A stretch of DNA of 64,000 nt, from assembly GCF_030285785.1 (NCBI RefSeq), contig NZ_CP127247.1:434001-498000 (forward strand), given 5' to 3'. Below the pieces are notes generated by a model. The model was not told the DNA's origin and did not search any database. It worked only from the letters and a program-made list of their open reading frames with translations. Each line of letters begins with the position of its first letter. Positions within the stretch are counted from its first letter, which is position 1. The stretch is from Parasedimentitalea psychrophila. Lineage in GTDB: Bacteria > Pseudomonadota > Alphaproteobacteria > Rhodobacterales > Rhodobacteraceae. A program made the translations under genes and the position numbers. Positions 1-64,000 of this stretch are shown here, piece by piece.

Positions 1-1528
1 TGGAGACAGCTATCTGTTGCATCGCAGCCAGCGCCCCTGCCCCAATCAACTCGAATTTGGCGAAACTGGATTGGTCAATCAGCACCACCCCTTCGCGGAC
101 CGCCCGGTGTTCCTCGGCAGCGTATCTCTTCCATCCTGGATTGATAAGGGCCAGTTGATCCACCGGCTCCACCCCTTCAGGGGCAAACCACAAGGGCCGT
201 TCCCAACCATTTTTTGACCCGTAAACCGCACCATGCTGTTTCAGCCGCTGATACAATGGGCTGAGCCGAAGATTGCGGGCGGTTTCCGCCTCTTGGCCTG
301 GATAGCGCATTTTGTAGTGGTGGGCGTAATGCTCGACTGCGCGGGGGTACATAAATGCCTTTGTAGCGTGGTGCGGGCTGAACCGGCGCACATCCAGTGG
401 CCACAAATCCAGACTGGGACTGCCATCCACGATCCATTCGGCGATCATTTCCCCTGCCCCACCACCAGCAGCAATACCGTATAGAAAACCAGTGGACAGC
501 ATCAGGTTACTCAGGTTCGGAGCCCAGCCCATGACAAAATCGCCATCGGCGGAATAGGGGATTGGGCCGTTAATGACCGTGCGGATGCCAACCTCATTGA
601 TCACCGGAGTTACCAGAGCCGCCAATTCCGCAAGCGGCGCAAACCGGTCCAGATTGTCCGGCAGCAACTGACGCACAAACTCTCCGGGAATGCCCTGATC
701 CCCAAATGGCAATGTGCCTTCCTCATAGCCACCAATCACCAATCGACCACCCACGTCGGGCTTGTAATAGACCAACCGTTCAGGGTCGCGCAGCGTCGGC
801 AGCCCCTTGACCAGTTCAGGGTTCGGCAATGGCTCAGTGACGATATATTGGTGTTCGACAGCACAGGCCGGAACGGTAACGCCCAGTTTTGCCGCCAGTT
901 CACGGCTCCACATGCCGGCTGCCAGAACCACAACTTCTGCTTCATAATCGCCATCCGAAGTCATCACCTTGGTGATGCGGCCATTGGTGATTTCAAAATC
1001 CGTGACCTTGACGCCCTGGCGGATCTGCGCGCCATATTTACGCGCACCTGCTGCAATGGCCTGACACAGGCCTGCCGGATCCACATGGCCGTCAGATGGA
1101 ATAAAGGCTGCCCCCTCCAACCCGCTGGCGTTGATATAGGGGAAAAGCTCCTTGGCTTCGGCAGGGCTGATAATCTCCATTTCCAGATCAAAACTACGCG
1201 CCATTGTCGTCAGCCGTTGCGCCTCCAGCAGACGTTCTTTGGTTGCGGCCAAGCGCAGGCTGCCGACTTTCTTCCAGTCGAACGCCATGCCGGTCTCTGC
1301 TTCCAACTGATCATACATAGCGACGGATCGTTTTAGCATGCGTGTCGTGTTGCGCGACGACCGCAACTGCCCAACCAATCCGGCGGCATGCCATGTCGCA
1401 CCCTCGGTCAGAGACGACTTTTCCAAAAGGACAACGTCTTTTTCACCCGATTTTGCAAGGTGATAGGCGATCGAGCAGCCAATTATTCCACCGCCAATGA
1501 TAAGATGTTTTACCGCGTGTATTGTCAT
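1..1528 (-). CDS. Dimethylglycine/sarcosine dehydrogenase-like FAD oxidoreductase, 3' end outside window
   Basis: An uninterrupted frame of about 509 codons runs from the ATG at 1528 to the window edge, so the C-terminus is missing. Residues 9-24 carry the Rossmann FAD motif (GGGIIG), and WHAAGL near residue 47 holds the histidine that binds FAD covalently in dimethylglycine and sarcosine dehydrogenases. The protein is clearly paralogous to the one at 2529-4970: the same GQLRS stretch, the same LRDPERL region and a GIAAGGGAG segment. The family oxidatively demethylates N-methylglycines and passes the one-carbon unit to tetrahydrofolate through a C-terminal GcvT-like domain, which would lie beyond the edge. 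It is divergent from the DeoR regulator at 1681. The exact substrate is not known. Confidence 0.85.
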   Translation of the reverse strand, partial: MTIHAVKHLIIGGGIIGCSIAYHLAKSGEKDVVLLEKSSLTEGATWHAAGLVGQLRSSRNTTRMLKRSVAMYDQLEAETGMAFDWKKVGSLRLAATKERLLEAQRLTTMARSFDLEMEIISPAEAKELFPYINASGLEGAAFIPSDGHVDPAGLCQAIAAGARKYGAQIRQGVKVTDFEITNGRITKVMTSDGDYEAEVVVLAAGMWSRELAAKLGVTVPACAVEHQYIVTEPLPNPELVKGLPTLRDPERLVYYKPDVGGRLVIGGYEEGTLPFGDQGIPGEFVRQLLPDNLDRFAPLAELAALVTPVINEVGIRTVINGPIPYSADGDFVMGWAPNLSNLMLSTGFLYGIAAGGGAGEMIAEWIVDGSPSLDLWPLDVRRFSPHHATKAFMYPRAVEHYAHHYKMRYPGQEAETARNLRLSPLYQRLKQHGAVYGSKNGWERPLWFAPEGVEPVDQLALINPGWKRYAAEEHRAVREGVVLIDQSSFAKFELIGAGALAAMQQIAVS

Positions 1529-1626
1529 GTCCAACCAGGCCTCTCACACTTCTGCCTTTGTCAGCTAACCTCCAGCTTCAACAAAAATCAACATTAATTT
1601 GGCTTTTTGTTGTTTAATCGCCTTGA

Positions 1627-1660
1627 GCGGCCCGCCAAACTGTCATAATTTGGCCGCCGC
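1627..1660. promoter_or_regulatory. Interrupted inverted repeat, candidate operator of the DeoR regulator
   Basis: Arms GCGGC/CCAAA (1627-1639) are mirrored by TTTGG/GCCGC (1649-1660) around a 9-bp centre. The site lies 20 bp before the regulator start at 1681, in the only shared space between two divergent genes, which is where an autoregulatory operator is expected. This is inference from symmetry and position. Confidence 0.4.
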
Positions 1661-1680
1661 AGCAGCAAGACAAGTCTGAT

Positions 1681-2460
1681 ATGTCAAAACACGAACAGAA
1701 AATCCTCAACACCGTTAATTTGCGTGGCACAGTCACCGTTACCGAACTGGCGCAGATTCTCGATGTCACAGATCAGACGGTGCGCCGGATTGTCATCCCC
1801 TTGGTCGAACGCGGCGACATAAAAAAGGTACATGGCGCGCTGGTCAGCACCCAGAACGTGATGGATCCACCATTTCTGGCGCGCATGAACAAGAACCGGG
1901 CCGCAAAAGTAGCCATCGCCAACTGCATTGCCGACCTGGTGGCTGATGGGTCTTCGCTTGCCATCGATACCGGGTCAACATCTGGGTTTGTGAGTCAGGC
2001 GTTGCGTCGAAAACAAAACCTGACCATCGTCACCAACTCGGCCTTCATCGCCAGCACCCTATCAATGATCGAGGGCAACCGGGTCTTTATGGCAGGCACC
2101 CAATTGCGGACCCATGACGGCGCGGCATTTGACCGGGCGGCATTTGACGTCATCGCCAGTTCCTCGGTTGACTATGCCATTTTATCGGCATCTCAAGTTC
2201 ACCCCACGCTTGGGTTTATGGCCTACGATCAATGTGAGGTAGATATCGCCCGGGCGATGATCGACATTGCCGGGCGAACCATTATGGCGGTGGATAGATC
2301 CAAGTTTATCAGCGATGGAGACAAACCGTCGCTTCGCTTGCCCAAGCTGGAACCAGATGATCTGATCATTTGCGACCAGAAACCCGGTTCGGCATTTTCA
2401 GATCTGACCAGCGACCACCAACTGGTGATCGCCAAGCCTGCCTCGCCACGCTCCGCGTGA
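1681..2460 (+). CDS. DeoR-family transcriptional regulator
   Basis: This 259-residue protein has the usual DeoR length and layout. An N-terminal winged HTH (about 5-60) contains DVTDQTVRR, followed by the KVHGA wing. A C-terminal DeoRC sensor domain (about 75-240) has the DTGSTS phosphate-sugar-type binding loop and a late VDRSKF motif. DeoR sensors usually bind a phosphorylated metabolite, which may fit the nearby kinase-like gene at 4979-5866. It is transcribed away from the partial flavoprotein gene and converges on the second flavoprotein gene. It probably controls the methylamine genes on one or both sides. It shares fold and layout with the second DeoR regulator at 10164. Confidence 0.85.
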   Translation: MSKHEQKILNTVNLRGTVTVTELAQILDVTDQTVRRIVIPLVERGDIKKVHGALVSTQNVMDPPFLARMNKNRAAKVAIANCIADLVADGSSLAIDTGSTSGFVSQALRRKQNLTIVTNSAFIASTLSMIEGNRVFMAGTQLRTHDGAAFDRAAFDVIASSSVDYAILSASQVHPTLGFMAYDQCEVDIARAMIDIAGRTIMAVDRSKFISDGDKPSLRLPKLEPDDLIICDQKPGSAFSDLTSDHQLVIAKPASPRSA

Positions 2461-2465
2461 TTTTT
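2447..2465 (+). terminator. Rho-independent-type terminator overlapping a stop codon
   Basis: The stem CACGC-TCC-GCGTG is followed directly by ATTTTT. It covers the TGA stop of the DeoR regulator and lies in the short gap between convergent genes. Confidence 0.6.
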
Positions 2466-2528
2466 AGCCAAAAACGCGCTGTCACTGCTCTGCTCACCGG
2501 GTGTCCAGCGTCACTACATTATTGCCGG

Positions 2529-4970
2529 TCAGCGCTTTACCCGTTCCATTTTTGGATCATACAGCGGCCCGAGCTGAACCGTGCAGGGCACCCGTTTGGT
2601 CGCAACTTCCAGCTCATAAGACCCGGCCCGTATAAAGTCGGCATTGATCACTTCATTTGAGCGCACATAGCCATAGCCGATCGACTTATTGACCGTGTAG
2701 CCAAATCCGCCGCTGGACAGCCAGCCAACCCGTTTGCCATCGCGGTAAATGGTTTCACGGCCCGACAACACCACATCAGGATCGGTGGTAAAGCAGGCAA
2801 GTATCTTCTTCACCCCGTTGTCGCGCTGCGCTTCCGCCGCTTTGCGACCTTTGAAGTCGATGTTCTTCTTCAGCTTAACCGCCCAAGCAAGCCCGGCCTC
2901 GGCCGGGGTGTGATCCGAACCAATATCCGACCCCCAGGCCCGGTAGCCTTTTTCCAGACGCATGCTTTCGATGGCTCGATATCCAGCATCTCTCAGTCCA
3001 AATTCAGCGCCGGCCTCGGTCAAAGCGTCATAGACGGTTGTGGCATATTCCACCGGCAGATGCAGTTCCCAGCCCAACTCGCCCACATAGGTGACACGCA
3101 GAGCATTGACCGGGCATCCTGCGATACCAATTGTCTTGGCAGTGCCAAATTTGAACGCTTCGTTAGAGACGTCACTGTTGGTCACCGTCGCAAGGATATC
3201 GCGCGCTTTGGGGCCCATCAGCGACAACACCGAATAGGCCGAGGTCACGTCAACCAGTTGTGCATTCATGCCTTTGGGAATGTTGCGCGAAATCCAGTCA
3301 AAGTCATGCGTCGCATAGCCGGTGCCGGTGACAATATAATACTCGTCTCTGGCCACACGCACAGCGGTCAGGTCACACTCGATACCGCCCCGATCGTTCA
3401 GCATCTGAGTGTATATCAACGATCCAACCGGTTTTTTCACGTCATTGGCAGCAATCCAGCTCAGTGCGGCCTCGGCGTCTGGGCCTTTGAGGGTAAATTT
3501 GGCAAACGAAGTCTGGTCAAACAAGACAGCTGCCTCGCGCCCAGCTTTATGTTCTTCTCCAACAGTGTCGAACCAATTCTGACGGCCAAAGCTATAGATG
3601 TCTTTGGCTTCCATACCCTCTGTTGCAAACCAGTTGGGACGCTCCCAACCCAGTTTCTCACCAAAGCAAGCACCCTTGTCTTTCAGCGTGTCATACAACG
3701 GTGACTTGCGGCACGGACGGCCCGAGCTGTTCTCTTCGAACGGCCAGGCCATGGTGTAGTGCTTGCCGTAAGCCTCGACTGTCCGGGTCCGCACCCAATC
3801 GGTGTCAAAATGCGGCCGACCAAAGCGGCGAATGTCAGCCGACCACAAATCAAACGGCGGCTCGCCATTTTTCACCCACTCGGCCAGCGCCATGCCGGCG
3901 CCACCACCGGCAGCGATGCCAAAAGCATTAAAGCCAGCGCCAACAAAGAAGTTCTTCAACTCGGGCGCTTCGCCAATGATAAAGTTACCATCCGGGGTAA
4001 AGCTTTCGGGGCCATTGGTCAGCGTCCTGATACCAGCAGTTTCAAGCGCCGGAACACGCCCTAGTGCCAGTTCCATCAGCGGTTCAAAATGATCATAGTT
4101 GCTGTCCAACAATGAATAATGGAACCCCTTTGGAATGCCCTTCGTGGCCCAGGGGATTGGATTTGCCTCATAGCCCCCCATGACCAGACCGCCAACTTCC
4201 TCTTTGTAATAAGTCAGCCGATCAGGGTCGCGCAGGGTCGGAAGATCGGATGTTATGCCGTCGATCCGTTCGGTGACCATATACTGGTGCTCCATCGGCA
4301 CCAACGGCACGTTGACGCCAACAGTAGCCGCAAATTCGCGCGTCCACTGGCCGCCACACAGAATGACCTTTTCACACTCGATAAAGCCCTTTTCGGTCAT
4401 CACACCCTTGATGACACCATCGTCCATCACAACCTTGGTGACCTTGGTGTCTTCCAAAATGGTGGCTCCTGCCATCCGGGCGCCTTTGGCCAAGGACAGG
4501 GTAATATCCGACGGATTGGCCTGACCGTCCGTGGGCATGTAGGCCGCGCCAATCACATCATCGATGTTCATCAGCGGCCAAAGCTCCTTCGCCTCGGACG
4601 GGGTTAAAAGCTCCATTTCGAGACCAAAGGAATGCGCCGTGGTGGCCTGACGCTTAACCTCGGTCCAGCGTTCTTCGTTGCAGGCCAGACGCAGCCCGCC
4701 GTTCATTTTCCAGCCCGTTGCCTGACCGGTTTCCTCTTCCAGCTTTTTGTAAAGATCAACGGAATATCCCAACAACTGGGTGATATTTGCGTTTGATCGC
4801 AGCTGACCAACCAGCCCCGCCGCGTGAAAGGTGGTGCCCGATGTCAGTTTCTTGCGTTCCAGCAGAACCACGTCGGTCCAGCCAAGTTTTGCTAGGTGGT
4901 AGGCCGTAGAGCAGCCCACGATTCCGCCGCCGATGATGACCGCTTTTGCGCTGGTTGGGAAGGAGCTCAT
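2529..4970 (-). CDS. Dimethylglycine dehydrogenase-like FAD/folate enzyme
   Basis: The protein has 813 residues, the normal size of two-domain dimethylglycine dehydrogenases. The N-terminal half is a DAO-type FAD domain with GGGIVG at 14-19 and FHAAGL with the covalent-FAD histidine at about 49. The C-terminal half (from about 430) is an aminomethyltransferase GcvT-like folate domain ending in its beta-barrel (VGWLSSGGFG region). The ATG at 4970 is preferred over an upstream in-frame GTG at 4982, because GAGGA lies 5 bases before it and it then does not overlap the previous gene. It is the last gene of a minus-strand run with the kinase-like protein and the transporter. The predicted role is oxidative demethylation of an N-methylated glycine; the substrate is inferred from family and context. 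Confidence 0.88.
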   Translation of the reverse strand: MSSFPTSAKAVIIGGGIVGCSTAYHLAKLGWTDVVLLERKKLTSGTTFHAAGLVGQLRSNANITQLLGYSVDLYKKLEEETGQATGWKMNGGLRLACNEERWTEVKRQATTAHSFGLEMELLTPSEAKELWPLMNIDDVIGAAYMPTDGQANPSDITLSLAKGARMAGATILEDTKVTKVVMDDGVIKGVMTEKGFIECEKVILCGGQWTREFAATVGVNVPLVPMEHQYMVTERIDGITSDLPTLRDPDRLTYYKEEVGGLVMGGYEANPIPWATKGIPKGFHYSLLDSNYDHFEPLMELALGRVPALETAGIRTLTNGPESFTPDGNFIIGEAPELKNFFVGAGFNAFGIAAGGGAGMALAEWVKNGEPPFDLWSADIRRFGRPHFDTDWVRTRTVEAYGKHYTMAWPFEENSSGRPCRKSPLYDTLKDKGACFGEKLGWERPNWFATEGMEAKDIYSFGRQNWFDTVGEEHKAGREAAVLFDQTSFAKFTLKGPDAEAALSWIAANDVKKPVGSLIYTQMLNDRGGIECDLTAVRVARDEYYIVTGTGYATHDFDWISRNIPKGMNAQLVDVTSAYSVLSLMGPKARDILATVTNSDVSNEAFKFGTAKTIGIAGCPVNALRVTYVGELGWELHLPVEYATTVYDALTEAGAEFGLRDAGYRAIESMRLEKGYRAWGSDIGSDHTPAEAGLAWAVKLKKNIDFKGRKAAEAQRDNGVKKILACFTTDPDVVLSGRETIYRDGKRVGWLSSGGFGYTVNKSIGYGYVRSNEVINADFIRAGSYELEVATKRVPCTVQLGPLYDPKMERVKR

Positions 4971-4978
4971 AGTATTCC

Positions 4979-5866
4979 TCACGTATTTTGGAAGTCAGAA
5001 AGGGCCGCTTGGAAACGCATCAGATTTTTGTCTGTGTACTGCGCGTAATCAAAGTCGATTTCAGAGTGGATTTCGGAAACCATGCTCCACATCGTCTCTC
5101 GTAGCAGAGACGCGCATTTCATGGCGTGGTATTGGTGGGCCAGCTGGGGTGTCAGCGGCGCCTCAAAATAGCTTTCCAGCATTGCGCATTCTTGCGCCTG
5201 GCTAAGTTCATTGTTGGACGCCAGTCCCGCCAGATCAAACAGCGGCGAGTTAAAGCCGCCGTATTCCCAGTCCAGCAGCCACAACCTGTCGCCATCCTCA
5301 AGGAAATTTGCCGCCAGCAGGTCGTTATGGCCAAGCACCAGCTGAACCGGACCAACGTCCTGTTCCAACTGGCGGGCGGTGCGCAATAGAGCGTCAAGTT
5401 TGGCCACATACGGCGATCCGCCATCCCGCAGCGTCGCCGCATAGTCGCGCAGAACATGGAACACCCAAAACGTCAGGATCGGGCCACGCACTTGCTGCAT
5501 TGCATCGGTGTGGCATCGTTTGATGAGCGGAATGATGCGGGCCAGCATGTCATCCTGACGCACGGAGGCCTCATCCAGCGGAGTGCCATTAATGAACTCC
5601 AGCACCAGAATACCCGGTTCTGCGTGAACAATGGCCGGAGCCACCCCAATGGCCTGCGCAGCACTATGCACAGCATGTTCGTTGAACCGCATGATCTGGT
5701 GCAGCGGAATGTCCTGCCCAACACGCACAACATAGCGTTTGCCCTGATCCACCAGTGACACGTTAAAGTTTGTGATCCCGCCCCCCAACAGGGCCACCTG
5801 TTGCGGAGCCTGCCAGAGCGGCAGAGCCGCGGCGCGATCCAGAGCTGCTTTTGCGGCGACATTCAT
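4979..5866 (-). CDS. Choline/ethanolamine-kinase-like (APH-fold) phosphotransferase
   Basis: The 295-residue protein has the hallmark catalytic loop of aminoglycoside/choline kinases, GHNDLLAANF (HxDxxxxN), followed by the metal-binding LLDWEYGG. Near the N-terminus, GGITNFN resembles the nucleotide loop of choline kinases. It should transfer phosphate from ATP to a small amino alcohol in the cytoplasm. Its ATG overlaps the stop of the permease gene (ATGA at 5863-5866) and only 8 bp separate it from the flavoprotein gene, so it is translationally coupled in the transporter operon. A phosphorylated product could be the ligand sensed by the DeoR regulators; that link is inference. Confidence 0.75.
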   Translation of the reverse strand: MNVAAKAALDRAAALPLWQAPQQVALLGGGITNFNVSLVDQGKRYVVRVGQDIPLHQIMRFNEHAVHSAAQAIGVAPAIVHAEPGILVLEFINGTPLDEASVRQDDMLARIIPLIKRCHTDAMQQVRGPILTFWVFHVLRDYAATLRDGGSPYVAKLDALLRTARQLEQDVGPVQLVLGHNDLLAANFLEDGDRLWLLDWEYGGFNSPLFDLAGLASNNELSQAQECAMLESYFEAPLTPQLAHQYHAMKCASLLRETMWSMVSEIHSEIDFDYAQYTDKNLMRFQAALSDFQNT

Positions 5867-7872
5867 TCTGTCAATCCCAACCTTTGTTTTGCCCGCTTGG
5901 CCGAGGCGGAGAGGATGCGATCGGCAATGATGGCGATAAAGGCCACCGAAAGGCCCGCAACGATGCCCAGCCCTGAATCGGCCTTGGTCAGCGCGATGTA
6001 GACTTGTTGGCCAAGATCGCGTGTCCCGACCAGTGCAGTGATGACCAGCATAGACAGCGCCAGCATGATGGTCTGGTTCAGGCCAAGCAGCAGTTCAGGC
6101 AGCGCCATCGGCAATTTGATCCGCCACAACAGCTGGCGCGGTGTGCAGCCTGACACCAGCCCTGCCTCGATCAACTGTGGATCAACATTGCGGATGCCAT
6201 GCGCCGCATAACGTACAGCCGGTGCCAGTGCATAAAGCACCACCGCGATCATTGCCGAAAAATCTCCGACCCGAAACAACATCACCACCGGGATCAAATA
6301 AACAAAACTGGGCAGCGTTTGCAGCGTGTCGATCAGCGAATTCACAACTCGGTTTGCCCGGTCGTTCTGCGCCGCCAAGATCCCCATTGGGATACCAATG
6401 GCCGAGGCCACCAAGACCGACACCCCGCACAGGTACACTGTCACCATTGCTTTGTCCCACAGCCCGCTGGCCGCGATAAATGCAGTGAACAGGCCGGTCA
6501 TGATGGACAGGCCAAGCCCACCCACGCGCCAGCCGATCAGGGTCATGGCAAAGATGCCCCAGGCCCAGGGAATACCGGTGAAGAACCGTTTCACCGGCAA
6601 CAGCAGATAGGACAGAAACGCTGTCTTAACAGCCTCAAACGTGTCAAAGTAATTGACGTTGATATAGGCCATGACATCGGACCAGAAGGTGCCTGTCGAT
6701 AGGGTCGCGACGTCAGGGTAGGACTGAATTCCCGGCAGCACCTGCGCCAGTAGGAAGGTCCCAATAGCGACAACCAGGACTGTCGTTGTCCACGGATGAC
6801 GCTTGGCAAGGTTCAGATCGGGGTCAACTAGGTGATCAGCAGCAACACGGGTGGCAAAGGCCTGGCTGAGCCGGTCCAGCGCAATCGCCATCACTACAAT
6901 GGCAACGCCCGCTTCAATACCGCCGCCGATATCCAGTCGCCGCAGCGCCGTCAACACGTCAAAGCCAAGCCCCCCTGCCCCGATCATCGAGGCAATAATC
7001 ACCATGTTCAACGTCAGCATGATGACCTGGTTCACCCCCACCATCAGCATAGGCGAGGCCGAAGGCACAATCACTTTCCACATCAGCTGATGTTTGGTGC
7101 AGCCAATCATGACACCCACATCATTGATTTCACTGGGGACGTTCCTCAGCGCCATGATCGTGACCCGCACCATGGGCGGCATGGCATAGATAATTGTCGC
7201 CACCAGCGCGGCCACCGGGCCAAAGCCAAACAAAAACAGGATTGGAACCAGATAGGCAAAGACCGGAACCGTCTGCATCAAGTCCAGAACCGGGCGAATA
7301 ATCGCCTCGAACAGCGGCGAGCGATAGGCCAGAATGCCCAGCATCAGCCCCCCAATCGCCCCAATTGGCACGGCAATCAGGACCGAAGCCAATGTGACCA
7401 TGGCACTGTCCCACTGGCCAAAGACCGCAAGATACAGAAAGCACCCGCCCATCAAACCTGCCAGTCTCCAGTCCCGCGCATAGTGGCCCATCGCCACCAG
7501 CGTTACGATGATAGCGATCCAGCTCAGCGATGGCGCAATCTCCACCGCCTCATTGCCCAACCCAACAGAGAACCCTTCGATCAGCAGGCTACGGGCAAAA
7601 TCATAGGGGCCTTCGATCAGCGAGGCGATAAACCGGGTCAGATCGCGAAAGGAAAACAACCCCAAGCTGGCGTCTTCGACCAGCCATTGCATAAAGGCGC
7701 TGATCTTGTCTTCCAGCGGCAGGCGTGCTGCGGCGGGGTATTTGATGATCCAGCGCGCATCAAGCGCCTTATACAGATCCCACGAATACTTGGACAGCAG
7801 CCAGGTCGCGGCAAACAGGATAATCCAAAATCGCGCCGCCGGTTGGGCAAATATTTGGCGCATCCGGTTCAT
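5863..7872 (-). CDS. Fused double-domain ABC permease for betaine/TMAO-type substrate
   Basis: At 669 residues this is about twice the size of a ProW-type permease and contains two complete binding-protein-dependent permease domains. Each has several hydrophobic helices and an EAA-type loop: the first around EINDVGVMIGCTKHQL, the second around LIEAGLVSGCTPRQL. Internal duplication is evident from the paired QTVPVFAYL / QTLPSFVYL segments. The binding protein-ATPase-large permease layout recalls roseobacter TmoXVW (trimethylamine N-oxide uptake) and glycine-betaine systems. It is coupled to the ATPase upstream (start and stop overlap at 7869-7872) and to the kinase downstream. Choice among betaine, TMAO and dimethylglycine cannot be made from sequence. 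Confidence 0.88.
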   Translation of the reverse strand: MNRMRQIFAQPAARFWIILFAATWLLSKYSWDLYKALDARWIIKYPAAARLPLEDKISAFMQWLVEDASLGLFSFRDLTRFIASLIEGPYDFARSLLIEGFSVGLGNEAVEIAPSLSWIAIIVTLVAMGHYARDWRLAGLMGGCFLYLAVFGQWDSAMVTLASVLIAVPIGAIGGLMLGILAYRSPLFEAIIRPVLDLMQTVPVFAYLVPILFLFGFGPVAALVATIIYAMPPMVRVTIMALRNVPSEINDVGVMIGCTKHQLMWKVIVPSASPMLMVGVNQVIMLTLNMVIIASMIGAGGLGFDVLTALRRLDIGGGIEAGVAIVVMAIALDRLSQAFATRVAADHLVDPDLNLAKRHPWTTTVLVVAIGTFLLAQVLPGIQSYPDVATLSTGTFWSDVMAYINVNYFDTFEAVKTAFLSYLLLPVKRFFTGIPWAWGIFAMTLIGWRVGGLGLSIMTGLFTAFIAASGLWDKAMVTVYLCGVSVLVASAIGIPMGILAAQNDRANRVVNSLIDTLQTLPSFVYLIPVVMLFRVGDFSAMIAVVLYALAPAVRYAAHGIRNVDPQLIEAGLVSGCTPRQLLWRIKLPMALPELLLGLNQTIMLALSMLVITALVGTRDLGQQVYIALTKADSGLGIVAGLSVAFIAIIADRILSASAKRAKQRLGLTE

Positions 7873-8900
7873 GACGTAGCTATCCGGCCGATCAACACAT
7901 CAACGACGGCCTGACGCCCGATCGAGCCGACGACAGTGCCGTCCTCATCCAGAACCCGAAACGGCAACGCATTGGATTCAATCTGGTCCGCACAATCTTC
8001 GATGCGTTGAGTGGCCTGAAGAGAGCCTGCGGTTTCACCATCAGGGGCACCCGGTGTCATCACCGCGCCCAGCGACAGCACCTTCGAACGTGGAATGTGA
8101 CGGGTGAACTCCTCGACATATTTTGTCGCCGGATTCAGGACCAGCTCTTCTGGCGTTGCAATCTGCACCACCTCCCCATCTTTCATCACTGCAATGCGGT
8201 CAGCCAGACGAATGGCCTCGTCAAAATCATGGGTGATGAAAACAATTGTCTTGTGCAACAGGTTTTGCAATCGCAGAAATTCGTCCTGCATCTCACGGCG
8301 GATCAGCGGGTCCAGCGCCGAAAACGGCTCGTCCAGGAACCACAGATCAGGTTCAACTGCCAAGGACCGTGCAATACCGACGCGCTGCTGCTGCCCGCCG
8401 GATAGCTGACGCGGATAATAAGCCTCACGTCCCTTCAGCCCAACCAGTTCGACCACTTCGCGGGCTCGGGCTTCACGCTCGGCCTTTGGCACACCTTGGA
8501 TTTCCAAAGGAAAAGCTGCGTTTTGCAACACCGTCAAATGCGGCAGCAGGGCAAAATGCTGAAACACCATGCCCATCTTCTTGCGGCGGATTTCGATCAG
8601 CTCTTTGCCGGTCATTGTCAAAAGGTCTTTGCCTTCAAACAACACCTCACCGCTGGTGGGTTCAATCAACCGCGACATGCAGCGCACCAGTGTGGATTTA
8701 CCAGAACCCGACAGCCCCATAATGACAAAGATTTCGCCCTGTCGAATTTGAACATTGGCGTTGCGAACGGCACCAATCAACCCATGCGATTTCAGATCAT
8801 CGGCGCTTGGGTTGCCCTTGTTTTCCCTATGAACGCGATTGGCATGAGCCCCATAAATTTTCCAGACATTTCGGCAGTCCAGCAAGATAGGTTTTTCCAT
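7869..8900 (-). CDS. ProV-like ABC transporter ATPase (quaternary amine type)
   Basis: The 343-residue ATPase has Walker A GLSGSGKST at 62-70, the signature LSGGQQQR, Walker B WFLDEPFSALD and a switch histidine in VFITHDF. The long N-terminal extension before Walker A and a C-terminal regulatory part resembling a CBS module (DEDGTVVGSI) are typical of ProV/OpuAA ATPases. The ATG at 8900 is chosen because GAGGAC lies 4 bases upstream; an in-frame GTG at 8915 is the alternative. It energises the double permease it overlaps by 4 bp. A hairpin separates it from the binding-protein gene. Confidence 0.9.
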   Translation of the reverse strand: MEKPILLDCRNVWKIYGAHANRVHRENKGNPSADDLKSHGLIGAVRNANVQIRQGEIFVIMGLSGSGKSTLVRCMSRLIEPTSGEVLFEGKDLLTMTGKELIEIRRKKMGMVFQHFALLPHLTVLQNAAFPLEIQGVPKAEREARAREVVELVGLKGREAYYPRQLSGGQQQRVGIARSLAVEPDLWFLDEPFSALDPLIRREMQDEFLRLQNLLHKTIVFITHDFDEAIRLADRIAVMKDGEVVQIATPEELVLNPATKYVEEFTRHIPRSKVLSLGAVMTPGAPDGETAGSLQATQRIEDCADQIESNALPFRVLDEDGTVVGSIGRQAVVDVLIGRIATS

Positions 8901-8976
8901 GTCGTCCTCGGGCACAACCAGACCGTCCCAACAAAATGCGGGTCAGGAATAGTTGAATAAATTGGGGTATTTAAGG

Positions 8977-9002
8977 GGAGCGGCAGGTCACCCAGCCGCT
9001 CC
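8977..9002 (-). terminator. Hairpin between binding-protein and ATPase genes
   Basis: GGAGCGGC and GCCGCTCC form a perfect 8-bp stem around a 10-base loop. It lies directly after the binding-protein stop codon on the minus strand and has no strong T-run. This is the usual place of an mRNA-stabilising or partial-termination hairpin that lets the binding protein be made in excess. Confidence 0.55.
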
Positions 9003-9018
9003 GGTTCGTCGACGTTAT

Positions 9019-9966
9019 TTAGTTGGCAATCCAGCTGGACCAAGTGCCTTCGTTTGCGGCCAGCCAGGCTTCGCTCACCTCGTCAACACTGCCGCCATTC
9101 AGGTCAACCGCAGTGACCATGGCACCCATGTCATCATTGCTGATGGTAAAAGCGTTTACTGCCGCTGCAGCACCGGGCCATGTGTCGGCCAGGCCGGACC
9201 ATGCGACCTTCCAGATTGGGCCAGTCGGTTTGCCACAGTCATAAGCCAGCGACGGGTTCAACCCAACCGACGGATCCGAGTAACATTCGCTGGAATACGC
9301 GGGGAATTTCACGAATTTTCCGTCGTATTTGGTGGGTGCCCAATGTGGCGCATAAACCCACAACACAATAGGTGCCTGACGTTGGTAGGCACTTTCCAGT
9401 TCAGCAAACAACGCGGCATCGGTGCCGGCATGCACAACTTCAAAATCCATTTCCAGCGCCTCGACGCGCTCGTCATCAAAGCCGCCCCAGGTTACCGGTC
9501 CGCCCAGATAGCGGCCCATTGGCGCGGTTTCAGGAGTTGAAAATTCGCGTGCACAATCATTCAGCGCCTTCCAGTCCGGCAGACCGGGGCAGGCTTCCTC
9601 CATATAGGCCGGATACCACCACTCTTCGATGGCCATCATCCCGGACTCACCCATGTTGACGACCTTGCCAGTGTCAGTGGCTTCATCCATCGCTTCGCGG
9701 CCAGTGGTTTCCCAGATCTCCATCGCAACGTGTAGATCGCCCGTTTTCAGGCCAGCAAATTGGGCGATGTAATCCGCCTGAACATATTCGACGTTATAGC
9801 CAGCCTTGGCCAGAACTTTGCCCATGATTGTCGTGGTCAGCAACTGACCCGTCCAATCATGCATCGTCAGCTTAATCGGCTGTTGCGATTCAGCCTCGGC
9901 AAGAGCGCCGCCAGCTAGGCTAAGCCCTGTGACTGCAGCCGCAAGAAAAGTGGTGATGGTACGCAT
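9019..9966 (-). CDS. Glycine-betaine/TMAO-type ABC substrate-binding protein
   Basis: Starting at the ATG at 9966 the protein has 315 residues. It begins with a clear Sec signal peptide (MRTITTF, hydrophobic core, cleavage near ALAEAES). A longer open frame to 10053 exists, but its extra 29 residues are polar and precede the signal peptide, so it is rejected. AGGGGGT lies upstream of the chosen ATG. The mature part is an OpuAC/ProX-like periplasmic domain, rich in tryptophans (VWGGFDD-like, HWAP, WSSW) that in this family build the aromatic cage for a trimethylammonium group. It is the first gene of the transporter operon, divergent from the regulator at 10164. Confidence 0.87.
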   Translation of the reverse strand: MRTITTFLAAAVTGLSLAGGALAEAESQQPIKLTMHDWTGQLLTTTIMGKVLAKAGYNVEYVQADYIAQFAGLKTGDLHVAMEIWETTGREAMDEATDTGKVVNMGESGMMAIEEWWYPAYMEEACPGLPDWKALNDCAREFSTPETAPMGRYLGGPVTWGGFDDERVEALEMDFEVVHAGTDAALFAELESAYQRQAPIVLWVYAPHWAPTKYDGKFVKFPAYSSECYSDPSVGLNPSLAYDCGKPTGPIWKVAWSGLADTWPGAAAAVNAFTISNDDMGAMVTAVDLNGGSVDEVSEAWLAANEGTWSSWIAN

Positions 9967-10163
9967 TTTCAAACCCCCTGTGGTTTCATGGAGCGACCAA
10001 AGACCTATTGGCTGACCTTTCGAATCGCAGTTCCTACCCCCCACACTGGCCAAACTCCAACATTATTCAATCATTATCGACATAAATGATCAATTTTTGT
10101 GGTAATTAGAGGGTAAATGTGGTTTTTAAGGGAAAAACATAGCCAATATGTGAGACTCCCCAC

Positions 10164-10985
10164 ATGAACACCCAACCAGCCGCAGCCGTCACAGAAAAAC
10201 CCAAGCGCCCAGCCACAAGTCGCGGCGCCGAGATACTAGATCTGATCACGATGTCGGGGGGCAGCATGCGCATTCACTCCATTGCCGAGGCTTTGGATGT
10301 GTCCGAAGAAACTGTGCGGCGGAACGTCCGGCGGTTATCAGAAGATGGATTTGTTCAAAAAGTACACGGCGGCGTGCTCTTAAAACATGGCTCGATTGAA
10401 CTCAGCTTTACGCAACGGATGGATGAAAGCCCCCGCGCCAAGCATAGGATTGCATCCCATGTCGCCGGGCTTATTAGCAACGGCAGTTCACTGTTCCTCG
10501 ACATCGGATCAACGACGGCATTCATTGCCAATGCTCTAAAAAATCACACCGAATTGCTGGTGGTGACCAATTCCGTCGCTGTGGCCCATACGTTGGCTGC
10601 TCGCAATAACAACCGTGTCTTCATGCCAGGAGGTGAATTACGCGAACATGACGGTGGCATATTTGGCGCTCAAGTGTTGGATTTTGTCGGCCAATTTCGA
10701 ACTGATTTCTCAGTGCTATCTGCCGCTGCTATCAATGCAAAAAATGGTTTCATGCTGTTTGATCTCGAAGAGGCACAGTATTCGCGCGCCATCATGGCAC
10801 GGTCCGGCACGACGATCATTGCTGCCGATAGTACGAAGTTTGGTCGCTCTGCACCGATTTCCATCGGTGATCCGTCAAGTGTCGACCTATTGATCACCGA
10901 TGCGACACCGCCACAAGACATTGTTACAGCTGCAAAAACCTGGAAAACCGAAATTATCGTCATCGACCAAACCCATAGAGAGTGA
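10164..10985 (+). CDS. DeoR-family transcriptional regulator (second copy)
   Basis: This 273-residue protein has an N-terminal DeoR HTH (DVSEETVRRNVRRL, about 45-60) with the KVHGG wing. A DeoRC sensor domain with DIGSTTAF and a late ADSTKF motif follows. About 30 polar residues precede the HTH. It is divergent from the binding-protein gene with about 200 bp between the starts, and that AT-rich gap holds an ATCATT...AATGAT inverted repeat (near 10064-10090). It most likely controls the transporter operon. The gene ends exactly where mobile-element debris begins, so its last residues could be altered, although the C-terminus looks normal. Confidence 0.85.
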   Translation: MNTQPAAAVTEKPKRPATSRGAEILDLITMSGGSMRIHSIAEALDVSEETVRRNVRRLSEDGFVQKVHGGVLLKHGSIELSFTQRMDESPRAKHRIASHVAGLISNGSSLFLDIGSTTAFIANALKNHTELLVVTNSVAVAHTLAARNNNRVFMPGGELREHDGGIFGAQVLDFVGQFRTDFSVLSAAAINAKNGFMLFDLEEAQYSRAIMARSGTTIIAADSTKFGRSAPISIGDPSSVDLLITDATPPQDIVTAAKTWKTEIIVIDQTHRE

Positions 10986-11075
10986 AGTGGCCCCGTCTCG
11001 TGGTTTGTTCACTGTCCGTCGTGCAGTATCGCGGCAATGAATATTCAGTTCCGACAGCCTACGGTCACCAGGACG
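10986..11075 (+). pseudogene. IS21 IstA transposase fragment
   Basis: Translation of this stretch gives YRGNEYSVPTAYGHQDVL, the conserved late segment of IS21-family IstA. Nothing else of the gene is present. It begins at the stop codon of the DeoR regulator and ends at a phage terminase scrap. Confidence 0.55.
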
Positions 11076-11080
11076 TCCTC

Positions 11081-11328
11081 CCCTGCAGACGCCAGGTCCT
11101 GCGGGTATTGGGTCTGAAATGCAGCATGGCCGATCTCGGCTTGAATGGCCTCGATGGGTGCGAGGTCTTCCCGCTCAGGACACAGCGCAGCCCCTGCTGG
11201 ACGGGTCCACTGGAACCCGTAGTACAATTGGTGCTGCGTCTTCTGTTCTGCAATCGCGGGCAAATTCAGATGCTGGAAATTGCCTTTTCCAGACCTATGC
11301 GCAATAAGATCGCCCTGACCATCCCTAT
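11081..11328 (-). pseudogene. Phage large terminase fragment
   Basis: The minus strand reads FQHLNLPAIAE, then AGAALCPEREDL, then AEIGHAAFQTQYPQ. These are the successive conserved blocks of psiM2/T4-type large terminases (HLNLPAIAE / GEALHPERE / FxAQYQQ). Only about 80 codons remain, cut on one side by the IS5-type element and on the other by the IS21 scrap. It marks a decayed prophage. Confidence 0.65.
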
Positions 11329-11399
11329 GCTCAGGACCCGTTAATCTGCTTGAGGCTGTCTGTTCTGCATGATTCAAGTCCCCAAATTACGGGGGTTTT

Positions 11400-11747
11400 A
11401 TGAGTAATCTTTTCTGGCTGAGCGAAGATCAGATGGCACGGCTTCGGCCCTATTTTCCGAAGAGTCATGGCGTGCCACGGGTCGATGATTGTCGAGTGTT
11501 AAGTGGTATTATTTTCATCAATCGCAATGGGTTGCGTTGGTGTGATGCGCCCAAGGAGTATGGTCCACACAAGACGCTCTACAACCGCTGGAAACGGTGG
11601 AGCGACATGGGGGTGTTCGCGCGGATTATGATGGGGCTGGCAGCCGAGGTTCCTGACAACAAGACGATCTCAATTGACGCAACTTACCTCAAGGCACATC
11701 GCACGGCCTCCAGCCTGCGGGTAAAAAAAGGGGGCGTGGACGTCTGA
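11400..11747 (+). CDS. IS5/IS427-type transposase, first frame
   Basis: This 115-residue frame is the N-terminal half of an IS5-type transposase: the DUF4096-like helix region (SEDQMARLRPYFP), the RVDDCRVLSGI motif and the first catalytic aspartate in SIDATYLKAHR. It ends after an A7-G5 slippery tract, where the ribosome would normally shift into the second frame. It is identical in sequence to the copy at 16689-17036. Confidence 0.85.
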   Translation: MSNLFWLSEDQMARLRPYFPKSHGVPRVDDCRVLSGIIFINRNGLRWCDAPKEYGPHKTLYNRWKRWSDMGVFARIMMGLAAEVPDNKTISIDATYLKAHRTASSLRVKKGGVDV

Positions 11748-11749
11748 TC

Positions 11750-11789
11750 CCCTGCCCGGCAGGGCATTGCGCATCAATGTCCCGAGAGG
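11750..11789 (-). repeat. Palindromic mini-insert A
   Basis: These 40 bp are absent at the same point of copy 2, where GATC joins GGACGTACC directly. On the minus strand the unit reads from CCTCTCGGG through the hairpin CATTG-ATG-CGCAATG to CTGCCGGGCAG. It is the clean before/after example of the repeat family found at 11832, 17081, 17778, 18174 and 57143. Confidence 0.85.
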
Positions 11790-11831
11790 GGACGTACCAA
11801 GGGCGGTATGAACACGAAGTTGCATGCCGTG

Positions 11832-11872
11832 CCCCCTCTCATGGTTTGCAGGCAAACCACTGCCGGGCAGTG
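11832..11872 (+). repeat. Palindromic mini-insert E, IS5-type copy 1
   Basis: A 41-bp unit with the same ends as insert A (CCCTCTC start, CTGCCGGGCAG end) has a different central hairpin, TGGTTTGC-AG-GCAAACCA. It separates the codons for KLHA-V and D-A-IGRP and is bordered by GTG on both sides, a possible 3-bp duplication. The same insert is present in copy 2. Confidence 0.75.
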
Positions 11873-12353
11873 GACGCGATTGGGCGGCCGATCCAGTTCT
11901 TCCTGACCGCCGGTCAGGTTAGCGATTACACTGGGGCAAGAGCTCTGGTGAATAGTCTGCCAGCGGCCGACTGGCTATTGGGAGATCGCGGATATGACGC
12001 GGATTGGTTCCGAGAGGCCCTTGTAGATATGGGAATATCGCCCTGCATCCCTGGACGAAAGTCGCGAGACAAAACCATCAAGTACGACAAGCGTCGTTAC
12101 AAAAGACGTAACCGGATTGAGATCATGTTTGGTCGCCTGAAAGACTGGCGGCGCGTGGCTACCCGTTATGACCGATGCCCGAAGGTCTTCCTGTCCGCCA
12201 TCGCTCTCGCAGCAACCGTGATCTTCTGGTTATGAGTCCTGAGCCTAAAAGACGAGCCGAAAGTTTGACTCGTGCTGACTAAGCCTCCAGCTATCACGCT
12301 GGATTCACGCAATGAAACCCGGCAGAAACTTGATGCAACAAAGCCTACTACTT

Positions 12354-14699
12354 TCAATTGGGTTTGGGTGTTGATTGTACATGAACATCCTGCGGTGCCC
12401 AACCCTGCTGCCAACGCTGCCAGACCTGTCGATACCCCTCTTCGAGATGCGCGGTGTAGGCGGCGGTGTCAAAAAGAGGTGTCGTCGCCAAATTTGCCCT
12501 CAAGCGCGATTTGACCGCTAACAACGCAGCCTTGTCGGTTGCAAGTTTTGTGATCAGATTCTCATACTGCTGCGCATCTTCGGTAATCAAGTCAGCCATT
12601 CCCACAGCCTTTAAAAGGCTGGCGGCGACGCGGGCCGCAAATTGTGATCCAGCTTTGGTAACGACAGGCAATCCAGTCCAGAGAGCGTCGCTTGCGGTCG
12701 TATGAGCGTTTACGTTGAAAGTATCTACAAAGATATCAGCAAGCCGATGGCGGGCCAGATGTGCGTCATGCGGGAGATTTTCGGCGAAAATCAACCGCGT
12801 CTCATCGACGCCGCGATCTCGCGCCGCCTGCTTAAGGTTATCTTTTGCCCATTCATTGCCATCCAGTAACCAAAGGACCGCCTTAGGCACTGATGACAGG
12901 ATGCGCATCCAAATGTCGAATTCCTGCGGTGTAATTTTGTAGCTGCTGTTGAAGCAACACAAAACCACAGCATCCTCGGGCAGCCCGCAGGACGCTCTGG
13001 AAACTGGGGCCTGCGCAATGATCCTATGATCATCGTTGGGCTGATAGCTGTCCGGCAGATAGATGAGCTGTTCCGAATAGTGTTCGCGCTGTTCTGGCGG
13101 CACGACGACGGTGTCTGCGATCAGATAGTCCATGCAAGGTGTTGCCATGGTGCCGGGATAACCCAAATAGCTGATCTGGATCGGAGCAAGACCTGCGGAA
13201 AAAGGACCCGTGCGCGCATCTTGCGTGTAGCCTTTCAGGTCAATGGCAATATCCAACTCGTCCTGCCGCGCCCGTTTTACTATGTCGTCATCCGACGCTA
13301 GATGGACGTCCACAAAATGCTCTGCGTTGCGGATCAGCCTGTCCAACTGCGGGCTTCGTTTCGGCTCATTCATGCAATACACAATAATTTCAAAATCAGC
13401 CTGATTGTGGTTTTCAATGACCCCATTCAACAAAAACAACGTCGCGTGTTCGCAAAGATCGCTGGAAAAATAGCCAACCCGGATCCGGGACCCTGTTGGT
13501 GACCCAGTCAGGTCCGCTCGATTGTTCTGCCACTGCTTTGCATATTGGCCAGAGCGAAGTTTTTGACGTTCGGGGTGATCTTCAAAACCCAATAACGGCC
13601 ATGGGGGAACAGCCTTGCCGGTGATGCCGATCGTATTGGCCACTGTTTCAAACTCCTCCTGTGCCTGCCAATCACACATCTGGGCCTGAAAATGGAGTTT
13701 CAGCGTCTGCGCGACATGCATGGAATCGTCTAAACTCACAGCTGTTCCATAAGCTGCAACGGCCAGGTCGAGACGCCCTTGGCGGTGATGAACATTGGCA
13801 ATATTGTGGTATGCTCTCGCGTAGTCTGGATTGAGAGCGATTGCTGCCATACAACTTAGAAGGGATGCATCATACTGCCGCGCAGAAAAATATGCGGAAG
13901 CCAGGTTGTTATGAGCCGAGGAATTATTCGGATCCAATACAGTCGCGCGCTCCAAATGCTTTAAGGCTTGAGGAATGTCCCCGGCTTCGTGATATGAATC
14001 CCCCAGGTTGAGATGCATAGCCGGTGAATTGGGGTCTAGCAGAATCGCGGATTTAAAAGCGTCTATGGCAGATCGGGTTTCGCCGTATTCCTGCAGGTAC
14101 TGACCAAGAAAACCGAAAGCTATGGCATTTCCTGTGTCCAGTTTGGTACTCGTCCTCAGATCAGCGATCGCTGCCTTAAGATCGCCGGCAGACCGATGCG
14201 CATTGCCTCGGGACGGATAATATCCAGCTTGTTTGGGTGACAGTTCAATGGCTGAGGTAAAGCTCTCAACAGCTTCAATGTAGTTACCTTGCGATTCCAA
14301 GGCAGCTCCCAGATTGAAATATGTCGAGGCAACTTGGGGCATTAGCCTCACGGACTGCCGAAAGGCGTTTTCAGCTAAAGCATGTTGGCCGAGTGCCGTT
14401 GCAGCAGCACCTCGCAATGTCCACAGCTGCTCCGAGTTTGGAAAAACGATCAACTGTTCACTTGTAATGGCCAGCGTGCGCTGAAAATGACCACTTTTGT
14501 AACTATTCACAATCTCACGAACTATAGTTTGTGAGGGTGCCGCAGCTATCGACCTTAGGCGTGAAATAGCTTTTTTTGCGCGCACATTTGCAGGGAATCG
14601 ATCAACGACACCTTCATAAACCTTCAACGCCAACGATATATTACCGTTGCGTTCTAGAGCCTTAGCCTCCGAAAACGCGATTTCGATGGAATTTTTCAT
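12354..14699 (-). CDS. TPR protein with O-GlcNAc-transferase-like (SPINDLY/GT41) domain
   Basis: The 781-residue protein starts with about 330 residues of tandem 34-residue TPR units (recurrent YFNLGAALESQG, AHNNLASAYF, AYHNIANVH patterns). A GT41 glycosyltransferase domain follows, with RVGYFSSDLCEHA, IDLKGYTQDAR, QISYLGYPGTM, a CCFNSSYKI segment and DTFNVNAHTTASDALW. Family members transfer GlcNAc or another sugar to Ser/Thr of proteins in the cytoplasm; bacterial homologues also modify flagellins or adhesins. It has its own AT-rich upstream region (14700-14880). It is bordered by IS elements and lies between the terminase scrap and the integrase of the decayed prophage, so it may be cargo. 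The target protein is not evident. Confidence 0.85.
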   Translation of the reverse strand: MKNSIEIAFSEAKALERNGNISLALKVYEGVVDRFPANVRAKKAISRLRSIAAAPSQTIVREIVNSYKSGHFQRTLAITSEQLIVFPNSEQLWTLRGAAATALGQHALAENAFRQSVRLMPQVASTYFNLGAALESQGNYIEAVESFTSAIELSPKQAGYYPSRGNAHRSAGDLKAAIADLRTSTKLDTGNAIAFGFLGQYLQEYGETRSAIDAFKSAILLDPNSPAMHLNLGDSYHEAGDIPQALKHLERATVLDPNNSSAHNNLASAYFSARQYDASLLSCMAAIALNPDYARAYHNIANVHHRQGRLDLAVAAYGTAVSLDDSMHVAQTLKLHFQAQMCDWQAQEEFETVANTIGITGKAVPPWPLLGFEDHPERQKLRSGQYAKQWQNNRADLTGSPTGSRIRVGYFSSDLCEHATLFLLNGVIENHNQADFEIIVYCMNEPKRSPQLDRLIRNAEHFVDVHLASDDDIVKRARQDELDIAIDLKGYTQDARTGPFSAGLAPIQISYLGYPGTMATPCMDYLIADTVVVPPEQREHYSEQLIYLPDSYQPNDDHRIIAQAPVSRASCGLPEDAVVLCCFNSSYKITPQEFDIWMRILSSVPKAVLWLLDGNEWAKDNLKQAARDRGVDETRLIFAENLPHDAHLARHRLADIFVDTFNVNAHTTASDALWTGLPVVTKAGSQFAARVAASLLKAVGMADLITEDAQQYENLITKLATDKAALLAVKSRLRANLATTPLFDTAAYTAHLEEGYRQVWQRWQQGWAPQDVHVQSTPKPN

Positions 14700-15073
14700 G
14701 GATAAGTTGTCACTTCAAGATTGAATGGAGCGCGTGTTACTTTAGCTGGTTGGTTCACATCAGGCGCACATAAATATTGTTAATGAATTGCAAAATTCAA
14801 GATCGCCAAAGTGTTGCCGTAAAATAGACCTAGGATAGATAAATTAAAAAATGGTTTTCATTTAATTTTATACTTACCGCGTGCCGAGTACCGTTAGCTG
14901 CCGATCAAGGTTACGCGCGGCACCCAAAAGTCAGGCGACGATGACACCTAAGGTGCTTGCGCAAATTCAAGCGAGTGACGAACCTGCAACGATCCAAATG
15001 CTGCAATCTGCACCAATGTCTGAAATGCGAAAGCTGCCATGCAGCGCCAAGCAAGTCTGGCAAGGCCCGGTTT
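14700..15073. other. AT-rich promoter region of the glycosyltransferase, then featureless sequence
   Basis: The first 180 bp are strongly A/T-rich and likely hold the promoter of the minus-strand glycosyltransferase. The remaining 190 bp up to the IS1182 terminal repeat contain only short unsupported frames. Confidence 0.5.
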
Positions 15074-15645
15074 GGGCTGAGGCTGTGTGGAAACGCATTT
15101 GATTGCGGGCTTTGTGTCTGTGCTTTTCCGTCTTTGGCGCTTCTTCTATTCCAAGAGCGCCATTTGTCCCCATTGGGGTCCTGTTTGATCGAGTTGGGGC
15201 TTTGATAGCGGGTTCTGACCGACAAGTATCGGTGTTCGGCTCATTTATGCCTTCAGCGCGGCCATCAAGGGGGCAATCCCGATTATATTGAGGACCCGTT
15301 TGAAGTTATAGGCCTGGACATGGAGGCTCATCTCTGCGGCGAGTTTTTCTCGTGTTCAGGTCAGGAAATGGGTGTGGCCCATCCAAGCCTTCAATGTTCC
15401 AAAGGGATGGTAACCGGGCCGTCCTGTCGCGGCAGCGCCGTGAAACCGATATCGACCAAATCAAGTGCATCAACAAAGGCGTCCACAGCCCGAACCGGAT
15501 TATCGTCGCTCACAAAACCCTCAAGATGAGCGGAGAAAAGAACGCCTTGTTCTCGGTCATCGCCTTCAATGAAACGCTTCATCCGACATCTCCTAATTAC
15601 TCAATGAGAGCAGCAGAAATACTCGTTTTCACACAGCCTCGGCCC
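15074..15645 (-). mobile_element. IS1182-type deletion derivative
   Basis: Terminal inverted repeats of about 21 bp, GGGC(T/C)GAGGCTGTGTG(G/A)AAACG, bound this 572-bp segment (15074 and 15645). Full elements of the family are roughly three times longer. Inside are only the first and last parts of the transposase gene, so an internal deletion produced a short non-autonomous form. Confidence 0.65.
15245..15582 (-). pseudogene. IS1182-type transposase, internally deleted
   Basis: The N-terminus MKRFIEGDDREQ...DDNPVRAVDAFVDALDL is followed after a deletion by the C-terminus FGTLKAWMGHTHFLT and KLAAEMSLHVQAYNFKRV, with a frame change and a TGA between the parts. The DDE catalytic centre is lost. 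Confidence 0.7.
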
Positions 15646-15659
15646 ATTGCGAACACGCT

Positions 15660-16595
15660 TTGACAGTTAAGGTTTGCCTGAAAGAAACATTTGACTCATG
15701 GATAAAAACGGAAGTACCCCTTTCACTTACAGTGCATTTACCACATAACATTCGAATGATTGAATTAGAAAGCAACCTGAGCAAAAAATACCGTCACAGT
15801 CTTGTTGACTGGTGGCAAAATCGCTATTGTGACTGTCTTGTTAGATATCAGGGAAAAGTCTGGTTCGTGAAGAAACAGGGAATTGCCGATATCAGGAGGA
15901 ACCTACTAGCGAGTTTATTGGGCGGGAAGTTGGCCAACGTCGCCCAAGTTCATTGTCTGGACAAGGCTGATTTCTCAGCTCTGAAAAATTGCGGGATAAC
16001 ATTACCAGAAAGTTCAAACTTTCTGAATACATGCTTGGTTCGATTTGCTCCGGATTACAATATTTGGGAACTTCCGAAGAAAACTCTCGAATCTGCGATG
16101 GCTGCGGAAATAGTGTTTTCGATCTGGATTCGCAGACGGGACGCGCACTCTTATAACCGAAATTTTAAAAATGGCATTCCGGTGTTTTATGATCACCAGA
16201 CGGCTTTCTTGGGCGAAAAGAAATTGCGCGAAATTGATTACTTCTTCCGAACAGGGCCTGGCCCTGGCTATGCGGGTCTTTGGAGGTTGGATGTCGGCGA
16301 TCATATTGAAATCGATACGGATTCACTGCGATCCCAGGAAAGGGAACGATTTTGTGGGTGCAATCATTACGTCGCACTTCCGATTCGTGACACCAATATC
16401 TTCCATCAAGAGTTGAACAGCATGGTCGAAGAAATAGCCGCTATCCCGAAAGCGGATATAAGGTGGAGCGTTAAAAAAGCGAGATTTAGTTTTTTTGAAC
16501 AATCTGCGGTGATCCGTTTTCTCCAAGAAAATCAGAAACAATTGAGTAAAGACGTTGATCTGCTTCGATCGAATTTGAAGTCGAAAAATGGTTGA
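15660..16595 (+). CDS. Unrecognised protein with kinase-like (HipA/PI-kinase-like) motifs
   Basis: A 311-codon frame starts at a TTG just outside the IS1182 terminal repeat; an internal ATG at 15756 (279 residues) may be the true start, the native 5' end having been replaced by the IS. I do not recognise the family with confidence. RRRDAHSYNRNF (about 160-171) fits the DxHxxN catalytic loop and PVFYDHQTAF the metal-binding aspartate of HipA/phosphatidylinositol-kinase-like folds. VWFVKKQG (about 61-68) could be the ATP-binding lysine strand. There is no signal peptide and no membrane segment. It is A/T-richer than its neighbours and flanked by IS elements, which suggests transfer. It could instead be a glycan-modification kinase linked to the GT41 enzyme. 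Confidence 0.5.
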   Translation: MTVKVCLKETFDSWIKTEVPLSLTVHLPHNIRMIELESNLSKKYRHSLVDWWQNRYCDCLVRYQGKVWFVKKQGIADIRRNLLASLLGGKLANVAQVHCLDKADFSALKNCGITLPESSNFLNTCLVRFAPDYNIWELPKKTLESAMAAEIVFSIWIRRRDAHSYNRNFKNGIPVFYDHQTAFLGEKKLREIDYFFRTGPGPGYAGLWRLDVGDHIEIDTDSLRSQERERFCGCNHYVALPIRDTNIFHQELNSMVEEIAAIPKADIRWSVKKARFSFFEQSAVIRFLQENQKQLSKDVDLLRSNLKSKNG

Positions 16596-16688
16596 CCGGA
16601 AAAAGGCTGCTTCCTAGGCTCAGGACCCATTAATCTGCTTGAGGCTATCTGTTCTGCATGATTCAAGTCCCCAAATTACGGGGGTTTT

Positions 16689-17036
16689 ATGAGTAATCTT
16701 TTCTGGCTGAGCGAAGATCAGATGGCTCGGCTTCGGCCCTATTTTCCGAAGAGTCATGGCGTGCCACGGGTCGATGATTGTCGAGTGTTAAGTGGTATTA
16801 TTTTCATCAATCGCAATGGGTTGCGTTGGTGTGATGCGCCCAAGGAGTATGGTCCACACAAGACGCTCTACAACCGCTGGAAACGGTGGAGCGACATGGG
16901 GGTGTTCGCGCGGATTATGATGGGGCTGGCAGCCGAGGTTCCTGACAACAAGACGATCTCAATTGACGCAACTTACCTCAAGGCACATCGCACGGCCTCC
17001 AGCCTGCGGGTAAAAAAAGGGGGCGTGGACGTCTGA
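16689..17036 (+). CDS. IS5/IS427-type transposase, first frame
   Basis: The 115-residue frame is identical to the one in copy 1 and carries the first catalytic aspartate in SIDATYLKAHR. It ends at TGA just after the A7-G5 slippery tract (17012-17023), where a minus-one shift would lead into GRLIGRTKGGMNTKLHA. Confidence 0.85.
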   Translation: MSNLFWLSEDQMARLRPYFPKSHGVPRVDDCRVLSGIIFINRNGLRWCDAPKEYGPHKTLYNRWKRWSDMGVFARIMMGLAAEVPDNKTISIDATYLKAHRTASSLRVKKGGVDV

Positions 17037-17484
17037 TCGGACGTACCAAGGGCGGTATGAACACGAAGTTGCATGCCGCGCCCCCTCTCATGGTTTGCAG
17101 GCAAACCACTGCCGGGCAGTGGACGCGATTGGGCGGCCGATCCAGTTCTTCCTGACCGCCGGTCAGGTTAGCGATTACACTGGGGCAAGAGCTCTGGTGA
17201 ATAGTCTGCCAGCGGCCGACTGGCTATTGGGAGATCGCGGATATGACGCGGATTGGTTCCGAGAGGCCCTTGTAGATATGGGAATAACGCCCTGCATCCC
17301 TGGACGAAAGTCGCGAGACAAAACCATCAAGTACGACAAGCGTCGTTACAAAAGACGTAACCGGATTGAGATCATGTTTGGTCGCCTGAAAGACTGGCGG
17401 CGCGTGGCTACCCGTTATGACCGATGCCCGATGGTCTTCCTGTCCGCCATCGCTCTCGCAGCAACCGTGATCTTCTGGTTTTGA
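17037..17484 (+). pseudogene. IS5/IS427-type transposase, second frame, interrupted by palindrome E
   Basis: GRTKGGMNTKLHA lies in the frame reached by the minus-one shift, but the 41-bp insert at 17081-17121 moves AVDAIGRPIQF and all later motifs (LLGDRGYDADW, RNRIEIMFGRLKDW) into the third frame. Either the protein is inactive and the copy was moved in trans, or a second shift event restores it. Confidence 0.7.
17081..17121 (+). repeat. Palindromic mini-insert E, IS5-type copy 2
   Basis: The unit has the same 41-bp sequence and position as in copy 1 (central hairpin TGGTTTGC-AG-GCAAACCA, then CTGCCGGGCAG). It was therefore present before the two copies separated. Confidence 0.75.
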
Positions 17485-17673
17485 GTCCTGAGCCTAGGGA
17501 GCTGCTTGGCTGAAACAACCAACTGGTGTGCCCCAGCAGTGGGCTTGGAAAAGATATTCGCGGGGATTAGAACCAAGGCTGGTAATGGGCTGGGAGTAGC
17601 AGTTGCATTGGTTCTGCTAAACGACTGTATTGTCCGTACAACAGACCTTGATGCCCACTGCAGCGAATGTCCT

Positions 17674-17957
17674 GTGTAGATGGCTCCTGCATAGCAAGAC
17701 ATTTTTGCGGTGATCCGCGCATTTGTCAGAAGCAGTCTTGTGTCCGGCCTGTTTGCGCGGTTTTGACCGCTGGCCCTCCCTTTCGGGACATTGCTGCGCA
17801 ATGCCCTGCCGGGCAGTGGATGGGTTCCGCGAACCAAGTCCCTTTCTGCTTTGCGGGCAATAGCGCCCGGGACATTCGACGGGGTGTCTTGGTTGTTGCG
17901 GCTGACTTTTGCACCATCACTTCGCAGGTCTTGCTATCTCGTGTTGTTTAGGTGTTT
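17674..17957 (-). ncRNA. Non-coding tail of IS1111-type element, candidate guide (bridge/seek) RNA region
   Basis: IS1111-group elements are known to carry their target-guiding RNA downstream of the transposase. This 284-bp tail has no supported frame and aligns in patches with the tail of the second element (shared CGGCCT-TTTGCG and ACCGCTGGCCC blocks). It contains palindrome B at the same distance from the terminal repeat. The RNA itself is inferred. Confidence 0.35.
17778..17819 (+). repeat. Palindromic module B in IS1111-type tail
   Basis: CCCTTTCGGG, hairpin CATTGC-T-GCGCAATG, then CTGCCGGGCAGTGG. It differs from inserts A and C at only a few positions and starts about 104 bp inside the terminal repeat, the same offset as module D in the second element. 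Confidence 0.8.
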
Positions 17958-18173
17958 TCAAATTGTTCTCGGCGTGTACGGCTCATTCTTTGTCAAAACT
18001 GCCCAGACGATCCGTGCCGTTTTATTCGCCATTGCCGCAGTTGCTAAGCGTGCTGGTTTGCGTTCCAAAAGGGCTGTTAGCCATTTGCTCGCCCTTTCCG
18101 GGTGGGATCGAGTCTGTCGCACAAGCGATGTCATTCCTACGACAAGGAGCTGGCGCAGATATTGATCACCCAT

Positions 18174-18215
18174 CCGCTGCCCGGCAGGGCATTGCGCAGC
18201 AATGTCCCGAGAGGG
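18174..18215 (-). repeat. Palindromic mini-insert C inside the IS1111-type transposase
   Basis: On the coding strand the unit reads CCCTCTCGGG, hairpin CATTGC-T-GCGCAATG, CTGCCGGGCAG. In the entering frame it would encode PLGTLLRNALPGSGW and leads to a premature stop. The frame that continues the transposase (MGDQYLRQLL) resumes immediately after it. Confidence 0.8.
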
Positions 18216-18819
18216 ATGGTGATCCGGCCTAATCGCTCTTTCCCACCACTCGATTTGTTGGCAGGCGTCAATCCTATCCACGCAGCAAACTCTCGACCAT
18301 TCCTGAACTGATGGCCATCGCCAATGCTAGCAGCGATCGCAGATGCCGTGACAGTGCCGACGCCAGGTATTGTTTGCAAGAGCCTCACGCGCGCGTCTCG
18401 CTTCGCCTCCAATCTCAGACGTGTCTCATACCATCTCACCTGCTCATGAAGGGCTCCAAGCCGCTGGCACAGATTGCGGAACACGTCCTGCGCAATAGTG
18501 GGAAGTTCCAGTTCAACGCCTTCGACCACACTTTGCGCAAAGCTGATCACCCGTGCGAGGCCACGGGCAATGTAGATACCAAACTCGGCCAACAGACTGC
18601 GAAGCGCATTGATCAATTGGGTGCGTTGTCGAACAATCAGATTTTGTGCCCGGTGCAAGGACAGAAGCGCTTGTTGGTCAACCGATTTGATTTCAACAAA
18701 CCGCATCGTGGGCCGCGTGACTGCTTCGCAAATAGCCTCCGCATCAATCGCGTCAGTGAACCTCGTCCCTGTTCCCAGACACTGGGGTACTTTACCCCTG
18801 TCCATGAAAGGGGCACCAA

Positions 18820-19116
18820 ATGGGACGACAGCGACGGAATTATACGGACGATTATAAGGCTGCGGCAGTTGAACGGCTTTACGAGCCAGGAGCGACGCAG
18901 GGTAGCGTGTCGAGCGAGCTTGGGATCACCGGTACACAACTGAAGACGTGGAGGCTTGAGATTGAGGCGTTTGGTTCATCAGAAGCCAAGCGCCGTCAGA
19001 AGGCGGATGCCGCTGAACTGGTCCGCCTTCGCAAAGAGAACAGGCGTCTTGCTGAGGAAGTGGAGATTTTGCACAAGGCATCCGCTTTTTTCGCAACGAG
19101 GGCGGTGAAACCATGA
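18820..19116 (+). CDS. IS3-family OrfA (HTH protein)
   Basis: The 98-residue protein has an IS3-type HTH (GATQGSVSSELGITGTQLKTW) and a C-terminal leucine-zipper-like helix (ELVRLRKENRRLAEEVEILHK). It overlaps OrfB by ATGA, as usual when the active transposase is an OrfAB fusion made by frameshifting. Confidence 0.88.
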   Translation: MGRQRRNYTDDYKAAAVERLYEPGATQGSVSSELGITGTQLKTWRLEIEAFGSSEAKRRQKADAAELVRLRKENRRLAEEVEILHKASAFFATRAVKP

Positions 19117-20012
19117 CGAACAAGCACAGCTTCGTCACTGCCCATAAAGCGCAATATGCGGTCTCCACATTATGCCGACACCTCAAGATATCTCGGGGTT
19201 GGTTCTATGGCTTTCTGACCAGTCAGGACGCCCGAGATCAGCGGCGTACCATCCGTGAAGCGCGAGATCTGGAGTTGCTGCCAAAGATAAAGGCGTTTTT
19301 CAAAGCCAGCGGGAAATGCTATGGGTCCAAGCGTATTCATCAGGATCTAATGGCTGATGGTGAGATCGCTTCTGAGCGGCGTGTGGCGATAATAATGAAA
19401 GAAAACAAGGTGTCTCCGCTTCTGCGTAAGCGCCGAAAGCCCAAAACTACTGACAGCAATCACGACATGAAGCCTTCACCAAATCTATTGGAGCAGAAGT
19501 TCAACTGCCAGACGCCCAACGCCGTTTGGCTGGCGGATATTACCTATATCGACACGGATGAAGGGTGGCTTTACTTGGCTGGCATCAAAGACATGTCCAC
19601 GCGGGAGATTGTTGGCTGGGCGATGGAGGACCATATGCGGGCAGAGCTCTGCTGTGAGGCCCTGAAGATGGCTCTGGCGCGACGAGGGCCCGTTTCCGGA
19701 TTGATCCACCATTCCGACAGGGGGAGCCAGTATGCAGGTGGGAAATACCGCAAGCTAATTGGCAAGGCCTCCATCACCCAATCCATGAGCCGCAAAGGAG
19801 AATGCCTGGATAACGCGCCAATGGAGAGCTTTTTTGCTTCATTGAAAAAAGAACTCGTGCATCGCCATCGGTTCAGAACGCGCGCTCAAGCCAAAGCTGC
19901 AATCTTCGAATACATTGAGGTCTTCTACAATCGCCAGCGCCGCCACTCCAGTATCGGCTACAAAACGCCCCTGCAGGCATTTGAAGATACAGCTTTGAAA
20001 ATGGCCGCATAG
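19113..20012 (+). CDS. IS3-family OrfB (DDE integrase)
   Basis: The 299-residue rve-type integrase has an HTH_21 region (YGSKRIHQDLMADG), then the DDE triad in WLADITYID, IHHSDRGSQYAG and ECLDNAPMESFFASLKKE. The C-terminal FEYIEVFYNRQRRHSSIGY is standard for the IS3 group. A scrap of a close relative lies at 40770-40905. Confidence 0.9.
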   Translation: MTNKHSFVTAHKAQYAVSTLCRHLKISRGWFYGFLTSQDARDQRRTIREARDLELLPKIKAFFKASGKCYGSKRIHQDLMADGEIASERRVAIIMKENKVSPLLRKRRKPKTTDSNHDMKPSPNLLEQKFNCQTPNAVWLADITYIDTDEGWLYLAGIKDMSTREIVGWAMEDHMRAELCCEALKMALARRGPVSGLIHHSDRGSQYAGGKYRKLIGKASITQSMSRKGECLDNAPMESFFASLKKELVHRHRFRTRAQAKAAIFEYIEVFYNRQRRHSSIGYKTPLQAFEDTALKMAA

Positions 20013-20472
20013 GGTCAATAGTGAAACTGTCCGGTTTTAGGGACGAGGATCACAGACTTGCCGCGCTTCACATAAGGTTTGACATACATCGGCGGGATAA
20101 GCCGTACTTCATGTCCCACTTGACTCAGCTCGCGCGCCCAGTGATGGCTGGTACCGCAGGCTTCAATCCCGACCAAACAAGGATCAAGGCGCTTAAAAAA
20201 TGCCAGCACCTGCGCACGGCGCAACGGGCGATTGAATGCGACTTCACCTGCATCAGTCACACCATGCACATGAAAGATGTTCTTGGCCAGGTCGAGGCCA
20301 ACTGTTGTAACTTGCATTGGGTGGCTCCCCTCATTCGCAGATTTCGACACCTGCATTATGGCGCAAAGCGACGCCGGTTGGAGCAGGAGCCATCCACCCC
20401 ATCTGCTTTCCGCGGCGGTTTCAACGGGTCGACGCAACACTTTAGTCTTTATGGAAAGATGGAGTGTAAATC

Positions 20473-20590
20473 ATGGCCTATCGCCGCAGACATTTTTTTA
20501 CAGAGAAACAGAAGTCGGAGATCTGACATCGTTGGCAATGCGGAGAGCCGATGAGTTCGATTGGACGTGGATTTGATCGTGCATCATCAT
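20473..20590 (+). pseudogene. IS30-type transposase N-terminal scrap
   Basis: Translation gives YRRRHFFTEKQKSEI, an in-frame TGA where tryptophan is expected, then HRWQCGE and MSSIGRGFDRASSS, the HTH of IS30-family transposases. The homology stops at about 20590, where phage-type sequence of the other strand begins. Confidence 0.6.
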
Positions 20591-20591
20591 C

Positions 20592-20804
20592 GACCCGACA
20601 GCCGAGCCTCTTGCCCTCCATCAGATGCCAGATGGTATCAACACCGGGGCGCGCACCTGTCTCGCGGGTGATCTCATCAAACTCAACACGGGCATGCTCC
20701 CGCTGGAACGCCCATTCAATCCGCTGCAACACCCCGATCTGGCGCTTGCCTGTTGACCTGCACCCGCGTCTCACCTGTCGCCTGATCGATCGCCTCCATT
20801 TCAC
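20592..20804 (-). pseudogene. Prophage-type hypothetical protein, 3' truncated
   Basis: The minus strand encodes GVLQRIEWAFQREHARVEFDEI and DTIWHLMEGKRLGCRV. I recall this pattern from small proteins in rhodobacterial prophages, but its function is unknown. The coding homology ends at the junction with the IS30 scrap. The assignment rests on pattern memory. Confidence 0.45.
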
Positions 20805-20966
20805 TGCCCTCCCTCTTTCTCAGCAATTCTGACTTCCCCACAGGCAGGGCCACTGCTGTGTCGCGCAACTGTCCTGCTGTCTTGTTTTGTCCCTACCTGT
20901 GTCCCGACCTGTCCCCTACCCATTTCGCACCGTTTGCGGTTTGGTCTTATCCTCAATCGCCGCCTT

Positions 20967-21401
20967 TTAGATCAGGGCGGCCCGGACAAATTTTTCCACT
21001 TCAACGGCTGAAGCCAAAGCCTCAGTTGGAGTGAAATCACTTGGATTGTCCGATGCCTCGGAGCGAGCACTTGCGTGAAGCGGCGCGACGTCGGCGAACT
21101 CCTTCATTTAGACGCTGAGATCAGATGTCAGAGAGCCACATGCTGGAACGGGTTGAAACACTCTGCCAGCTAATCCAGCAAAGTGGACTGCCATAGGCTC
21201 AGCCGACGCAGGCAAAATGCGACCCAACCGATGCAGATGGTTCACTCCCAACCCACCCGGCCTGTCTTCGTCATTGGAAGAGGCGCGCGATAAGCTGGAG
21301 CCAGAGTGTCCCAGATCGTTGCTGGCAGCCTCTAGGGCCCCTGCTTCACGGATCAATGCCTGTACAGCTGCCTTTACTGAACCCGGCCTTACGTTTCTCA
21401 T
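20967..21401 (-). pseudogene. Prophage-type hypothetical protein with an in-frame stop
   Basis: MRNVRPGSVKAAVQALIREAG, then NDLGHSGSSLSRASSNDEDRPGG and VNHLHRLGRILPASAEP suggest a phage regulatory DNA-binding protein. A TAA at 21108-21110 interrupts the frame. Downstream the same frame continues with FADVAPLHASARSEASDNPSDF up to 20967, a plausible C-terminus. I read it as one gene with a nonsense mutation. Confidence 0.45.
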
Positions 21402-21423
21402 GGCAAAATTCTCCAGGTGATTT

Positions 21424-21811
21424 GACGTGCAATCGTGGGGCCGCTGGCCGACTTTGATTGCAGGGACAAAAGAGGGGTTGCCGCCCTATGTGAAGGGGAT
21501 GGATAGATACCGCAGTGAATAGATGAACGGGTCATGCAGCACCTTGGCCACACACGTTCCTATATTTGGGGTTCGCGATCCTCTAGTGAAACACGATCAT
21601 GGACTTAGGCGGCCATTACTCACACTGAAACGAACGGTAAGACGGAGCCATTTTGACCCATGCTGCTGCCGCAGAAATTCGACGCAATGGGCGGAAACCG
21701 GTCCTTCGCTGCGCGCTGCACTACTGTCTGCTGTGCGGACCAAGCTGACGCCGAATAGGACTTGTGTTTTCATGAATTCAATGGCCTAGCTGCCATGAAG
21801 GAGAATTTTGA
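21424..21811. other. Stretch without recognisable genes
   Basis: Only short, unsupported frames are present. The last 30 bp hold a good Shine-Dalgarno (GAAGGAG) for the LysE-type gene at 21812. The rest is probably decayed prophage or IS sequence. Confidence 0.5.
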
Positions 21812-22432
21812 ATGACGTTTTGGTTTTTGTTTTGCTTTACCGTTTTTGTGGCTTCGATGATCCCAGGCCCAAGCACGCTGATCGCTTTTACGCATGGAGC
21901 AAAATTGGGTTGGGCCAAGGCGATTGCAACTGCTTCGGGAAACGCCCTGGCAACTATTCTACAGGCGGTTGCAGCCTGTGCCGGTCTCGGCCTCGCACTT
22001 GCTAAGTCGGCAACGTTGTTTTTGTTAATCAAGTATCTAGGCGCCGCCTATTTGATTTTCATGGGCATTTCGATGTGGCGTGGAGCATCGCAGGGCGTTG
22101 ATCTAAAATCAGAACTTGTGAGCGATGTCGCCGTCTTCCAACGTCTGTTCAGCAGTGGGTTTCTGGTCGCGGCCAGCAACCCAAAGGCAATAATTTTCTT
22201 CACTGCACTGTTCCCGCAATTTCTCGGCGCTGCCGAAATTGCTTACAGCCAAATGGCTCTTATGATCATGTTAGCTGGTGTAATCGCATTCAGTGTCGCG
22301 ATGATTTACGCTGCGCTCGGATCGCGATTGAGAGCAATGAGCATTACTCAGTCCGCGATGACGTGGGTCCACAAAATAACAGGTGGCTTGTTCGTCTCTG
22401 GCGGAGTCGGGCTGGCTGTGTCGCGGAGCTGA
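21812..22432 (+). CDS. LysE/RhtB-family amino-acid exporter
   Basis: The 206-residue membrane protein has the family opening (FVASMIPGPSTLIAF, with the conserved PGP) and about six hydrophobic segments. SNPKAIIFFTALFPQF, the second signature, lies in the middle. GAAGGAG lies 9 bases before the ATG. The family exports amino acids or related metabolites by proton antiport. It lies isolated among phage remnants, so the substrate is not indicated; it may be a passenger gene. Confidence 0.85.
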   Translation: MTFWFLFCFTVFVASMIPGPSTLIAFTHGAKLGWAKAIATASGNALATILQAVAACAGLGLALAKSATLFLLIKYLGAAYLIFMGISMWRGASQGVDLKSELVSDVAVFQRLFSSGFLVAASNPKAIIFFTALFPQFLGAAEIAYSQMALMIMLAGVIAFSVAMIYAALGSRLRAMSITQSAMTWVHKITGGLFVSGGVGLAVSRS

Positions 22433-22802
22433 CTTCCGGTAGTTTGGGCTCGAAGTAAACGTTTACTGCGGGATGCACGAAGGTCTAGTATGGGCCGAAA
22501 TCACCCTAAGAGCTAGGCTAGGCGGTTGATTTCGAACGCATCCGCCCCCCTGCGCACCAGTCAGAGACCACCAACGGCATCATAGACCGTGTGCGCAGCC
22601 ACGCTCGCACCAAAGGCTACGCGCTGAGCCCCGATCACTCCCTGCAAGACACAGCCAACGGCTAGGCCCCACTGGCCGGGGGTCACGTTGCCCCCGACCC
22701 TTTCTCACACCAGCGGCGCGAGCGCCGCACAGGGGGGCGCGAAATCCACTCATGGGTTTTTCCAACTGCGGCCCCGCCAATTCATCCAACTAAGGAACCG
22801 GA
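22433..22802. other. Gene-poor prophage remnant
   Basis: A short open stretch encoding ETTNGIIDRVRSHARTKG ending in TAG (near 22663) may be the tail of a lost phage gene. Nothing else is recognisable. Confidence 0.4.
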
Positions 22803-23021
22803 ATGGACGCCATGCAGCTACAAATAGAAGTCGCCAAATGTGCACCTCCTGCCGCTGTACAAGAGCACCGGAAAGAGAGCAATTGCGACACCAAAACCGC
22901 AGAGCCTTTTGGCTTACACGCGGCATGGCTGCACTTCGCAAACCAAATGGAAATAAGGCGTTTGGCAAAGCTTCATCTGCGGAGTGAACGGAAAAAAGCG
23001 GCTTTGTCCGAACTTATCTGA
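22803..23021 (+). CDS. Small hypothetical protein in the prophage remnant
   Basis: The 72-codon frame is preceded by AAGGAACCGGA. It encodes a charged C-terminal helix (FANQMEIRRLAKLHLRSERKK). It lies just before the methyltransferase remnant on the same strand, where many temperate phages carry small accessory genes. I do not recognise it. Confidence 0.35.
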   Translation: MDAMQLQIEVAKCAPPAAVQEHRKESNCDTKTAEPFGLHAAWLHFANQMEIRRLAKLHLRSERKKAALSELI

Positions 23022-23167
23022 CAACGCCAGACCATCATGAACCGCTGCATCAAACGGATGCGCAGGGCTGGTGGTAAAAACTAATCGGTGGTTCTGACTG
23101 ATACCCCGCCGCCGTAATCCCTTGGTCGGGTGGCGGCGGGGTTCCTGAAAAACTGAAAGAGGACGCC

Positions 23168-24148
23168 ATGACCGCCCCACTGATCATCGACAGCTTTGCC
23201 GGAGGCGGTGGCGCCAGCACTGGGATTGAAATGGCTCTGGGTCGCAGCCCTGGCGCTGCACCAGGCCAACCATCCGGACACCATCCATCTGGATAGCAAT
23301 ATCTGGGAGGTGGAACCCGATGTGATCTTGATGGAGAACGTCGAAGAGTTCAAAACATGGGGCCCGGTGGACGAGGACGGCCAGCCGATCAAGGAATTCG
23401 CTGACCTCACCTTTGAGCTATGGATGACGCGCCTGAAAAAGGCCGGTTACAAGAAAAAATGGGGCGAGTTGCGCGCCTGCGATTTTGGCGACCCGACAAT
23501 CCGCAAACGGTTCTTCATGGTGGCACGGCGCGACGGTCGGCCAATTGTCTGGCCCAAGCCGAGCCATGGCGACCCCTATGTGGTCGGGCTGCCGGGAGGC
23601 CAGACCACTGCGCCCTCAGTCCGGCGGTTCAACACTGGCGCCACCGGATCTCAGCAAGGCGTGATTGCCCCATGGTTCGCCAAATACTACGGCACCGGCG
23701 ATGGGGCCCGTAGCGGCGGACCGCTGCACACGGTCACCGTCAAAGACCGCGTGGGCCACATGCAGGCTGAGCTAGCCGTGCCAGAGTTCTCGACCGAGCA
23801 CCATCAGCGGGCCCGTCAGGTGGCCGAGTTCCTGCGCAGCCAAGCGTCAGGGACGGAGGCGGATTTGTCACTGTCACCATCAAGGCCACCGAATACGTGG
23901 TGGTCGATATCGGTATGCGGATGCTGACCCCGCGCGAGCTGTTCAACGACCAAAGGTTCCCGCGCGACTACGTGATCGAAGGTGTCTGGCACCAGACCGG
24001 CGAAAACTGGACCTTCGGACCCTTCACCAAGCACCAGCAGGTCAGCTGCTGCGGCAACAGCGTCTGCCCCGGCCTTGCCCGCGCGCTGGCCGCCGCCAAC
24101 TGCGCCCACCTGGTCGCCGAGACCCACCCCGAACAGAAAGAGGCATAA
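23168..24148 (+). pseudogene. Phage-type DNA (cytosine-5) methyltransferase, catalytic segment deleted and frame-shifted
   Basis: The ATG at 23168 follows a GAGG site and starts IIDSFAGGGGASTG, motif I of C5 methyltransferases. The frame then breaks near 23245. HQANHPDTIHLDSNIWEV joins directly to EPDVILMENVEEF (motif VI, ENV). The stretch between them, which carries the catalytic cysteine loop in relatives, is missing. Motif VIII-X-like parts follow (RKRFFMVARR, CCGNSVCPGLARAL), with a second frameshift near 23850. The gene is therefore dead. It lies directly before the excisionase, with stop and start adjoining. Confidence 0.75.
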
Positions 24149-24355
24149 ATGAGCAGCCTGGCGCCCCTTGCAGTTGGTGAAAAAAATGCAGCCCACTTGC
24201 TCGACTTGAAATTGAAAGAATTTCGGACACTTGTTGAACAAGGGATCTTGCCACGCCCACGAAAAGTCGGTCCATTTGAACGATGGGACGCCGCCGAGTT
24301 ACGGGCCGTTGTGAGGGGTGATTTTGTTGATGGGTATGAGGGCGTGAAATGGTGA
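24149..24355 (+). CDS. Excisionase/AlpA-like DNA-binding protein
   Basis: This 68-residue winged-HTH protein has a MerR/HTH_17-like pattern: AAHLLDLKLKEFRTLVEQGILPRPRKVG followed by ERWDAAELRAV. It starts immediately after the methyltransferase stop, and its TGG-TGA end overlaps the ATG of the integrase frame. In phages such proteins direct excision or regulate the integrase. It appears intact although the partner is broken. Confidence 0.7.
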   Translation: MSSLAPLAVGEKNAAHLLDLKLKEFRTLVEQGILPRPRKVGPFERWDAAELRAVVRGDFVDGYEGVKW

Positions 24356-25346
24356 AAAAGAAATTTACCACGTCAAAGAAAGTCAAAGGTCGCAGTTACC
24401 AGTATTTTCGCAAGGGCGGCCAATATGTGCGGCTGCCGGACGACCCCAAGAGAGAGGAATACGATCGGGAATACTGACGCCCAATGCGCGGCGATGGCGC
24501 ACTCTCTCAAAGATTTACCTTTGACAAGCTGATCTTGAGTTACAAGCAAAGGCCGAAATGGGAGCGACTAGCCACACGTACCAAGGCTGATTACTCGAAA
24601 GTTCTGGAATACTTGCACGACGTTATTGGCCCAAAGATCCGACGACACTGCGCCGATCCACGATCATCGAGGCGCAAATGGCCAACCGCCACCGGGCGCG
24701 ATTTGCCAACTACATTCCCCACATGCTTTCAATTCTGTTTGAACAGGCCATTGACCTCGACTGGCAACGCGACAACCCAGCCAAGGGCATCGCGAAAATC
24801 AAGACTGGTGACGGCCATAAGCCCTAGCCAGCATGGGCCATTGCGACATATCGCAAAGAGGCCCAGGAAACAGCCCTGCTGATCTTTGAACTTGCACTGG
24901 GGACCGGGCAACGTGCCTCTGACCTGACAAGGATGGAATGGGCCCACATTGAAAGCGACGGCGTCTGGGTGACACAGGGGAAGACCAAGCCACGGCTTTG
25001 GACCCCCTTCACCACCGCACTGAAAGCGGTGCTAGGAACAACAAAGCGCACCAGCCTCAACCACATCTTGAACGATGAATTTGGACGAAAGCTGAACTAT
25101 GGCCAGATACAAAAGAAGGTAATGGTAGTCAGAAAAGCCAACTACCTGACAGAGTTCACCTTGCACGGGTTGCGATACAGCGCTGCAAGCGAATTGGCCG
25201 AGGCAGGTTGCACAGATCAGCAGATCGCAACGGTCACGGGCCACAAAAGCCTGTCAATGGTCCAGAAAAAATCCAAAGGGGCGAGTCAGAAGCGCCTAGC
25301 AAAGCAGGCCCAAACCCTACGCGAACAGAACAAAAACAGATCATGA
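24349..25346 (+). pseudogene. Tyrosine integrase with two nonsense codons and a frameshift
   Basis: The frame opens KKKFTTSKKVKGRSYQYFRKGG, a phage-integrase N-terminus. A TGA (24475-24477) replaces a likely tryptophan, a frameshift lies near 24633 (GPK to DPTTLRRSTI) and a TAG occurs at 24825-24827. The catalytic domain is readable: arginine in GTGQRASDLTRMEW, then HGLRYSAASELAEAG and TGHKSLSMV. The expected final tyrosine box falls in the last part without a clear Tyr. It marks one end of the decayed prophage. Confidence 0.8.
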
Positions 25347-25429
25347 ACGTGGGAAATTTATTGGGAAACACCCATTCGCACCCTTAGCGAGGCGGCAACA
25401 TCATTCAGCTAAGTCGTTGATTTAGTGGC

Positions 25430-26020
25430 GGTGCTGTCAGGCGAATTCGGACCAGTCTCAGTTTACCACCAAGGACGGGAACCTATGCTGAACAAGGTAG
25501 CCGCCACTCAGCGAGAGCGGCGGTGCGGTTGAGCTTGAAATTTTCGCGTGAATAAAGGTGACGCTCCTGGTTGAAGTGGTTGCAGACCGAGGCGTGTACG
25601 GAGACGAACTTCTGCAAACTTCGCATTCGGCGGAAACGCAGCATGGCTCTCTCTCGTCGGCGAAATGACAGATGAGAATTCTCAACCCGGTTATTCGACC
25701 TACGGCCGGTTTCTTGTTTGTCTGCATTGCCGATGACCTTCATCGCAGCGCCGTAAGACCGCAATAGATCGGTCACGATGACATGTGGTGGGCCAAAGCG
25801 GTTCCACCAAAACCGCACAGTCTCATGGCTGATTTCGATCCCGCGCTCATGCAGAAAATCCTCCACATTCCGGAGCGTCAGGGGGAACCGGACGTACAAC
25901 ATCACCGCAAGGCGGATGATGTCGGGACTGGTCTTGAAATACAAAATGGGCAGTGTTGGTCATGCCGAGAAGCTAAATCGCCACCCTGCCCTTCACTACC
26001 GAGTTTCCTCTGACAGGACC
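25430..26020 (-). mobile_element. IS6-family element, internally deleted (copy 1)
   Basis: Ends GGTGCTGTCAG (25430) and CTGACAGGACC (26020) are imperfect inverted repeats. At 591 bp it is about 230 bp shorter than typical members. The missing part is the centre of the transposase gene. Confidence 0.7.
25483..25944 (-). pseudogene. IS6-family transposase, central DDE segment deleted
   Basis: The N-terminal YFKTSPDIIRLAVMLYVRFPL and SHETVRFWWNRFGP join directly to PHVIVTDLLRSYGAAMKV. The first catalytic aspartate segment (DEVFVKI-type) is lost. The second copy (58495-58908) shows a KRFGPPHVIVTD context, so the deletion joined two RFGP-coding repeats. A possible one-base loss also separates the native ATG from YFK. 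Confidence 0.8.
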
Positions 26021-26075
26021 GTGTGCAGCCAAAGTGAGTGTAGACGTGATTGCGGAGCGTCTTGGACGTAGCAGA

Positions 26076-26870
26076 TCAACCCTCCAAAACGAACTCGTCG
26101 ATCATGACGTTCATTCCGGCCAGCAGTCCACCATCAACTGGGAGTGCTACCCCGCTAATGTATTCGGCCTCGTCTGAACCTAAGAAAGACACGGCCTTGG
26201 CAACGTCATCTGGCTGCCCAACACGGCCGACCGGATACCAGCGCGCCAATTTTTCAAACACATTTGGGTCTCTGTCGATACGGGTCTGCCATGCGACAGC
26301 GTCTGTTTGAACCGAACCAGGGAGAATCGCATTGCAGCGAATGCCCTTGCTGCCATATTCGCTTGCGACGCATTGAGTCAGACTAATTATTGCTGCCTTT
26401 GCTGCGCTGTAGGCGGGGCTCCCAAAATAGCGAACGCCATTCACCGAGGCGATGTTAATAATTGCGCCGCCTCCGGACTCTACCATCGATGACAAAACGG
26501 CGCGGATACAGTGATATGGACCGTTTAAGTTCACATTGATTTCATGATGCCATGCGTCCAACGGCATATTTTTGAGATCCCCGGCCATGCTAAACGCTGC
26601 ATTGTTGACAAGAAGATCAATCGTTCCCAAAGTTTCTGCGGTTTTGGCAAAAGCCGCTTCGACCTCATCATATTTGGTGATATCCGCCCGAACAAAAATC
26701 GCTTTATGACCGTCCGATTGGAGCATCTCGACTGTTTGTTGCCCCATTTCTTCGTCGATATCGAGGACTGATACCGCAGCGCCATCTTGAGCAAGCTTCT
26801 GTGCAATTGAGCGGCCAATCCCGTGCCCCGCGCCCGTAATCAAAGCGACTTTGTTGTCATATCGAGACAT
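26076..26870 (-). CDS. Short-chain dehydrogenase/reductase
   Basis: The 264-residue classical SDR has the cofactor motif TGAGHGIG near the N-terminus, NNAAFS, the catalytic serine in IINIASVNG and YSAAKAA with Tyr and Lys. An aspartate after the second strand (VLDIDEE) favours NAD(H). The ATG at 26870 follows AAGGAG; an upstream alternative at 26924 would run into the ALDH gene. It shares the minus-strand operon with the aldehyde dehydrogenase, so it probably oxidises or reduces a hydroxyl group of the same unknown substrate. Confidence 0.87.
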   Translation of the reverse strand: MSRYDNKVALITGAGHGIGRSIAQKLAQDGAAVSVLDIDEEMGQQTVEMLQSDGHKAIFVRADITKYDEVEAAFAKTAETLGTIDLLVNNAAFSMAGDLKNMPLDAWHHEINVNLNGPYHCIRAVLSSMVESGGGAIINIASVNGVRYFGSPAYSAAKAAIISLTQCVASEYGSKGIRCNAILPGSVQTDAVAWQTRIDRDPNVFEKLARWYPVGRVGQPDDVAKAVSFLGSDEAEYISGVALPVDGGLLAGMNVMIDEFVLEG

Positions 26871-26910
26871 GTTCTTCTCCTTAGGATCGCCTGATAGCGC
26901 CTTAGTATTT

Positions 26911-28368
26911 CTAAGTGATATCAAACGTAATGGTCTTTACTTGAGTAACTTCATTTAGCATCGATATTCCACCAATCCGGCCCACACCACTGTCTTTGCC
27001 CGCTGCGCCGCCAAACGGTATGTGAAGCTCCCAGTAACAAGTTGGACTATTGATATTTACCAAACCCGATTGCAAACCCTCGCCAAACTGGAAGGCTTTC
27101 GCAAGATTCTGTGTGTAAACGCTCGTCGCCAGCCCTTGAGACGCTGAGTTCGCTGCCTGCAAAAGCCCCGCTTCATCTTCGTAGACAACGATCGGTGCGA
27201 CGGGGCCAAAAGTCTCGTCGATATTTATGAGTGCATCTTCAGATACGTTACCCAATACGGTTGGCGCAAAGAATAGATCCGATTTCTGACCAGCCAGAAG
27301 CTTACCACCGGACAAGAGATCAGCCCCCTTTGTCAACGCATCTTCGATATGCTGGGTGGTTTTGAGGATGCCCCCTGCATTGTGGAGCGGCCCCATTGTT
27401 GTGCTGTTTGCGAGGGGATCATTCACGACGAGATTGTTCGCATAAGCGGTGATCCGTTCAGCAACTTCGTCGTAGTTCTTGCGCGTTACCAAGACCCGAC
27501 CAGTCGCCGCACAAACCTGACCCGCATTAAAGTAAAAACCGAATGCTGCGGCGTCTGCCGCTTTTGCGACGTCGGCGTCATCTAGAACAATCAGTGGGCC
27601 ATTGCCACCAAGCTCTAGCAGCATTGGTTTGCCTGCACCGCGTTGAGCCACGATTTTACCGGTTTGTGGGCTACCTGTGAGCCCGATGCCATGAGTGCCC
27701 GGATTTGATACAACTTCATCGCCGGCAGATTGCCCTGGGCCAAGCACCAAATTGATAGCGCCATCAGGAAGGCCCGCTGCAACAATACATTCCATTAAAC
27801 GCGCAGCACAGATTGCCGTTGATGGGGATGGGACCCAAACGACACCATTTCCAGCGGCGAGACAGGGTGCCAAATATTCCACAGGGATGTTAATCGGAAA
27901 ATTCCACGGTGTAATTATGCCGTAAACGCCACGAGGTTGACGGATGCTGATCACCCGTTTGCCGGGCGTTTCGGCAGGGATGACGGAGCCCTCCATCCAT
28001 TTCACCATTTCTGCGGCATTTCTAAATCCAGCGATGGCGGCGTCTACTTCGGGATAAGCTTCGCTGGCAATGGGCTTGCCTTGCTCTTCTGCCAGTGTTT
28101 GCGCCAGTAAGTCGCGACGCTTGACCATTTCATCTGCGACCCGATTACATAGCGAAGAACGTTCCCAATTGGTCATTTTGGCGAGGATTTCATGCCCCTT
28201 TTGAGCCGCGACAATTGCATTTTGAGAATCGACCCGATCACTCGAAGTCACTGTTGCAAGAATTAAATTGGTACTTGGAGACTTAGCTTTGACCGACTTC
28301 CCGCTTCTCGCATCACACCATGCACCGTCAATGAAGTTCTGCATGTGAGGAGTGTTAGAGGTGCTCAT
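26911..28368 (-). CDS. NAD(P)-dependent aldehyde dehydrogenase
   Basis: The 485-residue enzyme of the ALDH superfamily has the N-terminal VTSSDR fold, TPWNFPINIP, the LELGGNGP glutamate motif and the catalytic cysteine in FNAGQVCAATGR. The ATG at 28368 (MSTSNTPH) has AAGGAAG upstream; the longer frame to 28413 lacks this. It is divergent from the ABC transporter operon, with the TetR-type palindrome in the shared promoter region. It converts an aldehyde, likely made by the GMC oxidoreductase or SDR of the island, to an acid. Confidence 0.9.
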   Translation of the reverse strand: MSTSNTPHMQNFIDGAWCDARSGKSVKAKSPSTNLILATVTSSDRVDSQNAIVAAQKGHEILAKMTNWERSSLCNRVADEMVKRRDLLAQTLAEEQGKPIASEAYPEVDAAIAGFRNAAEMVKWMEGSVIPAETPGKRVISIRQPRGVYGIITPWNFPINIPVEYLAPCLAAGNGVVWVPSPSTAICAARLMECIVAAGLPDGAINLVLGPGQSAGDEVVSNPGTHGIGLTGSPQTGKIVAQRGAGKPMLLELGGNGPLIVLDDADVAKAADAAAFGFYFNAGQVCAATGRVLVTRKNYDEVAERITAYANNLVVNDPLANSTTMGPLHNAGGILKTTQHIEDALTKGADLLSGGKLLAGQKSDLFFAPTVLGNVSEDALINIDETFGPVAPIVVYEDEAGLLQAANSASQGLATSVYTQNLAKAFQFGEGLQSGLVNINSPTCYWELHIPFGGAAGKDSGVGRIGGISMLNEVTQVKTITFDIT

Positions 28369-28484
28369 GATTTCTTCCTTGGAAAGCTTACGGTTGGCAT
28401 TTTGGACACCCAATTAGATCTTTTCTTCAGCGCCACATTCTTAAGAGTGGTTTTTAAACTGAGGCAGTGAAAATTCAAACCTTA

Positions 28485-28513
28485 TTGACAGACTAGTCAG
28501 TAACTAATATTCA
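28485..28513 (+). promoter_or_regulatory. Promoter with TetR-type operator in its spacer
   Basis: TTGACA (28485-28490) and TATTCA are 17 bp apart. The palindrome GACTAGTC (28491-28498), extended to ACAGACTAGTCAGT, fills the spacer. It lies about 70 bp before the binding-protein start. The same 17-bp string recurs at 39433-39449. Confidence 0.65.
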
Positions 28514-28581
28514 GGACGGTGTTGGTCAATGGTTTTCTTAGGAATCTAAGGGTCAGCAAGAATTTTCAGGGAGGAAAATCA

Positions 28582-29817
28582 ATGAACAAACTTAAGTATG
28601 GAAGCACCGCGCTCTGCACCCTTGCACTGTCGTTCGCGCTCACGGGTCAAGCCATGTCCGCAGAAACAGTTCGCGTTCGATTTGCGGAATACAGCTCGAA
28701 CACAGAAGCTCATTTCCAAGAAGTCGCGGCAAAATTTAACGCCAGTCAAAGTGACATCGTCGTTGAAATCGAAACACTGCCTTGGCCTGAAATGCAGCAA
28801 CAGTTGATCACGGATATCTCCGCTGGAACTGCCCCAGACATCTCGCATATGGCGACACGTTGGATGGCTGGTTTTGCAGTTGATGGTGTGCTTGCACCAA
28901 TTGAAGGTCTTATGAGTGACGACTTTGCAGACAGCTTCGTACCAACATATCTAGACCTACAAAAACAAGAAGGTCACACTTGGGGACTGCCAATAGCTGC
29001 CTCCGCTCGTGGTCTGTTTGTAAACAATGAATTGTTGGCAAAAGCCGGCATTGACGCGGCACCTTCGACCTGGGACGAAGCCTATGACGCGGCGATTAAA
29101 ATCGCAGCACTTGACGATGCTATTTATGGCATCGGTATTCAAGGCAACGATCTGGATGTCGAAGGTTATTGGTTCTATAGCCTTTGGACGCACGGTGGCG
29201 AAGTGATCACTGCTGATGGCAAAAGTGGTTTAGCGAGCGAAGCGGCGATTGCTGCGACAAACAACTATGTTCGCTTCATCGAAGGTGGCGCAACACAACC
29301 CGGCGTTGCTGGATCCAGCCGTGAAGACCTACAAAACCTGTTTGCTGCTGGCAAATTGGGCATGGTCTTGTCCGGACCTTGGTTGAACAAGCAACTTGCT
29401 GACGAAGCTCCTGATGTTTCCTACGGAATTAGCGCCGTGCCAACCGCAACAGAAGCTGCGACTTACGGTGTGACAGACACGATTTCGGTTCTCGAAAGCT
29501 CCGAAGTTAAAGAAGAAGCTGTTGCGTTCCTTGAGTACATGTTCAACGACGAAAATCGTCTGGAATTTGGCAAGATTGAGGGCTTTGTGCCGGTTCTCAA
29601 GTCTATGGCCGCAGAGCCCTTCTTCACAGAAGACCCAAACATGGCTGTATTTCTTGAAATGGGTCCAGTAGCGAAATTTGCGCCACTTGTACCAAATTGG
29701 GAAGAAATGGCTGAATCTTTGGCTTCCGCACTTTCCGTTGCTTACTCCGGTGACACGCCTGCATCAGAAAGCCTGAAGGCAGCCGCTGCCAAAATGGATG
29801 AATTGCTAGCAGAATAA
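28582..29817 (+). CDS. CUT1-type ABC transporter substrate-binding protein
   Basis: With the ATG at 28582 (GGGAGG upstream) the protein has 411 residues, a signal peptide (cleavage near QAMSAET) and a family-1 extracellular binding domain (SBP_bac_1: GTAPDISHMATRW, AAGKLGMVLSGPW, EEAVAFLEYMF). An upstream in-frame start at 28519 would place polar residues before the signal peptide. It is the first gene of a transporter operon followed by a hairpin, two permeases, the ATPase and a TetR regulator. The ligand is unknown; SBP_bac_1 proteins bind sugars, polyols and similar compounds. Confidence 0.88.
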   Translation: MNKLKYGSTALCTLALSFALTGQAMSAETVRVRFAEYSSNTEAHFQEVAAKFNASQSDIVVEIETLPWPEMQQQLITDISAGTAPDISHMATRWMAGFAVDGVLAPIEGLMSDDFADSFVPTYLDLQKQEGHTWGLPIAASARGLFVNNELLAKAGIDAAPSTWDEAYDAAIKIAALDDAIYGIGIQGNDLDVEGYWFYSLWTHGGEVITADGKSGLASEAAIAATNNYVRFIEGGATQPGVAGSSREDLQNLFAAGKLGMVLSGPWLNKQLADEAPDVSYGISAVPTATEAATYGVTDTISVLESSEVKEEAVAFLEYMFNDENRLEFGKIEGFVPVLKSMAAEPFFTEDPNMAVFLEMGPVAKFAPLVPNWEEMAESLASALSVAYSGDTPASESLKAAAAKMDELLAE

Positions 29818-29829
29818 AGATAGCATAGC

Positions 29830-29853
29830 GAACGGCCGGTTTCTTGGCCGTTC
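29830..29853 (+). terminator. Hairpin after the binding-protein gene
   Basis: GAACGGCC and GGCCGTTC form a perfect 8-bp stem with an 8-base loop, 13 bp after the stop codon and before the first permease. There is no T-run, so it is more likely an mRNA-stabilising or partial terminator. Confidence 0.6.
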
Positions 29854-29924
29854 GCAGCCACATTCGATCACTCATCAGTTTCAACACCAAGAACACAGCA
29901 TTAGATTGTTGGGAGCAGACCACT

Positions 29925-30836
29925 TTGACGGACTCAAGCGTAAATAACCCCGATGGACGAGCAAGGTTGTTGAAGCTGCCCAGCGTATTCCTAATTCTAC
30001 CCAGCTTGTTCCTGTCGGCGCTGGTCATCGGCTACCCGATATTTGATGTTCTTAGAATGTCAATTTCGGACGTGAACCGATATGGCCATGTGCGCGGATT
30101 TGCGGGGGTCGATAATTTTCTCAAAATATTCAACGACCCCATATTTCTGCAGGCAACAAATCAAACGCTTATTTGGACATTCTGTGTCGTGGGTGGCACG
30201 CTGCTAATATCTGTACCGATTGCCATCATCCTGAACGGAAATTTCTTCGGCAGATCCGTTGCGCGGACCATTCTATTACTTCCATGGGCGGTTTCGATGG
30301 CCATGACGGCCGTTGTTTGGAAATTTGTGGTGAACGGCGATTTCGGCATGTTGAATCACACGCTCGAGACCTTCGGCCTAATTGATACAAAGATACCCTG
30401 GCTCGCCGATGCTACATTTGCGTTTGCTATCGAAATACTGGTGGGAATTCTTGTATCTATGCCCTTCACTGTGACCATTTTGATGGGTGGACTATCGGCA
30501 ATACCAGACTCCCTTTACGAGGCGTCATCGATAGATGGGGCAAGCCACTGGCAGAAGTTCATCAATATCACGCTGCCTCTGCTTCGCCCATTCCTGCAAA
30601 TTTCGGTTGTTTTGAACGTCATCTACGTCTTCAATTCATTTCCGATTATCTGGATCATGACGCGCGGTGGTCCCGCCAATAAAACCGACATTCTGATCAC
30701 CTATGTATACAAACAGGCATTTGCCTTTGGGCGTATCGGAAATGCAGCCGCTGGATCCGTTATGATGTTTGCCATTTTGTTAGGATTCTCGCTTTTATTT
30801 CTATTCATTACAAGAAGTCCCAAGGAAACGTTATGA
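29925..30836 (+). CDS. CUT1-type ABC permease (MalF-like)
   Basis: A TTG at 29925 preceded by GGGAG gives 303 residues, a normal length. A longer frame from 29844 would start inside the hairpin and is less likely. The protein has six hydrophobic segments and the EAA-type loop SLYEASSIDGASHWQKFINITLPLLRP split around residue 215. It forms a heterodimer channel with the next gene, which it overlaps by ATGA. Confidence 0.87.
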   Translation: MTDSSVNNPDGRARLLKLPSVFLILPSLFLSALVIGYPIFDVLRMSISDVNRYGHVRGFAGVDNFLKIFNDPIFLQATNQTLIWTFCVVGGTLLISVPIAIILNGNFFGRSVARTILLLPWAVSMAMTAVVWKFVVNGDFGMLNHTLETFGLIDTKIPWLADATFAFAIEILVGILVSMPFTVTILMGGLSAIPDSLYEASSIDGASHWQKFINITLPLLRPFLQISVVLNVIYVFNSFPIIWIMTRGGPANKTDILITYVYKQAFAFGRIGNAAAGSVMMFAILLGFSLLFLFITRSPKETL

Positions 30837-31663
30837 TTGGAAAACCGCTACGCACTCTGATCAGCTGGCTGCTGCTCTTGCCGATTATCATCGTCATTTT
30901 GTTTCCTTTTGCTGTCATGCTTTCAACCGCTCTCAAGAGAAAAGACGAAGTATTCACCTTTACTCTGACGTGGTTTCCCAAGGAAATCTACTTTGGGAAC
31001 TTTGCAGAACTATTCCTGGAACTCGGGTTTGGTCGCGCGATCTTCAACTCCCTGTACATTAGCCTTGGCGCAACGTTGGTGTCCCTCGCACTGGCCCTTC
31101 CCGCGGCATATGCATTGTCTCGACTACCTATCCGCGGTAAAGGTTTTTTCACTGGATATTTGCTGATCACGCAAATGATCTCGCCAATTGTATTGATCCT
31201 CGGTTTGTTCAGAATGTTTGCGGCCCTGGGCCTGATCAACAGCCACAACGCGTTGATCATCGGTCACAGTGCCTTTTTCATGGCGTTTGCCGTTTGGATG
31301 CTTAAGAGCTATTTCGACACAGTGCCGAAAGACCTAGAAGAAGCCGCTTGGATGGACGGAGCCAGCCGCCTCAGAGCCTTCGGGGCAATATTCTTGCCCA
31401 TTTGTATCCCAGGAATCGCGGTAACTTCGATATTTACATTCGTAAACTCATGGAATGAGTACGCAATGTCTCTCACCATGTTGCGCGACGCCGATATGCA
31501 AACGGCCCCCGTACAAGTCGCATTTTTGACTGGCACTCTCTACGAAATTGAGTGGAATCTTATCATGGCAGGAACCCTTGTAACGACCATTCCAGTCGCA
31601 ATCATCTTCTCCGGCATCCAGGGCTACCTCGTTCGAGGCCTGTCTGTGGGCGGTGTAAAATAA
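30833..31663 (+). CDS. CUT1-type ABC permease (MalG-like)
   Basis: The 276-residue permease has an N-terminal hydrophobic segment (LLLLPIIIVILFPF), five further ones and the EAA loop DLEEAAWMDGASRLRAFGAIFLP. It is coupled to the MalF-like gene by a 4-bp overlap and is followed after 17 bp by the ATPase. Confidence 0.9.
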   Translation: MIGKPLRTLISWLLLLPIIIVILFPFAVMLSTALKRKDEVFTFTLTWFPKEIYFGNFAELFLELGFGRAIFNSLYISLGATLVSLALALPAAYALSRLPIRGKGFFTGYLLITQMISPIVLILGLFRMFAALGLINSHNALIIGHSAFFMAFAVWMLKSYFDTVPKDLEEAAWMDGASRLRAFGAIFLPICIPGIAVTSIFTFVNSWNEYAMSLTMLRDADMQTAPVQVAFLTGTLYEIEWNLIMAGTLVTTIPVAIIFSGIQGYLVRGLSVGGVK

Positions 31664-31679
31664 GTAAGAAAGCAATAAA

Positions 31680-32774
31680 ATGGCAAAGATCACAATCAAA
31701 AATCTTTCCAAAAACTTTGGTCTGCTGAAGGTTTTGAATAACATCGACATTACCGTTCAAGACAAAGAATTTGTGGCGCTAGTTGGCCCGTCTGGATGCG
31801 GGAAATCCACGTTGCTGCGAATGATTGCGGGTCTGGAAACCCTGAGCGCGGGTGATATTATCGTAGACGACACAGTCGTCACCAACACACCAGCACAGCG
31901 CCGCGATTTGGCCATGGTATTCCAATCCTACGCACTCTATCCGCACTTGAAAGTATCAGAAAATATCGGATTTCCTCTGAAAATGCGTGGTTTGCCAAAA
32001 GCTGAGATCGCCGAGAAGGTTGAGAATGCGGCTAATATCTTGAAGCTTGCGGACTATCTAGATCGGCTGCCAAAGCATCTCTCTGGTGGCCAACGTCAAC
32101 GGGTTGCAATGGGCCGCGCGATTGTTCGGTCGCCCAAAGCGTTCTTATTTGACGAACCGCTTAGCAACCTGGATGCCAAACTCCGAATTCATATGAGATC
32201 CGAAATTCGCGGACTGCACGACGAGTTGGGCGCGACGTCGATCTATGTCACCCATGATCAGGTTGAGGCCATGACAATGGCAGACCGGATCGTGGTCATG
32301 CACGGCGGGATTATTGAGCAGGTTGGAACGCCAATGGAGCTTTTTGACCGCCCTAAAAACGTATTTGTCGCGGGGTTTCTTGGCGCGCCAACGATGAACT
32401 TTTTGACTGCAGTCGTTGCCGCCAAAAACGACAAGCAAACAGTCTATAAAATTGGCGGTACTTCGAGCGAGTTCTCCACTCCAACCGAAGGATTTCCAAG
32501 CGTAAGCCTAGGTGATATGGTTCAGATCGGTCTACGGCCACAGCACATATCCACCAGCCATGAGGCCATTGAAAATTCGATCGAGGCAACAGTAAAAATT
32601 GCTGAGCAAACGGGCTGTGAGACCATTTTAGTCGTTCAGGTTGAAGGGGGTCTCGAGCTTACTCTGCAAACGCATGAGCGCGTGCTATTTTCTAGCGGTG
32701 ACCAAATTTTTGTGACCCTGACACCAGAGCACTTACATTTTTTTGATCAATCTGGTGAGCACCGCCTTAACTAA
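31680..32774 (+). CDS. CUT1-type ABC transporter ATPase (MalK/UgpC-like)
   Basis: The 364-residue ATPase has Walker A GPSGCGKST, the Q-loop in VFQSYALYPH, the signature LSGGQRQR, Walker B FLFDEPLSNLD and the switch in YVTHDQ. A C-terminal TOBE regulatory domain begins after about residue 235 (LRPQHI). It energises the two preceding permeases and is followed by the regulator gene. Confidence 0.92.
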   Translation: MAKITIKNLSKNFGLLKVLNNIDITVQDKEFVALVGPSGCGKSTLLRMIAGLETLSAGDIIVDDTVVTNTPAQRRDLAMVFQSYALYPHLKVSENIGFPLKMRGLPKAEIAEKVENAANILKLADYLDRLPKHLSGGQRQRVAMGRAIVRSPKAFLFDEPLSNLDAKLRIHMRSEIRGLHDELGATSIYVTHDQVEAMTMADRIVVMHGGIIEQVGTPMELFDRPKNVFVAGFLGAPTMNFLTAVVAAKNDKQTVYKIGGTSSEFSTPTEGFPSVSLGDMVQIGLRPQHISTSHEAIENSIEATVKIAEQTGCETILVVQVEGGLELTLQTHERVLFSSGDQIFVTLTPEHLHFFDQSGEHRLN

Positions 32775-32794
32775 ACAACGGAGAATTGTTGAAA

Positions 32795-33448
32795 ATGAAA
32801 CCCGTAAGAAAAATTAGGAAGCGCGATCCGGTGCGAACGGGCAAGGCAATCCTTTCTGCAGGCCGCGCTGAGTTTTCGGTCGCCGGCTACGAAGGCGCAC
32901 GCGTCGACCGGGTCGCTGAAAAATCAAATATGAGTAAGGGCCTCATCTACCACTACTTTGGCTCAAAGAGCGGGTTATTTTTGGCAATTCTCGAAGACAT
33001 CTACCAAGAACTGCGTGATGAAAACTCAGGTTTGGTCCTAGACGACTTTGAGCCAGAGGAAGGCATTCGCCAACTCATCAACCACACCTTCACGTATTTT
33101 TCTAAGCACCCTGAATTTCTTGTTCTGGTGAATTCAGAAAATATGATGCATGCCGAACATCTTAAAAAATCGGTAATGATGCGAGATCTCTTTCGGCCGA
33201 TTGTTGTCAAAATACAAGCTCTACTCGACAGAGGGGCCCGACAGGGGATTTTTAGAGAAGATGTGGACGTAATACAGCTATACGTTTCTATTGTCGGTCT
33301 CGGATACTTTTTCCTTGGAAACCGCCACACACTTGAAGTTGTATTTGATACTCCGCTCTTTGAAGATGATACTCTCAGCAATCGTCAAAGACATATCGAA
33401 GATATGATCTTGAGCTATTTGCGCCCCAACCCACACACACTAAACTAG
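32795..33448 (+). CDS. TetR-family transcriptional regulator
   Basis: The protein is 217 residues from the ATG at 32795; in-frame TTG codons at 32786 and 32789 sit closer to GGAG and could be used. The HTH is typical (AILSAGRAEFSVAGYEGARVDRVAEKSNMSKGLIYHYFGSK), and the C-terminal helical domain resembles the TetR_C group of catabolic regulators. Co-transcription with the transporter suggests that it represses the island. The palindrome ACAGACTAGTCAGT, found before the transporter operon and the deacetylase gene, is the best operator candidate. Confidence 0.87.
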   Translation: MKPVRKIRKRDPVRTGKAILSAGRAEFSVAGYEGARVDRVAEKSNMSKGLIYHYFGSKSGLFLAILEDIYQELRDENSGLVLDDFEPEEGIRQLINHTFTYFSKHPEFLVLVNSENMMHAEHLKKSVMMRDLFRPIVVKIQALLDRGARQGIFREDVDVIQLYVSIVGLGYFFLGNRHTLEVVFDTPLFEDDTLSNRQRHIEDMILSYLRPNPHTLN

Positions 33449-33675
33449 CGGGTATGTACGCCCCGGAATCTTTGAACTAGCGCGTATCTGCATGCAAGAG
33501 AGGGTCTGACACAAACTCTGTGGAGGCATGTCCATGCAGTGAGACGTGCCCAAAGCAGGTCAACATGCCTTCACGATGTGGACGCCCTTTTTGCGTGCGT
33601 CCAGTGGTAATCCCCCCCGAAACTAAGGGGATGTGGAAGTAGAATTTTCTCGGCAGAATGCATGAGGAGATTTTG

Positions 33676-33939
33676 ATGAAGATGACGAGATATAGCGAAC
33701 CCCAAATTCTTGCGATCCTACGCCAAGCCGAAGGCGGTGTGCCTGTAACGGAGCTGTGCCGCGAGCACGGGATGAGCAACGCGTCGTTCTACAAATGGCG
33801 ATCAAAATACGGTGGTATGGACGCGTCGATGATCAGCCAAATGAAGGCGCTTGAAGACGAGAACCGGCGGCTGAAAAAGATGTATGCCGAGATGAGCATG
33901 CAAGCAGAATTACTGAAGGAAGCCCTGGGAAAAAAGTGA
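33676..33939 (+). CDS. IS407-type OrfA
   Basis: The 87-residue HTH protein ([35 protein letters not shown]) has a C-terminal coiled-coil ([16 protein letters not shown]). The ATG at 33676 has GAGGAG 6 bases upstream; the frame also contains an ATG at 33658. It ends in A6G-TGA, a slippery site for OrfAB fusion. Confidence 0.88.
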
Positions 33940-34763
33940 TCCGGCCAGCCTTACGACGGGGTCTGGCCGAGAAAGCGGTGGCGCGCCACGGTATCAGCAT
34001 TGCGCTGGCCTGCCGCACGTTTGATGTCAGTGAGACGTGCTATCGTTACAGCCCGCTCTTGAGCGATGAGAACGAAGAGATTGCCGATCTGCTGGTTGGG
34101 CTGACGGCCGCACGGAAGACTTGGGGGTTTGGGCTATGTTTCCTGCATCTACGTAACGTGCAAGGTCATTCGTGGAACCACAAAAGGGTTTACCGGATTT
34201 ACTGCGAACTGGAACTGAACTTGCGGATCAAACCTCGGAAACGGTTAAAGCGGGACAAACCCGATGCGCTGGCAGTGCCGGACGCCCCGAACATGACCTG
34301 GTCGATGGACTTCATGGCGGATCGCCTCGGGGATGGTCGGGCGTTTCGGCTCTTGAACGTGCTGGATGATTTTAACCGCGAGGGTTTGGGCATCGAGGTC
34401 GATTTTTCTTTGCCAGCCGAACGGGTTATTCGCAGCCTTAATCGGATCATTGAATGGCGTGGGAAACCAGGAACCATTCGGGTCGATAATGGGCCGGAGT
34501 ACATCAGTGGTAAGCTGCTGGAATGGGCTGAGAAACAAGGTATTATCATCCAGTACATTCAACCCGGAAAGCCGCAGCAGAACGCTTACATCGAGCGCTA
34601 TAATCGCACCGTCAGGCATGAATGGTTGGACCAACATATCATCGAAAACATAGAGGAGGCACAGGACTTTGCCACACAATGGCTATGGACTTACAATAAT
34701 GACCGCCCGAATATGGGCCTCGGCGGCATCACACCCGCAATGAAACTGAAAATGGCCGCGTAA
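33936..34763 (+). CDS. IS407-type OrfB (DDE integrase)
   Basis: The 275-residue frame opens with GTG overlapping the OrfA stop and is probably expressed as OrfAB. The rve domain carries the triad in [20 protein letters not shown] and [17 protein letters not shown], and ends with [20 protein letters not shown], characteristic of the group. Confidence 0.9.
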
Positions 34764-34809
34764 ATTCTACGACCGCCCCCTGTTAAAAATGGGGGGATTA
34801 CCCAGTGCT

Positions 34810-35658
34810 TTAGGAGCCGTGCTTCACAACTTGCTGTGTTTGTTGCCCAAGTCCTTGAATGCCCAATTGCACAGTATCGCCAGGATGTAACCAAACGGGA
34901 TTTGGCTTTATTCCCATACCCACACCTGGAGGCGTACCAGTCGCAATAACATCCCCGGGGCGAAGGGTCATATAACGGCTGCAATAAGAAACAATTTCTG
35001 GAATTTTAAAGATCATGTTTTGCGTGTTTCCTGTTTGCATACGTGCTCCGTTTACGTCCAGCCACATTTCGAGATTATGCACGTCTCTGATTTCGTCCTT
35101 GGTCACCATCCAAGGGCCAATTGGTCCGAAACTATCACATCCTTTACCCTTGTCCCATTGCGTGGACTGTAGCTGGAACGTGCGCTCGGACACATCGTTC
35201 ATAAGGCAGTAACCTGCAACATGATCTAAGGCATCATCTTCACTAACATATTGCGCCGTTTTTCCAATCACGATGCCCAATTCAACTTCCCAATCCAGTT
35301 GACTTGAATGAGGCGGCTGAATGATAGGGTCATTCGGACCAGAAATTGCGGACGTAGCTTTCAGGAAAATAATTGGTTCCGTTGGGATTGGCAGCCCAGA
35401 TTCCGCGGCATGGTCCGAGTAGTTCAATCCGATGCATATATATTTTGAAATGCCGGCGATAGGCGCACCCATTCGCACACTGCCTGATACGATCGGAAGT
35501 GCCTCCACATCGATCCCATTTAGCATTTCAAATATATCCTCAGAAAGTTGATCTGGCCCGATGTCATCAAGAACATCTGACAAATCACGAAGACGTCCTT
35601 GATCATCAATCAAGCCCGGTCTTTCAGCGTTCAACGCTCCAAATCGGCATAGTTTCAT
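34810..35658 (-). CDS. Fumarylacetoacetate hydrolase-family enzyme
   Basis: The protein has 282 residues from the ATG at 35658 (AAAGAAG upstream). The FAH fold is recognised by CIGLNYSDHA, the metal glutamates in WEVELGIVIG, CLMNDVSERTFQ, KGCDSFGPIGPW and ATGTPPGVGMG. Members hydrolyse or decarboxylate 2-oxo/diketo acids; closest in style are 2,4-didehydro-3-deoxy-L-rhamnonate/fuconate hydrolases and ureidoglycolate-lyase-named enzymes. In this island it may cleave the acid formed after the dehydrogenase steps. It is the last gene of the minus-strand half. Confidence 0.85.
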   Translation of the reverse strand: MKLCRFGALNAERPGLIDDQGRLRDLSDVLDDIGPDQLSEDIFEMLNGIDVEALPIVSGSVRMGAPIAGISKYICIGLNYSDHAAESGLPIPTEPIIFLKATSAISGPNDPIIQPPHSSQLDWEVELGIVIGKTAQYVSEDDALDHVAGYCLMNDVSERTFQLQSTQWDKGKGCDSFGPIGPWMVTKDEIRDVHNLEMWLDVNGARMQTGNTQNMIFKIPEIVSYCSRYMTLRPGDVIATGTPPGVGMGIKPNPVWLHPGDTVQLGIQGLGQQTQQVVKHGS

Positions 35659-35738
35659 CAAAAACTTCTTTCAATACTTGCGAATAATCATTCACTCAGG
35701 CGCCAATAGCGGCGTGGTGCGGATGCCATCTGAACGCC

Positions 35739-36494
35739 CTAAATCACGCGTTCAATGGACACGCTGCGGCAGTCCATTTCGTAGTCAAGTCCAGTCAGTG
35801 GCGGCCGATTATAGTGCCAAGTTACGCCGTGCCGTGCTGCGCCGCGTAACACGATGTCGTCCGCTAGGAAGTTGTGGATATTATAGACTGAATAGATTTG
35901 GGTAGCCGTTGTGTCCTGCCATGTCACACCAAGCGCTGTCAGACGGCGTTCCATCTCGCCCAATACCCATTGAGCTTTGCAGCGCATGCCATCCGCAGAC
36001 GTATCGCTCGCAGCGATTGCATTCCCGCCATAGCTATCTGTGCCTTCGGGCACTTCTGCACTGCCAGAAACAATAAATGATGGGCGGCCAGAGGATTCAA
36101 CTATTGGGCGTGCAAACGCGAACGAATGAAAACTTGGCTCTGTCGGCCCATTCAGTTCCGGACAAACATTGCTGCGTGCTACGGGATTGTCATCTTGGTC
36201 AAATAGACCCCATTCTTTCAATGTACCGGCATAGATTTCGTTGAAAGACTGGAAGCCCGCGTCGTCGAATGGCGCAGGGGAGCGAAGTTCACATGCACAA
36301 AAAGATTTCAGCGGCTGCCCAGCCGCCTGAATGATCTCCGAAATGCGTTTAAAACCCTCCTTCAACGGGACGGGATCGGCGAAACGAAGCCGCTCGATGG
36401 TGTGTCCGGGCATGGCGGCCACGCCTGCGGAATATTGGAAAACACCCGGTACATATACATACCCGCTCGATACTAACTCTTTTGTTGTGCTCAT
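35739..36494 (-). CDS. CnbZ/RidA-like deaminase-family protein
   Basis: The 251-residue protein starts after GGAGAG. Its pattern (YVYVPGVFQYSAGVAAMPG, FCACELRSPAPFDDAGF, ARSNVCPE, EPSFHSFAF) matches what I recall of 2-aminomuconate-deaminase CnbZ-named proteins, a RidA-like branch that hydrolyses enamines or imines. The conserved RSPAPF and CPE segments would line the pocket. Position between the FAH enzyme and the GMC oxidoreductase suggests deamination of an unsaturated amino intermediate. Assignment is by pattern memory, so it is moderate. Confidence 0.6.
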   Translation of the reverse strand: MSTTKELVSSGYVYVPGVFQYSAGVAAMPGHTIERLRFADPVPLKEGFKRISEIIQAAGQPLKSFCACELRSPAPFDDAGFQSFNEIYAGTLKEWGLFDQDDNPVARSNVCPELNGPTEPSFHSFAFARPIVESSGRPSFIVSGSAEVPEGTDSYGGNAIAASDTSADGMRCKAQWVLGEMERRLTALGVTWQDTTATQIYSVYNIHNFLADDIVLRGAARHGVTWHYNRPPLTGLDYEMDCRSVSIERVI

Positions 36495-36615
36495 TTTTTC
36501 TCTCCGAAAAATGTTTATTTCACTGTATCCGTTGCCTAGTGCGTCAAAGAATGAAGTGCGGTCCGTGACGGTTGTTTTTTTGCATTGGGCCTGCCTTTTC
36601 TCACTTTCATCGCGC

Positions 36616-38229
36616 TCAAGTGACTTTTGTCATAAGCGTCGCCGCTTTTTCCGCGATCATAATGACGGGTGAATTTGTGTTTCCGGAAGTTATGGTGGGC
36701 ATGATCGACGCATCCACAATGCGTAGGCCGGTTACCCCGTGCACGCGCAGTTCCTGGTCAACGACAGCATCTTTGCCATGTCCCATTTTTGCGGTGCCTA
36801 CGGGATGGAAAATAGTGGTTGATATGTCACCGGCTGCTTTGGTCAGCGATGCTTCGTCGTCAATTTCCCGACCGGGCAAAATCTCTGACGGCGCGTATTT
36901 CTGAATGGCTTTCGTCGACATAAGAGTGCGGGCGTGACGGATAGAGGCCACCGCTTTTTCTTGATCATGGAGCGTTGACAAATAGTTGGGCTGAATCAGT
37001 GGCGCATCCTTTGGATCCGATGACTGGATCATACAGGTGCCGCGACTGGTCGGACGCAACGTACAAACAGACACCGTGATCGCCGGAAATTTGTGTAACG
37101 GTTCGCCAAATTTTTCTAGCGACAAGGGTTGCACATGGTATTCAATATCCGGAGACTCACAGTCAGAATTTGACCGTGCAAATATCCCCAGTTGGCTGGG
37201 TGCCATTGACATCGGACCGCTTCGTGCCAGTACATATTGTGAGGCGATCTTAAATTTACCAAACAACGACGCCGACATTTCATTTAGCGTTTTGGCGTTC
37301 TTAACTTTAAACACCGTTCGGATTTGCAAATGATCTTGCAGGTTTTTACCCACGCCATCCAGTTCATGTGCAACGTCGATCCCGAGGTCCCTCAAGTGAC
37401 TTCCAGAGCCAATTCCGGACAGTTGCAATATCTGCGGCGTGCCAATTGCGCCTGCGGAAAGAACAACTTCTCGATTTACCTTAGCTGATTTATGTTGCCC
37501 ATTCTGGAGAAAATTCACGCCAACGACTGCTTTGCCCTTCAGTTCCAGTGAGCTGACTTGCGCACGGGTTAGCACAGTCAAGTTAGGGCGCTTCATTGCT
37601 GGCTTCAAAAAGCCCCGAGCCGTGCTCCAGCGTCGCCCAGATTTTTGATTAACTTGGAAATAGCCAGAACCTTCGCTAGTGCCCTCGTTAAAATCATCAA
37701 CGCGCGGAATTCCAAGTTCCTGAGCACCATCCCTAACCGAATCCAGTATGTCCCACGATAGACGTTGCTCTTCGACCCGCCATTCGCCGCCTTGGCGATG
37801 GTATGCGTTGTTTTGCTCGAAGTGGTCCTCAGATTTTAGAAAGTGGGGAAGAACATCATCCCAACCCCATCCCGCATTCCCCGCATCGCGCCATTCATCA
37901 TAATCCCGCGCCAGACCACGCATGTAGATCATTCCGTTGATCGACGAACAGCCGCCTAATACTTTACCGCGCGGGTAATTTAGGCTGCGACCATTCAGTC
38001 CACTTTCTTTCTCGGTAGAGTAGCACCAATCCATTTTTGGATTATTCATTGTGTAGAGATACCCCACAGGGATATGAATCCATGGATGCCAATCCTTGCC
38101 GCCAGCCTCAAGCAATAATACCGAATTATTTGGGTTCTCACTGAGTCTGTTTGCCAGGACACATCCTGCTGAACCTGCACCGATTACAATATAGTCCCAG
38201 TTTCCTATTTTCTCAAAATCCGAGGTCAT
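36616..38229 (-). CDS. GMC-family FAD alcohol dehydrogenase (choline-dehydrogenase-like)
   Basis: The 537-residue flavoprotein has WDYIVIGAGSAGCVLANRL near the N-terminus, the GMC signature 1 around RGKVLGGCSSINGMIYMRG, and signature 2 in GAIGTPQILQLSGIG. The C-terminal part carries the catalytic histidine in IFHPVGTAKMG and a NTNSPVIMIAEKAA end. The family oxidises primary alcohols to aldehydes. It overlaps the deacetylase gene by ATGA and is co-transcribed with it. Together with the ALDH at 26911 it would take an alcohol to an acid. Confidence 0.9.
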   Translation of the reverse strand: MTSDFEKIGNWDYIVIGAGSAGCVLANRLSENPNNSVLLLEAGGKDWHPWIHIPVGYLYTMNNPKMDWCYSTEKESGLNGRSLNYPRGKVLGGCSSINGMIYMRGLARDYDEWRDAGNAGWGWDDVLPHFLKSEDHFEQNNAYHRQGGEWRVEEQRLSWDILDSVRDGAQELGIPRVDDFNEGTSEGSGYFQVNQKSGRRWSTARGFLKPAMKRPNLTVLTRAQVSSLELKGKAVVGVNFLQNGQHKSAKVNREVVLSAGAIGTPQILQLSGIGSGSHLRDLGIDVAHELDGVGKNLQDHLQIRTVFKVKNAKTLNEMSASLFGKFKIASQYVLARSGPMSMAPSQLGIFARSNSDCESPDIEYHVQPLSLEKFGEPLHKFPAITVSVCTLRPTSRGTCMIQSSDPKDAPLIQPNYLSTLHDQEKAVASIRHARTLMSTKAIQKYAPSEILPGREIDDEASLTKAAGDISTTIFHPVGTAKMGHGKDAVVDQELRVHGVTGLRIVDASIMPTITSGNTNSPVIMIAEKAATLMTKVT

Positions 38230-39419
38230 TTCACGGTTGCCAATTCACGATCACAACAAATGAGCGATCCCTTCGCAACCAGTGCCGCGGCACGGAGAGC
38301 GTCCGTAGACGAAATTTTCTCGCCAACGGCATCGACATATATGTTTTCGGCAGTGTCTGGTTTTAACACAGAAATATTTGCAGTATCGCCAACGCGAATT
38401 CGACCTAAGCTGTCTTTGAAGATGGCGCGAGCGGGGGTTTGTGTCGTGGCTTTAATCGCGTCAACTTGCGAAACGCCCAGCGTTATAATTTTGTTGATTG
38501 TCGTCAACAGATCAAAGGCTGGACCGTCGACACTCAGACAATGTATGTCTGAGCTGATGATATCAGGCACAAAGCCCTGAGCCAACATTTGGCGACATAC
38601 TTCAAACGAAAAACCGCCCATACCGTGACCAATATCAAAGAATACGCCGCGCTTTTTGGCTTGCCACGCCGCTTGCATTACGCCTTCGCGCGTGACCACC
38701 GAATTTGGGTCTGGCCGGCAGCAATGCGTTAGAATATCACCCGGGCGGAGCGCTTTCAAAATGTGCTCGATGTCCGGTGGCGAATAGTCGACATGGCACA
38801 TAATGGGCAAACCCAATTCCTGGGCGACTTCCAATGCGACTTCAAGCGCCTTGGCTCCGTTTTCCCCAGCGGCCATTTTTCCAGCCCGAACTTTTATTCC
38901 TACAATCAAATCAGGGTGTCTTTTTGCGGCTTCAATGCAATCAATTTTACTCAAGAGCCTAACGTCTTCCGCTTCTCCAACCATGACATTTTTGCTGAAA
39001 CCAAAAATCCCGGGAAATGAAATATTCAGATAGGCAAAGATATTCTGCTGAGATGATCTCTGGATGAATTCTTCAAATCCATCAATATTGCCACCGCCCG
39101 CAGATCCTGCATCTACGAATGTTCCAACCGACGATCGAATAGCAACCTTCTCATGTGGTACACTGAGCGACGTCGCGCCGCGGTAAATATGCGTGTGAAT
39201 ATCAATCAATCCGGGCGTAACAATTGCGCCGCTAGCATCAATTACCTGCTCCCCGCTCAGTGCCGCCCCAAGTTCAACTATGCGGCCATCGCTGACGCGA
39301 ACATCCATGACATCGGCGTCCTGCCCATCAAATGCCATTACATGCCCGCCCTTGATAACAAAATCGTTGGTAGCGAAGGGCTTCAAGGCCATCGTTTGAG
39401 TAACAGATGAGGTAGGCAT
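38226..39419 (-). CDS. COG3964-type amidohydrolase/deacetylase
   Basis: The 397-residue amidohydrolase-superfamily enzyme has HTH metal ligands in GLIDIHTHIYRG, a likely carboxylated lysine in VGIKVRAG, histidines in MCHVDYSPP and LTHCCRPD, and the catalytic aspartate in SSDIHCLS. These resemble COG3964 enzymes, some of which hydrolyse N- or O-acetylated hydroxy acids. AGGA lies 7 bp before the ATG. The TetR-type palindrome lies 17-30 bp upstream. It should remove an acyl group at an early step of the island's pathway. Confidence 0.8.
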   Translation of the reverse strand: MPTSSVTQTMALKPFATNDFVIKGGHVMAFDGQDADVMDVRVSDGRIVELGAALSGEQVIDASGAIVTPGLIDIHTHIYRGATSLSVPHEKVAIRSSVGTFVDAGSAGGGNIDGFEEFIQRSSQQNIFAYLNISFPGIFGFSKNVMVGEAEDVRLLSKIDCIEAAKRHPDLIVGIKVRAGKMAAGENGAKALEVALEVAQELGLPIMCHVDYSPPDIEHILKALRPGDILTHCCRPDPNSVVTREGVMQAAWQAKKRGVFFDIGHGMGGFSFEVCRQMLAQGFVPDIISSDIHCLSVDGPAFDLLTTINKIITLGVSQVDAIKATTQTPARAIFKDSLGRIRVGDTANISVLKPDTAENIYVDAVGEKISSTDALRAAALVAKGSLICCDRELATVK

Positions 39420-39432
39420 AGCAGAATCCTAA

Positions 39433-39449
39433 TTGACAGACTAGTCAGT
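39433..39449. promoter_or_regulatory. Second TetR-type operator (GACTAGTC palindrome)
   Basis: TTGACAGACTAGTCAGT is identical to 28485-28501. It lies just upstream of the minus-strand deacetylase operon, and a weaker look-alike (AACTGACTACTC, about 39514-39526) lies nearer to the plus-strand gene at 39635. Confidence 0.65.
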
Positions 39450-39634
39450 TACATACTAACATCGATAAAGCTGGTCAACGGGTTTCTTTATCTCCTTGCG
39501 TGATCGGCGCCCGAGTAACTGACTACTCCGAACCTTGCGGGCCGGAATGGAAACTCAATCGATTGTAGTATTGTTTGATCAGCCGCAAACCCATATTTGG
39601 AAGATGGGCATCAGGAAAATATTAGGAATTCATC

Positions 39635-40732
39635 ATGTCTTTGCCCAAGCATAACTCAAGCAAGCAACTCTGGCGCAACCTAGTCGACACCCCAGCCGTT
39701 CTTGTTGATCTTAACGTAGTTGAGAGGAATATCGCACGTTGTCAAAAGCGATGTGAACAATTGGGTTTTACGGTTCGACCACATATCAAAACTCACAAGA
39801 TACCCCTGCTCGCTCAGGCACAATTGGATGCAGGTGCAATGGGCATCACATGTCAAAAACTCGGAGAGGCCGAAGTGATGGTCGAGGCAGGTATCGACGA
39901 CATCCTAATCAGTTATAACATCATCGGGGCCGCCAAGCTTGCGCGTCTAAAAGCCCTGACTGAAAAGGCGCGAATTATCGTCTGTGCGGATAGTGGTTAC
40001 GTTGTAGCCGGATTGTCACATGCCTTTGCGGACGCCAAAAAGCCATTAGAAGTTATGGTCGAATGCGACACAGGAATGAACCGTTGTGGTGTCACTACCG
40101 CCGCTGAGGCGGCAAACTTGGCGCAAGAAATTTTTCGGGCACCGGGACTGACTTTTTCCGGACTCATGACTTACCCCGCCGCCGATCAAGGAAACGAAGC
40201 CATAACATGGCTGGGTCAGGCCAAGGAGGCCTGCCAGAAAGCAGGTCTAGACGTCCCTGTGATTTCAAGCGGCGGCACGCCGGACCTATTCAAATTGACC
40301 GCCAATGACATCATTACTGAATACAGACCAGGTTCGTATATTTATAACGACAGATCACTGGTATCATCAGGTGCCGTCACTGAAGATGACTGTGCACTCA
40401 GTGTATTAACGACAGTTGTCAGTCGGCCAACAAAGGATCGCGCCGCCATCGACGCCGGATCAAAGTCCCTGACGTCCGACACCTTTGGCCATGCGGATTT
40501 TGGTACCGTTCTGGGGCATCCAAATATTCAACTGGCTAGTCTGAGTGAAGAACATGGACATTTGAAATCCAAATCGACCGCGGGTTTAGGGCAGATCAAA
40601 GTCGGAGACACGCTGCGCATATTGCCCAACCACGCCTGTGTCGTCAGTAACCTTTTCGATCACATCACATTTGTGCGGGGCGACTATTTTGTCAAACACC
40701 AAACGGTCGCAGCCCGAGGGGCAGTAAAATAA
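39635..40732 (+). CDS. D-threonine aldolase/D-serine dehydratase-family PLP enzyme
   Basis: The 365-residue fold-type III enzyme has the PLP lysine in RPHIKTHK and ECDTGMNRCG, SSGGTPDL and RPGSYIYND lining the cofactor site. Near the C-terminus PNHACVVSN provides an H-x-C pair. In D-serine dehydratases a His/Cys pair binds zinc, whereas D-threonine aldolases use His/Asp, so a dehydratase-like activity on a D-beta-hydroxy amino acid is favoured. AGGA precedes the ATG at 39635. It faces away from the deacetylase gene across the operator region and is probably in the same regulon. Confidence 0.75.
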   Translation: MSLPKHNSSKQLWRNLVDTPAVLVDLNVVERNIARCQKRCEQLGFTVRPHIKTHKIPLLAQAQLDAGAMGITCQKLGEAEVMVEAGIDDILISYNIIGAAKLARLKALTEKARIIVCADSGYVVAGLSHAFADAKKPLEVMVECDTGMNRCGVTTAAEAANLAQEIFRAPGLTFSGLMTYPAADQGNEAITWLGQAKEACQKAGLDVPVISSGGTPDLFKLTANDIITEYRPGSYIYNDRSLVSSGAVTEDDCALSVLTTVVSRPTKDRAAIDAGSKSLTSDTFGHADFGTVLGHPNIQLASLSEEHGHLKSKSTAGLGQIKVGDTLRILPNHACVVSNLFDHITFVRGDYFVKHQTVAARGAVK

Positions 40733-40769
40733 TGGGTGCCAAAATAACCAATCTAAGCGGCAAAGTTAA

Positions 40770-40905
40770 CTAGGCTGTTGTATTGGATCCCGGCGTGTAG
40801 GCGCTGGCGATTGTAAAAGACCTCGATGTACTCGAAGATCGCGGCCTTGGCTTGAGCGTGGGTTTTGCCCCCCCCGACGCACCAGTTCCTTTTTTAATGA
40901 AGCAA
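40770..40905 (-). pseudogene. IS3-family OrfB C-terminal scrap
   Basis: The minus strand encodes THAQAKAAIFEYIEVFYNRQRLHAGIQYNS, nearly the same as the end of the IS3 transposase at 19113-20012. Only this end is left. Confidence 0.7.
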
Positions 40906-40920
40906 AAAACCTTCCAGTTT

Positions 40921-41005
40921 ATGTCGCCATTCAAGCAGTTAGCTGGGCCCGCAGGAAAGTTGCATCCGGCGCTGAGGCTGTATTCTCTGTTGGTAACAGT
41001 TTGCG
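40921..41005. repeat. 85-bp repeat, left copy
   Basis: GTCGCCATTCAAGCAG...TTGCAT(C/T)CGGC(G/A)CTGAGGC...TATTCTCTG recurs in direct orientation at about 46528-46612, with an estimated four of five bases alike. The two copies bracket the nagA-to-regulator gene block. The nature is unknown; both copies border IS debris. Confidence 0.55.
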
Positions 41006-41012
41006 ACACATT

Positions 41013-42098
41013 CTAACGCGGCAATGAAAGCCATGACAACTCTCCCAACGGACTACCCTGAACAGACTGTAACGGCAGCGACATAAACTGTCGGGGTGCG
41101 GTCGTTGCCGCATTTAATGCGTCGCAAGTGCTCAATCTGACATTGCGCACCAACCGTAGGACGGAGGATTGCAGGTCAGTATGTGCGCCGGCAAGAGATC
41201 CCTGGGCATTCACCAACTTTCCTCCTTCCACATGGATAGTTTCGCCGTAAAGTTCAAAATGGTCGGGTCCAGCGATTGTCGACATTGCATCGGAAACCAG
41301 CACCATTCGATCCTTTTTGGGACGAGCCCGAAATGCCAATTCGACCATACGATCGTCAACGTGGTGCCCGTCTGCAATGATCCCGCAAAAGGCAGCGCTG
41401 TTCAAAGCAGCGGCAACGATACCGGGAGCACGAGAGGCCATTTGCGGCATTCCATTGAAAAGATGCGTGAACCCTGCCAGCCCTTCGGCCAGCGCCAGTT
41501 CTGTTTGTTCGGAGCTGGCAGTACTGTGTCCGGCCGAAACGGTCACCCCCATTTTTACCAGTTTGGCAATTTGCCCGCTCTCCATCAGCTCAGGCGCGAT
41601 GGTCAAAAGCACTGGCAATTTGTGGTTCCTGAGCCTTTCAAGAAGAGTCAGCGTTCGCGCATCGAAGCTGCGAATAAATTCGGGATTATGGGTGCCCTTC
41701 TGCGCAGGGTGAATGTGGGGACCTTCAATATGGATACCCAACACTCCATTTTTGTTGCGTTCCGCCAACACAGCATCTGCGGCACTTTCAATAATGTCAG
41801 GTCGGTCCGTTATTACTGTCGGCAGTACAAAAGCAGTTCCAACCGATCGGTGTGCTTGTGCAATGGTCCGAACGCCTTCGCGGGTCGGGTTGTTGTTCAG
41901 CATCACCCCACCGCCTCCGTTGACCTGAATGTCAAACAGGCCGGGCGCAAGGACCGCATCTTTTGCTTCAACCGCAATACCCGGTTCGAGTTGTCCCACT
42001 TCGCGTAGTTCCGTGACAATCTCTTGCTCAATTGCGACTATTAGATCTTCGCGCAAAGTGTCGCCGTCAAACACCGCCCTTGGTTTGACCCAGCGCAC
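41013..42098 (-). CDS. nagA: N-acetylglucosamine/galactosamine-6-phosphate deacetylase
   Basis: A GTG start at 42098 overlaps the stop of the previous gene (TAGTG) and has GGAGAG upstream, giving 361 residues. Motifs of the NagA/AgaA family are clear: GLFDIQVNGGGG, LGIHIEGPHIHP with the metal glutamate, SAGHSTA, THLFNGM, IIADGHHVD and the catalytic aspartate in LVSDAMST. It removes the acetyl group from a phosphorylated N-acetyl hexosamine. With AgaS and GatZ next to it the galacto-configured substrate (AgaA role) is likely. The C-terminus is slightly short and borders the 85-bp repeat. Confidence 0.85.
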   Translation of the reverse strand: MRWVKPRAVFDGDTLREDLIVAIEQEIVTELREVGQLEPGIAVEAKDAVLAPGLFDIQVNGGGGVMLNNNPTREGVRTIAQAHRSVGTAFVLPTVITDRPDIIESAADAVLAERNKNGVLGIHIEGPHIHPAQKGTHNPEFIRSFDARTLTLLERLRNHKLPVLLTIAPELMESGQIAKLVKMGVTVSAGHSTASSEQTELALAEGLAGFTHLFNGMPQMASRAPGIVAAALNSAAFCGIIADGHHVDDRMVELAFRARPKKDRMVLVSDAMSTIAGPDHFELYGETIHVEGGKLVNAQGSLAGAHTDLQSSVLRLVRNVRLSTCDALNAATTAPRQFMSLPLQSVQGSPLGELSWLSLPR

Positions 42099-43375
42099 TA
42101 CGTCTCTCCAATGAAATAGGGCGCCAGCGCAGTCTGAATTTCGGCCCAAACCAATGCACGGGCCCAGCCTCCTGCAGTAACCTCTAACGTCTCGGCACGG
42201 CGGATGACGTCAGGAGCAAAATACTGTGCGACCAGTGGCGCAGCAACCGGGGCTTTGATGGCTGCAAACAGATCGTCAACTGCTGCCAGTGCAGCCGGTT
42301 CCGGCCAATAATAGCGGATGCGATCAGCATATCCAAAATGACGCTGAAGACGTAGCTCGGTCTCAGTCCCAAGGTAATGGTTTTGCCAATAGCCAGGCTG
42401 GTCTTGCATCAGTTGTTCCATTACTTTGCTCAGCCCCTGCCCATCACGGGTGGAGTTCAGCCGCGCGGAAAGGTGATCCAGTGCATATAGCGCTTGTCGG
42501 TAAGCAAAAGTTAGCGCGGGGCCGACTTTGAGTACCGCAAAATGACGCCTCGCCAACTCAGGGAATACATTATCGTTCTGGTAATCAGTCGAATGGGCCT
42601 CAAACGCGATATGAGGCGTGCCCGACAGGGCGGCAGACAAGCGATCGGGCTGAGCCATGTCGAAATGATCCACATGTGTGGGTGCAAATTCCAAGCCCGG
42701 CTGCACGACCAGCCCAATTACCCGGTCCCAGGCAGCGGCCAGACCTTTGGCTTCGAACGCCGCCATGTGGCAAGCCAGAGAGTGTCTCGCGTGCTCGGGG
42801 TTTGTGGGTGTAATGGATTGTCCGGCTTCTTCAGCGCGGGCCCCTCCGGGCGGCGGAACTTCGGTCCCGATCACATAACTGAGTGCGTTGGGGTTAGGGG
42901 CGTATTTTTCACAAACCGCCGCCAGTTCAGCAGCGCGAGTCGCGCTGGTCTCGTCGTCAACCTGTGCAGGTTCGCCAGCGCATCCCTCTGAGCAATCAAG
43001 GTGAATTTTGGTAAATCCAGCCTCGACATAGCAACGCATCAGATCTTGCGCGTGGCTCATGGCCTCTTCTGCTTTGGTGTTGCGCCAGACCTGAGGACCA
43101 AGGTGATCCCCGCCAAATACTATCTGGTCGAGGTTAATACCGATCCCTCCCGCCAGTTTGCGCACATAGGCAATGAAATCCTTAGGTGTCATGCCAGTAT
43201 AGCCGCCAAACTGGTTGACCTGATTGCTTGTTGCCTCAATCAACATTTGAGCGTTTTGTTCATGGGCCACCAACAGAGAGGCTTTCAGCACGTCAGGCTG
43301 CGCTGAACAAACCGACGGCAAAGTAACCGCCTTACCCGACCGATTGCGCGCAATGATGTCTTTCACGATATTCAT
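42098..43375 (-). CDS. gatZ: Tagatose-bisphosphate aldolase accessory subunit (GatZ/KbaZ/AgaZ-like)
   Basis: The 425-residue protein of the GatZ-KbaZ family has TLPSVCSAQPDVLKASL, ATSNQVNQFGGYTGM, IVFGGDHLGP and KIHLDCSEGCAG. In enterobacteria it stabilises the catalytic class II aldolase GatY/KbaY; a kinase role has also been proposed for AgaZ. No GatY/KbaY gene is present in this window, so the partner is elsewhere or the protein acts differently. It is coupled to nagA by overlap and lies 3 bp from the ROK kinase gene. Confidence 0.88.
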   Translation of the reverse strand: MNIVKDIIARNRSGKAVTLPSVCSAQPDVLKASLLVAHEQNAQMLIEATSNQVNQFGGYTGMTPKDFIAYVRKLAGGIGINLDQIVFGGDHLGPQVWRNTKAEEAMSHAQDLMRCYVEAGFTKIHLDCSEGCAGEPAQVDDETSATRAAELAAVCEKYAPNPNALSYVIGTEVPPPGGARAEEAGQSITPTNPEHARHSLACHMAAFEAKGLAAAWDRVIGLVVQPGLEFAPTHVDHFDMAQPDRLSAALSGTPHIAFEAHSTDYQNDNVFPELARRHFAVLKVGPALTFAYRQALYALDHLSARLNSTRDGQGLSKVMEQLMQDQPGYWQNHYLGTETELRLQRHFGYADRIRYYWPEPAALAAVDDLFAAIKAPVAAPLVAQYFAPDVIRRAETLEVTAGGWARALVWAEIQTALAPYFIGET

Positions 43376-43378
43376 AAT

Positions 43379-44323
43379 TTAGTCTTTCCTAGTGAGGCCG
43401 TACGCCAACAAAGCTGCTCCGCGGCTTCCGCTGCTGTCGCCAAAGGCAGGTTTTACGATGGCAGGGCGGCGAACAGAGGGAAGAGCGATGCGATCCAGCG
43501 CTTTACTCAAAATGATGTCCACTTCATCGATATTGGACAACCCACCGCCCAGAACAATGCAGTCCGGATCTAAATGCAGTTGGATCGTGTGCAAAAGCTC
43601 CGCTGTCAGTTCGGACCAGATCTGTAATGTTTTGACGTTTCCAGGTTCGCTTGGGTCTGCCGCTACTTGTTCAGCTGATAGCGCGATGCCGGTAACTGTC
43701 TTAGCAATCTGCGCTATACCGGTACCTGAAATCAGCGTTTCAACGCAGCCAACCCGGCCACAGCCGCAGGGCAGTAGAGGCAACTGATGTGTTGCAACCA
43801 AATACGCAGGGAGCCCATAGTGACCGACTTCGCCCGGCAGGTCATTCCGGCCCAAAATCAACTGACCGTTCAGACAATAGCCACCGCCCAGCCCAGTGCC
43901 TAAAATCAGCCCGAACACGTGCTCATGTCCCTCTCCAGCACCGCCATTAGCCTCGGATAAGGTGAAACATTTACAGTCATTTGCCGCGACAATTTTACCA
44001 CCGGCTTTTTGCGCGAGATCTTGCGCAAGTGGGTGGCCATTTGCAGGCAAATTCGCGGTAACTGAAATGCCGGTTTGGCGATTTATCAGTCCGGGCACGC
44101 CGATGCCCACAGGCAAATCGGGCCGCCCTGATTGACTACGCAACCAAGCCACTTCTTCCGCCAATGCATCCAGTAGATCGGAGTAGTTGTCGCGGGGTGT
44201 AATACGCCGACGGAGGGTTTTTCGGGAGAGAGCGCTGTCAAACAGGACGGCTTCAATTTTGGTGCCACCCAGATCAATCCCGCCGACCCAACCGGCACAA
44301 GGGTCAGGTGTAAAGCTGGACAT
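43379..44323 (-). CDS. ROK-family amino-sugar kinase
   Basis: The protein has 314 residues from the ATG at 44323 (a further start at 44371 lies deeper in the previous gene). The ROK pattern includes GGIDLGGTKIEAVLFD (phosphate loop), GVPGLINRQTG, NDCKCFTLSEA with the catalytic aspartate, GLGGGYCLNG and the zinc motif CGCGRVGCVETLISG. It phosphorylates a free (N-acetyl)hexosamine after uptake by the non-PTS transporter, supplying substrate for the deacetylase. In GalNAc pathways of other proteobacteria this role is filled by AgaK. Confidence 0.85.
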   Translation of the reverse strand: MSSFTPDPCAGWVGGIDLGGTKIEAVLFDSALSRKTLRRRITPRDNYSDLLDALAEEVAWLRSQSGRPDLPVGIGVPGLINRQTGISVTANLPANGHPLAQDLAQKAGGKIVAANDCKCFTLSEANGGAGEGHEHVFGLILGTGLGGGYCLNGQLILGRNDLPGEVGHYGLPAYLVATHQLPLLPCGCGRVGCVETLISGTGIAQIAKTVTGIALSAEQVAADPSEPGNVKTLQIWSELTAELLHTIQLHLDPDCIVLGGGLSNIDEVDIILSKALDRIALPSVRRPAIVKPAFGDSSGSRGAALLAYGLTRKD

Positions 44324-45383
44324 GTGACACCACACGAGTAAGGTTGCGTCCTGAAAAAGGGTCATCGACATTCAGTCCAAGCGATTTAGACCATGCAACA
44401 GCTAGACGCTGTGCAGCAATGACTGCCAGCGGAGTAGCCCAAAGATCGTCGGAAAATCCCAGAAGGATGTCAGGGGTCTCGGCGCTTGCTAGAGGGTAGC
44501 CAATTGACGTCACCGAAATGGTTGGGAATTGTGCTCGAATTTCATCCACAATGTCCTGGTCATACTTGCGCGTCAGCGGATCAGCAGACAGATATACAAA
44601 AACCGAAGTTTGATCATTCACGACCGCTTTGGGCCCATGGCGAAAGCCTAAAGGGCTGTCCCAGGCTGTGACGACAGCCCCGGCGGTCAATTCCAGAACT
44701 TTCAATGCAGATTCACGGGCGGTGCCCAGAAATGGGCCCGACCCAAGAAAGACCGCGCGCGTGGGGCGTGCGTGGTGGATTTCTGTCGCCAGAATGGTCC
44801 GTGCATGCGCGGCCAGCGTTTTGGTTTTTTGCTCCAGTGTCTGGATCGGATCATCTCCGAGAACTGCCAGCGCAGTCAGAAGCATTGTTGTGTAGCTTGA
44901 CGTCATTGCAAAGCCTTGATCGTGGCAGGCGTCCGGTAAGGTAATGACCCTCTGTTCGCCAGTACCTTTCGGTAACCGCGTGGCAAGCGCACTGTCCTTA
45001 TTGCAAGTGATGTTTAGCCGCTCCGCTGCAGGGCATAAGCGATCCAGAAGGTCCAGCGTTCCGATGCTTTCCGAACTGTTGCCGCTGCGTCCAAAAGAAA
45101 CCACTAATGGGCGCAGGCCTGGACGAAAGAAATCCTGAGGACGCGCAACTAGATCGGTGGTGGCAATATTGTGCATTGGAATAGACATACCGCCCATAGC
45201 TCTGGCAAGTGAATCACCCACAAAGGCGGACGTTCCGGCGCCGCAAAGCCAGATCTCATCTGGCGCACGGCTGGATATCCATGAGCGGGTTTGGGAGGCG
45301 ATCTCAGGCAGTCTTGTTGCCCAGTGATCCCAGATATCTGGTTGCGCTGCGATTTCGCGGTCGGTTGAAAAATGCAAAGTCAT
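44304..45383 (-). CDS. agaS: SIS-domain aldose-ketose isomerase/deaminase AgaS
   Basis: The 359-residue protein carries two SIS domains. GAGTSAFVGDSLARAM and SFGRSGNSSESIGTLD form the first; ESALKVLELTAGAVVTAWDSPLGFRHGPKA, the segment typical of AgaS, forms the second. AgaS deaminates and isomerises galactosamine-6-phosphate to tagatose-6-phosphate. The ATG at 45383 is preferred because the upstream frame adds 12 non-conserved residues. It lies between the hybrid regulator and the kinase in a tight minus-strand run. Confidence 0.88.
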   Translation of the reverse strand: MTLHFSTDREIAAQPDIWDHWATRLPEIASQTRSWISSRAPDEIWLCGAGTSAFVGDSLARAMGGMSIPMHNIATTDLVARPQDFFRPGLRPLVVSFGRSGNSSESIGTLDLLDRLCPAAERLNITCNKDSALATRLPKGTGEQRVITLPDACHDQGFAMTSSYTTMLLTALAVLGDDPIQTLEQKTKTLAAHARTILATEIHHARPTRAVFLGSGPFLGTARESALKVLELTAGAVVTAWDSPLGFRHGPKAVVNDQTSVFVYLSADPLTRKYDQDIVDEIRAQFPTISVTSIGYPLASAETPDILLGFSDDLWATPLAVIAAQRLAVAWSKSLGLNVDDPFSGRNLTRVVSHVQLYT

Positions 45384-45402
45384 GATTGTTCCAGTACTAA
45401 TT

Positions 45403-46251
45403 CTAGTAAGAGGGCACATCCACCAGGATCAGATCAACGCCGCGCCCCTTGATTGCAGAGCAAATATCTGCAGGCAGTGATGTGTCAGAAATGATGATAT
45501 CTACCGCTGAAAGATCGCAAATATTGTGCAACGCAGGTCCAACGAACTTGCTGGAATCTACCATAACCACAACACGTTTACTGGCCCGAATCATTGCGCG
45601 GTTCAAATGTGATTCTTCTTCGCTGAAAGTCGATAGTCCGCGTTCGGGGTTAATGATGTCGACCCCAAGATAGGCGGTGTCAAAAGCCATATCGGACAGA
45701 TTGGTTTCTGCCATACGTCCAGCCAAAGACATTGCGTCCGGGCGCAAAGTTCCACCGGACATGATCAAGCGATGCTGGTTGGAATTCCTCAAAATCAGCA
45801 CTGAATTCAGACTAGTTGTCATGATGGTCTTTGCAGGAGCATCCACTAGCTGTTCCGTCAGAAACTGGGCAGTAGAACCGGAGTCAAGCAAAAGCGAGTT
45901 GTCGCTGGTTGTCAGTTCAACTGCTCTGCTTGCTATTGCTTGCTTAGCTTCGCGGTTCACGACTTCTTTATCCTTTAGGCGCGGTTCGAGGTGCGCAGAC
46001 AGGTTGCTGTCCGCTGCGGCCGTCGACATGGCGAAGGCGAGTCGCAAATCAGGTAGACCCTGAAATTCATAATGGCGTGCAAAGCGAATAATCGTGGGTT
46101 CACTGACGCCAATGCTTTCGGACAAAATTCGAATAGGGTTGCTGATGAATTGCTGCGGTTCAGCAACTAAAAAATCAGCGATCTTACGAAAGGCGCGAGT
46201 CAGAGATCCGCGGTCTTCTTGAATGCGTTGAGCGATGTTATTTTTTGACAT
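45403..46251 (-). CDS. Hybrid regulator: RpiR-type HTH with DeoR-type sensor domain
   Basis: The 282-residue protein joins two domains that are normally found apart. Residues 8-75 are an HTH_6/RpiR domain (TRAFRKIADFLVAEPQQ, ESIGVSEPTIIRFARHYEF, GLPDLRLAFA). Residues 100-280 are a DeoRC sensor (LLLDSGSTAQFLTEQL, MTTSLNSVLIL, MSGGTLRPDA, AYLGVDIINPERG, VMVDSSKF). RpiR proteins usually carry a SIS domain instead. The sensor probably binds a phosphorylated amino sugar made by the genes it precedes. Four AACTACA-type half-sites stand upstream at 46285-46412 and are the likely operator. Confidence 0.8.
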   Translation of the reverse strand: MSKNNIAQRIQEDRGSLTRAFRKIADFLVAEPQQFISNPIRILSESIGVSEPTIIRFARHYEFQGLPDLRLAFAMSTAAADSNLSAHLEPRLKDKEVVNREAKQAIASRAVELTTSDNSLLLDSGSTAQFLTEQLVDAPAKTIMTTSLNSVLILRNSNQHRLIMSGGTLRPDAMSLAGRMAETNLSDMAFDTAYLGVDIINPERGLSTFSEEESHLNRAMIRASKRVVVMVDSSKFVGPALHNICDLSAVDIIISDTSLPADICSAIKGRGVDLILVDVPSY

Positions 46252-46284
46252 GTCTCTTAACTGGCTAAACCGACTTTTTCATAG

Positions 46285-46412
46285 AACTACATATTTTGCA
46301 GTACTGTCACCTACCTGATCGTTCTAGGCGGACGATTCTTATGTAACTACAATTCCCCACCCAATCTGTCCATAGAACTACACGGTTGACAAGAAATTGT
46401 TGCGAAACTACC
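46285..46412 (-). promoter_or_regulatory. Array of four TGTAGTT half-sites upstream of the hybrid regulator
   Basis: On the minus strand TGTAGTT occurs at 46285-46291, 46345-46351 and 46376-46382, and GGTAGTT at 46406-46412. The spacings of 60, 31 and 30 bp are close to whole helical turns, so all sites face one side of the helix. TGTAATT-like half-sites are known for RpiR-family proteins such as HexR. Confidence 0.55.
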
Positions 46413-46527
46413 CCACGCCCCCCCGCGACGGCAGTGTCTCAGAAAAAAATGGGGATACATTCAGCGGTCGCCACCCTCTAAGGATTCGAGGTTCTTCATA
46501 TCATCCGAAAAGGACAATTCGGCCAAT

Positions 46528-46612
46528 CCGGGGTGTCGCCATTCAAGCAGATTGCTGCGCTCGCAGGATAATTGCATTCGGCACTGAGGCCATATTCTCT
46601 GATGGGAAGGTT
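46528..46612. repeat. 85-bp repeat, right copy
   Basis: Direct partner of 40921-41005 (shared blocks GTCGCCATTCAAGCAG, CGCAGGA, CTGAGGC and TATTCTCTG). It lies next to the short IS6 derivative. Translations of both copies share CLNGD, but no gene is supported. Confidence 0.55.
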
Positions 46613-46623
46613 TCCGACATAGT

Positions 46624-46772
46624 GGCACTGTCAGAGGAAAACTATGATTACTTGGAGCGGTGTGGATTCGCGTGGTCAGACTCGAAAAATACCGAAATGG
46701 GTTGTGTTTGGTCATGCCGAAAAGCTAAATCGCCACCCTGCCCTTCACAACCGAGTTTCCTCTGACAGGACC
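46624..46772 (-). mobile_element. 149-bp IS6-derived MITE-like element
   Basis: Inverted ends GGCACTGTCAGAGGAAA (46624) and TTTCCTCTGACAGGACC (46772) match the IS6 element at 25430-26020. The right 70 bp are nearly identical to that element's end and still encode the transposase start MTKHNPFRYF. The rest of the gene is gone. It sits in the middle of the amino-sugar operon. Confidence 0.65.
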
Positions 46773-46788
46773 CATAAAGAGGGTGGAT

Positions 46789-47673
46789 TTATGTCAGCTC
46801 ACACCAGTGTTTATAGGCTCCAATACCGCCTTTTGATTGAACCGCAAGATGTCCACATTGATTGCCGCGTTTCAGGCAACGGTCCAACGATCCATTTTCC
46901 AGCCAGACTGACAAGAACCCACCATTAAATGAATCCCCCGCACCGGTTGCGTCGATGACATCCGTTGGGTCACAGGTGGCGCTTTTCCATCCATCTGTAC
47001 CAAGCGCTCGAGCACCGTCAGCCCCACATTTGACCACCGTCAAAGGTGTCGCATCCGCTGGTAATCCAAGGGCTGTGAGCCGCTCAAACTCTATCCTGTT
47101 GGGAAAGAAAATATCGACAGCAGAGATGATTTCTCCAACATCAATTTCTCCGGCCATCACTTCGTCATCCCAGCCGCAGTCGAGAGAAATCGTTAGACCT
47201 GCTGAGCGGGCCTGTTCAATAAGTTTTGGGTGTTCAACCAGGCTTCGCAGCTCACCAATATGGAGGTGCCGGATGCCTTTAAGGCTGTCTTTTACAATGT
47301 CAGGAATTGCCCTACCCGATTGATGGCTAATAAAAGCGCGGTCTTTGGAGTTGGCGATTGCGACCGTGACTTGGGGGCTACCCCCCTCTGATGCTGGGCG
47401 ACAACGGCTGGCGTTGACGCTACAATTCTGGATATCCGTTTTCACCACTTCGTCAAAAGGAGCGGCCGGCAGCGTCGCCAGCAAGGACGCAGGTTTGCCC
47501 AAGGCCTGTAGAGTTGCAGCTGTAATAAATGCTCCGCCACCCGCAGACAGCGTCAGATCGTCGGCAAAGACTTCGGTGCCCAGAGTTGGCATGCGAGGAA
47601 CCGCTGAGAAGATCAGATCACAATAGAGCCGCCCGGCACAGATGATCTCGGACGCGCCGTTTTGTGAACTCAT
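46789..47673 (-). CDS. PfkB-family carbohydrate kinase
   Basis: The 294-residue ribokinase-fold protein has an N-terminal AGRLYCDLIF strand and sugar loop (LTLSAGGGAFITAATLQALG), a central FFPNRIEFERL, and the anion-hole/catalytic motif DATGAGDSFNGGF near residue 250. Its start overlaps the ATPase stop by ATGA. In this amino-sugar context it may phosphorylate tagatose-6-phosphate or the free sugar; the family alone does not decide. IS6 debris separates it from the regulator gene downstream. Confidence 0.85.
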   Translation of the reverse strand: MSSQNGASEIICAGRLYCDLIFSAVPRMPTLGTEVFADDLTLSAGGGAFITAATLQALGKPASLLATLPAAPFDEVVKTDIQNCSVNASRCRPASEGGSPQVTVAIANSKDRAFISHQSGRAIPDIVKDSLKGIRHLHIGELRSLVEHPKLIEQARSAGLTISLDCGWDDEVMAGEIDVGEIISAVDIFFPNRIEFERLTALGLPADATPLTVVKCGADGARALGTDGWKSATCDPTDVIDATGAGDSFNGGFLSVWLENGSLDRCLKRGNQCGHLAVQSKGGIGAYKHWCELT

Positions 47674-48728
47674 GAAAGTGCCTTTCCATCCGCTGCGTCA
47701 AACAGGTACAGGTCGACAGGATTGGCCCCCAGCAGAATGTTTTCCCCAACAGCTGGCGGATGCCTTCCATCCGCTCTGGCAATCAGTTCACCCTGTTCCG
47801 TCGAAACATAAATCAGGGTCTCGGATCCCAGAGGTTCTCTTAGGGTGATTTTCCCCTCAATCAAAATGCACTCGCCACCAATCATCAAGTCATCCGGCCG
47901 CACGCCAAGCTGAACTTTGCCCGGATGTAAGTCTGACCAACGGTCTGTGTTGATCCTCTGCCCCGAAGAAAGGCGAAGGCCATCTGATGTTGCCTCGGCC
48001 GCTAGCAGGTTCATGGACGGCGCTCCGATGAACTGTGCGACAAAAGTATTGGCGGGATTGTAATAAACCTCCTCTGGGGTGCCGACCTGTTGGATATCGC
48101 CGTCCTTCATGATGACGATCCGATCTGCCATGGTCATGGCTTCGACCTGATCGTGGGTGACAAACACAATGGTGTTGCCAACCCGCTGGTGTAGTTTCTT
48201 AATCTCCAATCGCATTTGCGTGCGCAGCTGGGCGTCCAGATTGGACAGCGGTTCATCAAACAGAAACACGGCTGGATCACGCACCATGGCTCGGCCAATG
48301 GCCACCCGCTGGCGTTGCCCCCCGGACAATTGGGAAGGCTTGCGGTCCAACAGGTTGACCATATCAAGAATAGTAGCAACCTCCTGTATCCGCTCCTCTT
48401 TCGCAGCCTTTGACGCCTTGGAAGATCGCAACCCAAAGGCGATATTCTTTTTCACCGACATGTGCGGATAGATCGCGTAATTCTGGAACACCATCGCAAT
48501 ATCGCGTTCCTTCGGCTCCAAATTATTCACCTCACGGTCGCCGATGACGATTGTGCCAGAAGTGGTTTCTTCGAGCCCGGCGATCAAACGCAAGGTTGTT
48601 GATTTCCCGCACCCGGAAGGCCCAACAAAAACGACAAACTCTCCATCCTGAACCTCTAGATTGATGCCGTGGAGCACTTCAGTTTTTCCGTAAGATTTCA
48701 CAAGGTTGCGCAGGGCGAGATTAGCCAT
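47670..48728 (-). CDS. CUT1-type ABC transporter ATPase (UgpC/MalK-like)
   Basis: The 352-residue ATPase has Walker A GPSGCGKST, VFQNYAIYPHMSV, the signature LSGGQRQR, Walker B FLFDEPLSNLD and VTHDQVEAMT. A TOBE regulatory domain (VQLGVRPDDL) follows. It serves the permeases and binding protein encoded upstream in the same operon, from which it is separated by the ArgH-like gene. Confidence 0.92.
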   Translation of the reverse strand: MANLALRNLVKSYGKTEVLHGINLEVQDGEFVVFVGPSGCGKSTTLRLIAGLEETTSGTIVIGDREVNNLEPKERDIAMVFQNYAIYPHMSVKKNIAFGLRSSKASKAAKEERIQEVATILDMVNLLDRKPSQLSGGQRQRVAIGRAMVRDPAVFLFDEPLSNLDAQLRTQMRLEIKKLHQRVGNTIVFVTHDQVEAMTMADRIVIMKDGDIQQVGTPEEVYYNPANTFVAQFIGAPSMNLLAAEATSDGLRLSSGQRINTDRWSDLHPGKVQLGVRPDDLMIGGECILIEGKITLREPLGSETLIYVSTEQGELIARADGRHPPAVGENILLGANPVDLYLFDAADGKALS

Positions 48729-48731
48729 AGA

Positions 48732-50216
48732 TCAGTGCTCCGTAAGGGTCGTAAAGGCCTGTTGCAATTGGACAGAGGCGTTGGTTCGGCGCTCAGACCG
48801 CTGGTGTTGCATGCTAATCAACGCTGTCAGACCAGCCGAACTGGCCTGTAGCGCCCGTTCCAACGCAGCAGGTGCAGGACCACCGGTTCGATCACGTCGC
48901 GCTACGAACTCTTGAGCTGAAACGGCGGTTTCAAATTGAGCCTGGGTCAGAGAGGCCGCCTTCCCCGTTTCAAAAACAAAGGCAGCTGAGAAATCTGCAA
49001 ACCCATGTGCGAGTGAACTTTTGCGCTCGATAACTGATTTTGCTGTAATTGCAGCAACTTCGTGGGCTTGGCGGAAGCTAAGTCCTTCGTCGCGAACGAG
49101 AGTATCGGCAAGCTCTGTGATGGTGATACAGGCCGCATCGGTGGTTTGCGCCACCCGATCTGCATTGATCCCGCAGGCAGGCAGAAACGCCGCAAGCAAT
49201 TCCAGAACTCTGCCACCACTCTCAAAGGCAGCATATCCGGCTTGTTGCACTTCACCTTCGCTGTCGTTCATATCGGTGAACGGAGTGTTATGCATTGTGT
49301 TTACCATCATATCGCAACGTCCCACGGTGACGGAAGCCAAATGGCGCATGTGTTCAATCGGTACCGGGTTTCGTTTTTGCGGCATGATCGAGCTGATCTG
49401 GACCAGAGCATTGGGAACATATAGCTGGCCAACCTCGAAGGCCGACCAAAAGGCCATGTCTTGAACCACGCGCCCCAGATGGAGAAACACCAACTTGATC
49501 GCTGAATAAAGCCCGGTGATGTAATCAACACTGGCGATGCAGCCGTAGGAGTTGACCAATGGACCTGCAAATCCCAGTAACTCGGCCACACGCTCGCGAT
49601 TGATTGGAAATCCTGAGGTGGTGATCGCCGCGGCCCCCATAGGACAATGATCTAGCCCGGCAATGGCAGCGTTCAGACGGACAGCATCACGCAGCAAAAC
49701 CTCGATCACGGCAGCCAAATAGTGGCCAAAGGTCGTCGGCTGGGCCGGTTGACCATGAGTATAGGCGACGATCAACGTGTCTTGCTCTATCTTTGCCTTG
49801 TCGATCAATTCTGCAGCCAGTTTGTTGATCTGCGCCAGCATTACCTCTGCCCGCGTTTGCAGCGCCAGCTTGAACAGCGTGTGATCCATATCATTGCGGG
49901 AGCGTGCAGTGTGCAAGGCGCCCCCAAGATCCCCCAGACGTCGGCGCAACTCGGCCTCAACCAGAAAAAAATAATCCTCGTACTCGCCGGTATAGCTTAG
50001 ACCGCTGATGTCAGTGTCAGCTTCGATCCCGATCAGCGCATTGGCGATATCGCGACCTTGTTCGGACGACAAGATCTTAGTTTCCACCAGCATCACCAGG
50101 TGCGCCTTGTTCACCGCGCCCATGTAGCCTGCATAGTTGTTCTTGACCCCTTCGAACAAAGGCGCAAGCACAGTGTCCTTATAGACGGGATCCGGGAACA
50201 CGCTTTTATCAATCAT
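48732..50216 (-). CDS. Argininosuccinate lyase-like enzyme in a sugar operon
   Basis: The 494-residue member of the fumarase/ASL superfamily has LHTARSRND, TYTHGQ-type TYGHQPAQPTTFGHY region (AYTHGQPAQPTTF), and the family signature SSIMPQKRNPVP with the mobile catalytic loop. FTDMNDSEGEVQQAGY follows. It is inserted between permease and ATPase genes, overlapping the permease stop (50213-50216). A true ArgH would be odd here; a lyase acting on an N-substituted (for example succinylated or amino-acid-linked) amino sugar is more plausible. That proposal is inference. Confidence 0.75.
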   Translation of the reverse strand: MIDKSVFPDPVYKDTVLAPLFEGVKNNYAGYMGAVNKAHLVMLVETKILSSEQGRDIANALIGIEADTDISGLSYTGEYEDYFFLVEAELRRRLGDLGGALHTARSRNDMDHTLFKLALQTRAEVMLAQINKLAAELIDKAKIEQDTLIVAYTHGQPAQPTTFGHYLAAVIEVLLRDAVRLNAAIAGLDHCPMGAAAITTSGFPINRERVAELLGFAGPLVNSYGCIASVDYITGLYSAIKLVFLHLGRVVQDMAFWSAFEVGQLYVPNALVQISSIMPQKRNPVPIEHMRHLASVTVGRCDMMVNTMHNTPFTDMNDSEGEVQQAGYAAFESGGRVLELLAAFLPACGINADRVAQTTDAACITITELADTLVRDEGLSFRQAHEVAAITAKSVIERKSSLAHGFADFSAAFVFETGKAASLTQAQFETAVSAQEFVARRDRTGGPAPAALERALQASSAGLTALISMQHQRSERRTNASVQLQQAFTTLTEH

Positions 50217-51091
50217 CCTTTGAGCCCTGCCATAACAACGCCGCGAATAATGAAGCGTTGGAAAATCAAAAATACGATGAGAGTTGGAATGGTCGAAATA
50301 GCCGCCCCTGTCATGATCAACTCCCAGGCGACATCCGCCTCGTCACCAAAGCCGGACAAGCCAACCGGAATTGTGTACATCTCGGTTGAATTGGTCACGA
50401 TTAGCGGCCACAAAAATGCGGTCCAGTTGCCCAAAAAGACAAAGATCGCCAGGGCCGCCAAGGCTGGTTTCACCAGCGGCAGTGCGACAGTCCACCAAAT
50501 CTGCAACTCGTTCAGCCCATCAATTCGGGCGGCTTCGATGAAATCGTCAGGCACAGTTTCAAAAAACTGCTTCATCAGGAAGGTGCCAAACCCTGTCATA
50601 AGACCGGGGAACATGATCCCCCAATAGCTATCCAACCACCCAAAAGACTGGCTCATCAAATACCACGGGATCACCAGCATTTCTGTAGGGATCATCAGCG
50701 TTGACAAGATGGCAATGAACACAATAGTGCGGCCGGGAAATTTGAATTTGCACAGGGTATAGCCGACCAGACTGTCAAACAGCAGATTGGAAATCGTGGT
50801 CAGAACCGCGATGATACCCGAGTTGATAAACCACATGTAGAACCGCCCATCCTCGAGCACAAACATGTAGTTATCTAAAGTTGGCTCAACCGGGATCAGA
50901 TTCACATTATAGACTTCGTGCGGCCACTTCAGCGAGGTCGAGATCATATAGGCGATGGGCATCACCATCAGCACGCCACCGCCAAACAGGACCAACCAGC
51001 GCAGAATTTGCCCCATGTTTCGGTTTGCGGATATTGACTTCTTCGCCATCACCGCAGTTGCGGTGGGCCGGATTATTTCTGTTGTGCTCAT
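50213..51091 (-). CDS. CUT1-type ABC permease (MalG-like)
   Basis: The 292-residue protein has an N-terminal transmembrane segment (LVLFGGGVLMVMPIAYMIS) and about five more, with the EAA loop DDFIEAARIDGLNELQIWWTVALPLVKP. It ends by overlapping the start of the lyase gene and begins one base after the MalF-like gene. Confidence 0.9.
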   Translation of the reverse strand: MSTTEIIRPTATAVMAKKSISANRNMGQILRWLVLFGGGVLMVMPIAYMISTSLKWPHEVYNVNLIPVEPTLDNYMFVLEDGRFYMWFINSGIIAVLTTISNLLFDSLVGYTLCKFKFPGRTIVFIAILSTLMIPTEMLVIPWYLMSQSFGWLDSYWGIMFPGLMTGFGTFLMKQFFETVPDDFIEAARIDGLNELQIWWTVALPLVKPALAALAIFVFLGNWTAFLWPLIVTNSTEMYTIPVGLSGFGDEADVAWELIMTGAAISTIPTLIVFLIFQRFIIRGVVMAGLKG

Positions 51092-51092
51092 G

Positions 51093-51986
51093 TCAGCTGC
51101 TCCTCAGCAGGCGCAGTTGTATCAGACTGACACACATAAGGATGGTGAACAGCACCACGGTCTGCGCGGCAGCATAGCCCATATTGAAACTGTTAAACGC
51201 CGTATCATAGATCATCAGAACCAGTGGTTTTGTCGCATTCAGCGGCCCACCAGGATTGTTCGTGGTCATATTGAACACATGGTCAAAGATCCGCAAAAAC
51301 CCAATCGACGAAAACACCACAATAAACACGATGGTCGGGCGCAGCAGCGGCAGAGTGATCTGTGTCAGCACGACCCACCACCCGACACCGTCAATGCGTG
51401 CCGCCTCGTAATAAGAAGTTGGAATGGCGCGGATACCAGCCATGAAAATGATCACCTGAAACCCCAATCCAGCCCAGACCGCAGGGGCCAGAACAGCCGG
51501 CAGTGCATTTGTGGTTGAGTTCAGAAATTCAATTTGCGCGATCCCAAAGCTGGCCAGGACATTATTGAACAATCCAATGGGAACCGCTTGATAGAACCAG
51601 CGCCAAACCCAAGCCATGGCCACCGCACTTGTCATGAAGGGCAGGAAATACAACATCCGCATAAAACCATGCATGAAGCGGACCTTGTCCAAGTGATAAG
51701 CGATCACAAAGGACAGAACCAAGGACACAGGTGTGCCGATCAGAAGATAGGCGAAGGTATTGCGAAACACCTTCCAGAACACCGGATCATTCCACAGTTT
51801 GATATAGTTATCAAAACCGGTCCAGGTCCGCGCGCCCAGCAAGTTCCAGTCTTGGAACGAAATCAGAATTGCCGTGCCGGTGGGGTAAAACCGGATCACC
51901 GAGTAGAAAACGACCGGCACCGCTAAAAAGGTCCAGGCCCAGACAATCTGTTTCTGTTTGATTGTCAGGTTGCGATAGATGCTCAT
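51093..51986 (-). CDS. CUT1-type ABC permease (MalF-like)
   Basis: The 297-residue protein has six hydrophobic segments and an EAA loop at TSYYEAARIDGVGWWVVLTQITLPLLRP. It is preceded by a hairpin that separates it from the binding-protein gene and is followed directly by the second permease. Confidence 0.9.
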   Translation of the reverse strand: MSIYRNLTIKQKQIVWAWTFLAVPVVFYSVIRFYPTGTAILISFQDWNLLGARTWTGFDNYIKLWNDPVFWKVFRNTFAYLLIGTPVSLVLSFVIAYHLDKVRFMHGFMRMLYFLPFMTSAVAMAWVWRWFYQAVPIGLFNNVLASFGIAQIEFLNSTTNALPAVLAPAVWAGLGFQVIIFMAGIRAIPTSYYEAARIDGVGWWVVLTQITLPLLRPTIVFIVVFSSIGFLRIFDHVFNMTTNNPGGPLNATKPLVLMIYDTAFNSFNMGYAAAQTVVLFTILMCVSLIQLRLLRSS

Positions 51987-52022
51987 CGGATGTCCGGTTG
52001 TTAAATGGTCAGAAACAGGGAG

Positions 52023-52052
52023 CTTCCCCAGAGCCTAGGCCCTGGGGAGAAG
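52023..52052 (-). terminator. Hairpin after the binding-protein gene
   Basis: CTTCCCCAGAGCC and GGCCCTGGGGAGAAG form a long imperfect stem immediately after the binding-protein stop and before the first permease. No T-run follows. Confidence 0.6.
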
Positions 52053-52053
52053 T

Positions 52054-53313
52054 TTACTTGGAGTAATATTCGTTCAGGATTTTTTGCTCGGCCTCGGCGG
52101 CAATGGCCAGACTTTCGGCAATCGGCTGATTTTCAATATCGGTACGTGCCACCATATCGACCAATACCTGCCGCTGCGAGCTTTCGTTGGCAAAAACTGT
52201 CGTGTGTGCGTAGGCTAATCCTTTGATAAATGGCCCAAAAACAGGATCATTGGCGTTGGTCTCGGTTAGCCCAACCGAAGGTTTTGCCGGCAATTCACCC
52301 ACCACGTCCAGCCAGATCTGCATCGCCGCATCCGAGGTGATATAGGACATGAACTTTAGTGAGGCCTCGTACTTCTCTCCCTCGGCCTTGGTGGTCACTG
52401 CATTGACCCAATAAGAGGAATAGTTGGACTGGGTCCCATCAACAGCGGCGGGCAATTCAGCAACGCCCCACTTCAACCCGCGGATTGCCTTAAGCGACCC
52501 AATGCGGAATGAGCCGTCGATGTGCATTCCTGCCCTGCCCGCTTTAAACGCGGCTTGGGGTTCATCCATAAAGCCCGAGGCTGTAACCCCGTGCAGCTTT
52601 TCCAGATCAGTATAATACTGCAATGCGGCGGCCCCAGCCTCACTGTTGTAGGACACAGTATCGTAGCCATCATTATACGGCGTACCGCCAAACTGGCGGA
52701 TCAAACCTTCGCGAAACCAATGATGGTCCTGCGCGGTCATGCCAGTGGTAATTCCCACCTGAGTGATATTTCCCGCGCCGTCGCGCTTGGTCAGCTTTTT
52801 TGCAACCTCGATCAATTCGTCCAGATCGGCAGGTGGTGCAGTAATACCGGCCTCGTCAAACAGGCGCTGGTTATAAAACAGCGCCAAGCTGCGTACGGCT
52901 GTGGGCAGTGCATAATAGGCACCGTCCTTTTTCATCGCCTGAACCATCGGGAAGAAGTCTTTGTCGATTTCCGATGGCGAAAAAGCTTCGACCGGCAGGG
53001 GCTGAATCAAGTCGGCAGCGATGTAGTCATTCAACCAACCATAGAACAATTGCACAACGTCCGGGCCTTCTCCTGCAGGAATGGCGGCAGCAACTTTGGT
53101 GCGATAATCTGCGTAGGGAAAGTGGGTCATCTTAACAGTAATACCAGGGTTCTCGGCCTCGAACCCCTCAATCAGCTGCTCCATCGCCGTTACGCGGGCA
53201 TCATAATAATATTGCCAATACTGAATCTCAACGTCTGCAGTGGCCGAAGAGGCAAGCAGTGCTGAGGATGCTGTCAGGCTGGCGACGACCAATCCTTTGA
53301 ATGTCTTCATCAT
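52054..53313 (-). CDS. CUT1-type ABC transporter substrate-binding protein
   Basis: The 419-residue SBP_bac_1 protein has a signal peptide (TASSALLASSATADVE) and mature-domain features IPAGEGPDVVQLFYGW, FKAGRAGMHIDGSF and AMQIWLDVVGELPAKP. GGAGAAAG precedes the ATG at 53313. It is the first gene of the amino-sugar transporter operon, divergent from the ROK repressor, with the operator between them. The expected ligand is an amino sugar or an amino-sugar-containing oligomer, by context only. Confidence 0.88.
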   Translation of the reverse strand: MMKTFKGLVVASLTASSALLASSATADVEIQYWQYYYDARVTAMEQLIEGFEAENPGITVKMTHFPYADYRTKVAAAIPAGEGPDVVQLFYGWLNDYIAADLIQPLPVEAFSPSEIDKDFFPMVQAMKKDGAYYALPTAVRSLALFYNQRLFDEAGITAPPADLDELIEVAKKLTKRDGAGNITQVGITTGMTAQDHHWFREGLIRQFGGTPYNDGYDTVSYNSEAGAAALQYYTDLEKLHGVTASGFMDEPQAAFKAGRAGMHIDGSFRIGSLKAIRGLKWGVAELPAAVDGTQSNYSSYWVNAVTTKAEGEKYEASLKFMSYITSDAAMQIWLDVVGELPAKPSVGLTETNANDPVFGPFIKGLAYAHTTVFANESSQRQVLVDMVARTDIENQPIAESLAIAAEAEQKILNEYYSK

Positions 53314-53390
53314 GGGCTTTCTCCAAGTTGCGTGTCTGGCTCCGCGATAATACCGGAGGTGTGCATCATTTCGCTGTTCTGGAAACCGTA

Positions 53391-53430
53391 TTAACTCAAC
53401 TTGCTTGAATTATCAAGTTATTTGAGTTAA
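53391..53430. promoter_or_regulatory. 40-bp nested palindrome, likely ROK operator
   Basis: Outer arms TTAACTCAA (53391) and TTGAGTTAA (53422) are perfect. Inside them CTTGA-ATTA-TCAAG (53404-53417) forms a second palindrome. It lies 10 bp before the ROK gene and about 78 bp before the divergent binding-protein gene, so one site can repress both. Confidence 0.75.
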
Positions 53431-53439
53431 TGCTCTGAC

Positions 53440-54609
53440 ATGACTTCATCACCCACCTTAAAGGGCAGCAATGCCGAACGCTCGCGGACCCGAAACAGAA
53501 TTGCTGTGTTGGGCAAGATTCACCACTCAGGAGAGTTGGGACGGGCGGAATTGGCCCGTGGTTTAGACCTGAGCGTGCAGGCGGTCAGTAATATCATTGC
53601 CGACCTGCTTGGGGATGGAATGCTGGTAGAAAAAGGCGCGCGTTCTGCGGGACGCGGGTTGCCGGCGGTGCAATACGGAATAAACCCGACCGGTGGGTAT
53701 GCGTTGGGCATCGAGATCCGGCCAACGGTGATCTATGCTGCGATGTTAGATCTACTTGGCGACACAGTTTTTACCCATCGCTCCACCATTGGTGATGCAC
53801 AACCAGATGCGGTCGTTCCAGAGGTGACGCGGCTGCGGGATCTGGCACTGCAAGCTGTACCAAAGGCCAGGGATCGCCTGCTGGGGGCCGGCATCGTAAT
53901 GCCCGGGCCCTTTGGGGCCACAGGCCTTTCCGGCCGCGAAACGGATTTACCCAACTGGCAAAATGTCAATCCAACTGAACTGTTCCAAACGGCACTCAAC
54001 CTGCCAATTGAAGTCAGCAACGACGCCAACGCCGCTGCCATGTCTGAACGCATATCTGGATGCGCTCAAGGCTTGGGCAGTTTTGGGTACTTATACTTTG
54101 GCAGTGGACTTGGCCTTGGGCTGGTCAGTCAGGGTCACTTGATCCGTGGTGCGTTTGGCAACGCAGGCGAGATTGGCCACATCCCAGTGCCAACGCCGCG
54201 GGGCTCGGCCCCTCTGGAAACCCGGCTCAGCAGAATGTCAGTCCAGCATCACCTGGAGTTGGCAGGCCAGGAAGACGTTGATTTCGAAGCTCTTGAAGCA
54301 CTGTATGTCCAGTCGAACCCTGATCTGATGACGTGGTTACGTTCAGCAACAGATGCCTTGGGTCACGCGACACAAATTATCGAAAACATCTTTGATCCGC
54401 GTACCATTATTCTGGGCGGGGCCATGCCCGAGACAATCCTACAGCATCTGGTAAACAATGTGGTCCTGAACAGCGCATCAGTATCCCAGCGGAATGACAA
54501 CTCTCAACCGCGTCTTCAGTGTGGCGCGTCTGGACGGCTGGTTGCCACTTTAGGGGCTGCTGCGTTGATCCTGAACAGGCGCCTCACACCCAACGCCGCC
54601 GACCTATAA
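53440..54609 (+). CDS. ROK-family transcriptional repressor (NagC/XylR type)
   Basis: The 389-residue protein has an N-terminal winged HTH (ARGLDLSVQAVSNIIADLLGDGML, then GRGLPAVQY) and a ROK domain with GYALGIEIRPT and NDANAAAMSER. Where most ROK proteins have the zinc-binding CxCGxxGCxE, this one has TPRGSAPLETRLS, so the metal site is lost. The domain still has the sugar pocket features and GHIPVPT. It probably senses the transported sugar and controls the divergent operon and its own gene plus the PIG-L gene 26 bp downstream. Confidence 0.87.
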   Translation: MTSSPTLKGSNAERSRTRNRIAVLGKIHHSGELGRAELARGLDLSVQAVSNIIADLLGDGMLVEKGARSAGRGLPAVQYGINPTGGYALGIEIRPTVIYAAMLDLLGDTVFTHRSTIGDAQPDAVVPEVTRLRDLALQAVPKARDRLLGAGIVMPGPFGATGLSGRETDLPNWQNVNPTELFQTALNLPIEVSNDANAAAMSERISGCAQGLGSFGYLYFGSGLGLGLVSQGHLIRGAFGNAGEIGHIPVPTPRGSAPLETRLSRMSVQHHLELAGQEDVDFEALEALYVQSNPDLMTWLRSATDALGHATQIIENIFDPRTIILGGAMPETILQHLVNNVVLNSASVSQRNDNSQPRLQCGASGRLVATLGAAALILNRRLTPNAADL

Positions 54610-54635
54610 TTAAAACCCATCTCAGTGGAGCCCCT

Positions 54636-56999
54636 ATGTCTTTGACCGATCCCGAGCGCCTGGCGGCTGAACGTTTGACGCCACAGATTTTGCAGCTTTG
54701 GCGTGCCCTCGTGCCATTGAAGTCAGTAATTTCGTTCATGAGTACCGGCGCACACCCCGACGATGAAAAGTCTGACATACTGGCGGCACTGTCTTTCCGC
54801 GATGGGTTTGACCTTAGCTATGCTTGCTCAACGCGGGGAGAAGGCGGGCAAAATGATATCGGTACCGAAGCAAGTGAGGCACTGGGCACCCTGCGCACGG
54901 CCGAAATGGAACGCGCCTGTGATATCCTGAACATGCGCATGTACTGGCACTGCGAGGACCCGCAAGACAGTATTTTCGATTTTGGGTTCTCCAAGTCTGG
55001 AGTCGAAACTCTTGGAAAATGGGGCCACAAACGACTGTTAAAGCGGTTTGTCGAGATCGTCCGAACTGAGCGCCCTGATATCATGTGTCCGACCTTCTTG
55101 GATGTCCCGGGGCAACATGGGCATCATCGCGCGATGACCCAAGCCGCCTTCGAAGTCACGAGTTTGGCGGCAGATCCGAACTACGCAGAAAGCGACCTAC
55201 CGGTCTGGCAGGTCAGAAAACTCTACCTGCCAGCCTTTTCCGGCGCAGGCCAGGCCTATGACGACGATCTACCGCCACCGCCGGTGACGCTGACAGTCCA
55301 GGTCAAGGGGGTCGAGCCGCACACCGGCTGGAGCTTTGCCCGGATCGGACAGCAGAGTCGAGCGTTCCATTTGACCCAGGCAATGGGGCGTTGGGTTTCA
55401 GCGGACGACGAAAAGGACTGGCCACTCCATTTGGCGCAAAGCCATGTTGCTGGACCCGACACAGATCTGCATTCGGGGCTTGCGTCCACTCTGGCTGATA
55501 TCGATGAGCCTGCGCTGAACCCTGTCCTCCGCGAAGCTCAGAATAATATTACGGCCGCTATAGCAGCCTTTCCTGATGGGGCGAAAATTCTGCCACTGGC
55601 CTGTTCTGCATTGCGCTACATCCGCGATGCAATCCAGGTTTGCCCTGACCAAGCCCGTGGAGACATTCTGCACAAACTGACCCGCAAAGAGACGCAGCTA
55701 TCACACTTGATCACAATTGCCGCCGGTGTCCAGGTCCATGCCCGTCTCGACAAGTCCTACTTAAATGCGGGTGATGGAGTTGAGATAACAACCGAATTGC
55801 GTCCAGGCATGGTCGAGACCATCGCTGTCAAATCAGCATTGCCGAAGGGGTGGTCACAGGATCAAAACAGGCTCATCACGACGGTGGATGTGCAGGTCAC
55901 AGACCCCTACCCTTCGTTCTATCTGCCAGACACACCCAGGTTGCCCTGCATCGAGGCAAGTCTAGTGGTGCATGGCGAACAAATTGTCCGCCGGTTTGCA
56001 TTTGAGACTCCGCCGGTTGTACTGCCTGCTTATTCAGCAGCGATCACCCCCGATGCAGATGTTATCAACTCGGCAGTGGCAGATCGCACGCTGACGATAG
56101 CGGTAAAAGACATTTTTCCGCCAACGGCAAAGGTCTCGCTCTTGCTTCCGGACCACTGGCAGGCAACCAAGACAGAGACTGGATTCATTGTGACAGCCCC
56201 TGACGATGTCTCCGAAGGCCGATACAGCCTCGGGCTGTTACTGGATGGCCGACCTGCGCAGCAAGTCCGTAAGATCAAATACTCTCACATTGATCCACGT
56301 GCAGTTATCAGCCCGGCAGAATTGAGCATTCAAGTCGTTCACGTGGCGCTTCCAGATGTGCGGGTTGGCTACATTGGCGGTGGCAATGATCGGGTTGATC
56401 ATTGGCTCGACCGGCTGGGCGTCGATGTTGCTGCCGTTAGCGACGACAATCTCAAAAGTGACACCGCGCTTGCAAGGTTTGACACTTTGGTCATTGGAAT
56501 TTTTGCCCTAAAGTTTCGCGACGGTTTGGCGGAGCAAATGCCGCGATTGCATAGATGGTGCGAACGAGGCGGCACTTTGCTGACCCTATACCACCGGCCA
56601 TGGGACAATTGGGATCCGGACCGCAGCCCACCCCGACCGCTTGAAATTGGCCAACCATCGCTTCGCTGGCGGGTTACAGATGAGACGGCAAAGGTCGACG
56701 TTCTGCAACCAAATTCTCCACTGATGACCCGTCCAAACCAAATCACAGACGCCGACTGGGAGAACTGGCAAAAAGAACGCGGGTTGTATTTTGCCAAACA
56801 ATGGGATCCGGCTTATCTTCCTATTTTGTCAATGGCAGACCCCAAAGAGCAGCCTTTGCAAGGCGCGCTTCTTTGCGCAGATATTGGCAAGGGCCGGCAC
56901 ATTCATACTTCGCTTATCCTACATCATCAGATGGAAAAAACCACTCCGGGTGCCTTTCGGATAATGGCCAACCTGCTGGCAAAACGGGACGTTTTATGA
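54636..56999 (+). CDS. Large PIG-L/LmbE-family deacetylase with C-terminal extension
   Basis: From the ATG at 54636 (GTGGAGC upstream) the protein has 787 residues. The first 250 form a PIG-L/LmbE domain with the zinc motif GAHPDDEKSD and the third ligand in GQHGHHRA. These enzymes deacetylate N-acetylglucosamine-type residues. The middle is beta-rich, and the last 220 residues (VGYIGGGNDRVDHWL, FDTLVIGIFALKF, RWCERGGTLLTLYH) resemble a class I amidotransferase/ThuA-like fold. It follows the ROK repressor and fits the amino-sugar theme. There is no signal peptide, so action on an imported glycoconjugate in the cytoplasm is likely. Confidence 0.75.
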   Translation: MSLTDPERLAAERLTPQILQLWRALVPLKSVISFMSTGAHPDDEKSDILAALSFRDGFDLSYACSTRGEGGQNDIGTEASEALGTLRTAEMERACDILNMRMYWHCEDPQDSIFDFGFSKSGVETLGKWGHKRLLKRFVEIVRTERPDIMCPTFLDVPGQHGHHRAMTQAAFEVTSLAADPNYAESDLPVWQVRKLYLPAFSGAGQAYDDDLPPPPVTLTVQVKGVEPHTGWSFARIGQQSRAFHLTQAMGRWVSADDEKDWPLHLAQSHVAGPDTDLHSGLASTLADIDEPALNPVLREAQNNITAAIAAFPDGAKILPLACSALRYIRDAIQVCPDQARGDILHKLTRKETQLSHLITIAAGVQVHARLDKSYLNAGDGVEITTELRPGMVETIAVKSALPKGWSQDQNRLITTVDVQVTDPYPSFYLPDTPRLPCIEASLVVHGEQIVRRFAFETPPVVLPAYSAAITPDADVINSAVADRTLTIAVKDIFPPTAKVSLLLPDHWQATKTETGFIVTAPDDVSEGRYSLGLLLDGRPAQQVRKIKYSHIDPRAVISPAELSIQVVHVALPDVRVGYIGGGNDRVDHWLDRLGVDVAAVSDDNLKSDTALARFDTLVIGIFALKFRDGLAEQMPRLHRWCERGGTLLTLYHRPWDNWDPDRSPPRPLEIGQPSLRWRVTDETAKVDVLQPNSPLMTRPNQITDADWENWQKERGLYFAKQWDPAYLPILSMADPKEQPLQGALLCADIGKGRHIHTSLILHHQMEKTTPGAFRIMANLLAKRDVL

Positions 57000-57035
57000 C
57001 CATCGATGCGTTTGCAAAATTGATGGTGCTGTCAT

Positions 57036-57342
57036 GTGTGGACGGCTCCGGTTGCGCAAGGGTTGATTTGAACTGATTTTGATCGTTGCAGGTTGCGGTA
57101 ATGTGTTCGGCCTTTGTTTGCGGTTCATATAACCGCTGGCCCCCCTTTCGGCAGATTGCTTCGCAATCGCCTGCCGGGCAGTGGATGAAGTCCGCTTGCC
57201 AGGTCCCAATCAGACCAGCGAGCATTATAGCCCAGACAGCACCTCGGGGTGTCCCGGCGGCGGTTCCTTTCGATCATCATCACTCACGTCTGCCCTTGCA
57301 TCTCATCGCGGCGTAGTCAGGCGCCGCATGTACCTCCTTCGT
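57036..57342 (-). ncRNA. Non-coding tail of IS1111-type element 2, candidate guide RNA region
   Basis: Downstream of the transposase stop there is no supported frame. The tail shares blocks with that of element 1 and contains palindromic module D at the same offset. IS1111-group guide RNAs are known to come from this position; expression here is inferred. Confidence 0.35.
57143..57184 (+). repeat. Palindromic module D in IS1111-type tail
   Basis: CCCTTTCGG, hairpin GATTGC-TTC-GCAATC, then CTGCCGGGCAGTGG. The outer parts agree with modules A, B, C and E while the central stem differs in sequence but keeps its pairing. Confidence 0.75.
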
Positions 57343-58363
57343 TCAGATGGCCGGTGTGGCCTTGTAGCTTTCTCCCTTGGCGAGCAGCGCCCATGCGGTA
57401 CGGGCGGTCTTGTCGGCGATGGCGACGGTGACAATCCGGGTCGGCTTGCGCTCCAGGAATGATCGGACCCAAGCGCCCGTTCGGGTGTCAGTGGTTGGCG
57501 CCTGCCGTGTGACGGAGGTGGCACCGACATCCAGCAACCGGCGCAGGTAGCCGTTCCCCATCTTCGAAAAATGCCCGAGCTAATCCTTGCCCCCCGACGA
57601 ATTTTGTCTGGCCCAAGGCCGAGGTAAGCTGCAAACTGTCGGCCGGATTTGAAGACAGTCGGATCGGGCACGCTGGCAGCTAGCGCTGTCGCCGTGATAA
57701 GGCCGACAGCCGGGATTGTCTCGAGCCGTTGGCTCGCAGCGTTATGCCGATGCCACGCCAGAAGTTGGCGCTCAATCTTACGGACTTCTTGTTCCAAGCC
57801 GTTGAGTTGTGTCGCCAAAGCCTGGAGAGCAGACAGGGCTGTCTCGGGCAATTTGATATCACCTTCATCTGTTAGGCAAATGACAAGTTCAGCAACCTTT
57901 CGGCCCCCTGTGCGGCGATGATCCCAAATTCGGCGAAGTACGCACGGATGGCATTCAGGATCATCGTGCGCTGTCGCATCAGCAAGTCACGAGACCGGTG
58001 CAGCACAAGAACGCCCTGTTGCTCCTCGGTCTTGATGGGCACGAACCGCATGTTCGGTCGCATGACAGCCTCGCAGATGGCTTCCGCATCTGCAGCATCG
58101 TTCTTTTGCCGTTTGACGTATGGCTTTACATAGGCGGGCGGGATCAACCGCACATCATGTCCAAGCGCCGCAATCTCACGCGCCCAATGATGCGATGTGG
58201 CACAGGCCTCCATGCCGATCAAGCAGGGTTCCAGTTTCGACAGGAAATTCAGAACAGCGCCACGGCGCAGCTTCTTTTGCAAAACCACGACGCCATTTGT
58301 GTCTATGCCGTGAATTTGAAAAACGGACTTGGCGAGATCAATCCCGAGTGTTGTAATACACAT
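57343..58363 (-). pseudogene. IS1111-type transposase with frameshifts
   Basis: The ATG at 58363 starts ITTLGIDLAKSVFQIHG; VKPYVKRQKNDAADAEAICEA and the rest of the DEDD domain are intact. Near 57872 the frame breaks (LLNLSFA stop, continuing as LPETALSALQALATQL). The second domain has IPAVGLITATALAASV and FAAYLGLGP. A further shift near 57570 separates the end, MGNGYLRRLLDVGATSVTR to KGESYKATPAI. The element is therefore probably inactive. Confidence 0.85.
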
Positions 58364-58494
58364 TGTGGATGGCTCTTTCTCTCTGTTGGTTCTTAACAGA
58401 ACCAGCATGGCACATTGCGATGCCGTTCCGGTGGAGCCGTCCACACCATCAGACCAATTCGAACTGGTCTCAGTTTACCGCCAAAAACAGGAAC

Positions 58495-58908
58495 CTATAC
58501 TGAACAAAGTTGACACCACTTGGCGAGAGCGGCGGTGCGGTTGAGCCTGAAACTGTCGCATAAAGAAAAGAGGCGTTCCTGATTGAAGTGGTTGCAGGCC
58601 GACGAGTGGACCGAGACGAATTTCTGTAAACTTCGCATACGACGAAAGCGCAGCATTGCCCGTTCTCGTCGTCGAAACGGAAGGTGGGAATTCTCAGCGT
58701 GGTTATTCAGCCAACGGCCGGTTTCTTGTCGGTCAGCATTGCCGATGACCTTCATCACGGCGCCGTAAGACCGCAGTAGATCGGTCACAATGACATGTGG
58801 CGGACCAAAGCGCTTCATTGTTTTTCTGAGGAATTTCAATGCCGCTTTGCGGTCACGGCGCTTGGTGACATGGCTTTCAAGCACCTCGTCCTCGTGATCC
58901 ACGGCCTG
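58495..58908 (-). pseudogene. IS6-family transposase, C-terminal part only
   Basis: The frame starts within AVDHEDEVLESHVTKRRDRKAALKFL and continues through FGPPHVIVTDLLRSYGAVMK (second D) and HAENSHLPFRRRERAMLRF (E region). The N-terminal HTH and first D are deleted up to the terminal repeat at 58924. Confidence 0.8.
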
Positions 58909-58950
58909 CCCGCCTCAAGTCGATTTCCTCTGCCAGGGCATCTGGAAACG

Positions 58951-60456
58951 CTAAGTGCGCCGCCTGCCCTCTTCAACCAAGTTTTGTCTCACTGGCCCAG
59001 CTGGAAAGCTTGAGCTGAAAATCTCGGAAGTATCAGGGTGGCCAAGGGTTCGTTCCGGATATTTTGCCATCATTCCTTCAAATTGCGCTTGTGCTTTTTT
59101 CTGAGCTGACGCGTTGTCGACACCGTTGATCTCACGATTTCTCATCACAAATACACCCGCAATCATCACATCACTTACATCGCGGCCACAGCCGTTCAAA
59201 AGGATGGTCTGGATCGGGTCGATGAGTTGCCCCATGGCAGGATCGTCCAATCGGATCACATTGAGATCGGCGGCTGAACCGGGTTGAAGACGACCAAGGT
59301 CGGATCGGCCAAGCGCATCGGCCCCGCCGACCGTCGCAGCAGAGTATAGATCCGCGGCAGTGGCCGCGCCGGGATTTTCTTCGGCAATCCGTGCCGTCAT
59401 CACGCCCAAAGCCATGTTGGCGATCATGTCCGGTGGGTGCGTGTCGGTACCAAGTCCGATACCGACACCGAGATCGCGGAACTTTCGGAACGACTTCATG
59501 ATCCGCCCGCCACGGGCCATCACCAATGGGCAATGGGCCAATGCGGCTCCTGAATTCACCAGGATCGACGTATCGGGCGCGTCATAGGCGATTCCATTCA
59601 GTCCAGACAGGAAAAGGCCGTGCGGCAGCACTGTCTTGTCATTGAAGAAATGCACATCGCGCAGCAACTCCAGCGGACTTTTACCGTGTTGGGCCAGAAC
59701 CTTGTCATATTCCATCCGGCTTTGGCAGCAGTGCAGCCTGACAGGTATATCCAGCGCACGACCAAGCTCGCCGGTGCGCAAAAGCAGTTCGGGCGTGCAG
59801 GTCTCAATTCGATCAGGGGCAAGCATGGTGCGGATCAGACCCTTGGCGCGGCCCTCGAACTGTTCAGCAAATCGCTCGGCTTGCGCAAGGCCGGCCAACC
59901 CTTTTTCTTCATCATAGTGAAATGAAATATCTCCACTGACGTCGTCGACAACCAGGTTTCCGGTTCGGTAGGCAGGGCCAAGATAAACCCGGAGTCCGAG
60001 CTCTTCTGCGGCCTGTGCGGCCTGAGCAAACTCTTCGTAGGTCTCACCCCAGGCACGATAGAACAGCGAGGCGATCGGCAGCGCCGTGGTGATCCCGTTC
60101 CTAATCAACCGGCTGAATGCATAGCGCTTTTGAAAAGCCAGTTCGTCCGGGGAATACATTTCCCTGGGCCCGGCATCGATATAACTTTGTGGCCAGACGC
60201 GGCCTTTTCGTTCGGGCGGTTGATTGTCGTATCCCAGAACCGTGGTGTCGAGATCACCAAGGGCATCCAGATCGACAAAGCCGGGACCAATCAGGGCGGC
60301 GCCGAATTCGACCGTTTCGGCAACGTCACCGTCAAATTGGTAGCCCACATGCAGGACCTTGTCGCCCTCAACCACGACCACGCCATTGCGGTACATGCAA
60401 TGGGCACCGTCTTGGTGACCAACAACCCAATCGGCCGTCATCAAAATCCGCTTCAT
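58951..60456 (-). CDS. Amidohydrolase-superfamily protein (chlorohydrolase type) lacking HxH
   Basis: The 501-residue protein has the family architecture: an N-terminal beta-sandwich (MTADWVVGHQDGAHC), then the barrel with PVRLHCCQS, HGLFLSG, AHCPLVMARGG and GLGTDTHPPD carrying the usual histidines and aspartate. The conserved HxH after the first strand (GFVDTHTH in relatives) is replaced by GFVDLDALGDLD. One side of the metal site is therefore changed, as in some chlorohydrolase-annotated proteins I recall. Its start overlaps the stop of the CodA-like gene. Its 3' end lies against the IS6 relic (58939) but looks complete. Confidence 0.75.
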   Translation of the reverse strand: MKRILMTADWVVGHQDGAHCMYRNGVVVVEGDKVLHVGYQFDGDVAETVEFGAALIGPGFVDLDALGDLDTTVLGYDNQPPERKGRVWPQSYIDAGPREMYSPDELAFQKRYAFSRLIRNGITTALPIASLFYRAWGETYEEFAQAAQAAEELGLRVYLGPAYRTGNLVVDDVSGDISFHYDEEKGLAGLAQAERFAEQFEGRAKGLIRTMLAPDRIETCTPELLLRTGELGRALDIPVRLHCCQSRMEYDKVLAQHGKSPLELLRDVHFFNDKTVLPHGLFLSGLNGIAYDAPDTSILVNSGAALAHCPLVMARGGRIMKSFRKFRDLGVGIGLGTDTHPPDMIANMALGVMTARIAEENPGAATAADLYSAATVGGADALGRSDLGRLQPGSAADLNVIRLDDPAMGQLIDPIQTILLNGCGRDVSDVMIAGVFVMRNREINGVDNASAQKKAQAQFEGMMAKYPERTLGHPDTSEIFSSSFPAGPVRQNLVEEGRRRT

Positions 60457-61655
60457 GCCGGTTGATACTCCGTCTCAACGACGCCGTTTCGCGCAACGAT
60501 CCGCCCTTTGGAGACCACAAGCCGCCGTTCTGGCCGCAATGCGACGATGTCAGACAGGCCGAGACCGTCAATCAGCACCAAATCGGCGGATCCCCCTTCA
60601 ATCAAGCCATATCCATCAAGCCCCATAACCCGCGCGCCTTGGGTGGTGCAGGTCTCCAGGGCCCAACCGACTTCCTCATCGGCCCGGAAATTATTGCGCA
60701 GCCCCACCAGCATAGCGCGCTCCAGCATGTCGCCGTTGCCATAGGGGGTCCAGGTGTCGCGGATGCCGTCAGATCCGGCACAGATCGCAATGCCCAGGTC
60801 ACGACATGCAGCGACAGATGGCACCGGGCGCGAGGGCGGCGCGGTCGTTGCCAGCGAAACATCGAGGCGCGCAATCCATTCCATCAATCCCTGCACCCGC
60901 GCTTGATCGGGCATGCCGAGACAAAAGGCGTGGCTGACGGTGACCCTGCCCTGCATGGCCATAGATTCGGTCCGCTCAAGGATCATTTCAAGGCTGAATG
61001 CCCCCATCTCGCCCGGCTCATGCAAGTGGATGTCTATGGGTTTTCCGTGTTTTTCAGCCAGGGCAAAAACAGCGTCCAGATGGCCTTTGGGGTCACGGTC
61101 AATACCGCAAGGGTCGAGCCCTCCCACCACATCCGCTCCGTTCGCCAGCGCTGTGTCCATCAGCGCCTCGGTGCCAGGGCGGATCATCATGCCCGATTGC
61201 GGAAAGGCAACGATTTCGATGTCGATGACGTCCAAATAGCGCTGACGGGTCGCCACCACACCGTCAAACATTGCCAATTCGTGGTCAGTGTCGATATCCA
61301 CATGGCTGCGAATTGCCGTTGTCCCCTTGGCCATGGTCATGGCCACATGACGCGCCGACTGGCGGGCTGGATCCATGTCCAGATCCCGGCGCAGGCTCCG
61401 TTCATTTGCGATCATGCTGCCAAGAGTCTTGCCCTGCTCGTGCCTATGCCAGGGCATCCCCCAAAGCGTCTTGTCGAGGTGAGTATGAGCCTCGACCAAT
61501 CCCGGAATGGCAATGGCGCCGCAGCCGTCCTCGACCTGCACCCCCGGCGCTTCAATCGCCGACGCAATTCGCTTGATGCGGCCATTTTCGATCAGGATAT
61601 CGACGCTGTCGCCAGCCATCGGGCGTATGTTTCTAATCAACAAAGGTTGGGTCAT
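60453..61655 (-). CDS. Cytosine-deaminase-like amidohydrolase
   Basis: The 400-residue amidohydrolase has intact metal ligands: HxH in VEAHTHLDKTLW, histidine in DIHLHEPGE, SHAFCLGM, and the catalytic aspartate in CAGSDGIRDTWTPYG. The HLDKT and DGIRDTW patterns match CodA/AtzC-like deaminases acting on pyrimidine or triazine rings. A long antisense open frame exists over this gene and the next but lacks family features. It is overlapped by the preceding and following genes, so it is in one operon with them. Confidence 0.85.
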   Translation of the reverse strand: MTQPLLIRNIRPMAGDSVDILIENGRIKRIASAIEAPGVQVEDGCGAIAIPGLVEAHTHLDKTLWGMPWHRHEQGKTLGSMIANERSLRRDLDMDPARQSARHVAMTMAKGTTAIRSHVDIDTDHELAMFDGVVATRQRYLDVIDIEIVAFPQSGMMIRPGTEALMDTALANGADVVGGLDPCGIDRDPKGHLDAVFALAEKHGKPIDIHLHEPGEMGAFSLEMILERTESMAMQGRVTVSHAFCLGMPDQARVQGLMEWIARLDVSLATTAPPSRPVPSVAACRDLGIAICAGSDGIRDTWTPYGNGDMLERAMLVGLRNNFRADEEVGWALETCTTQGARVMGLDGYGLIEGGSADLVLIDGLGLSDIVALRPERRLVVSKGRIVARNGVVETEYQPA

Positions 61656-61667
61656 CGGAGATCTCTG

Positions 61668-62405
61668 TCAAACCTCGCCAATACTGGCGAGCCGGGTTTC
61701 GGGGATATTTTTGAGGCGGGGAAAGGCATAGGCGCCAACTTTAGATGTGCGCAGGCCGACGTTCACGAACGCCTCGGCCATGCAAACGGAGAAGGCAAGA
61801 CCGTCGATCACGGGCACGCCTGCCGCGGCTGATAGGGTTTCCAGATGCGTGCTCATTCCGGCACAGCCAAGGATCACTGCTTCGGCGCCGTCTTCGGCAA
61901 CCGCCAGACGCATAGTCTCGGCTACTTTCCTGACCGCCTGCTCGGACTGGCATTCCAGATCCAGCACCGGGACATCGGCGGCTCGAATGCTGCGCAGTCC
62001 ACGCCCGGTTCCGTACCGGTCCGCCAGCTCTTCGATGATCGGAATCGAGCGCGGCAGTGTCGTGACCACGGAATAGCGTTTGGCAATGCCCGCCGCGGCG
62101 ATGAAGGCTGCTTCGCACAGACCAATCACCGGCCCGAGGGCCACTTCGCGCGCCGCATCAAGGCCAGGATCGTCAAAGCAGGCAATAATATGCGCCACCG
62201 CTCCATTGCGCTCGGCTTCGATGACAGCGTCGAGCATCGCAGCAACTGAGCGCGCTTCGTCGGCGTAGCCTTCGATGCTCGCGGGGGTGCCAAAGGCAGA
62301 TTGGGCGATGATTTTTGTGCCCGGGCTACAGGCGGCAATGGCAGTACGACGGATTCCATCCGTCATTGACGCGGACGAGTTTGGGTTAATGACGTGGAGT
62401 TTCAT
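61668..62405 (-). CDS. Hydantoin / Asp-Glu racemase-family protein
   Basis: The 245-residue protein begins HVINPNSSASMTDGI, the hallmark of hydantoin racemases. It carries the two catalytic cysteines expected of the Asp/Glu racemase fold, in IIACFDDPGL (about 76) and VILGCAGM (about 181). It could racemise 5-substituted hydantoins or act as a maleate-isomerase-like enzyme. It overlaps the flavin reductase by ATGA and lies 12 bp from the CodA-like gene. The partners (ring hydrolases and a flavin reductase) support a cyclic amide pathway. Confidence 0.85.
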   Translation of the reverse strand: MKLHVINPNSSASMTDGIRRTAIAACSPGTKIIAQSAFGTPASIEGYADEARSVAAMLDAVIEAERNGAVAHIIACFDDPGLDAAREVALGPVIGLCEAAFIAAAGIAKRYSVVTTLPRSIPIIEELADRYGTGRGLRSIRAADVPVLDLECQSEQAVRKVAETMRLAVAEDGAEAVILGCAGMSTHLETLSAAAGVPVIDGLAFSVCMAEAFVNVGLRTSKVGAYAFPRLKNIPETRLASIGEV

Positions 62406-63037
62406 ACAGTACCGCTCGCTTTAATTCCGGGCCTGGGCTCGGTCGGGGGCTTTAGTTGGAATTGGTTGTCCGACACAATGTAGTTGTCGGCATGAAGCCG
62501 GGCGATCGGCTGATAGACGTCGGGGCGCACATGGCGGCCGTTTTCGTGCATGCAGTCGTCACGAACATGCATCTGCAAGACTTGCCCAAGAATGATCGAG
62601 CGGCGGTCATAACGGATGGTTTCAACCACCTTGCATTCCATTGCGCAGGGACTCTCGGCAATCCGACCGCCCCGCACCTGTTGCGCCGGCACCCATGTCA
62701 GCCCCGCAGTGGCAATCTCGTCCACATCAGGTTCATAGCTTACACCGCAGTCGATCATCGCCTCTGACAAACTCAGGTCCACCATATTGACGACGAATTC
62801 GCCATCCTCTTCAATATTTACGACTGTATCCTTTTTCGTCCCGTCAGGACGTGACTGAATACCAAGAATGATGATCGGCGGCTCTTGCGAAAAAACGTTG
62901 AAAAAGCTCATTGGGGCGGCGTTTGGCACTCCGGCGGGTGACAATGTCGTGACCAGCGCAATCGGTCGCGGAACGATAAAACTGACCAGTAACCGGTAGC
63001 GGTCTTCGGCAGGAAGCTGGGTGAAATCAAAATCCAT
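62402..63037 (-). CDS. Flavin reductase-family (DIM6/NTAB) protein
   Basis: The 211-residue FMN-binding split-barrel protein (FIVPRPIALVTTLSPAGVPNAAPMSFFNVFS, EFVVNMVD, ILGQVLQMHV) starts at an ATG at 63037 with GGAG upstream, 2 bp after the transporter gene stop. Members reduce FMN for two-component monooxygenases or bind flavin with other roles. No oxygenase partner is visible in the window. It may supply reduced flavin to an enzyme encoded further away. Confidence 0.85.
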   Translation of the reverse strand: MDFDFTQLPAEDRYRLLVSFIVPRPIALVTTLSPAGVPNAAPMSFFNVFSQEPPIIILGIQSRPDGTKKDTVVNIEEDGEFVVNMVDLSLSEAMIDCGVSYEPDVDEIATAGLTWVPAQQVRGGRIAESPCAMECKVVETIRYDRRSIILGQVLQMHVRDDCMHENGRHVRPDVYQPIARLHADNYIVSDNQFQLKPPTEPRPGIKASGTV

Positions 63038-63039
63038 AT

Positions 63040-64000
63040 CTACTCCGCCGCCTGCAGGGACCAATAGGGCAAACGCCCTTCATCAGCGGCATGGCAAGCT
63101 GAACGCGCACCATCACTGCGCGTCGCAAGGGTTGGGGCCGTTTGTTTGCAGCGATCATTGGCAAACACACAGCGTGGGTGGAAGGTGCACCCTGATGGGG
63201 GTGATATCGGGTTGGGGACTTCACCCGCCACTGGCTCATGTTCAGGCGCCCCCACATCCAGTTTCGGCACGGTCTCCATCAGCAACCGGGTGTAGGGGTG
63301 TTGCGGATTGTGGAATATCTGCTCGCGCGGGCCGATCTCGACAATCCGACCCAAATACATCACCGCCAGATATTCAGCCATGAACCAGACCACGGCAAGG
63401 TCATGGCTGATGAAAACATAGCTCAGACCGAATTCGTCCTGCAAGTCCTTCATCAAATTCAGAATTTGGCTCTGAACACTCACGTCAAGGGCCGAAGTCG
63501 GCTCATCACAGATCAGCAACTCGGGCTTTGTCGTAAGCGCTCGGGCGATCGACAGGCGTTGGCGCTGACCACCGGAAAATTCATGAGGGAATTTCGCGCC
63601 ATCGGCGGGTTGCAGGCCAACCTGCGACAGCAGTTTCCCGACGGCCTGTTCAACTTCGGCATTGGTTTTGCAAATACCGAAATTACGCAAAGGCTCGCCA
63701 ATGATATCGCGAACCCGCCAACGCGGGTTCAACGAGGCGTAGGGGTCCTGAAATATCATCTGCATCCGTCGCCGCAATTCCGGCGGCTTGCCGGCGGGCA
63801 TCTGACCAATTGCCTGCCCGTCAAAGGTGATTTCGCCCTCGTCGGTCTGATAAAGCCCCATCAATAGTCGCGCGACGGTGGACTTTCCGCATCCGGATTC
63901 CCCGACAATGGCAAATGTCGATCCTTTGGGGACGTCGAAACTGACCTGATCCACAGCAGTGAGCGTCTGACGCTGCTTGCCTTCAAGCAGACGGTTCAGC
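63040..64000 (-). CDS. Oligopeptide/dipeptide-type ABC transporter ATPase (OppF/DppF-like), 5' end outside window
   Basis: The open frame continues through the window edge (LNRLLEGKQRQTLTAVDQ...), so an internal GTG at 63954 is not the true start. Walker A is GESGCGKST, then MIFQDPYASLNPRW, the signature FSGGQRQR, Walker B LLICDEPTSALD and VFISHDLAVV. The C-terminal oligo_HPY domain (NPQHPYTRLL, then CTFHPRCVFANDRC with paired cysteines) defines the peptide/nickel-type subfamily. It is upstream in the catabolic operon and probably imports its substrate. Confidence 0.9.
   Translation of the reverse strand, partial: LNRLLEGKQRQTLTAVDQVSFDVPKGSTFAIVGESGCGKSTVARLLMGLYQTDEGEITFDGQAIGQMPAGKPPELRRRMQMIFQDPYASLNPRWRVRDIIGEPLRNFGICKTNAEVEQAVGKLLSQVGLQPADGAKFPHEFSGGQRQRLSIARALTTKPELLICDEPTSALDVSVQSQILNLMKDLQDEFGLSYVFISHDLAVVWFMAEYLAVMYLGRIVEIGPREQIFHNPQHPYTRLLMETVPKLDVGAPEHEPVAGEVPNPISPPSGCTFHPRCVFANDRCKQTAPTLATRSDGARSACHAADEGRLPYWSLQAAE

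Follow-up and report, generated by a model that had tools for sequence, protein, structure and literature searches.

Short palindromic repeats tend to be classed as REPs of intergenic regions, and REPINs are inverted dimers. Rickettsia palindromic elements (RPEs) lie in frame inside host genes and become part of the translated protein. The MITEs of DDE transposons are small, non-autonomous and present in many copies, and they possess terminal inverted repeats and a target duplication. The HUH-type groups IS200/IS605 and IS91 are characterised by the absence of a target duplication, a motif at one flank and subterminal hairpins. As set out in sections of Di Nocera et al. (2013; PMC3733652), CGTC-tagged REPs, which include dRS3, RPE-4 and RPE-6, carry a CGTC, TGTC or CCTC tag, stems of 8-9 bp starting with AT and a CCA-like tail; they are mostly intergenic, and their link to other transposase genes is considered only fortuitous. 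The same sections present a RAYT transposase acting in trans as the presumed mover of GTAG REPs. The strings "rhodobacter", "roseo" and "silicibacter" have no occurrences in the text of that article. IStrons, according to passages of PMC4227781, carry a group I intron.

Here we describe a family of hairpin units that probably represents a non-autonomous mobile DNA element of very small size, found mainly in Rhodobacterales, whose hairpin would be recognised by a trans-acting enzyme. In passages of the open-licence PMC literature, no description of this family was found. Like the CGTC REPs, which those sections of PMC3733652 place mostly in alphaproteobacteria, the units are small palindromes without a known dedicated transposase. 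However, measured against the definition given there, they have neither a CGTC-type tag nor the consensus of an AT-start stem and a CCA-like tail. With IStrons, as portrayed in the passages of PMC4227781, they share the joining of a second parasite to an IS, but at ~41 nt they are too short for a group I intron.

The analysed window is a stretch of 64,000 nucleotides from Parasedimentitalea psychrophila. All six palindromic modules proposed in the initial annotation are present, their positions being off by 1-2 bases at most (Table 1). The annotation had distributed them over transposase genes of two IS families and IS1111-type tails, and this placement needed correction: U1, U2 and U3 lie in IS5-type genes and U5 lies in an IS110-type gene, while U4 and U6 are located in non-coding IS110 tails.

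Table 1. Hairpin units and the IS elements carrying them (positions in the window)
Feature	Position	Strand	Description
U1	11750..11789	-	40-nt insert in IS5-type transposase gene, antisense to gene; in 4/8 IS5 copies
U2	11834..11872	+	39-nt insert, sense, in same IS5-type gene as U1
U3	17083..17121	+	U2's insertion, in second IS5 copy; in 8/8 near-identical IS5 copies
U4	17778..17818	+	41-nt insert in non-coding tail of IS110-type element; in 5/5 near-identical IS110 copies
U5	18175..18215	-	41-nt insert in IS110-type gene (- strand), sense to gene
U6	57143..57183	+	41-nt unit in tail of second IS110-type element; position matches U4 (family D6)
IS5-type element with U1 and U2	11351..12241	+	Extent of DNA match; chromosome 445351-446241
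IS5-type element with U3, without U1	16640..17490	+	Extent of query; true ends a few bases further out
IS110-type element with U4 and U5	17672..18758	-	Limits approximate; gene-start side cut off by IS3-like sequence

The units are 34-45 nt long, mostly 41 nt, and have the shoulder CCCTCTC on their 5′ side. This is followed by a hairpin whose sequence varies while its pairing is kept, then by CTGCCGGGCAG and YG. The near-constant 3′ mini-hairpin in front of this YG reads CTGC-CGG-GCAG. The ends of the unit are CCCTCTC and CAGYG, and a GTAG-type unpaired tag is absent. Allowing at most one mismatch, CTGCCGGGCAG had 17 matches in the window, 12 of which are the six units scored on both strands, compared with 1.85 expected and a maximum of 6 in 100 shuffles counted in the same way. 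Genome-wide, the 15-mer TGCCCTGCCGGGCAG occurred 23 times and its reversed control not at all. The covarying centre seen in the initial annotation was borne out: among 31 distinct units, from which the tested structure was itself derived, 26 cells were changed on both sides, as opposed to a shuffle mean of 5.0 (0/500 shuffles as high), and only 1 cell showed a one-sided change. The 3′ palindrome is invariant in this set because the units were found through it, and it does vary in weaker genome copies. Stem pairs in 136/163 distinct units comprised 783 Watson-Crick, 22 G-T and 17 other pairs, versus 5571, 1533 and 958, respectively, in shuffled cores. The single-strand DNA folding energy of five units was unexceptional (z -0.68 to -2.66), and Rfam gave no match above the gathering score in the window. 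The structure of the unit is therefore supported by covariation rather than by folding energy.

A covariance model trained partly on the host genome yielded at least 122 matches in that genome (E<=0.1), a lower bound since 150 of 5064 candidates were scored. From these, 114 parse into about 65 insertion sites, of which a few are double-counted where one flank differs (e.g. 665199 / 850975), and 8 were left unparsed. The lengths parsed at 669914, 3035963, 4139688 and 4688245 (42-47 nt) are uncertain, and the value of 47 is wrong. Eight genomes of the genus contained 0 to 118 copies each, and the family was present in 50/112 sampled genera of the order and in 6/385 genomes of the class. One unit was shared, with exact identity over 37 nt, by the unrelated sites 445833 and 3600479, and U4 and U5 have a common hairpin core at unrelated sites. 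The spread of the element, envisaged in the initial annotation as self-spreading or IS-borne, was thus supported by 122 matches at ~65 sites, in several IS families and with both occupied and empty sites. The units are neither confined to a few copies, in the host or across its congeners, nor a fixed part of one IS. Neighbours within 520 bp of each other (122 matches) were inverted in 17 cases and direct in 13, so that an inverted-dimer arrangement is not favoured and REPIN-like dimers were rejected. The leading:lagging ratio of 33:32, with provisional ori and ter positions taken from GC skew, revealed no replication-strand bias and gives no support to a lagging-strand mechanism.

Comparison with empty homologues demonstrated precise insertion without target duplication. 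An empty homologue was available for 36/65 sites, with a gap-free junction in 20 and gaps near the junction in 16; for 29/65 sites there was none among the loci compared. One such empty site, within the host genome itself and 95% identical, reads GAAACCAT|GACGAAC. U1 is absent from the near-identical IS5 copy at 17036 (CTGATC|GGACG), its empty homologue being 99.6% identical, the U2 site is empty in a 73%-identical relative (GTGACC|GAT), and U4 has an empty homologue at locus L091. Over 148 sites we recognised a weak target, C^GAYG; CRTC was seen only where the target flank is read on the opposite strand. U1 and U2 are short of one C predicted by the target/junction rule, and some other sites are 1-3 bases off at the left junction. 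The units are thus like MITEs in being small, non-autonomous and numerous, and unlike them in having no target duplication at empty sites and no clear terminal inverted repeats. Orientation relative to the gene was even, with sense:antisense ratios of 27:26 and 36:32 in two sets. Insert length modulo 3 was 2 in 37, 1 in 20 and 0 in 8 of the 65 sites, a few lengths being parser errors. Like RPEs, the units are palindromic insertions inside genes; in contrast to RPEs, only about 8/65 parsed lengths are a multiple of three and the reading frame is not kept. Such occupied/empty pairs inside one genome make the movement of orphan palindromes without a known transposase directly testable.

In the host genome, 58/73 sites were located no more than 600 bp from transposase or integrase sequence. 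In other genomes, 72/125 sites were near transposase sequence compared with 10/228 control positions (p=1e-29). With 26 independent library sequences only, the figures were 50/73 host sites and 59/125 elsewhere versus 10/228 controls. The interrupted or adjoining host genes read as IS3, IS5, IS6, IS21, IS110 and IS256 types. The location could not be attributed to enrichment of the target motif, since its density was alike in transposase genes (35.3 per kb) and other genes (33.5 per kb). Some units were intergenic, as on a Leisingera plasmid, or lay in unrecognised sequence, and one piece of flanking sequence gave a match to a GntR regulator. REPs in general are mainly extragenic, whereas the units cluster near transposase or integrase sequence, U4 and U6 being in non-coding tails. 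The family therefore inserts exactly and without a scar, in either orientation, and strongly prefers transposase genes, which belong to six or more IS types. This preference might conceivably be one of survival, though we consider it rather doubtful: insertion would be random and untargeted, units landing in functional genes would not persist, and the survivors would sit mainly in dead ISs, in keeping with the decayed look of many host ISs. On the assumption that many intergenic units would then be expected, the 58/73 sites near transposase sequence argue against it, as do two hit ISs that were mobile afterwards.

Indeed, all eight near-identical IS5 copies carried U2 and all five near-identical IS110 copies carried U5, in each case with differing surroundings. 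Since every one of these copies is interrupted in its transposase gene, these ISs spread while interrupted, and two ISs are present in multiple copies with a unit inside the transposase gene. This poses the puzzle of why ISs kept moving when all of their close copies are interrupted. A translational bypass or removal of the element from RNA, by which the interrupted gene would still yield transposase, would account for the 8/8 and 5/5 multi-copy ISs, and a hairpin after a C-run resembles, by eye, a frameshift stimulator. We nevertheless regard this as highly improbable: gene orientation is even, all three length classes modulo 3 occur and G-T pairs are few, which equally counts against the RNA role of the structure suggested in the initial annotation. 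Under the mobile-element reading, the interrupted IS gene would instead be complemented in trans, and the unit would gain a second round of multiplication as a passenger of the IS. The initial annotation had also named IS110 as a possible mobilising partner, but the IS110 copies look like carriers; insertion of IS110 into units was rejected, as the ends of the five IS110 copies lie in other sequence. Excision as reversion was likewise dismissed: the IS5 copies, with few informative sites, fit one U1 insertion and need no excision. Of the 20 variable columns of the IS110 copies, 7 fall within U5, which spans 41 columns (p=8e-6), and the U5 hairpin displays paired changes between the five near-identical IS copies; correction templated by the hairpin or by other copies may have rewritten the hairpin in place. 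More speculatively, and in our opinion unlikely, a hairpin element with its own recombination system might aim at transposase genes as a class, switch them off without a scar and then be spread by the interrupted ISs; exact excision might then perhaps switch the genes back on. The data also raise the question of whether ISs of marine Rhodobacterales are held in check by such elements.

In the reading that we favour, an enzyme supplied in trans would recognise the unit as a folded single strand or a cruciform and paste it in, perhaps acting like HUH-type or hairpin-using recombinases. The unit does present HUH-type features, namely no target duplication, a target motif at one flank and hairpins. 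That the units are REP-like and moved by a tyrosine transposase of the IS200/Y1 type (RAYT), the partner suggested in the initial annotation, appears very unlikely. GTAG REPs and the units are both hairpin elements for which a trans-acting enzyme is envisaged, and size, hairpin, absence of target duplication and the short motif at one flank would suit a RAYT, as would a near-full-length Y1 with one stop in G155 (87 units). The units, however, lack the GTAG tag and are mostly intragenic, and the most copy-rich genome, that of the host (G000, 118-122 copies), gave no Y1_Tnp match at E<=0.001. Y1 was present in 4/8 congeners without tracking unit number, and the one Y1 in the genus that is full-length and free of stops sits in a genome with 0 copies. 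Members of the IS91-type group insert next to a short motif and leave no target duplication, and mobilisation of the units by an IS91-type HUH (Y2) transposase is a quite unlikely explanation for which the evidence is mixed. Y2_Tnp matches occurred only in the three most unit-rich of the 8 congeners (118, 87 and 49 units), but in further genomes Y2 was detected in 8/17 unit-rich versus 4/17 unit-free ones (p=0.28), with none in 9/17 of the rich, and IS-rich genomes may hold more of every IS. Moreover, the five stretches around IS91 copies (L396-L400) contained no unit, and L375 has one CCCTCTCGGGG string without the 3′ palindrome. A search for an autonomous version sharing the unit's ends showed, across 2.0 Mb of loci, 11 right ends without a recognised shoulder, nearby left ends only being considered, and several of these are degenerate units by eye. 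One right end, in L205, looks like a scar in which only CC, CTGCCGGGCAG and TG are left.

The roughly 40-nt hairpin unit is present at many sites, where it was inserted without a scar and in both orientations; it retains a Watson-Crick structure, prefers transposase genes and has been transported by at least two insertion sequences (ISs). All six units of the window (U1 to U6) were located where the initial annotation had placed them, and their alignment bore out its view of one design in which the ends are constant and the centre varies. The motif CTGCCGGGCAG matched the window 17 times with at most one mismatch, versus 1.85 expected, and 12 of these 17 matches were the six units, each on both strands. 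The parts follow in the order CCCTCTC, hairpin, CTGCCGGGCAG and YG. Length was scored at 148 sites, of which other genomes supplied 96 and the host genome 52; it was 41 nt at 79 of them, with a range of 34 to 45 nt that excludes one 47-nt value, a parser error.

Coordinates of units, carrier copies and related features
Feature	Coordinates	Reference	Remark
U1	11750-11789	window	in IS5-type transposase gene
U2	11832-11872	window	in IS5-type transposase gene
U3	17081-17121	window	in IS5-type transposase gene
U4	17778-17819	window	in IS110 tail
U5	18174-18215	window	in IS110-type gene
U6	57143-57184	window	in IS110 tail
Truncated end of IS110 copy	~18757-19291	window	truncated by IS3-like sequence, the other four copies not
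Two repeats	25437-25736; 58449-58748	window	81% alike, without unit; match unit-bearing IS6-type sequences
IS6-type sequences	504987; 861677	host chromosome	unit-bearing
Tandem IS5 copies	4795276-4797087	host chromosome	two copies, end sequence in common, U1 and U2 in each
Identical unit pair	445833; 3600479	host chromosome	37 nt
Occupied site	3024085	host chromosome	empty homologue 95% identical
Pre-GAC-codon sites	415726; 3732061	host chromosome	units in IS5-type genes, hairpins differing
Added sites	2204720; 3295336	host chromosome	near transposase sequence, from later scans
Unit remnant	5035	locus L205, reverse complement	at recurrent site before IS5-type GAC codon
IS91-type end	~48-75	locus L376	

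The centre proved to covary, as had been proposed from the sequence: 31 distinct units showed 26 two-sided changes, compared with 5.0 in shuffles, and one one-sided change, the structure having been drawn from the same 31 units on which it was scored. Paired cells amounted to 92.8% in these units and to at most 52.8% in slid controls. Stems in 136 of 163 distinct units comprised 783 Watson-Crick, 22 G-T and 17 other pairs, while the same stem finder returned 5571, 1533 and 958, respectively, from shuffled cores. Since structured RNA usually tolerates G-U pairs, the scarcity of G-T pairs leads us to infer that selection or correction of the stems acts at the DNA level. The folding energy of single-strand DNA was ordinary in five units, and a search of the window gave no Rfam family at gathering score. 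A short form of 32 nt plus YG, with the hairpin GGCGGC..GCCGCC, was seen at loci L181, L222, L254 (Leisingera), L233 (an uncultured Rhodobacteraceae) and L269; these five have similar right flanks ending in ATATTT or GTATTT, are without transposase match and may represent an intergenic setting of their own.

In agreement with the earlier statement that no such element was known, searches of the open-licence PMC literature brought up no description of this family. A term search of the Octadecabacter genome paper (PMC3646047) gave no match for palindrom, miniature or repetitive. The nearest printed class is that of the CGTC-tagged REPs of alphaproteobacteria, said in PMC3733652 to be without a dedicated transposase; the units do not share the tag, stem and location features of these REPs. 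We filed the family among the small palindromic mobile repeats as a new variety.

The host genome (5.0 Mb, four contigs, listed completeness 99.99%) contains 23 occurrences of the 15-mer TGCCCTGCCGGGCAG, versus 0 for a control. The whole-genome search suggested in the initial annotation, with a covariance model built from 32 units (18 of host-genome origin), returned 122 matches (E ≤ 0.1), every one of them on contig C1. With 150 of 5064 candidates scored, the true number is at least this high. Eight genomes of the genus contained 118, 0, 1, 7, 1, 49, 17 and 87 units (E ≤ 0.01). The 15-mer was present in 32 of 149 genomes of the family sample; among 29 such loci inspected, we judged 17 to show a recognisable shoulder and 11 to be chance, several of the latter in one conserved gene, and one was cut off. 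At least 93 of 292 genomes and at least 50 of 112 genera of the Rhodobacterales matched at E ≤ 1e-4, and at least 6 of 385 genomes in the class sample, four of the six from the family of the host, both being undercounts because few candidates per genome were scored. Ruegeria, Sagittula, Leisingera, Sulfitobacter, Salipiger, Jannaschia, Roseovarius and one Labrenzia were carriers among the matches listed. A 45-nt unit matched 151 plasmid records at E ≤ 10 (107 over at least 80% of its length), including the R. pomeroyi megaplasmid and D. shibae pDSHI04. Two viral contigs (L296, L302) each hold a unit-like sequence with the common right flank CGGGATATCGAACTGT.

The 122 host matches yielded 114 parsed units at 65 sites. 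Among the loci compared, an empty homologue, in some cases distant, was found for 36 of the 65, and the junction was gap-free for 20. With a slash at the junction, the empty homologue of site 3024085 in the host genome reads GAAACCAT/GACGAAC, and that of U1, in a host copy 99.6% identical, CGTCC/GATC. No target duplication was seen in comparisons of occupied with empty sites. U1 and U2 are one C short of the rule, and the left junction is 1-3 bases off at a few sites. Target preference is weak, with C at -1 in 104 of 148 sites, followed by G in 106, A in 96, T or C in 119 and G in 87; its matrix (142 sites) has a similar density in transposase genes (35.3 per kb) and in other genes (33.5 per kb). 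An identical 37-nt unit occupies two unrelated sites, and U4 and U5 have a hairpin core in common; two further identical pairs both lie in related flanks. Neighbouring units formed 17 inverted and 13 direct pairs.

A transposase or integrase match lay within 600 bp of 58 of 73 host sites, on both sides for 28, using a local library of 41 sequences, 15 of which are pieces of unit sites or neighbours; the 26 annotated sequences alone gave 50 of 73. In 128 other loci, 72 of 125 distinct pattern matches were near transposases, compared with 10 of 228 positions taken from these loci (p=1e-29), or 59 of 125 versus 10 of 228 with the 26 annotated sequences; a hairpin filter retained 96 of the 125, and 59 of these 96 lay near transposases. 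Flanks matched rve/HTH_21 (read as IS3), DDE_Tnp_1 and DDE_Tnp_1_5 (IS5), DDE_Tnp_IS240 (IS6), IstB (IS21), IS110, Transposase_mut (IS256) and, in one case, a phage integrase; of 30 flank pieces, 14 were without a domain match and one matched a GntR regulator. Not every unit is in an IS: on a Leisingera plasmid, one occupies an interval between annotated genes. Orientation to the gene was even, both in the host (27:26, counting the 53 of 65 sites that have a long frame) and in other genomes (36:32). The preference for transposase genes may reflect a neutral refuge, amplification as an IS passenger or true targeting. Units with differing hairpins also occupy this one position, just before a GAC codon of IS5-type genes, in L197, L217, L224, L232, L245, L246 and L266 as at host sites 415726 and 3732061; either it is a hot spot that was hit repeatedly or the hairpins were rewritten in place. 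In L205 only CC, CTGCCGGGCAG and TG are left, which looks like a deletion of the first hairpin.

The window IS5 has eight host-genome copies of 95-100% identity, the lower values being due to U1; outside the units, identity is 99-100% over 371 bases. U2 is in all eight and U1 also in four. Flanks at the ends of seven of the eight copies differ, the tandem pair excepted. The next host relatives are ~68% identical, and two plasmid relatives annotated as IS5 transposases (H1, H2) are 76% identical, with an alignment 35-37 bases shorter. Likewise, the window IS110 has five copies (99-100%) in different surroundings, and every one carries U4 in its tail and U5 inside its gene. All close copies being unit-bearing, no uninterrupted close copy of either IS was found in the host genome. 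Both ISs are nonetheless multi-copy, so they still moved while interrupted. When the IS110 copies are aligned, the 41 columns of U5 account for 7 of the 20 variable ones (p=8e-6), as paired stem changes from CATTGC/GCAATG to CATCGC/GCGATG together with loop and end changes. This implies that U5 is being rewritten in place more quickly than the IS that carries it.

A folded strand would be recognised by an enzyme acting in trans. The Y1/RAYT partner considered in the initial annotation was not borne out, with no Y1 match in the host genome. Two unit-bearing congeners gave partial Y1_Tnp matches only (G153 contigs C65, C32 and C100; G154 contigs C33, C40 and C25). The Y2 (IS91) transposase is a lead for the mobilising enzyme: within the genus it is confined to the three unit-richest of eight congeners, whereas elsewhere it occurs in 8 of 17 unit-rich versus 4 of 17 unit-free genomes, an association confounded with IS load, and we therefore treat it as a lead only. 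One end of the IS91-type element in L376, AAGCCGCTCTCGCGGCAATGG, by eye recalls the shoulder and first stem of the unit.
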